IMG/VR virus record: IMGVR_UViG_3300046028_001086
Coordinates: 1 to 27,564 of that record
Reading direction: 5' to 3' (one strand)
DNA from: a virus
DNA: 27,564 nucleotides
The position numbers and the translations under genes are program-made. Under the pieces are notes generated by a model. The model searched no databases and was not told the origin of the DNA. It saw nothing but the letters and a program-made list of their open reading frames with translations. This document shows, in pieces, positions 1-27,564 of this stretch. Positions within the stretch are counted from its first letter, which is position 1. Every line of letters begins with the position of its first letter.

Positions 1-1
1 G

Positions 2-850
2 AGGAAAACAACACCAGCACCAGCACCTGTAGCTAAAGCTCCTGTTAAAGCTCCTGCTCCTGTAGCTAAAGCTCCTGTTAAAGCTCCTGCTCCTGTAGCT
101 AAAGCTCCTGTTAAAGCTCCTGCTCCTGTAGCTAAAGCCCCTGTTAAAGCACCTGCTCCTGTAGCTAAAGCCCCTGTTAAAGCACCTGCTCCTGTAGCTA
201 AAGCCCCTGTTAAAGCTCCTGTTAAAGCTCCTGCTCCTGTAGCTAAAGCTCCTGTTAAAGCTCCTGCTCCTGTAGCTAAAGCTCCTGTTAAAGCTCCTGC
301 TCCTGTAGCTAAAGCCCCTGTTAAAGCTCCTGTTAAAGCTCCTGCGGCTAAAGCACCTGTAAGTAAGCCAGCTGTTATGCCTGCACCTGCGGCTAAAACA
401 GCTACACCAGCACCTGCGGGCGTAGGTCTTGCTAATAAAGGGTTTGGTATAACAGGACAACAACCAACTACACCAACGCCTATAAATACGGGTATTGTGG
501 CTCCCAAAACATCTATACCAGCGCCAGTTGCTGTTGCACCTAAACCCGTAACACCAGCACCAGCACCAACACCAGCACCAACACCTATAACGCCTCCTGC
601 ACCCGCTCCAACTCCTGCGCCTATGGCACCTCCACCTCCTAATAGTATGGCGGGGCAAGAACAAGGACAACAAAACCTACAATCTAGGTTAAATGCTGCG
701 GGTCCAGCGGGCTGGAAAAAAGGTGGGGTAATTAATAAAAGTATGTTTAGTGCATCAACTAAAACTAAAACTAAAACTAAAGACGCTCCTGTTAAACCTA
801 GGGGTGTCGGTCTTGCTCAACGTGGATGGACTAAAGGGGGAATGATCTAA
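2..850 (+). CDS. Pro/Ala/Lys-repeat protein, 5'-partial, unknown function
   Basis: The frame is open from base 2 to the TAA at 848-850 (282 codons), so the ATG at 377 is almost certainly internal and the gene begins before the window. The first ~115 codons are an imperfect repeat of PVAKAPVKAPA. A Pro/Ala/Thr-rich linker follows, then WKKGGVINKSM (KKGG at 716-727) and a short (KT)n run. The protein ends GVGLAQRGWTKGGMI, and a related GVGLANKGF lies further upstream. No enzyme domain, signal peptide or membrane segment is visible; the protein should be disordered and basic. Its C-terminus resembles that of the next gene, with which it overlaps by one base (TAATG). A late-operon position suggests a virion or assembly role, but I do not recognise the family. 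Confidence 0.85.
   Translation, partial: RKTTPAPAPVAKAPVKAPAPVAKAPVKAPAPVAKAPVKAPAPVAKAPVKAPAPVAKAPVKAPAPVAKAPVKAPVKAPAPVAKAPVKAPAPVAKAPVKAPAPVAKAPVKAPVKAPAAKAPVSKPAVMPAPAAKTATPAPAGVGLANKGFGITGQQPTTPTPINTGIVAPKTSIPAPVAVAPKPVTPAPAPTPAPTPITPPAPAPTPAPMAPPPPNSMAGQEQGQQNLQSRLNAAGPAGWKKGGVINKSMFSASTKTKTKTKDAPVKPRGVGLAQRGWTKGGMI
26..346 (+). repeat. 33-nt tandem repeat array encoding PVAKAPVKAPA
   Basis: The 12-mer cctgtagctaaa starts at 26, 59, 92, 125, 158, 191, 236, 269 and 302. Seven of the eight intervals are exactly 33 nt. The exception (191 to 236) is 45 nt, because an extra 12-nt APVK block is inserted, and the same extra block follows the last copy. Every interval is a multiple of three, so the frame is kept. 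Copies differ mainly by silent gct/gcc/gca changes that cluster in neighbouring copies, as expected from slippage or unequal recombination. Short-read assembly could miscount copies here. Confidence 0.95.
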
Positions 851-1773
851 TGGCTACTGAACCAAAACGCTACGCTCAACGTGGGACTAAAGTAGGGGAG
901 AAAACTAAGCTTAAGTATAATCCTACTGCCCTTAGAGACGAACCAACGGTATCAAGAAATAAGTCTCTTTCATTTAGAGAAGACTTGAGTCCAAAAACTA
1001 GCACGGGCGGGAGCGGCGGTTCAAACCTTATTCCTCGTAATAAAGTAGACATGGCCTCTGGTAACCGCAATATAGGTAGCCAAGGCTCTAGTGCTAAAAA
1101 CATAGTTCCTAGAGGCACTAGCCAACTAGGGCCTGTAAGACCGGAAACACCAAGTTCTGCTAGAACTATGAAAGATGTACAAGGATCAAGCAGAACAGTA
1201 AATAAAGCCCTAACAGGCCCAGCAGAAAGCGTAGCTAGTAAAGTTGGAAGAGGCGCTACATTAGGTAGAGCGGGAACTGGAATCGGTGCTCTTTTATACT
1301 CTAAAAATGCAGGAGAAGGTAGTGACTTTAAAGGTAAGGATCGCCCAGCGCCTTACTCAGGGTTATCTAAACCTAAAGGGTATGAGATACCTGAAGACTT
1401 TGGTATGAAAAATCCATCTGAAGACTTTGGAGATAAAAAAGAAGCCTCTAAAACATCAACTGCTAAAACATCAACTGCTAAAACATCAACTGCTAAAACA
1501 TCAACTGCTAAAACATCAACAGCTAAAACAGGAACTTCTAAAGGTGAGTCACAGTCTAGTAAAGATTCTAGAATGGCAGCGTATGAAGATTGGGTAAAAA
1601 CTAATAGAGACTCTGCTACAGTGTCATATTTAAAAACAGGCCAAATGAAGAAAGGCAGTAAAGTTGCAGCTAAACCAATGAAAGCTTTTGCTAAAGGCGG
1701 TTCTGTTAGATCAGCTGCTTCTCGTGGTGATGGTTGTGCTACTAAGGGTCATACTAAAGGAGCAATGCGCTAA
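850..1773 (+). CDS. Disordered basic protein with (KTSTA)5 repeat, unknown function
   Basis: A 307-residue protein whose ATG overlaps the upstream stop (TAATG). It is rich in Ser, Thr, Lys and Gly, with no predicted globular core apart from a short hydrophobic patch near residues 141-150. Residues 201-225 are five KTSTA units. The last 30 residues contain FAKGGSV and end RGDGCATKGHTKGAMR, clearly related to the end of the preceding protein (GVGLAQRGWTKGGMI). I recall similar basic Gly-rich tails on small proteins of environmental phages but know no function. It lies in a run of three low-complexity genes between presumed upstream head genes and the small virion proteins. A scaffold, decoration or internal head component is possible but unproven. 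Confidence 0.85.
   Translation: MATEPKRYAQRGTKVGEKTKLKYNPTALRDEPTVSRNKSLSFREDLSPKTSTGGSGGSNLIPRNKVDMASGNRNIGSQGSSAKNIVPRGTSQLGPVRPETPSSARTMKDVQGSSRTVNKALTGPAESVASKVGRGATLGRAGTGIGALLYSKNAGEGSDFKGKDRPAPYSGLSKPKGYEIPEDFGMKNPSEDFGDKKEASKTSTAKTSTAKTSTAKTSTAKTSTAKTGTSKGESQSSKDSRMAAYEDWVKTNRDSATVSYLKTGQMKKGSKVAAKPMKAFAKGGSVRSAASRGDGCATKGHTKGAMR
1450..1524 (+). repeat. 15-nt tandem repeat, five copies (KTSTA)
   Basis: Five consecutive copies of aaaacatcaactgct lie in frame in the 307-residue protein. The first four are identical and the fifth has one silent change (act to aca). A sixth, degenerate unit (KTGTS) follows. The near-perfect identity suggests recent slippage expansion. Confidence 0.95.
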
Positions 1774-2444
1774 TGTCTGGGGGCGGAAATAGCGGTAGTG
1801 GAACACCCACTCCTCAAAGCTTAGATGCTGTAAGAAAAGCGGGTCTACCTGTAGGTAGTGGAGTTTCTACTGTAAGTAGTGGTATGCCTGATGTTCAAAA
1901 CTTAGACGCACTAAAAGCAGCTGGACTATCTACTGATACTACTGCCCCTACTGATTTCCAAAGCCTATTAAAAGCTCTGCAAGCTAAACAAGCAGGAGGG
2001 AGTGGCTTAACACCAGTTGCTGATGCGGGTTTACCTACAGAGGGAGCAGCGGCTCCTACAGGCTATGCAGATGGTGGTATTTTAGGTTTAGGTCAGGGTA
2101 ACATCAACGGTCAACAACTGAATACTCAGAACGGATATAACAACTACGCCTCTCCTAACCAAGGACTAATGGATTACCCACAGCAAGGGCAACCTAACCA
2201 ACCTCTTACTCCAAATGTACCTCCAGTGCAAAACAGTCCTAATATGGGAATGAACCCCCCAAATACTAATATGGGGTTTGATAATAGTGGTAGTGACGCT
2301 GGTATAGGTGGGCAGCCAGTAGGGCAAATGCAAACACCTCTACAAGGACAACCTCCAAGTATGTCACAATACATGTCCCCACAAGGGTTACAAATTCAGG
2401 GCAACCCAACTTCGATGCCCGTACAACGACAACAACAAAGGTAA
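1773..2444 (+). CDS. Gln/Pro/Asn-rich low-complexity protein, unknown function
   Basis: A 223-residue protein starting at a TAATG overlap. The N-terminal part carries two copies of a short helical-looking unit, SLDAVRKAGLP (residues 16-26) and NLDALKAAGLS (43-53), with a looser third version near QSLLKALQAKQAG. YADGGIL follows at residues 98-104, one of the recurring Gly-Gly motifs of this window. The C-terminal half is a Gln/Asn/Pro/Met-rich stretch ending VQRQQQR. No catalytic motif or membrane segment is seen. It is the last of three adjacent low-complexity genes. The Gln-rich composition resembles the internal virion proteins at 16738-20813, so a virion-internal role is plausible, but I do not recognise a family. 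Confidence 0.82.
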   Translation: MSGGGNSGSGTPTPQSLDAVRKAGLPVGSGVSTVSSGMPDVQNLDALKAAGLSTDTTAPTDFQSLLKALQAKQAGGSGLTPVADAGLPTEGAAAPTGYADGGILGLGQGNINGQQLNTQNGYNNYASPNQGLMDYPQQGQPNQPLTPNVPPVQNSPNMGMNPPNTNMGFDNSGSDAGIGGQPVGQMQTPLQGQPPSMSQYMSPQGLQIQGNPTSMPVQRQQQR

Positions 2445-2449
2445 CTACT

Positions 2450-2764
2450 ATGCGTCAGCAGATAGCAACTAAAACAGGTACAGGCTCAAGCAACATTCTT
2501 ACAACTGACACCTATATCAGCCCTTTTAACGTGGGTTTTGGCGTTGTAGCGACAGGCACAGTAAACTACACTATCCAACATACATTTAACAACCCACAAG
2601 ATGGAACTACTTTAGTATGGTACTCTCACCCAACTATTGCATCTAAGACAGATAATCAAGACGGTAACTACGCATTTCCTGTAGCGGCTATTAAGATTTT
2701 AGTAAACAGTGGTTCTGGTACAGCTACGATGACATTGATCCAAGCTGGCGTTGTAGGCGGCTAA
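2450..2764 (+). CDS. Small beta-rich virion-type protein
   Basis: 104 residues, starting 5 nt after the upstream stop with AAAGG about 8 nt upstream of the ATG. The sequence alternates short beta-type segments (VNYTIQHTFNN, TTLVWYSHPTI, TATMTLIQAG) and has no Cys, signal peptide or membrane helix. The arrangement 'hTF..pq.GTT..W..Hp.i..kT...dGNYAFPV.AI...V.SG.G..TMT..QAG' is one I associate with small structural proteins of environmental phages, though it has no assigned role. Its place among head and neck genes supports a capsid-decoration or minor structural function; this is inference. Confidence 0.8.
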   Translation: MRQQIATKTGTGSSNILTTDTYISPFNVGFGVVATGTVNYTIQHTFNNPQDGTTLVWYSHPTIASKTDNQDGNYAFPVAAIKILVNSGSGTATMTLIQAGVVGG

Positions 2765-2765
2765 G

Positions 2766-3005
2766 ATGCCTTATGTAGGGTATACAGGGGTTGCTGACTT
2801 AGCTAACACTACTGATGGTTTTGCTTTAGGTATAGGTGCTTGCAATGATCCTGCAGAAACGTCTTTTGGTGAAAATGTCGGTGATGGCGGTGTTGTAGAC
2901 TTATACCATAATGGCGCCCCTAATCTTAAGTCATATATTCTCATGGAATCTTCGGGATACGTATTCCAAGAAGATAGTTCTAAAATAGTATTGGAGTCAT
3001 CGTAA
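2766..3005 (+). CDS. Small hypothetical protein, possible minor structural protein
   Basis: 79 residues starting two bases after the upstream TAA, with its stop overlapping the next ATG (TAATG). It is acidic, with DPAETSFGENVGDGG in the middle and a C-terminus (YILMESSGYVFQEDSSKIVLESS spans the last 23 residues) that reads as two short repeated beta-hairpin units of the type ILMESSG and IVLESS. Such degenerate 'LLE.g' hairpin tails occur in phage structural proteins, but I cannot assign a family. The tight operon spacing and coding-like composition support a real gene. Confidence 0.7.
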   Translation: MPYVGYTGVADLANTTDGFALGIGACNDPAETSFGENVGDGGVVDLYHNGAPNLKSYILMESSGYVFQEDSSKIVLESS

Positions 3006-3607
3006 TGGCAGATCAGAAAATATCGGCAATGCCCGCAGCGGCAACTCCTCTAACAGGTGCAGAATTAGTACCCTTAGTTCAGTCAGGCGGGAATGTAAGT
3101 TCTACAATAGCTATGTTTGGGACTTATGCACGTAATACTCTATATAACTACGGGGCGTTTCAAGACTTAGGACTTGACCAAACAGCGGCGGCTAATACTG
3201 TTGTTCAGCTTCGCATTGATACTACTGACTTTACTCAGGGTGTTACTAAAGTAGGAAACCGTATAAGCTTAACTAATGCAGGTGTATATAGCATTATTAT
3301 TAGTCTTCAGTTATCTAATGATGATGCTGCCAACCCTGATGATTTTACTTTGTGGCCTGTTATTAACGGCACTGCAGCAAGTGGTTCTGCTAGTACTATT
3401 GGGGTCCCTGTTAGAAAATCAACTAAAAACGGTCACATAATCCTTACAGTTCAGTACACATTTCAGTTTGCAGCGGCGGGCTATTTTGAGTTTGACTGGT
3501 TTTCTATAGCGGGTCATGTATCAGTTTTAACCTTTCCAGCTAGTGTTGCTACGCCAATTCATCCAGCTTCTGCGGCTGTTATTCTTTCTGTTATTCAGGT
3601 AGGCTAA
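3005..3607 (+). CDS. Phage structural protein with C1q/TNF-like jelly-roll C-terminus (putative)
   Basis: 200 residues. The N-terminus (KISAMPAAATPLTGAELVPL, residues 5-24) matches a short segment common at the head of phage tail-fibre and virion-surface proteins ('KIS.LPaat.l.g.ElvP.vQ.g'). From about residue 45 on, the alternating strands, including NRISLTNAGVYSIIISLQL and the later TVQYTFQFAAAGYFEFDWF, resemble a C1q/TNF-like trimeric jelly-roll. The jelly-roll call is by pattern only and would need a structure model. It starts and stops in one-base overlaps with its neighbours, just upstream of the neck adaptor. A trimeric surface or decoration role is inferred. Confidence 0.78.
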   Translation: MADQKISAMPAAATPLTGAELVPLVQSGGNVSSTIAMFGTYARNTLYNYGAFQDLGLDQTAAANTVVQLRIDTTDFTQGVTKVGNRISLTNAGVYSIIISLQLSNDDAANPDDFTLWPVINGTAASGSASTIGVPVRKSTKNGHIILTVQYTFQFAAAGYFEFDWFSIAGHVSVLTFPASVATPIHPASAAVILSVIQVG

Positions 3608-4311
3608 TGAGTACTTCAGGTCTTACTACATTTAACCCAGATATAGCTGAGATAATGGAAGAAGCCTACGAACGTGTAGGTGTAGAAATTCGTACGGGTT
3701 ATCAGTTTAGAACAGCTAGAAGGTCTTTAAATTACCTGTTGGCTTCTTGGGCTAATAAAGGTCTTAATCTATGGACTATTGAACAAGGGGAGTTTCCTCT
3801 GTTAGTAGGAGTGGGCACTTATGATTTGCCTGATGATACTATTGATTTAATAGAGACTGTCATACGCCAAAACCCCGGAAGTACTTCTAACCAAGTTGAC
3901 CTGCAAATAGCTCGTATAAGTGTCTCTACATACGCAACAATACCAAACAAGTTAGTTCAAGGACGTCCTATACAGATTTTTGTAGATAGACAGTCTCCTA
4001 CACCTACAGCTAAGATATGGCCTCTACCTAGTCAAACTGGGTACACATTGGTCTATTGGCGGTTACGTAGAATGCAAGACGCAGGACAAGGCGGCGTAAA
4101 TACGCTTGATATTCCTTTTAGATTCTTAGAAGCTATGACTGCTGGACTAGCTTATAACCTAGCTCTTAAAACACCTGAAGCAGAAAGCAAGATACCAATG
4201 CTTAAACAACTCTATGAAGAGGCTTTTGAACTGGCGGCGGATGAAGATCGTCAACGAGTGTCTTTTAGATTTGTGCCTAACATAGGTAGTGTAGGCGGCG
4301 GGGGCTGGTAA
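3607..4311 (+). CDS. Head-tail neck/adaptor protein (P22 gp4 / SU10 adaptor-like)
   Basis: 234 residues with a TAATG start. The N-terminal helix-turn-helix block (residues 9-60) contains the pattern IAEIMEEAYERVGVEI, TARRSLNYLLASWANKGLNLW and then EFPLLVGVGTYDLP, characteristic of head-completion/adaptor proteins that dock under the portal (P22 gp4 and related podovirus adaptors). The middle is beta-rich, and a C-terminal helical bundle (DIPFRFLEAMTAGLAYNLAL...) closes the fold. It would stabilise packaged DNA and link portal to nozzle. A second adaptor-like gene lies at 5057. The family is assigned by pattern recall; the exact subfamily is uncertain. Confidence 0.8.
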   Translation: MSTSGLTTFNPDIAEIMEEAYERVGVEIRTGYQFRTARRSLNYLLASWANKGLNLWTIEQGEFPLLVGVGTYDLPDDTIDLIETVIRQNPGSTSNQVDLQIARISVSTYATIPNKLVQGRPIQIFVDRQSPTPTAKIWPLPSQTGYTLVYWRLRRMQDAGQGGVNTLDIPFRFLEAMTAGLAYNLALKTPEAESKIPMLKQLYEEAFELAADEDRQRVSFRFVPNIGSVGGGGW

Positions 4312-4647
4312 GTGGCTACTCCTTTTGCTGGTGAGAAACGGGCGTTTGGTTTCTGTGATAGATGTGGATTTAGATACGCCTTAAAAAGGATACGCACCTA
4401 TGTTATTATAGGTAAACGAGTAAACATGCGGGTGTGTCCAGAGTGCATGGACAAAGTTGGTGGCGACCACCCACAAAACTGGGTGGGTATAGTAGGGGCT
4501 CAAAAGGTAGCAAATGACCCACAGGCTCTACGCAACCCAAGACCAGATACGAATTTAAATGCCTCTAGAGGTCTATTTGCTTTTAACCCTGTGGCGACAC
4601 AGACTATTACCACCACATTGAATGATGTGTTTATTACAATTACTTGA
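4312..4647 (+). CDS. Four-cysteine zinc-ribbon phage protein
   Basis: 111 residues with a GTG start directly abutting the upstream TAA. Two CxxC knuckles are visible: C15-C18 in FCDRCGFRYAL and C42-C45 in VCPECMDKVGGDHPQNW, expected to bind one zinc. Small proteins with 'CDRCGF.y.l...r.......lRVC..C.D..HPQ' are frequent next to neck genes in phages, function unknown. The C-terminal third (residues 86-111) is a hydrophobic/threonine-rich beta strand segment. The position between two adaptor genes suggests a virion or assembly factor rather than a transcription regulator; that is inference. Confidence 0.82.
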   Translation: MATPFAGEKRAFGFCDRCGFRYALKRIRTYVIIGKRVNMRVCPECMDKVGGDHPQNWVGIVGAQKVANDPQALRNPRPDTNLNASRGLFAFNPVATQTITTTLNDVFITIT

Positions 4648-4649
4648 GG
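4646..4649 (+). promoter_or_regulatory. Ribosome binding site GAGG deciding start at 4656
   Basis: GAGG lies 6 nt upstream of ATG 4656 and overlaps the stop codon of the upstream gene. It favours this ATG over the in-frame TTG at 4644, which has no comparable site. Confidence 0.6.
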
Positions 4650-4655
4650 TATAAT

Positions 4656-4886
4656 ATGGCACAGTTTGAAGGTTCTTCTAAAGATGTTAAAGAAGACAAA
4701 AAATTAGCAAAAAAGAACAAGATGTCTATGTCTGATTGGGAAAAGAGCCCGAAAGATGCTAAGCACGACAAACAGAAATCTATGAAGGGTCTTAAGAAAG
4801 GTGGTATTACATCTATGGACGCTAAAAAAATGGGTCGTAATTTAGCCCGTGTTGCCAACCAAAAGAGTACTGGAAGAGGTAGATAA
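4656..4886 (+). CDS. Small lysine-rich protein with KKGG and MGRNLARVANQ motifs
   Basis: 76 residues, very rich in Lys with Asp/Glu interspersed. I chose ATG 4656 because it has a GAGG site 6 nt upstream and gives the natural start MAQFEGSSKDVKEDKK; a TTG four codons earlier is also open. The N-terminal half is a charged, probably helical or disordered stretch containing SMSDWEKSPKDAKHD. LKKGGITSMDAKKMGRNLARVANQ follows in two parts (KKGGI at residues 47-51; MGRNLARVANQ at 59-69). I recall small proteins of this make-up in environmental phages but no function. The basic charge would allow DNA or capsid binding. It overlaps the next small gene by one base. Confidence 0.75.
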   Translation: MAQFEGSSKDVKEDKKLAKKNKMSMSDWEKSPKDAKHDKQKSMKGLKKGGITSMDAKKMGRNLARVANQKSTGRGR

Positions 4887-5053
4887 TGGCTAAGCAACAT
4901 ATTGAAGGGTCTGCTGAATACAAGGGTGTTAAATCTGTACCTACTCCTGTAGGCAACGGCTACCCTGTTAAGATAGACAATAAAAAGACTATTAAAGTAC
5001 GTGGTACTGGTGCAGCTACTAAAGGCACGATGGCTTCTAGCAAAATGGGTTAA
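4886..5053 (+). CDS. 55-residue basic protein ending ATKGTMASSKMG
   Basis: ATG overlaps the upstream stop (TAATG) and TAA is at 5051-5053. The product starts MAKQHIEGSAEYKGVKSV and ends in the basic Gly-rich tail KVRGTGAATKGTMASSKMG. 'RGTGAATKG' resembles the C-termini of the genes ending at 850 and 1773 (GVGLAQRGWTKGGMI, GDGCATKGHTKGAMR), so it belongs to the same set of tagged proteins. No domain is recognised. Support comes from tight packing between two genes, three bases before the next ATG, and the motif. The gene is short enough to be missed by a 60-residue cutoff. Confidence 0.7.
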   Translation: MAKQHIEGSAEYKGVKSVPTPVGNGYPVKIDNKKTIKVRGTGAATKGTMASSKMG

Positions 5054-5056
5054 ACC

Positions 5057-5737
5057 ATGACGTATAATGAGTTAAAAACAGCTATCCAGCAGTATCTTAT
5101 GGTGGAATACGCTGGAGATGGGGCGGAACCTACGTTTGTAGCAAACCTTGATAACTTCATTAAAAACACTGAGATATTAATAAATAACTCGGTACAGCTC
5201 CCTGCGTTTCGTAAAAATGTAACGGGCACTTTTACTTCTGGGTTTCAGTATATAGACTTACCTGCGGACTTTTTATCTATATTCTCTTTAGCCGTTATCC
5301 CTAATACTACAGTTAATTTAGTCCCAACAGCGACTTACCAATACTTATTAAATAAAGATGTAAATTATATTAGAGAAGCCTACCCTTATCCTGTATCCAC
5401 AGGCATACCTAAATATTATAGTTTGTTTGATAACACTGCCCTTATAGTAGGGCCTACACCTGATTCTAGTTATGCAGTTGAAATGCATTATTATGCGTAT
5501 CCCCAATCTATCACTGCAACATCATCAGGTACAACTTGGTTAAGTCTTGAATTTCCCAATGCTCTGCTTTGGGGGTCTTTAGTAGAAGCCTATATATTCT
5601 TAAAAGGTGAGCAGGAATTAATTCAAACATATCAAACTAAATTCGATCAAGTTATGAATGAGATTAAACAATTAGGCGATGGTAAAAACCGTCAAGACTC
5701 TTATAGAACTACTCAAGTTAGAGATAAGGTAAATTAA
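5057..5737 (+). CDS. Second neck/adaptor-like protein
   Basis: 226 residues starting 3 nt after the preceding stop. An N-terminal helical region (MTYNELKTAIQQYL ... FIKNTEILINNSVQLPAFRKN) is followed by a beta-rich core (FTSGFQYIDLPADFLSIFSL, then GIPKYYSLFDNTALIVGPTP and YAVEMHYYAYPQSI). It ends in a helical tail (LLWGSLVEAYIFLKGEQELI ... VMNEIKQLGDG). This helix/beta/helix order and the 'P.yya..g..l.l.P.P...y.vel.Yy..p..l' block are typical of podovirus head-tail adaptor / tail-tube-A-like proteins. Two adaptor-like genes in one neck module are compatible with a two-ring neck as in SU10- or P22-type phages. Which is proximal to the portal cannot be told. Confidence 0.76.
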   Translation: MTYNELKTAIQQYLMVEYAGDGAEPTFVANLDNFIKNTEILINNSVQLPAFRKNVTGTFTSGFQYIDLPADFLSIFSLAVIPNTTVNLVPTATYQYLLNKDVNYIREAYPYPVSTGIPKYYSLFDNTALIVGPTPDSSYAVEMHYYAYPQSITATSSGTTWLSLEFPNALLWGSLVEAYIFLKGEQELIQTYQTKFDQVMNEIKQLGDGKNRQDSYRTTQVRDKVN

Positions 5738-5738
5738 T

Positions 5739-5843
5739 ATGAGTGAAGAAAACAAAACCCCTATTGCCGCTGTACTTAATAGCGTAAGCATACTAACAGA
5801 AAATAATGAGCCTGAAGAGGCTGTAGAAACCGAGGAAGACTAA
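5739..5843 (+). CDS. 34-residue acidic peptide, hypothetical
   Basis: ATG 5739 follows the upstream TAA by one base; TAA 5841-5843 overlaps the next ATG (TAATG). The product begins MSEENKTPIAAVLNSVSILT and ends in a Glu-rich tail (EPEEAVETEED). Besides the operon-like junctions there is no other gene that could fill this gap on the + strand. No function is known; an acidic chaperone-like or assembly peptide is only a guess. Confidence 0.55.
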   Translation: MSEENKTPIAAVLNSVSILTENNEPEEAVETEED

Positions 5844-6274
5844 TGGCTATAACCCAAGCGATAGCATCGACTTTTAAATCAGAGCTTTTAGGTGGATTGC
5901 AGAACTTTACTGCATCTACTGGAAACACTTTTAAAATAGCTTTATACACATCATCTGCTACTTTAAATTCAAGTACAACTGCATACACTACGTCTGGAGA
6001 ATTTCCAAGCACAGGTAACTATACAGCAGGCGGAAACACTTTAACAAGCCAGAGCATAACTTTGTCAGGTACTACAGCTTATATTGACTTTGCTGATTCT
6101 ACTTGGGCCAGCTCTACTATTTCTGCAGCTGGGGCATTGATATATAATTCCACTAATGCAAATAGAGCTGTATGTATATTAGATTTTGGTGGTACTTTTA
6201 CCTCAACTAACGGCGCATTTACGGTGGTATTTCCTGCACCTACAACTACTACTGCTGTATTAATACTAAACTAA
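5843..6274 (+). CDS. Phage virion structural protein (widespread small family)
   Basis: 143 residues, Ser/Thr-rich and almost all beta. The pattern AITQAIASTFKSELLGG ... FKIALYTSSATLNSSTTAY ... YTAGGNTLTSQSI ... IDFADSTWASSTISAAGALI ... VCILDFGGTF ... FTVVFP fits a phage virion protein family I recognise from many environmental phages, where it sits next to tail-fibre genes; its precise role is not established. No signal peptide or helix is seen. It is coupled to the 34-residue peptide upstream and lies just before the repeat protein at 6282, consistent with a tail-tip or fibre-associated subunit. Confidence 0.82.
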   Translation: MAITQAIASTFKSELLGGLQNFTASTGNTFKIALYTSSATLNSSTTAYTTSGEFPSTGNYTAGGNTLTSQSITLSGTTAYIDFADSTWASSTISAAGALIYNSTNANRAVCILDFGGTFTSTNGAFTVVFPAPTTTTAVLILN

Positions 6275-6281
6275 TAGAGAC

Positions 6282-7121
6282 ATGGCTGATGTTTCTGTAG
6301 GCATAAGAGGTTGGTCTGGCGGGGCATGGGGGGTTGAGGCGTGGAATACGCCCACCCCAACTACTTTTTTCTCTCCTCTAACGCTTACAGAAAGATCAGT
6401 AACAACAACTGCAGGTGCAACACCCTCGGTTACAGGTCAAAACCTTACTCTTACAGAAAACTCGGTAATTCTAAGTACGGGCCAAAGCTTATCGGTTACA
6501 GGTCAAAACCTAACCCTTACTGAGCGTTCGATATCTCTTTCTTTGGGAGCAACTCTATCTGTCACAGGACAGAACCTAACTTTAACGGAAAACTATGTAA
6601 GCGTCATTTCTGTTAACAGTGTTTTTGTTACAGGTCAAAGCTTATCACTTACAGAAAACTCTATATCTTTAAGTGCGGAACAAAGCATACCTGTTACAGG
6701 GCAAAACCTATTTCTTACTGAGTCCCCAATAGATTTAACGTTAGACGCGGCAATGCTTGTTACAGGTCAAGAGCTTGTTTTTACAGAGTCTTTAGTAGAT
6801 GTAATATCTGTTAATAGTGTTTTTGTTACTGGGCAAAGTATAGATCTTACAATTAATGACGTTAGCGCCCAAATATCTGTATACCCTGTTATTATAGGAC
6901 AAAACCTAAACCTAACTTTAAACGCTCCAAAATTTTGGTTTCCTGTTAATCCAGACCAAATACCTAATTGGCAGCAGATCAATAGCACCACTCCTGTAAC
7001 ATGGAGTGTAGTAAACACAACACAAAGTCCAAGCTGGGTAAATATAGGTACAAATCAGACACCCAATTGGTCTCTAGTAAACACCGTACAAAATCCAGAT
7101 TGGATTGACATACCCCATTAA
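6282..7121 (+). CDS. Solenoid-like repeat protein with 22-aa and 11-aa periods, probable tail component
   Basis: 279 residues. The N-terminus holds a glycine-tryptophan motif (RGWSGGAWGVEAW; W11, W16, W21). VTGQ-type motifs then begin at residues 50, 72, 94, 116, 138, 160, 182 and 204, an exact 22-residue period (consensus VTGQNLTLTE.SV). The C-terminal ~55 residues switch to an 11-residue period, with Trp at 230, 241, 252, 263 and 274 (consensus TPNWSLVNTTQ). The regularity predicts a beta-solenoid or stacked-strand shaft. Tail-associated phage proteins with such W-P-N-W tails are familiar from environmental phages, without a defined role. It sits directly upstream of the tail fibre, so a fibre shaft or baseplate-like linker is likely. 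Confidence 0.82.
   Translation: MADVSVGIRGWSGGAWGVEAWNTPTPTTFFSPLTLTERSVTTTAGATPSVTGQNLTLTENSVILSTGQSLSVTGQNLTLTERSISLSLGATLSVTGQNLTLTENYVSVISVNSVFVTGQSLSLTENSISLSAEQSIPVTGQNLFLTESPIDLTLDAAMLVTGQELVFTESLVDVISVNSVFVTGQSIDLTINDVSAQISVYPVIIGQNLNLTLNAPKFWFPVNPDQIPNWQQINSTTPVTWSVVNTTQSPSWVNIGTNQTPNWSLVNTVQNPDWIDIPH
6429..6920 (+). repeat. Eight 66-nt (22-residue) repeats, VTGQ-type
   Basis: Protein-level repeat units start at residues 50, 72, 94, 116, 138, 160, 182 and 204 of the 279-residue protein, with no insertion or deletion between units. DNA copies have diverged substantially (for example gttacaggtcaa, gtcacaggacag, gttactgggcaa), so the repeats are old and the spacing is maintained by selection rather than recent expansion. 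Confidence 0.93.
6954..7118 (+). repeat. Five 33-nt (11-residue) repeats with invariant Trp
   Basis: Trp occurs at residues 230, 241, 252, 263 and 274 in units of the type (Q)TPNWSLVNTV. The period is exactly half that of the upstream 22-residue array. Confidence 0.9.
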
Positions 7122-7162
7122 AAATGATATACATAGCTCACAATTTTTGAGGATAAAACCCA

Positions 7163-9145
7163 ATGGCATCAACCTATTCACCTAATTTACGCATCGAGCT
7201 CATTGGTAATGGCGAGCAGTCCAATACATGGGGTACTACAACTAATACTAACCTAGGCACTTTAATTGAGCAAGCCATATCTGGTTTAGTATCTGTTGAT
7301 GTAACTGCGGGCAATGTTACTCTTACATCTTTAAACGGTGCTTCAGATCAGTCCCGTCAGATGATTATTGTAGCTACAGGGACTCCGGGGGTAACACGCA
7401 CTATTACGGCACCTGCGGTTAATAAAGTCTATATCGTATATAACAACTCAAATGCAACACTTAGCTTTATAGCTTCTGGTGGCGCTGGAGTATCCTTAAG
7501 TGCAGGGGCTAAAAAGTTAGTATACTGTGATGGAACAAATTTTGTTGAGGCTATTAATGCTGTAGTTATTACTAGTGGATCTATTGACGGCGTTGATATT
7601 GGAGCTACAACAGCCTCTACAGGAGCGTTTACAACTCTTAGTGCTTCTTCCACTATTTCAGGAACAGGATTTAGTACATACTTAGCCTCACCTCCAGCTA
7701 TAGGAACTACAGCACCCGCTGCTGGTAAATTTACTAATCTTGAATATACAGGAACGCTAACAGGTAGTACTGGTGTTATTAACATCGGTTCTAATCAAAT
7801 ATATAAAGACGCTTCTGGTAATATAGGTATCGGGGTTGCCAGTTTAACAGGTGTTTCTTTACTACTACAGAAGAACTTAACAGGTAGCACCGATGCAGCA
7901 CAAATTTATAATAACCCTACTATTCTTTCTGGGGTAACTTCTACTGCGGCTTTATATACCACCTCACCTTCTACTCAAGCAGCTTCTTTTGCGTTAGGAT
8001 CTTTGACTCACTACAACACTTCTTTTAATACTAAAGGAGCGGGTTCTTCTATTACTAACCAGTACGGGTTTAGTGCGGCATCAAGTTTAACAACAGCAAC
8101 AAACAACTACGCGTTTACAGGTAACTTAGCTTCAGCTACAGGTCGTTACAATCTTTATATGTCTGGCACTGCTGATAACTATATAGCAGGCAACGTTGGG
8201 ATTGGGACTGCTAGTCCTGCACAAAAACTTGATATACTTTCTACAACTACAACTGTGGCAAAGTTAACAGGCGGCACTGGTTCAAATCAAGGATCGTATC
8301 TTAATGTACAGGGAAATGCGATAGGTAATTATTCTTCAGTAATTGGAGGGGCATATAATTCCGATTTGATGATTTATGGTGGTGGGGCAAATATTTGGTA
8401 TCAAAGTTCGGGAGCACATATTTGGAACGCTGGTGGCGCATCAGAAAAAATGCGCATCAACTCCTCCGGCAACGTGGGGATTGGGACAAGTAGTCCTAAT
8501 GCTAAATTACATATTAATAGTACAACAGGATTTGCTGTCGGCGCAGCATTAACTGGCGATAATGCAATCCTGCCAAGCGCTGGTGGTATTGTTTTAAATG
8601 GCGGAACTCAGGCTGGATTATCTACCTATACCCCAATAGGAGGCTCAACTTCAGTTGCTGCAATAAGTCAATATTTTGATTCAACAGCCGGTTCTAGTAG
8701 ATTTTTAGATATTGCTAGTGTTGGTGCGTTATCTGGCGCAGGAGCAAGTATCAGGTTTTTAACTTGTAAAAACGGTACGGCAGAAAGATTGCGTATTACA
8801 GATACCGGAGGTTTGAACCTAGGTACTTTTGTTAATGACCCGGGTGCTGGCAACATGATAACCGCTGGGCTATACGCTATTTCAGCGGCAGCGCCAACAA
8901 TAGTATCAGCAACAACTATTGCCCCAACTAAAGCCATTACGTTTATCTCAGGCGTAACCCCTGTAGTAACCATTACTGCGCCAAGTCCTATTTCTTTAGG
9001 AGGAGGTCAAATTACATTAATTCCTACAGGTATTTTTACTACAACAACTGCTGGAAATATAGCTTTAGCATCAACGGCTGTAGTTAGTAAGGCATTAATC
9101 ATGACTTACGATGTTACTACTGCCAAATGGTATCCGTCTTACTAA
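7163..9145 (+). CDS. Modular tail fibre / receptor-binding protein
   Basis: 660 residues, with GAGGA at 7149-7153 upstream of the ATG. Residues ~1-130 (STYSPNLRIELIGNGEQSNT, WGTTTNTNLGTLIEQAISG, then a beta-sandwich ending AKKLVYCDGTNFVEA) form an N-terminal virion-attachment domain common to environmental phage fibres. The rest is Ser/Thr/Gly-rich beta structure with linkers such as ASTGAFTTLSASSTISG and three beta-helix-capping modules, GNIGIGVAS, GNVGIGTASPAQKLDI and MRINSSGNVGIGTSSPNAKL. No intramolecular chaperone (peptidase S74) domain is visible at the C-terminus. It would bind the host receptor; the mosaic modules are typical of recombination between fibres. Confidence 0.9.
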   Translation: MASTYSPNLRIELIGNGEQSNTWGTTTNTNLGTLIEQAISGLVSVDVTAGNVTLTSLNGASDQSRQMIIVATGTPGVTRTITAPAVNKVYIVYNNSNATLSFIASGGAGVSLSAGAKKLVYCDGTNFVEAINAVVITSGSIDGVDIGATTASTGAFTTLSASSTISGTGFSTYLASPPAIGTTAPAAGKFTNLEYTGTLTGSTGVINIGSNQIYKDASGNIGIGVASLTGVSLLLQKNLTGSTDAAQIYNNPTILSGVTSTAALYTTSPSTQAASFALGSLTHYNTSFNTKGAGSSITNQYGFSAASSLTTATNNYAFTGNLASATGRYNLYMSGTADNYIAGNVGIGTASPAQKLDILSTTTTVAKLTGGTGSNQGSYLNVQGNAIGNYSSVIGGAYNSDLMIYGGGANIWYQSSGAHIWNAGGASEKMRINSSGNVGIGTSSPNAKLHINSTTGFAVGAALTGDNAILPSAGGIVLNGGTQAGLSTYTPIGGSTSVAAISQYFDSTAGSSRFLDIASVGALSGAGASIRFLTCKNGTAERLRITDTGGLNLGTFVNDPGAGNMITAGLYAISAAAPTIVSATTIAPTKAITFISGVTPVVTITAPSPISLGGGQITLIPTGIFTTTTAGNIALASTAVVSKALIMTYDVTTAKWYPSY

Positions 9146-9159
9146 TTAGGATAAATAAT

Positions 9160-9492
9160 ATGTCAATAACAAACACTTGGAATATCGTAGCGATGAACTG
9201 CAAACCTGATGTAAATGGTATGCTTGATTATGTCGTTGTAGCACACTGGACTCTATCGGCTACAGATGGTACTTACACAGGCTCAGTGTACGGCACAGCA
9301 TCTTTTGAAGTTGATCCTGATAAGCCTAACTATACACCTTATGCAGATTTAACTTTAGATGAAGTCATTGCTTGGACACAAGCATCATTGGGTGCAGAAC
9401 AAGTCGCTTCATATGAAGCAAACGTAGCAAGTCAAATTGAATCTCAAATAAATCCAACAATCGTAACACCACCTTTACCTTGGGCAGCATAA
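9160..9492 (+). CDS. Small phage protein, tandem paralogue 1 (ends PWAA)
   Basis: 110 residues. I chose ATG 9160 (MSITNTWNIVAMNC) because AGGA at 9148-9151 lies 8 nt upstream; an in-frame ATG at 9127 would sit inside the fibre gene. The layout is an N-terminal beta sheet (VVAHWTLSATDGTYTGSVYG, then TASFEVDPDKPNYTPY), 'ADLTLDEVIAWTQASLG', a helix (QVASYEANVASQIESQINP), and the end PPLPWAA. I recognise this as a recurrent small family of phage proteins with no assigned function, found by the tail-fibre genes. It is followed immediately by a paralogue. Confidence 0.8.
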   Translation: MSITNTWNIVAMNCKPDVNGMLDYVVVAHWTLSATDGTYTGSVYGTASFEVDPDKPNYTPYADLTLDEVIAWTQASLGAEQVASYEANVASQIESQINPTIVTPPLPWAA

Positions 9493-9816
9493 ATGAATAT
9501 ATATAACTACAAAGTATCAGACCTACAACGTGACAAAGACGGTATTATAGTAGCTGCTTCTTTTACTATAACTGCTTCAGATGATATTGATTCTAACACT
9601 CATAACTTCTATACTGCTTTTGCTGCGCCAAAAGGTAAAACAACTGACTACTTTAAAATAACTGAAGAACAGGTAATTGGTTGGATAAAAGGTATGTTTG
9701 ATATTAAAGACGACGATGGTGTTAAACAAAACTCATTAGAAATGCAAGCAGATGCTGAATTAAAAGCATTTAAAGAACGTAAAGCGGTTAAATCTGGAAC
9801 TCCTTGGGCGGCATAA
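9493..9816 (+). CDS. Small phage protein, tandem paralogue 2 (ends PWAA)
   Basis: 107 residues, ATG directly abutting the upstream TAA (TAAATG). Same order as the preceding gene: a beta-rich N-terminus (GIIVAASFTITASDDID), a segment EEQVIGWIKGMF equivalent to LDEVIAWTQASL, a long helix (SLEMQADAELKAFKERK) and the identical last four residues PWAA. The two are therefore probable diverged tandem duplicates. No catalytic motif is seen. Their location between the fibre and lysis genes suggests a tail-assembly or fibre-attachment accessory role, by inference only. Confidence 0.8.
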   Translation: MNIYNYKVSDLQRDKDGIIVAASFTITASDDIDSNTHNFYTAFAAPKGKTTDYFKITEEQVIGWIKGMFDIKDDDGVKQNSLEMQADAELKAFKERKAVKSGTPWAA

Positions 9817-9978
9817 ATGATAAATTTAGAACTGACTGTAAATGAAATCAACATGGTTTTACAAGCATTAGGTCAAGCGCCTTACGCACAAGTAGCTGAG
9901 TTATTTGAAAAAATAAAAGTACAAGCCGTTCCTCAAGTAGAAGCACTACCTAAAGAAGAACTGGCTGAAGCCGCATAG
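9817..9978 (+). CDS. 53-residue phage protein of the 'NEINMVLQALGQAPYAQV' type
   Basis: ATG directly follows the upstream TAA; stop TAG 9976-9978. The product begins MINLELTVNEINMVLQALGQ, continues APYAQVAELFEKIKVQA and ends in an acidic tail. The pattern (short beta strand, then 'N.vL.aLg..Py.qV..li.kI..Qa') is a very common tiny phage protein located near tail or lysis genes; I recall no proven function. It is shorter than many ORF cutoffs, but the family resemblance and perfect packing make it convincing. Confidence 0.78.
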   Translation: MINLELTVNEINMVLQALGQAPYAQVAELFEKIKVQAVPQVEALPKEELAEAA

Positions 9979-9979
9979 T

Positions 9980-10141
9980 ATGAAAATAGAGTGGTCACAG
10001 GCTTCTACTAAACGAGGTATTATATGGGTAGTTACTGCTATTATAGGCACTGTGCTTATACTCCTAGGTAAACCTGTAGACCAGCTTTTACTACTCGCTG
10101 GCGGCGTTGCTGGTGGTCTTGGCGTGGTGCTTAAAGACTAA
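9980..10141 (+). CDS. Holin-like protein, 53 residues, two hydrophobic segments
   Basis: Begins one base after the preceding TAG; its TAA overlaps the next ATG (TAATG). A charged N-terminus (MKIEWSQASTKR) is followed by a strong transmembrane helix (about residues 13-30, GIIWVVTAIIGTVLILLG), a short KPVDQ turn and a second Gly-rich hydrophobic segment (about 35-50), ending LKD. Size, topology and position directly before spanin and endolysin genes fit a small two-helix holin, which would permeabilise the inner membrane at the end of infection so that the cytosolic endolysin can reach the murein. No known holin family is matched exactly, so the call rests on topology and context. Confidence 0.8.
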   Translation: MKIEWSQASTKRGIIWVVTAIIGTVLILLGKPVDQLLLLAGGVAGGLGVVLKD

Positions 10142-10620
10142 TGCCATACTTATTCGTTGCCATTATTGTTACAAGTTTTGCTTCTGGGTACGGGTTTGCG
10201 TATAAAGTATCACAAGCAGAAATTAGAGAAATGTCAGAGAGTATATCTGATATGAACCGAGAAGCAGAATTACAACTAGCTACTCTTACTGAAGAAGCGG
10301 ATAGGGTACATACAGAAGCCCTTAAGCTTAATAAAGAATTGGAGGATGCCAATGTATCAACAATCAATGCTATTAACAGCCAGCGTGATAGTTTTAAGTC
10401 TGTGCGCATGTACGACAACAGCAGGAAAAGTGGTAGTTGCACCGCAACAAAAGGTAATAATACCAGCACCACTACTAACCCCGATGAAGATAGATACGAA
10501 CTTTCAGACAAACTTACAGACTTTCTCAAGTCTGAAGCCTATAGAGCAGATCAGATAGCAGCCTATGCTGCACTGTGTCAGAAGTTTGTAGTAGATAACA
10601 ACTGTGGGATAAGTAGGTAA
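10141..10620 (+). CDS. Rz: Rz-like i-spanin
   Basis: 159 residues. An N-terminal transmembrane helix (about residues 4-21, LFVAIIVTSFASGYGFAY) is followed by a long charged coiled coil (about 24-70: AEIREMSESISDMNREAE onward), a low-complexity middle (about 90-115), and a C-terminal domain with DKLTDFLKSEAYRADQIAAY and two cysteines. The 'FL..EA.RAD..A.Y...C' end is characteristic of Rz-type inner-membrane spanins, which pair with a lipoprotein o-spanin to fuse inner and outer membranes. The o-spanin gene lies completely within this one in another frame. Both junctions are TAATG. A Gram-negative host is implied. Confidence 0.88.
   Translation: MPYLFVAIIVTSFASGYGFAYKVSQAEIREMSESISDMNREAELQLATLTEEADRVHTEALKLNKELEDANVSTINAINSQRDSFKSVRMYDNSRKSGSCTATKGNNTSTTTNPDEDRYELSDKLTDFLKSEAYRADQIAAYAALCQKFVVDNNCGISR
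10341..10345 (+). promoter_or_regulatory. Strong ribosome binding site GGAGG for the embedded o-spanin
   Basis: GGAGG lies inside the Rz-like gene, 6 nt before ATG 10352. It is one of the best Shine-Dalgarno sequences in the window, and it decides the o-spanin start over ATG 10346, which would be only one base away from it. Confidence 0.75.
10352..10558 (+). CDS. Rz1: Rz1-like o-spanin lipoprotein, embedded in Rz
   Basis: 68 residues in the +1 frame relative to Rz, wholly contained in it. The signal peptide (MYQQSMLLTASVIVLSLCAC) ends in a lipobox L-C-A with Cys20 as the predicted lipidated residue. The mature part (about 49 residues) is short and carries a proline-containing stretch (VVAPQQKVIIPAPLLTPMK), as in Rz1 proteins. 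A perfect GGAGG precedes the start. The embedded Rz/Rz1 arrangement is the lambda type. The product would be sorted to the inner leaflet of the outer membrane and bind the periplasmic C-terminus of the i-spanin. Confidence 0.85.
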   Translation: MYQQSMLLTASVIVLSLCACTTTAGKVVVAPQQKVIIPAPLLTPMKIDTNFQTNLQTFSSLKPIEQIR

Positions 10621-11075
10621 TGGAAGTCTCTAGCAAGGGTGTAGCTCTTATTAAAGAGTTTGAAAGCTTTAGAGCGGCGCCGTATCTTTGTGCTGCAGGT
10701 GTACCTACTATAGGCTGGGGAACCACTAGGTATCCTGATGGGCGGGCTGTTAAACTATCAGACCCGAAAATAACAGAAGCTGTTGCGGATATGTACTTAC
10801 ACCATGACGTAACTACTTTTGAAAAGGCTGTTAATAAAGTGCTTACTATATCTGTACAACAAAGTCAATTTGATGCTTGTGTATCGCTATGTTACAATAT
10901 CGGTCAAGGAAACTTTACATCTTCCACTTTAGTAAAAATGTTAAACGCAGGAACTGCACCAGACCTAATAGCTCCGCAGTTTCTTCGCTGGGATAAAGCC
11001 AAAGGTAAGTCATTAGCAGGTCTAACACGTAGACGTAAGGCTGAGATGGCACTTTTTTTAACTAGCACTGCATAG
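10620..11075 (+). CDS. Endolysin, GH24 lysozyme (T4/P22 type)
   Basis: 151 residues, TAATG start. The N-terminal catalytic block is LIKEFESFRAAPYLCAAG followed by VPTIGWGTT. Glu15, position 24 and Thr30 match the E-x8-D/C-x5-T spacing of GH24 muramidases, with Cys24 in place of the usual Asp. Cys at this site occurs in a subset of phage lysozymes. FDACVSLCYNIGQGNFTSST and the C-terminal RWDKAKGKSLAGLTRRRKAE are further family blocks. There is no N-terminal hydrophobic segment, so it is a cytosolic enzyme needing the holin at 9980 rather than a SAR endolysin. It cleaves the N-acetylmuramic acid to N-acetylglucosamine bond of peptidoglycan. Length is normal for the family. Confidence 0.92.
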   Translation: MEVSSKGVALIKEFESFRAAPYLCAAGVPTIGWGTTRYPDGRAVKLSDPKITEAVADMYLHHDVTTFEKAVNKVLTISVQQSQFDACVSLCYNIGQGNFTSSTLVKMLNAGTAPDLIAPQFLRWDKAKGKSLAGLTRRRKAEMALFLTSTA

Positions 11076-11097
11076 AATTTATTTAGAGGATTGGTGG

Positions 11098-13194
11098 ATG
11101 GCTTTACAATACCTTCAGTTTAGACCCGGAGTCTCTAGAGAATCTACCAACCTAGCAAATACAGGGGGGTTCTATGCATGCCAATGGGTTAGGTTTAGAA
11201 GTGGCTCTCCTGAGAAAATAAATGGGTGGTATTTACCTAGTGTCTTTACTTATGTTGGGGAGTGCCGAAGTTTAGTTGAATGGGAGTCACTTAATAGCAA
11301 CTATATAGTAGGCGTTGGTACAAATTTAAAATACTATGTATATATAGGTGGATTTTATAACGACATAACTCCTATTCGTTTAACAAGCTCTCTAGCTGCA
11401 AATCCTTTTTATCCCATATATTCTACCCTTGCATCAACTATAACAGCTACAGATACCACTATATCAGTAACAAGTGGGGCTTCTTTTACTCGCGTATACC
11501 CTTATGTTATTACAATAGATTCAGAAGACATTTATGTTACGTCTGCTTCTGGTACTAATTTATTGGGGTGTATTCGTGGGTATAATGGTACAACAGCAGC
11601 TCCTCATACTTCTGGAGTAGTGATATCAAGTAAGACCCTCGTAGTAGCGAGTACAGCAAACGGGGCCGCAATAAATGATTTTGTAACCTTTAGTGGTGCT
11701 ACAGCCTTTGGTCCTTATACGGCGGCTCAACTTAATGTTGCGTGCCAAGTAACCGCAGTGGCTACTAACTATATAGCCTTTAATGTTGGTGTACAATCAA
11801 CCGCTGTAACTAATGGTGGGGGAAGTGCTCCTGTTGTAGCTAAGTATCAAGTTTCTGTAGGGCAAGCCTATTCTGTTTTTAGTAATGGGTGGGGTGTAGG
11901 TCCTTGGGGTACTGGACATGGATGGGGTACAGCGTACCCCGTATCTTATGAGAATCAAGGCGCTCGTATTTGGAGTGCGGATACCTTTGGACAAGACCTC
12001 GTATATAACATTCGTAATGGTGGTATATATTATTGGAACGCAGCTACTAAATTACAAGCTGATGGAACGGTTACTGGTATAGGGGTTGATATTACTAGCG
12101 TTGCTTTTGGGGCAGATTCACAGGCTCCTAATGTTGGGGCTAGAGTTTTTGTATCTGAAGAGCGTCATATAGTTGTACTAGGAGCAAACGACCCGTATGC
12201 TGTGGATCCTACAGCGCAAGACCCGCTATTAATAAGATGGTGTAGCCAAGAAGACCCGTTAGTGTGGACTCCAGTAGTAACAAACACCGCAGGTTCTCAA
12301 CGTCTATCATATGGTAGCAGGCTTATTACGGTTGAAAAAACACGTCAAGAAGTCTTAATCTGGTCTGATAGTGCCTTATATTCTATGCGTTATTTAGGTC
12401 CTCCTTATACCTTTGGTTTCACCGTTATATCTGCGGAGATTACTATTACATCTCCAAACTGCGTAGCTACTGCTAACGGTATAACTTACTGGATGGGGAA
12501 TGGCAAATTTTACACCTATTCTGGAAGAGTAGACACTCTCCCCTGTGCCTTACGTCAGTACGTATTTAATGATTTTAATTCCGAGCAGAGTGACCAAGTT
12601 TATGCGGGTACTAATCAGAAGTATAATGAGGTATGGTGGTTTTATCCCTCAGGATCCTCTACATATAATGATAGATATGTCATTTATAACTATTTAGAAA
12701 AGCTTTGGTATTATGGAAATTTACCTCGTTCTGCTTGGCTAGACTCACATATTCAAGGATATCCATGGGGGGCTAATAGTGGGATGTTGGTACAACATGA
12801 GTATGGTTTTGATGATAGTACTACAAACCCATCTACTGCTATACCTGCTTATATTGAAAGTGCTGACTTTGACCTTGGAGAAGGAGATAAGTTCTCTGCA
12901 GTTAGCAGAGTTATACCTGACGTGGACTTCATTGGATCTACATCAACCACTCCTTCAGTTACTATGACCGTATCTACCCGTAACTTTCCGGGGCAAGGTT
13001 TTTTTATAAACAACGACATTGCTAACATATCAGGATCTAAAGCTACTACTCAAGTTTATAATTATACAAATCAAGTATTTTTAAGACTACGAGGTAGACA
13101 GATTGCCTTTAGAATAAGTAGTACTGGATTAGGTGTACGTTGGCAGTTAGGTACTCCACGTCTTGAAATAAAACCTGATGGAGATCGTTCATAA
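11098..13194 (+). CDS. Tail nozzle protein (P22 gp10 / T7 gp12-like) with inserted beta domain
   Basis: 698 residues, with AGAGGA at 11085-11090 before the ATG. The start (LQFRPGVSRESTNLANTGGF, then WVRFRSGSPEKINGW) is typical of podovirus nozzle/DNA-stabilisation proteins, and it is followed by propeller-like beta repeats (LVEWESLNSNYIVGVGTN; RVFVSEERHIVVLGAND; WCSQEDPLVWTP; EVLIWSDSALYSMRYLGPPY). Residues ~111-178 are an extra domain (TDTTISVTSGASF ... GTNLLGCIRGYNGTTAAPHT), a widespread phage beta module. A Trp/Gly motif (NGWGVGPWGTGHGWG) lies at 263-277. It would form the hexameric tip channel of the short tail. Placement after the lysis genes, away from the neck adaptors, is notable. Confidence 0.86.
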   Translation: MALQYLQFRPGVSRESTNLANTGGFYACQWVRFRSGSPEKINGWYLPSVFTYVGECRSLVEWESLNSNYIVGVGTNLKYYVYIGGFYNDITPIRLTSSLAANPFYPIYSTLASTITATDTTISVTSGASFTRVYPYVITIDSEDIYVTSASGTNLLGCIRGYNGTTAAPHTSGVVISSKTLVVASTANGAAINDFVTFSGATAFGPYTAAQLNVACQVTAVATNYIAFNVGVQSTAVTNGGGSAPVVAKYQVSVGQAYSVFSNGWGVGPWGTGHGWGTAYPVSYENQGARIWSADTFGQDLVYNIRNGGIYYWNAATKLQADGTVTGIGVDITSVAFGADSQAPNVGARVFVSEERHIVVLGANDPYAVDPTAQDPLLIRWCSQEDPLVWTPVVTNTAGSQRLSYGSRLITVEKTRQEVLIWSDSALYSMRYLGPPYTFGFTVISAEITITSPNCVATANGITYWMGNGKFYTYSGRVDTLPCALRQYVFNDFNSEQSDQVYAGTNQKYNEVWWFYPSGSSTYNDRYVIYNYLEKLWYYGNLPRSAWLDSHIQGYPWGANSGMLVQHEYGFDDSTTNPSTAIPAYIESADFDLGEGDKFSAVSRVIPDVDFIGSTSTTPSVTMTVSTRNFPGQGFFINNDIANISGSKATTQVYNYTNQVFLRLRGRQIAFRISSTGLGVRWQLGTPRLEIKPDGDRS

Positions 13195-13499
13195 TGGCGA
13201 TTAGAAATATTACTCCAAGCCCTGTACTGCCTTTACCTCCTTTAGAATACGACGTTCAGTATATGAATAATCTAATAAGGTTGTTAAATTACTTTATAGA
13301 ACAACAAGACAATCCGGGGAACATACAAGGAAGCGTATTAACATTATCAAGTGGTACTGTAGCCCCAGATGTTATTATTGACACTACAGCATCTAACAGT
13401 GTAACTAAAGTTGTAGTACTAGACTTACCCACCAGTGCCACTGGATTAGTTACAGGCCAGATATGGCGGAATGGTTCCGTCTTAAACATTATACCTTAG
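13194..13499 (+). CDS. Small phage structural protein following the nozzle
   Basis: 101 residues, TAATG start, TAG stop. An N-terminal proline-rich segment (NITPSPVLPLPPLEYDVQYM) leads into a helix (NNLIRLLNYFIEQQDNPG), then a beta C-terminus (VVVLDLPTSATGLVTGQIWR). The helix plus 'LPTSATGL..G.vW' ending is a pattern I have seen in small virion proteins after nozzle genes of environmental phages. Function is unknown; trimerisation through the helix and a role at the tail tip are plausible. Confidence 0.76.
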   Translation: MAIRNITPSPVLPLPPLEYDVQYMNNLIRLLNYFIEQQDNPGNIQGSVLTLSSGTVAPDVIIDTTASNSVTKVVVLDLPTSATGLVTGQIWRNGSVLNIIP

Positions 13500-13508
13500 A
13501 GAATAAAT

Positions 13509-14870
13509 ATGGCATATAACCAAACTGCAAAAGGCATCTCAGCTCTAGGGCGTAAAGGCGATGACACCTTACTACATGTAAATAACGAAGAACTTGCTGG
13601 GCTCCAAGCCTTACTAGGCCCTATATCAGTTAACCCTGAAACGGGACTTCCTGAAGCATTTGCATGGAAAAAAGTACTAACCACTGGACTTATAGGTATT
13701 GCGGGTGCTTTAACAGGTGGAGCTGGTGCCGCTGCTTTAGGTGGTAAGGCTTTAGCTGGGGTAGGTTTAGGTGCAGGTCAAGGAGCTTTATTAGGTGGAG
13801 CACAAAGTTCTGCTGAAGGTAAAGGCTTTGGTTCTGGCGCACTAGGTGGAGCGATATCTGGTGGGCTTGGCGGTTATGGTGGTGTTGGTAGTTTTGATGC
13901 TTCTGGAGCAGGTTTAGACACTGCAGGTAAAGCTGGATTGGGTAAGTCTACCGCGCAAGCAATGTCCGCAGACCCAGTAAACCCACAGCTCACTTCTTTT
14001 AGTCAAAATATAGGTCCCGCACTCAATCAACAAGCCTCCGCTATGGGGTCTAAAGCAGGTATGGAGTCTTTACTCTACCCTGTAGGTGCAGGTACTGCAT
14101 TAGGTACTGCGGCTACTGATATGATACAGCAAGGTAATGCGGAGAGAGAACTAGCTAAACAACAACAAGCCTTAGCTGACGCCAATGCCTTAGATCAACA
14201 ACAGTACTTTGCAAGCTTAGGCTATGAGTTACCTCCACTAGCTTCACTTAATAACCCTAATAACGCTGCACAACGAGACTATATACAGAACATCATTAAC
14301 CCTAGAGGGGCTGCTGCTGGTGGTGCTATGACAGTACAACTGCCTATTGGTGGAACTCAAGTATCGGCTGTTTTACCTCCTAAGTACGTTGGTGTAATGG
14401 AGAAAGTAGATATACCTTATGAACAAAACGAAATTAAAAATGAACTAGGGCTGGCACATGGGGGGTATATCAATACTCAACCTGTAAACCCAAATAACAC
14501 CTACCCCCAGTCTCAAATACATAGTGCCCAACCCTATGCTGCGGCTACTCCACAACGTCATGAAGTACTAGATTACTATAAGGATGGCGGTTTTTTAGAC
14601 GGCCCCGGTGATGGAATGTCTGATGACATCGCTGCTAATATAGATGGGGAAGAAGAAATCAGATTGGCTGATGGAGAGTTTGTGGTACCGCCTGATCTAG
14701 TGCGTATGTTAGGCTTTGGTGATCCTGAAGAAGGTGCCAAGTTATTAGATAATCTACTGCCTATAGTAAGACAAGCGGCTCATGGTAAGAAAGAGCAGAT
14801 TAAACAAGATGCAGGTAAGTTGGCTGCTGAAAAGATGTTAGCTAGAGCGGTAAAAGGTAAGAAAGCGTGA
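13509..14870 (+). CDS. Internal virion (ejection) protein with C-terminal DGEFVVP module
   Basis: 453 residues. The N-terminus (AKGISALGRKGDDTLLHVNN, then EELAGLQALLGPISVNPETG) matches a family of phage internal/ejection proteins. Residues 56-128 are a long Gly/Ala hydrophobic tract likely to insert in a membrane, and a helical Gln-rich segment lies at about 205-235. The C-terminus holds AHGGYIN (316-322), YKDGGFLDGPGDGMSDDI (357-374), RLADGEFVVPPDLVRMLGFG (385-404) and a final basic helix. A degenerate version of this C-terminal module occurs in the protein at 15310. The GTGA overlap couples it to the cupin gene. Expected role: ejected with DNA to help form the trans-envelope channel; this is inference from context. 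Confidence 0.82.
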   Translation: MAYNQTAKGISALGRKGDDTLLHVNNEELAGLQALLGPISVNPETGLPEAFAWKKVLTTGLIGIAGALTGGAGAAALGGKALAGVGLGAGQGALLGGAQSSAEGKGFGSGALGGAISGGLGGYGGVGSFDASGAGLDTAGKAGLGKSTAQAMSADPVNPQLTSFSQNIGPALNQQASAMGSKAGMESLLYPVGAGTALGTAATDMIQQGNAERELAKQQQALADANALDQQQYFASLGYELPPLASLNNPNNAAQRDYIQNIINPRGAAAGGAMTVQLPIGGTQVSAVLPPKYVGVMEKVDIPYEQNEIKNELGLAHGGYINTQPVNPNNTYPQSQIHSAQPYAAATPQRHEVLDYYKDGGFLDGPGDGMSDDIAANIDGEEEIRLADGEFVVPPDLVRMLGFGDPEEGAKLLDNLLPIVRQAAHGKKEQIKQDAGKLAAEKMLARAVKGKKA

Positions 14871-15313
14871 ACTCCCTCCAGACTCAAGGCACTATAAACT
14901 CTATTGATGAGCTTGCTGTACGCATACAAGCTGGAGTGGACAGCGGAGAATTAGGTTCTGCAGAGACGCCTTTGACTCATTACCATACCAAAAATTTATA
15001 TGGGCGTAGAATTATTGTCCCAGCGGGTTGTTTGTTTACTACCAGAGTGCATAAAACAGATCATATATCTGTGGCTTTTAGAGGGCATATTACCATGCTA
15101 AATGCTGAAGGTGAGTCTCAAGAAGTTATAGCCCCTGATATGTTTATAACACCTGCTGGAACGCACCGTGTAGTATATGTGCACGAAGAAGTAGAATTTG
15201 CTACTATCCACCATTGTGAAGAGCAAGATGATGATAATGTTGTTGAGCTACTGTCGTTTAATACTATGACGGAATATTTGGACAACCAATTAAAAATAGG
15301 AGCAGCACAATGA
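14867..15313 (+). CDS. Cupin-fold protein, phage-encoded
   Basis: 148 residues, GTG start in a GTGA overlap with the upstream stop. The central part reads as a double-stranded beta-helix cupin: LYGRRIIVPAGCLFTTRVHK, then DHISVAFRGHITMLN and DMFITPAGTHRVVYVHEEVE. His38, His40, His62, His66, His106 and the His-His-Cys at 115-117 could bind a metal, but the canonical HxH-x3/4-E cupin motif is not intact. Similar small cupins are known in marine and freshwater phage genomes without an assigned reaction. The gene lies exactly between two internal virion protein genes that share a C-terminal module, and it overlaps the next by ATGA. A structural or binding role is as likely as catalysis. Confidence 0.82.
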   Translation: MNSLQTQGTINSIDELAVRIQAGVDSGELGSAETPLTHYHTKNLYGRRIIVPAGCLFTTRVHKTDHISVAFRGHITMLNAEGESQEVIAPDMFITPAGTHRVVYVHEEVEFATIHHCEEQDDDNVVELLSFNTMTEYLDNQLKIGAAQ

Positions 15314-16338
15314 GTCTTATAGCGGCGTTAACAACAGTAGGAGCGACACTTTCTGGTGGTCTTTTAGCAGGTACATCAGCGGCTATACTTGGAGGAGTAA
15401 CAGTGGGAACAGCAGCAGGTGCGGGAGTAGGGGCTATTTCGTCAGCGGCTCAAGGACAAGACGTAGGTAAAGGCGCCCTTATGGGGGCAGTTTCTGGGGC
15501 AGTAACTGGTGGGGTAGCTCCGGGGCTAGGTTCCGCAGTTGCCGCACCTCTTACCTCTGCAGTAGGTCCTGTAGCTACAGGAGCTATAATTGGAGGAACC
15601 GCTGGGGCCGCTGGTGGTGCTGCAGGTTCTGCTGTTGGTGGGCAAGATGTAGGTAAAGGCGCTTTAATGGGTGGTGCCACAGGAGCCGTTGCTGGCGGTA
15701 CTATGGGGGCTATAGGCCCTGCTCCAGCAACAGGGGATTTAGCTTCTGCTGCTGGAGGTACTCCTGTATCTGCTGACCCTGTAGGTACTGCATCTGCAGG
15801 TACGGCGGGAGAAACCATAGGTACTGGCGTTACATCTGTACAACCCTCAGGGGCTCTAGGTGACTTAGCTCAAGGAATATCTAGTGCAGGTGCTCCCGTT
15901 ACAAGCGGTCAATTAAGTACGGGTCTTACAGGACTAGCAGGAGTTGCTGGTACTGAGTATGCAGGTAAAAGTATAATAGACGCCCAAGATGCTGCAGCTA
16001 AAGCCGCAAGTGAAGATAAAGCACGAGGTTTGGATTTTGCTAATCAAGGTGGTTCTGGATTAGCCGGAGTAAGAGCAGCGGGGTTGTCAGATGGTACAGG
16101 CCCATTAGGGGGTCTTGGAAGTATAGGTAGAGCTACTGGTGGTATTACAGCTCTGGCACATGGGGGTCAAATTCCTCTTGGTGATGGTGCCTATATTATC
16201 CCTGCTGATGTGGTTAGTGCTCTGGGTAATGGTTCATCTAAAGCAGGTGCTGAATATCTAAGGCAGCTTATGGTTGCAGTGCGTAAAGAAGCTGTTGGTC
16301 GTCAAGGCATGGGAGCGGCTATAAAGCATGTCTCTTAA
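15310..16338 (+). CDS. Gly/Ala-rich internal virion (ejection) protein
   Basis: 342 residues, ATGA overlap start. The first ~140 residues are almost entirely Gly, Ala, Val and Thr, with glycine-zipper spacing suggesting membrane insertion or tight helix packing. They contain two copies of GQDVGKGALMGxxxGAVxGG (residues 49-68 and 111-130). A helical linker (KSIIDAQDAAAKAASEDKAR) precedes the C-terminal module ATGGITALAHGGQIPLGDGA, YIIPADVVSALGNGSSKAGA and EYLRQLMVAVRKEA (275-328). This resembles the end of the 453-residue protein and of many phage internal proteins ('DGEfViPADVV..LGnGS..aGa..L..m...VR'). Its stop overlaps the GNAT-like gene by 11 nt. Role: a probable ejectosome component. Confidence 0.8.
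   Translation: MSLIAALTTVGATLSGGLLAGTSAAILGGVTVGTAAGAGVGAISSAAQGQDVGKGALMGAVSGAVTGGVAPGLGSAVAAPLTSAVGPVATGAIIGGTAGAAGGAAGSAVGGQDVGKGALMGGATGAVAGGTMGAIGPAPATGDLASAAGGTPVSADPVGTASAGTAGETIGTGVTSVQPSGALGDLAQGISSAGAPVTSGQLSTGLTGLAGVAGTEYAGKSIIDAQDAAAKAASEDKARGLDFANQGGSGLAGVRAAGLSDGTGPLGGLGSIGRATGGITALAHGGQIPLGDGAYIIPADVVSALGNGSSKAGAEYLRQLMVAVRKEAVGRQGMGAAIKHVS
15454..15513 (+). repeat. Glycine-zipper repeat, copy 1
   Basis: Encodes GQDVGKGALMGAVSGAVTGG. Copy 2, at 15640-15699, encodes GQDVGKGALMGGATGAVAGG, 62 residues later. The protein identity is high, while several codons differ silently. Confidence 0.85.
15640..15699 (+). repeat. Glycine-zipper repeat, copy 2
   Basis: Second copy of the unit at 15454-15513, identical over the first ten residues (GQDVGKGALM) and similar afterwards. 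Confidence 0.85.
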
Positions 16339-16741
16339 AGTCCAACAAGTACCTATCGAATATGTGAACCAGATATGGGATCACGTTGAACATTTTATAG
16401 AATCAGCTCTTGAATACTCCTCTGGGGACTACAATGCCGAAGAGGTAAGAGTGATGGTAACACAAGGGTCGTGGCATCTTATAGTTGCTGTTGATGACGA
16501 AAATACTATACAAGGAGCCTTAGTTGTGTCTTATTTTAATAGACCCTCTGAGAGAGTTGGATTTGTAGTGGCTATTGGTGGTAAACTAGTATCTAACAGG
16601 TCCACATGGGCTCAATTTGAAGACATACTCCGGTCAAACGGTGCTACTTATTTAGAAGGTGCAGGTCGTGAATCTATAGTTAAGCTATGGTCTCGATATG
16701 GCATGAAGCAAAAATATATAATTACAGGTAAATCCCTATGA
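16328..16741 (+). CDS. GNAT-like (N-acetyltransferase fold) phage protein, possibly degenerate
   Basis: 137 residues, starting inside the previous gene (11-nt overlap) and ending in an ATGA overlap. The order fits a short GNAT fold: an N-terminal helix (YVNQIWDHVEHFIESAL), strands SWHLIVAVDDENTIQGALVV and RVGFVVAIGG, a helix (STWAQFEDILRSNGATYLEG), and the closing AGRESIVKLWSRYGMKQKYI with the Arg-x-x-(W)...YGM ending typical of phage GNAT-like proteins next to internal virion genes. The Q/RxxGxG/A acetyl-CoA loop is not clear, so activity is doubtful. Related small proteins are frequent in podovirus-like genomes, substrate unknown. Confidence is good for the fold, low for catalysis. Confidence 0.72.
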   Translation: MSLKVQQVPIEYVNQIWDHVEHFIESALEYSSGDYNAEEVRVMVTQGSWHLIVAVDDENTIQGALVVSYFNRPSERVGFVVAIGGKLVSNRSTWAQFEDILRSNGATYLEGAGRESIVKLWSRYGMKQKYIITGKSL

Positions 16742-19110
16742 TATTCAAACCAAGTAGTCTTCACAAAGTATTCTTTACCTACATCTGCCCTAGGTTCTAT
16801 GGCGGTGCACCACCAGTGCCTTCAAACACTACAACCACTTCTACGGTTAATCAGTCTCCATGGCAAAACCCTGTCTACCAAGCTCTTATGTTAGGTACTA
16901 AAGACCAACCGGGTCCTGCAACTAGTATGTTAAATGCTAGTAGAGAGCAAATGGAACAATGGAACGCCATTAATAAAACAGGTCTTACTCCAGCAGCACA
17001 AGCTTCTTTAGGTACATGGAACCCTGACGTTCCCGGAAGTACTTCTAGTTATATTAATAAGTTAGACCCAGCTACAGGGCAATACACTCCAACTGCTAAT
17101 CCTAATGTTGCTGCCCCTATTGAGCAAAGTGCCGCTCAAGGAGGCATAATGAGCCTTAGGGGGTATGCTAGTGGAGGAGCAATAGACCCTGTTCAACAAA
17201 CAGTTATGGACCTAGTTGGGCGCCAACTAAGTGATACAGACCTTGCTGATTTAAAACGGTACTCAACCCAACTTAATACAACTCCTGCTGCACTAATGCA
17301 GCAGTATAATGGTCCAGAAATAGCCGCATGGAAAGCAGCGCCACCAGAGAAGAAAGCAGCCACTTATCAAAAGATAGTAGATGCAGGAGGTAACATATCA
17401 CCCGCACAAAACACCATGCTATCTAACTTTAATACCTACAAGAGTCAGATAAAGGCGGGAACTATTAAACTAGATGCATCAGGAAACCCCACAGCTAATA
17501 TTAAACAAGGGGCTACTAAAGCCGAAAAAGATGCTGCTAACGCTGCGTTCACTAAAGCCACAGGTATTGAACAAACCACAGGAAAAGCACCTTATGGTCT
17601 AATGGACACCATGAAGAAAATTGCTAATGTCGATCCTAAAACACTTAAATCTACTGATCCTGCTGTACTAGCGGTGTTAGATAAAGCGGCTAATTTAAAA
17701 ACCCCAGAACAATTTGCTGCAGCTACCGATATGTATGGTAAGTCTGCAGCAGGGTTAGAAGCAGCTGCAAAATATAAACCCACCAATGTCAGTGCTAAGA
17801 AAGCCGATGTGGCTAATGCTGCTAGTAAAGGGTATACAGCCGCTAACGCCAACGCTGCTCAACTAAATAGGGGTAGTGTACGTGACATAGCCGCTAAACA
17901 AGCCAGTGTAGATAAATACAAAGCTGATATGATGGCGGCGCCTTCTGATATAAACGCACAAGAATATCAAGCGGCTTTAGCTGATTTAAACCAAATGGAA
18001 GGCCCACAGTCTTGGATAGGCCAAGGTACATCAGAAGCCTATATGTCTCCTTACATGCAGAACGTAGTGGATATACAAAAAAGGGAATCTAATAGGGACT
18101 ACGCTAAACAACTACAAGACTTAAACAAACAAGCCACAGCCGCAGGTGCTTTTGGTGGGTCTCGTCAAGCTATTGAAAGGTCTGAAGCTGCACGTAATCA
18201 AGCAACTAAACTAGCTGACATTGAAGCTCAAGGACTACAACAAGCGTACCAATCAGGTATGGGTCAATTTTCTGCAGAACAAGGCTTAAAATTACAAGCA
18301 GGACAAGCTAATTTAACCGCTGCACAACAAACAGCTCAACAAAATCAAACTGCAGTTAATCAACAACGGTCTCAATATGTTCAACAAGCCCTTGATGCAG
18401 CTAAAAACAATTACGGGGGTCAGTTAACAGCGGCTCAGCAAAATCAAGTAGCTCAAAATGCGGCATTGCAGTTCAACTCCTCTGCTCAAAACTTATCTAA
18501 CAACAATTTTGTTCAACAGCAGATGCAAGCTCAACAAGCAAACCAAGGTATGGACTTTAATGTTGGGCAAATGAACACGACTAATCAACAACAGACTAAC
18601 TTAGCTAATCAACAAGCGGCAAACCAAGCGTCTCAGTTTGGAGCTAGTGCCCAGAATACAGCTAACTTAGCTAATCAACAAGCGGCAAACACTGCTAACA
18701 ACGCCTATGTGCAAAACCAATTAACCGCGGGTCAAGGTAATCAACAAGCGGGGCTAACTGCTAATCAACAGGGTATAGGGGCTCTTCAAAATATGGGGCA
18801 AATTGCTTCAGGATTAACAAGTACAGGCTCTGCTCAAAATGCGGCTGACTTAGCTACCTTAGGGGCTCAAGGACAAGCAGCTAATGCAGGACAAAACCTA
18901 GCTCAAAGTGTCCTTGATGCACAATCAGGTAACGCCGCTACTTGGCTCAATGCTCCTACTTCTATTAATGCAGGGGTAGTTAATACCTTGGGAGGTCAGA
19001 ATGTACAAGGAGGTACCGCAACAACTACAGGAACTGCAATGCCCGCCAAAGCATGGGCTCGTGGTGGGTTAATTAAGAATGGTAAAGTAAGCAACAGAGG
19101 TAAAAAATAA
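16738..19110 (+). CDS. Large Gln/Ala-rich internal virion protein
   Basis: 790 residues, ATGA start. After an odd hydrophobic/aromatic leader (residues 8-22, LHKVFFTYICPRFYG), the protein is polar and helical. QGGIMSLRGYASGGAID (134-150) contains two Gly-Gly motifs. The centre carries the blocks AYMSPYMQNVVDIQKRESNR (434-453), QATAAGAFGGSRQAIERSEA (465-484) and KLADIEAQGLQQAYQSGMGQ (491-510), which I recognise as a conserved region of internal proteins in many phages. The rest, to about residue 720, is Gln/Asn/Ala coiled-coil-like repeat. It ends WARGGLIKNGKVSNRGKK. Expected in the capsid interior or ejectosome; its TAATG junction couples it to the next internal protein. Confidence 0.82.
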   Translation: MIFKPSSLHKVFFTYICPRFYGGAPPVPSNTTTTSTVNQSPWQNPVYQALMLGTKDQPGPATSMLNASREQMEQWNAINKTGLTPAAQASLGTWNPDVPGSTSSYINKLDPATGQYTPTANPNVAAPIEQSAAQGGIMSLRGYASGGAIDPVQQTVMDLVGRQLSDTDLADLKRYSTQLNTTPAALMQQYNGPEIAAWKAAPPEKKAATYQKIVDAGGNISPAQNTMLSNFNTYKSQIKAGTIKLDASGNPTANIKQGATKAEKDAANAAFTKATGIEQTTGKAPYGLMDTMKKIANVDPKTLKSTDPAVLAVLDKAANLKTPEQFAAATDMYGKSAAGLEAAAKYKPTNVSAKKADVANAASKGYTAANANAAQLNRGSVRDIAAKQASVDKYKADMMAAPSDINAQEYQAALADLNQMEGPQSWIGQGTSEAYMSPYMQNVVDIQKRESNRDYAKQLQDLNKQATAAGAFGGSRQAIERSEAARNQATKLADIEAQGLQQAYQSGMGQFSAEQGLKLQAGQANLTAAQQTAQQNQTAVNQQRSQYVQQALDAAKNNYGGQLTAAQQNQVAQNAALQFNSSAQNLSNNNFVQQQMQAQQANQGMDFNVGQMNTTNQQQTNLANQQAANQASQFGASAQNTANLANQQAANTANNAYVQNQLTAGQGNQQAGLTANQQGIGALQNMGQIASGLTSTGSAQNAADLATLGAQGQAANAGQNLAQSVLDAQSGNAATWLNAPTSINAGVVNTLGGQNVQGGTATTTGTAMPAKAWARGGLIKNGKVSNRGKK
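18596..18624 (+). repeat. 29-bp direct repeat, copy 1
   Basis: A 29-bp stretch identical to 18662-18690, exactly 66 nt (22 residues) apart, in frame in the Gln-rich internal protein. It encodes TNLANQQAAN-type sequence and suggests a recent duplication of a 22-residue unit. Confidence 0.88.
18662..18690 (+). repeat. 29-bp direct repeat, copy 2
   Basis: Identical to 18596-18624; the intervening 37 nt are not duplicated again. Confidence 0.88.
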
Positions 19111-20813
19111 TGGCGGCCCCAGTGACCAACCAAAACTACACCCAGCAAATTAATCAAGCTTTTGATATGCTGAAATACGCCACCCCACAACAGATGCAAG
19201 TAGTATCTCAACAAGTACAACAGAACCCTAATAGTCCTGAAGCAATGGCTTTAGCTATGGCAGCACAGTACCAACAACAAGCTAGAGCGCCTCGTCCCCA
19301 AGCTCCACAAGGTACTATACTGCAACAGAAGCTACAAGAGTTTCAACAAACATCTCCACAAGGCTTACCACAAGTAGGCCAAAACCAGATGGCTATGCAA
19401 CAAACAGCTCAACAAAACCCTATGTTTGGTGCAGGACTAGCGGTAGCCCCTGAGAATACTGAACAAGCTCCTCAACAAATGGCAGCAACAGGTGGTATAA
19501 CTGCTTTAGCTCGTGGTGGAGAGGTTAGAGGTTTTGATGGTACAGATGGTAGTTTAGCTAAGTTAGTAGAGGACGAAAATGCAGTAGAAGACGCGGCTAC
19601 CACTGAAGAAGATGGTATAGCTAATGAAGGGAAGTGGTTTGAAAACTTTGCAAAACAAGCTAATAACACAGATACTGATCTCTTAAATAAATATAAAGCT
19701 TATACCAATACAGCACCTAGTGCAGGACTACCATCAATTAATTTAGGAGGAGACTTATCTTCGCCTTATGGTAAGTACAAACCACCTACGTTAGACGCTC
19801 CTATTTCTAATATGGGTATGCCTATTGAACAAACTAGTCCTAAAGATGATTACAGGCTGTCAGATATGGTGGCACCTAGACATAAAGTTAAAAAAGAACC
19901 TGAAGGTAAGCATAGAGTAGTACATACCCCTGCAGACACTAGTTCAGCTGCACGTAATGAAGCAGCTCCTACAGCTAAAGGAGAGACATACCAAGGCTTA
20001 GATAAGTACCTCTCTAAAGGGGTTGTAAACCCTAGTTCTTATGATGCGGACGCCGTAGTGGCGTCTATGTTAAACAAAGATACTACTCCACATCTTACAG
20101 CAGAAGAGTCAATAGCAAGATATCAGGAGCTATTAGGCCCTGAAGCCGATATGTCTGAAGAAGTAGCTATGGCTAGAGAAAATGCTGCAAACGCTAGTAG
20201 AGACAAAGGGCTTGGTGCATTAGTTGGAGGTATAGGTGGTATGTTATCTGCTCAAACTCCGTATATGGGTCAAGCAGTAGGTGCAGGTCTTATGTCTGGT
20301 CTCTCATCTTATCAATCAGGTGCTAAAGAACAAGGCACTGCAGATAAGGAATTAATGGCTCTACAAATGGCTCAAAAGAAATCTGACCTTGCAGGTCGTA
20401 GAACTGCTGCTGAGGCGTATATAGGTCAACAAGCTAAGATGGCTGAGAAAGCAGAAGAAGCTAGGGCTAAAAGAGAAGAGACAATGCTTGGAATTAGAGG
20501 AAATTACGGCGTTGAACAGGTAAGAGGCGCTAATGCTGCAAATGTAGCAAAGATTAATGCTGCAAGTGACCAAGCTAAACAAATGTTAGCAAACATGTCA
20601 GAAATGGATAAAGCGAGGTTTGTAGCAGGTACTCTGACAGCTAAGGATATAGCAGCCGCCGCAGGTTCTGGACTACGAGGTGGGTTGGAGTGGAAAGATA
20701 TACAAGCTACTATGGAGGGGATACTAGGAATGACAGGGGTGGGTCCTAATCCTGCTGGTTCTAGTGGGGGCGGATTTGGACAACCTATAAAAAATGGAAT
20801 GTATATAAAATAA
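19110..20813 (+). CDS. Internal virion protein with ATGGITALARGG motif
   Basis: 567 residues, TAATG start. It has a Gln-rich N-terminal third (ATPQQMQVVSQQVQQNPNSP onward), then MAATGGITALARGGEVRGFD (124-143), an acidic/disordered middle (145-330), a short Gly-rich hydrophobic segment (DKGLGALVGGIGGMLSAQTP, 365-384) and a long charged coiled coil (about 410-500, e.g. QQAKMAEKAEEARAKREETM). The C-terminus (FVAGTLTAKDIAAAAGSG ... FGQPIKNGMYIK) is Gly-rich. The architecture matches internal/ejection proteins encoded just upstream of the giant transglycosylase. No enzyme motif. A gap of 40 nt before the next gene is one of the two largest in the window. Confidence 0.8.
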   Translation: MAAPVTNQNYTQQINQAFDMLKYATPQQMQVVSQQVQQNPNSPEAMALAMAAQYQQQARAPRPQAPQGTILQQKLQEFQQTSPQGLPQVGQNQMAMQQTAQQNPMFGAGLAVAPENTEQAPQQMAATGGITALARGGEVRGFDGTDGSLAKLVEDENAVEDAATTEEDGIANEGKWFENFAKQANNTDTDLLNKYKAYTNTAPSAGLPSINLGGDLSSPYGKYKPPTLDAPISNMGMPIEQTSPKDDYRLSDMVAPRHKVKKEPEGKHRVVHTPADTSSAARNEAAPTAKGETYQGLDKYLSKGVVNPSSYDADAVVASMLNKDTTPHLTAEESIARYQELLGPEADMSEEVAMARENAANASRDKGLGALVGGIGGMLSAQTPYMGQAVGAGLMSGLSSYQSGAKEQGTADKELMALQMAQKKSDLAGRRTAAEAYIGQQAKMAEKAEEARAKREETMLGIRGNYGVEQVRGANAANVAKINAASDQAKQMLANMSEMDKARFVAGTLTAKDIAAAAGSGLRGGLEWKDIQATMEGILGMTGVGPNPAGSSGGGFGQPIKNGMYIK

Positions 20814-20853
20814 AGTATAATACCCCCTATTAAATTTACTAACTGGAAGCAGC

Positions 20854-23800
20854 ATGGCTAATACAGAATCAAACCCTTTTGCTTATAACCCTGCTGTTTC
20901 CGCAGACCTTTTTGGAATACGCCCTGCTGCTCCTACACAAGCACTTCCTGAAGAGGACATATCTCAGTATATGCCTCAACCCCAACAAGGTCCCGCCTCC
21001 TCATACGGAGAAGCGTTTCTAAAAGCTGAGGGTCAATACGGATTACCAGAAGGCTTACTATCTACTATAGGCTACAATGAAAGTAGGTACAACCCTAATG
21101 CCGTAAGTCCTAAAGGTGCTACTGGTTTGATGCAGTTAATGCCTCCTACTGCTAAAGAGTATGGGGTTGATGCCCGTGATCCGTATGCATCTATTGATGC
21201 TGCTGGTAAGAAGATGGCAGGTTTGGTTAAGTATTATAACGGTGATATGGCTAAGGCTGTTGCTGCTTATAACTACGGTGAAGGCAATCTTAATAAAGCT
21301 ATACGAAAAGCAGGGGACAACTGGCTATCAGCTACTCCTAGAGAAACACAATTATACGTATCTAATGTACTAGGTGGGGCGCCTCCTCCTGAACAAGAAG
21401 GCCCTAAAGGGGAGATGTATGAAATTCCTTTAGCAAGTGGCAAAACATTATATGTCCCTAAAGGTATGCCAAGAGAGGAAGCTTTAGCTAGTGCTAGAGA
21501 ACAAGGGTTTGATGCTGTTGGTTTACGGGACATACCTCTAGCTAGTGGGAAAACATTACAAGTACCTGAACATCTAACTGACGAAGAAGCTATTAAACAA
21601 GCTTCAGAAGCAAACCCTGATATGGACTTCACCCTACCCAAAAAAGAAACAGAAGGTCGTGGTACTAAGGTATTAGAAGATATTGGTGTAGGTGCTGCAA
21701 AAACTGGTGTGGGTTTAGGGCAATCTGCTATAGGGTTAGCTGATCTTCTTACACCGGGAGATTTAGGGGGAGCCGTTGAAGATGCAGGTATTGACCTCAA
21801 CAAAGTGCAAGAGTACTTAAGTACGCAATACTCTCCTCAACAACAAGAAGCTATTAAGAACTTAGCTGCAGCTCATGGATGGAGAGCTGTCCTACAAGCC
21901 GCTAAAGATAACCCCTCAGCAGTAGTTTCAGCTATAGGTGAGTCTGCAGGTCAAATGGTAGGTGGTGCAGGTATAGCTAAAGCAGGGTTAATGGGGTTAG
22001 GTAAAGTCTTATCTAAAGTACCAGCAGTTGCTCCTTATTTTGCTGTAGGTTTAGGCGAAGGAAGTATAAGTGCAGGTGCCCAGAAAGAAAACTTAAGAGT
22101 TACCAACCCAGAAGGCGAAGCAACAGGAGCAAACACCCAAGCGGCGTTAATGACAGGGTTGGGGACGGGTGTAGTTGGAGTTGCAGGTGCTAAGCTTACT
22201 ACGGCATTAGGGGGTATTGATCCCAACATACTTCTCTCAGGCAACGCTAGGAAGATGGCACTACAAGAGTTTGGGGATGTTGCTAATACTCCGGGGTTCT
22301 TTAGGTCTACCCTAGTATCTATGATAGGCGAAGGTGTATTCCAAGAAGCACCTCAATCAGCCATAGAACAAATGGCTCAGAACTATGCTACAGACAACCC
22401 CAAAGGTTTACTAGACGGTGTTGAGGATGAAAGTGTGAAGGGTGCTCTTATGGGCGCTCTTATGGGTGGTGGTGCAAACGCTGCTAGTCAATTAGTGGGT
22501 ACTACAGAACAAGCACCTCCTCCACCTCCAGCACCCGTAAACCCTCCAGCAGGTGAGATACCTGTACCCCCTCAAGGCGAAGTACCTGCACCTCCAGTAA
22601 ATCCTTTAATTATCACTCCTGAAGAAAGAGCACGTGTAGCTGAAGCAGCGGCAGGTGGCCCACCAGTAGTAGCAGGGGTGGAAGAAGTTGTAGCAGGAGC
22701 ACCAGTAGCAGGGGTGGAAGAAGTTGTAGCAGGAGCACCAGTAGCAGGGGTGGAAGAAGTTGTAGCAGGAGCACCAGTAGTAGGGGCGGAAGAAATAGTA
22801 GCAGGAGCACCAGTAGTAGGGGCGGAAGAAATAGTAGCAGGAGCACCAGTAGTAGGGGCGGAAGAAATAGTAGCAGGAGCACCAGTAGTAGCTGTGAAAG
22901 AACCTATACTAAGAGGGAAAAAAGAAAAGCCTGTAAAGACTGAGCCTACTTGGGTTACAGATGTGCTAGGACTAAAGAAATCTAGTGGAGCATATAAACA
23001 AATTGCAACTCAAGGGTTAGATATTAACAACCCTGCTGACCATGAAGCTATCCAAAATATATTGGTTCCTATTATTGCTAACCCTGCAAATGCAAAAACA
23101 ATAAAGGCAGGTGGCATAGAAGCCCTAACCCAACAAATGGAAGCAATACAACAAGGACAAACTACACCTATAATAGAAGGAGCACCTGATGCCCAGCAAA
23201 TCCCCAGCACAAGCCCGATTAATGGCGATGGCAGCACACAATCCCAAGAAAGCCAAGCAGCTGAAGATAGCACCCAAGCTGGCAAAGGAATGGAATCAGA
23301 AGGACAAGGGATCGAAGCTATTGAAACAGGCGCTAAAGAAGAAGTAGCCCCTGCATTAATAAGTGCGTCACAAACTGTATTAGATAAGTATGATGCAAGT
23401 ATAAGAAAGTCAAAAACTAGGGAACCTTCTCAAACTAACATAGATGCTTTATATAATATTGCTACAAGACTGGGCTTAGATATAGACCCAGATATGCCTC
23501 ATTCAGGAGTAGCTAATCAGATAGAACAGGCTATAACACCTACGGCACAAAAAATAGGTGTAGGGCTACAGATAAACCAGCAAGGGATTGATAGTGTAAT
23601 AGATAAAGCAGGTAAGAAGGATGAGGGTGAAGTTGGTGAGTATGAGAAGAACCAACTGATAGTGCAAGGGTTTGCTGATACAAAAGCCGCTAAGGAAGCT
23701 GCAGATGCTGAGATTGCAGCTGCTGACGCAGCTGACGCAGCTGAAGTATTAAGAAAAAACAAAGAAGCTGAAGCTAAAAAGTTATTAGGAGTGCAGGGTA

Positions 23801-26800
23801 AGAAAGCTAAAAAAACTAAGAAAGTTGTAGAGGAAGATATAGATGAAGATGTAGAGGATACAACTAAGACGTTATCAGATGACTCTATGTATGATTTTGA
23901 TGAGGACGATAGCGATATAGCTGAACAAATTGATTTTGGTGATATTGACTATAGCGGGCATGATTACCAATCAGTAGCACCTACTTCTGAACTTACCGGA
24001 CACACCGCCGCTTCGTTGTCTAAGACCCTATCACCTGAGATGAAACGCCTAGTGGCATCTGGTAAGGCTGTTATGCATGATACTGCTGAGACTCTACCTG
24101 AAGGCAAACACCCTGAGAATGTGCAAGGTCTTACTACTGCTGAAGGCGTAACTCACTATGTAGCTAACAAGCTAACGCCTGAGACTCTAGAGAACGTAGC
24201 ATTGCATGAGGTGGGAACCCATGTAGGTATGGAGAACTTAGTTGGGGCTAAAGTATACAAGGACATTGCACATCAAGCCCTGAACAATGTAGGGGAAGTT
24301 TTTGATAAGGCTCGTGCTTCTATTCCTAAAGATACACCAACACACCTACGCCACCATGAGGCACTTGCTTATCTAGTAGAGAACGCTCCAAACTTACCTG
24401 TCGTTAAAAAGATTGTATCTGCAGTTAGGAACTTTGCCCGTATGCATTTGGGTATGAAGCTACAACTAACTGAAGCTGATGCTAGACACCTAGCTGTTAA
24501 AGCCTTACGTAGAGAGTCTAAAACTACTAAGCGAACTGCACGTAAAGAAGGTACTTCTTATTCAATCAAACCAACTAAAGATGCACAGAATGTCGGTACT
24601 TCGCTTGATGAAGCTAACCTCGTTCAAACCTCAGATAAAAGTATGGGAGCGTCTGTTAAAGAAGGTATTGCAGAAGCAACAAAGGGAGGAGCACTAACTA
24701 AACTACGAGCAGGATGGGTAGATAAAACAGCGGGATTAAGTAGGGCTTTAAGAAAGTTACCTATGTTTGATGAAAAAGGAACTTTGCGGGCTGATATGCT
24801 GATACAGGCAAACGAGCAGTTGTATAACGTAATTCGTAATAGTGATGGGTATCTAGTATTTGCAGGTGATGGAACACTTATGTCTGTAACTGAGAAGCGA
24901 CTAGCTCTTAGTGATATCTTTAAACGTATTGATGCGTTAGGGTATAAGAACTCTCGTAAGACTTTCTTCACGGCAATGCGTGTTCTAACTGGAGAACAAA
25001 GCCTACTTAAGGACGTAGAGCGCCGAGCTGATGCTAAGCTGTATAAAGAATTTGCAGATGTCCTACAGAAAGATATGGATAAGCTTACAGGTGCTCTAGT
25101 AGATGCAAAGAGGTTACTTGAAGCTGCCATTACTGCTAAAGACGCAGTTCAGATAAAGGACCTTAGAACCGCTATAAGTGATATTAATAAAGAAATTAAA
25201 AGTGTCGGTGCTAGAGCTGCGAAACTAAAAGAAGAATCTAATAGGCTCTATGCTAGGCATGGTACAAAATCTGCAGTTGATATACAAGCTGACATAGATG
25301 CTAAGGTAGCAAAGGCAGAGAAGAAAGAAGCTCTTGCAGCTACCACTACAGACAAGGCTAAACGTGACTCCTTATTAGACCAAGTTGAGAGACTTAGGAA
25401 TGATGTTGATAGATTAACTAAAGTCTTAGAAAAAGGTGTAGGTACTGAGAAGCTTGTAACACCTGAACAGATTGCTGAAGTTAAAGACCTACTAGCTAAA
25501 GACCCTAGACTAGAACCTATTATGGGCGATATATGGGAGGGTCTTCGTAAGCTAGTGGACCTATGGGAAGTTGAGGGTCTTGTAGACTCTACTATAGCTA
25601 ATGATTGGCGTGATAACCCTTCTTATATTCCGTTGTATAAGAGCATGGATGACTTACTAGATGACCCTTCAGGATATGTAGAAATACTTAAAGTTGGTGC
25701 TAAGCAATTAGGAGAAGTTAAAGCTCGTAAAGGAAGTATGCAAAGTGTTAATGTCGGGGAAAACTTAATAAAGCATCAAGCTTTTATGGCAGGAGCAGCA
25801 GCTCAAAATGCAGCTAGGCGAGTAGCTGTTGCCCATATGGAGCAGATGAATCCCGATAATGTTTATAAAACACCTGATGCAAGTGATCCGCAAGCTACTA
25901 TGTTTAGGGTAAACGGTGAAAAGGTCTATTACCACATATCTGATCCTGTAGCATTTGAAGCGTTTCAATCTTTACTGCCTCTTACACCGGGGTGGATAAT
26001 GAAAACAGCTCAAGCGCATACTAAAGTGTTTAGGGCAGTTACGTTAATCAACCCTTTATATTGGTATCGCCAGCTTATACGTGATCCTATGATGGCAAGC
26101 TTAGTAACGCAGTCGGGTCTTATCACCCCTCTACATGCTGCAGTTCATATGGTTAGGATACTGACAGGTTTTTCAAAAGACTATAGGACTTTAAAGAGAC
26201 ACGGTATTGTAGGGGCTGTAGATTCGTTAGCCGACCCAAAACAATTTATACAAGGCATAGCTGCAAGACGAGGTATAGGAAGGAGAGCTATTGATGTTCT
26301 CATGCATATCCATGAGTCTACTGATGCGGCTACTCGTGTGGCTGTATATAGCGCAGCTTATGAAGCGGCTCCTAAACGAGGTATAGTAGACCCACAGCAA
26401 CGTGAGAACTATGCAGCTATGCAAGCTAGGGAAGTAATAAACTTTTCTAAGAAAGGTAACTCTAGAAAACTTGCCGCTATTAGAAGTACTGTACCGTTCT
26501 TCTCTGCACAGTTAAATGGTATGGATACCCTTGCTAGAGCTGCATTTCCGGGTAGTTATGGTAATTTAAACGCAAAAGATGCACGTGCAGTTAGAAAGCA
26601 CTTCTATGCTAATGCGGCTATGATAACTACTGCATCTATACTGTATGCTCTACAGATGGATGACGATGATGAGTATAGGAAGTCTCCTGATTGGATGAAT
26701 AGTTGGTTAGTGCCTACAGGCAATAAAGATAACCCTTTTGGAAAAATACCTATTCCTTTTGAAGCAGGTTTCTTCTTTAAAGTTATTCCTGAAATACTGG

Positions 26801-27561
26801 TGCGTGTTTCTAAATACTCACTTACTCCTACAGAAGGGTTAGAAGCAGCACTTACAGGAGCTAAGAACTTACTACTACCTCCAATGCTACCTCAGTTACT
26901 TAAACCTTTATTAGAAGTGGTGACAAACCATGACTTCCATACAGGCAATAACATTGAAAGCTTTACAGAAAGTAGACTGCCTTTAAACCAACGTACAGCA
27001 CATGCAACTCCTTTAGCTGAAAAGATAGCAGAAGGCATACCGGGGTTTTTAAATATGTCTCCTGATAAAATAGAACACCTAGGTAAAGGTTGGTTAACAG
27101 AAGCTTGGGCACTATCTGCTCTGTTAGCTGATACTTACTTAAATAATGTTACAGGTGTGTCAGCTCCTACAAAGCAATTAGGAGAAAAGTTTTTATGGAA
27201 GGGTATATTAACTGCCCCAGCTAAAGACTCTAATGTTAGCAGATACTATGACATGTCCAAAGAAGTAGATCAGATAGGTAATGGTATTAGAGCTTATAAG
27301 CAGGTTGGGGATAAAGAGGAAGCTAAGGCTCTAAAAAAAGAACCGGGGAATGCAGAGTTACTTAAGATGGCTCCTCTACTAGGGGCAACAGGGGAACAGA
27401 TAGGAACTATGCAAGGGCGTATAGCTCGTATAAAGAATAAGCCTGATACTGAAATGTCACCTGATGAAAAAGCTACACGTATACGGGTACTCCAAGAAAA
27501 GATTAATAGGCTGGCAGATCGGGCAGTAGAACGAGCTGATAAGAAAGGCGTAAGCAGGTAG
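20854..27561 (+). CDS. Giant ejection protein: lytic transglycosylase, putative zinc peptidase, LPD38-like C-terminus
   Basis: 2235 residues. Domains in order: a soluble lytic transglycosylase at ~51-172 (catalytic Glu76 in GYNESRYNPNAVSPKGATGL, then LMQLMPPTAKEYG, AAYNYGEGNLNKAI); two IPLASGKTL modules (191-259); hydrophobic Gly/Ala helices (275-545); a Pro-rich linker; six 12-residue VAGAP repeats (609-680); a helical and acidic linker (to ~1040); a metallopeptidase-like motif LHEVGTHVG (His1118, Glu1119, His1123; Glu1169 in HHEALAYLVE as possible third ligand); coiled coils (1405-1525); and an LPD38-type region (NPLYWYRQLIRDPMMA, 1733-1748) with a hydrophobic helix (1916-1932) and basic tail. 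The role is probably to cut murein and form the DNA-entry conduit, as T7 gp16 does. The stop is three bases before the window end, so the gene is complete. Confidence 0.9.
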   Translation: MANTESNPFAYNPAVSADLFGIRPAAPTQALPEEDISQYMPQPQQGPASSYGEAFLKAEGQYGLPEGLLSTIGYNESRYNPNAVSPKGATGLMQLMPPTAKEYGVDARDPYASIDAAGKKMAGLVKYYNGDMAKAVAAYNYGEGNLNKAIRKAGDNWLSATPRETQLYVSNVLGGAPPPEQEGPKGEMYEIPLASGKTLYVPKGMPREEALASAREQGFDAVGLRDIPLASGKTLQVPEHLTDEEAIKQASEANPDMDFTLPKKETEGRGTKVLEDIGVGAAKTGVGLGQSAIGLADLLTPGDLGGAVEDAGIDLNKVQEYLSTQYSPQQQEAIKNLAAAHGWRAVLQAAKDNPSAVVSAIGESAGQMVGGAGIAKAGLMGLGKVLSKVPAVAPYFAVGLGEGSISAGAQKENLRVTNPEGEATGANTQAALMTGLGTGVVGVAGAKLTTALGGIDPNILLSGNARKMALQEFGDVANTPGFFRSTLVSMIGEGVFQEAPQSAIEQMAQNYATDNPKGLLDGVEDESVKGALMGALMGGGANAASQLVGTTEQAPPPPPAPVNPPAGEIPVPPQGEVPAPPVNPLIITPEERARVAEAAAGGPPVVAGVEEVVAGAPVAGVEEVVAGAPVAGVEEVVAGAPVVGAEEIVAGAPVVGAEEIVAGAPVVGAEEIVAGAPVVAVKEPILRGKKEKPVKTEPTWVTDVLGLKKSSGAYKQIATQGLDINNPADHEAIQNILVPIIANPANAKTIKAGGIEALTQQMEAIQQGQTTPIIEGAPDAQQIPSTSPINGDGSTQSQESQAAEDSTQAGKGMESEGQGIEAIETGAKEEVAPALISASQTVLDKYDASIRKSKTREPSQTNIDALYNIATRLGLDIDPDMPHSGVANQIEQAITPTAQKIGVGLQINQQGIDSVIDKAGKKDEGEVGEYEKNQLIVQGFADTKAAKEAADAEIAAADAADAAEVLRKNKEAEAKKLLGVQGKKAKKTKKVVEEDIDEDVEDTTKTLSDDSMYDFDEDDSDIAEQIDFGDIDYSGHDYQSVAPTSELTGHTAASLSKTLSPEMKRLVASGKAVMHDTAETLPEGKHPENVQGLTTAEGVTHYVANKLTPETLENVALHEVGTHVGMENLVGAKVYKDIAHQALNNVGEVFDKARASIPKDTPTHLRHHEALAYLVENAPNLPVVKKIVSAVRNFARMHLGMKLQLTEADARHLAVKALRRESKTTKRTARKEGTSYSIKPTKDAQNVGTSLDEANLVQTSDKSMGASVKEGIAEATKGGALTKLRAGWVDKTAGLSRALRKLPMFDEKGTLRADMLIQANEQLYNVIRNSDGYLVFAGDGTLMSVTEKRLALSDIFKRIDALGYKNSRKTFFTAMRVLTGEQSLLKDVERRADAKLYKEFADVLQKDMDKLTGALVDAKRLLEAAITAKDAVQIKDLRTAISDINKEIKSVGARAAKLKEESNRLYARHGTKSAVDIQADIDAKVAKAEKKEALAATTTDKAKRDSLLDQVERLRNDVDRLTKVLEKGVGTEKLVTPEQIAEVKDLLAKDPRLEPIMGDIWEGLRKLVDLWEVEGLVDSTIANDWRDNPSYIPLYKSMDDLLDDPSGYVEILKVGAKQLGEVKARKGSMQSVNVGENLIKHQAFMAGAAAQNAARRVAVAHMEQMNPDNVYKTPDASDPQATMFRVNGEKVYYHISDPVAFEAFQSLLPLTPGWIMKTAQAHTKVFRAVTLINPLYWYRQLIRDPMMASLVTQSGLITPLHAAVHMVRILTGFSKDYRTLKRHGIVGAVDSLADPKQFIQGIAARRGIGRRAIDVLMHIHESTDAATRVAVYSAAYEAAPKRGIVDPQQRENYAAMQAREVINFSKKGNSRKLAAIRSTVPFFSAQLNGMDTLARAAFPGSYGNLNAKDARAVRKHFYANAAMITTASILYALQMDDDDEYRKSPDWMNSWLVPTGNKDNPFGKIPIPFEAGFFFKVIPEILVRVSKYSLTPTEGLEAALTGAKNLLLPPMLPQLLKPLLEVVTNHDFHTGNNIESFTESRLPLNQRTAHATPLAEKIAEGIPGFLNMSPDKIEHLGKGWLTEAWALSALLADTYLNNVTGVSAPTKQLGEKFLWKGILTAPAKDSNVSRYYDMSKEVDQIGNGIRAYKQVGDKEEAKALKKEPGNAELLKMAPLLGATGEQIGTMQGRIARIKNKPDTEMSPDEKATRIRVLQEKINRLADRAVERADKKGVSR
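22681..22893 (+). repeat. 36-nt tandem repeat, six copies (EE[VI]VAGAPV[AV]G)
   Basis: Units start at 22681, 22717, 22753, 22789, 22825 and 22861. The first three encode EEVVAGAPVAGV or a near match; the last three encode EEIVAGAPVVGA. Units within each trio are almost identical in DNA, so the array looks like two successive expansions. It forms a flexible linker between the N-terminal and central parts of the giant protein. Confidence 0.94.
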
Positions 27562-27564
27562 TTC

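Follow-up and report, generated by a model that had tools for sequence, protein, structure and literature searches.

The capsid-targeting sequence is the only part that the internal proteins of phage T4 have in common, and lysines contact the DNA (PMC3012670). For DarB of phage P1, 30 residues suffice for capsid loading (PMC9024508). In encapsulins, C-terminal peptides load cargo into HK97-fold shells (PMC7355545).

The tag described here resembles the T4 and P1 sequences in that a short conserved peptide is the sole common part of diverse late proteins; here the peptide is found on otherwise unrelated, putatively virion-bound proteins. The T4 and P1 signals are N-terminal (that of T4 is processed), whereas the present tag lies at most 20 residues from the C-terminus in 154 of the 156 copies among the matches listed. 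It has about 28 residues, is strongly conserved across its lineage and has a putative function; no sequence similarity to the T4 and P1 signals is claimed. Encapsulin cargo peptides are likewise terminal, often C-terminal, and carried by unrelated proteins, but an encapsulin is a cellular compartment, whereas the tag would act on a phage capsid, one of the Phage_capsid_4/Mu gpT type.

The window analysed, a virus record of 27,564 bp, has a podophage-type gene set with an SU10 adaptor and a stabilisation/nozzle protein; gene 2-850 extends past its 5′ end. No match to RNA families was obtained within the window. Short xGG peptides had been listed in eight late genes in the initial annotation, and every one was located in the gene named: WKKGGVI and WTKGGMI in gene 2-850, FAKGGSV in gene 850-1773, YADGGIL in gene 1773-2444, LKKGGIT in gene 4644/4656-4886, LAHGGYI and YKDGGFL in gene 13509-14870, ATGGITALAHGGQI in gene 15310-16338, QGGIMSLRGYASGGAI and WARGGLI in gene 16738-19110, and ATGGITALARGGEV in gene 19110-20813.

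GG dipeptides overall were not enriched (93 observed vs 97.5 in shuffles). Since the GG count matches composition, the signal resides in the flanking residues. The pattern [WFYLMI][AKSTRE][KRNDEHSQT]GG, i.e. [WFYLMI]-x-polar-GG with a hydrophobic or aromatic residue at -3 and a polar one directly before GG, was found 11 times in the eight genes against 1.36 expected (P about 0.001), and twice against 1.89 expected in the remaining 21 window genes. The recurrence noted in the initial annotation thus holds for the flanked form and not for GG alone. The two matches elsewhere, IASGGAG in a fibre-like gene and IRNGGIY in the nozzle, are read as chance.

As the pattern was fitted to the window, fair tests were made elsewhere. 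In distant relatives, retrieved via the nozzle protein at an identity of 43% or less, a longer form of the motif was observed 62 times, compared with 20.5 +/- 4.7 in shuffled and 18 in reversed proteins. The cultivated freshwater phage MinM2 has a late gene order closely similar to that of the window and an annotated replication region. Its five proteins equivalent to those of the window contain 5 motifs (0.91 expected), and its 68 other proteins, replication proteins included, contain none (4.56 expected). Simple low complexity as the source of the motif was rejected, because shuffled and reversed proteins yielded far fewer matches. Orthologues of the window genes otherwise share about 41-84% identity on average, yet nearly every aligned one retains GG and the classes of its flanking residues, and WARGGLI is identical in both divergent orthologues of gene 16738-19110. 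In some relatives RFRxGGF is seen near the terminase C-terminus; the loose motif is therefore not exclusive to internal proteins.

The GG motif is real. It is several things and not one: it opens a C-terminal tag, belongs to a module marked by GEFV, and accompanies a second type of tag. Genes 1773, 16738 and 19110 carry the motif with neither tag type. The features of the window are as follows.

713..733, + strand: WKKGGVI, GG opener upstream of the C-terminal tag, gene 2-850
800..847, + strand: RGVGLAQRGWTKGGMI-stop, divergent C-terminal tag of gene 2-850 (cf. RADGIAQRGKTKGRMI-stop)
1687..1770, + strand: FAKGGSVRSAASRGDGCATKGHTKGAMR-stop, C-terminal tag of gene 850-1773
2064..2084, + strand: YADGGIL in gene 1773-2444, with no tag after it; orthologue conservation
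4791..4883, + strand: LKKGGITSMDAKKMGRNLARVANQKSTGRGR-stop, second-type C-terminal tag, gene 4644/4656-4886
5000..5050, + strand: RGTGAATKGTMASSKMG-stop, end of gene 4886-5053, like the tag core RxxGxAxxG; resemblance only
14451..14471, + strand: LAHGGYI in gene 13509-14870; orthologue conservation
14577..14855, + strand: YKDGGFLDGPGDGMSDDI...ADGEFVVPPDLV..., GG-GEFV module common to tape-measure and other ejected-type proteins
16132..16335, + strand: ATGGITALAHGGQIPLGDGAYIIPADVV..., shortened GEFV module, C-terminus of gene 15310-16338
17137..17181, + strand: QGGIMSLRGYASGGAI, paired GG motifs, gene 16738-19110; orthologue conservation
19054..19107, + strand: WARGGLIKNGKVSNRGKK-stop, C-terminal GG motif of gene 16738-19110; orthologue conservation
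19485..19526, + strand: ATGGITALARGGEV, paired GG motifs, gene 19110-20813; orthologue conservation

In two or three window genes the GG motif forms the N-terminal part of a C-terminal peptide of roughly 28 residues. This tag of head-side genes, which the motif opens, has the consensus [MYFL]xxGGxVSSASxRADG(I/C)AxRGKTKGRxV-stop. WTKGGMI, listed earlier as a short segment, is present as such and is part of the longer tag RGVGLAQRGWTKGGMI of gene 2-850, which retains R, G, A, G, T and G at the invariant positions. Database searches with the resembling end of gene 4886-5053, RGTGAATKGTMASSKMG, gave no match. The bodies of genes 2-850 and 850-1773 contain KAPAPV and TAKTS repeats.

Viral contigs and cellular genomes were searched with a degenerate DNA pattern for the common core RxDGxAxxGKTKG. 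Columns that the pattern left free were conserved as well: before the core, S is found in 97% and A in 90% of the 156 copies listed. The spacing of GG is constant, and the third residue ahead of it is M, Y, F or L in 145 of these 156. Without the tag, the 126 proteins among the matches listed fall into 72 unrelated clusters. The tagged bodies are basic (median pI 9.7 vs 5.8; P = 1.6e-17 for net charge per residue) and contain few hydrophobic residues. The codons of the tag vary freely at synonymous positions, and hence selection acts on the peptide. In 257 billion bases of cellular genomes only six stretches matched the core pattern, two of them without tag context and one a probable chimera, and among 50,697 isolate phage records the tag occurs only in MinM2 (on WEV89192.1), Pag-Yong1 and Pra-JY27. 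A tagged acyltransferase (L356) was set aside as probably an assembly chimera, as the second copy of the enzyme breaks off sharply and passes straight into the tag close to the end of the contig. The conserved C-terminal tag almost certainly exists.

Among the tagged proteins scanned against PHROGs and Pfam, no credible one matched a functional family, and the body of one cluster gave 'virion structural' matches only. Searches with the tagged proteins yielded no known function and no convincing relative of solved structure, and nothing was found in the literature on the tag sequence or such a motif. AlphaFold2 gave no fold for the tag alone, at low confidence, which fits a linear motif without demonstrating one. 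Judged by sequence, the tag looks like an undescribed signal for putting proteins into the virus particle.

The place of the tag in the genome was equally regular. In one widespread, mostly uncultivated phage lineage, whose capsid is HK97-type (Phage_capsid_4/Mu gpT), tagged genes occupy the interval from the major capsid gene to the adaptor gene. The major capsid gene lies upstream on the same strand in 44 of the 44 tagged loci that contain it, at a median of 2.6 kb, and an SU10-type adaptor lies downstream of the tagged genes in 63 of 65 loci. Against circularity, a tag-blind sample was drawn by capsid-protein search alone. This search matched at least 597 contig stretches, and the sample consisted of 41 loci with 3 kb or more of downstream sequence. 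One to four tags were present downstream of the capsid gene in 28 of the 41, and no tag was seen upstream or antisense in these 41 loci. Of the other 13 loci, four have clear divergent tags and two have weaker ones, which the search expression had missed.

A second tag, GRNLARVxNQ, was recognized at the end of gene 4644 (LKKGGITSMDAKKMGRNLARVANQKSTGRGR). GRN[LM]ARVxNQ is carried by 96 proteins, every time 1 to 11 residues from the end, and 85 of these have an upstream GG. In a cluster of 23 members, a tiny protein combines a RADGIAxKGKT-like start with a GRN[LM]ARVxNQ end, a hint that both tags are part of one system.

Genes 13509 and 15310, which come after the nozzle gene, behave differently. 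The end of gene 13509 (YKDGGFLDGPGDGMSDDI...LADGEFVVPPDLV) recurs in the post-nozzle gene of distant relatives, and gene 15310 shares this C-terminal GEFV module in shortened form. The initial annotation had called the carriers otherwise unrelated, which does not wholly hold for this pair. The module of gene 13509 has a strong profile match to a DSL-LC04 gene annotated as tape measure, and through DSL-LC04 it matches 329 isolate phage records; tape measure accounts for most annotations among the matches listed. Over the GPG..SD..GEFV region, gene 13509 is homologous through DSL-LC04 to the tape-measure C-terminal region (GPGTxxSDSIPAxLSDGEFV). Its carriers in the window, however, are of podophage type and differ from tape measures in size. 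Lambda gpH has by eye the same layout, FATGGFTGTGG...RGEFVFTKEATSRIG; direct homology was rejected, as the profile match is weak (probability 2.4%) and gpH a look-alike only. A low-confidence structure model of the module shows disorder around GG, which agrees with a linear motif without proving it, and helical structure following GEFV. No convincing solved structure was found for the module or for gene 4886. The GG motif of genes 13509 and 15310 is better explained by a module shared with tail tape-measure proteins. Such a module fits ejected proteins.

A tag of the sorting type suggested earlier is well supported for the head-side genes, where the peptide is modular, almost strictly C-terminal, fixed in place and carried by dozens of unrelated proteins. 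For the tag, loading into the procapsid is the simplest reading, because a modular terminal peptide is kept while the bodies turn over, the capsid gene is near, and the bodies are basic and poor in hydrophobic residues. The GG motif would then be a short docking element reused by proteins destined for the interior of the particle. While the procapsid is being assembled, the tag would attach to an inner surface built of repeated units (capsid, scaffold or portal ring) and so recruit its protein; basic bodies would come to lie on the packaged DNA, and GEFV-bearing proteins would be held at the portal until exit through the tail. The phage could swap cargo freely with the tag alone kept, as T4 does with its internal proteins. 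That docking tags load DNA-binding and ejected proteins into the procapsid, by analogy with the T4 and P1 capsid-targeting sequences, is a serious but tentative proposal, and that the tag sorts proteins into the head is put forward with the same reserve. We infer that the receptor is capsid, scaffold or portal. The full tag was not found in ejected-type proteins, and a single shared receptor is therefore a guess.

Several other explanations were weighed. The contexts may have no common function; a module of tape measures, two tags of small proteins that are unrelated to each other, and GG matches due to chance would then have been pooled by likeness. The downstream sequence does differ among the three contexts, but within the window and within MinM2 only these genes are enriched, enrichment is seen in distant relatives too, and a similar opener, hydrophobic-[AK]-polar-GG-x-[VI], is found in all contexts; we consider this rather unlikely, though the closest of the alternatives. 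It would leave the tag itself standing. The interval between capsid and adaptor genes, where the tagged genes lie, is a usual place of cement and head-completion genes. The tag could be an anchor by which small proteins of the decoration, cement or neck kind grip the outside of the shell or of the portal-adaptor junction. Compact folded cement proteins, however, are unlike these basic, hydrophobic-poor and very diverse bodies, of which there are several per phage, and an exterior anchor is improbable. A little less probable still is a nucleic-acid-binding tail, in which small proteins would condense DNA or RNA by means of RGKTKGR-type ends and basic bodies, with GG as a mere hinge. The basic bodies and the repeats of genes 2-850 and 850-1773 would suit it, yet a charged tail would not need features as specific as the conserved hydrophobic residue ahead of GG, the core with SAS and DG, and the constant spacing to the stop codon, and the motif also occurs in the acidic proteins 1773-2444 (pI 4.4) and 13509-14870 (pI 5.0). 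Basic bodies would also be compatible with binding of DNA or RNA elsewhere than in the particle, which counts against the loading proposal.

The initial annotation had also raised a protease-recognition tag. In such a reading GG would be the cleavage site of a maturation protease, which would trim off the C-terminal tag or split domains apart. The head proteases that are known usually act on the capsid protein and the protein encoded before it as well. The motif is absent from the capsid protein of MinM2 and from the protein encoded just before, which speaks against such a site; a scan of eight head and tail proteins of MinM2/L131 revealed no protease family, and the spacing is unlike the generally known adenovirus protease consensus. 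Lambda gpH does have FATGGFT and YATGGYV near its C-terminus, and the lambda and T5 tape-measure proteins are proteolytically cleaved in tail morphogenesis, but the T5 cut falls after Arg1127 (PMC10038345). Cleavage at GG is thus very improbable.

Capsid-targeting peptides as such are known from T4 and P1; the tag itself looks undescribed. In its widest form, the loading proposal is a lineage-wide C-terminal capsid-loading code of mostly uncultivated podophages, in which the tag, perhaps with the second GRNLARV tag, sorts fast-changing cargo into the head, and the GG opener is a docking element also of tape-measure-like ejected proteins; we hold this to be possible but doubtful. The lineage is large (at least 597 capsid-matched contig stretches), and the tag is hardly represented in culture collections. 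With MinM2, Pag-Yong1 and Pra-JY27 in cultivation, the loading idea can be tested now. If true, it would provide a portable peptide to study the choice of content by HK97-fold capsids. If the tag loads head proteins, the internal proteins of this large lineage could be recognized from sequence by rule.

The RADG tag, the C-terminal peptide of about 28 residues that opens with GG, was found to run on for a further 7-14 residues or so in about 30% of its copies. Many of these extended tags, such as KMLKKGGMTC and TMITMKGGGYAC, reach a second GG that precedes a Cys close to the stop, and they are seen on the tagged proteins of loci L122, L126, L132, L145, L151 and L165, among others. At a contig end, L356:162-2003 is an acyltransferase reading frame with the tag as its end; because the second acyltransferase copy is truncated, an assembly chimera is suggested.

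GG segments are also carried by the basic proteins of L103, L106, L109 and L111 (records G003, G004, G005 and G009), as up to six repeats each of the MKKGGKV/FKKGGMI type. The RADG tag is absent from these repeat proteins, and their genes lie on the strand opposite to the nozzle gene. Tandem repeats of other kinds were observed in the window.

26-345 and 1448-1542, in-frame tandem repeats in the two tagged genes, encoding KAPAPVAKAPV and TAKTS arrays
22668-22902, 36-bp tandem repeat encoding VAGAPVxGxEE arrays

The arrays of the tagged genes resemble basic histone-H1-like tails. The VAGAPVxGxEE arrays sit within a 2235-aa protein (20854-27561) bearing SLT and LPD38 domains.

In the capsid search at least 597 stretches were matched. 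Loci L380-L456 and 619-1527 of the freshwater phage MinM2 form one capsid lineage; the 80 retained loci share 83-100% identity, and the lineage has 72% identity to a cyanobacterial isolate.

One more hydrophobic-x-x-GG segment, MRDGGLFS, is present at a tape-measure C-terminus, where it ends the 32-residue PDB chain 9e7m_Ha (lambda gpH residues 818-849). Terminase-type proteins of L360, L363, L366, L371, L375, L099 and L094, of about 500 aa (807 aa as called in L094), have a conserved [RI][FI]R[QKHS]GG[FLY] segment near the C-terminus; in the MinM2 terminase its GG is absent. This segment is possibly a portal-contact segment, similar in general form to the GG motif.
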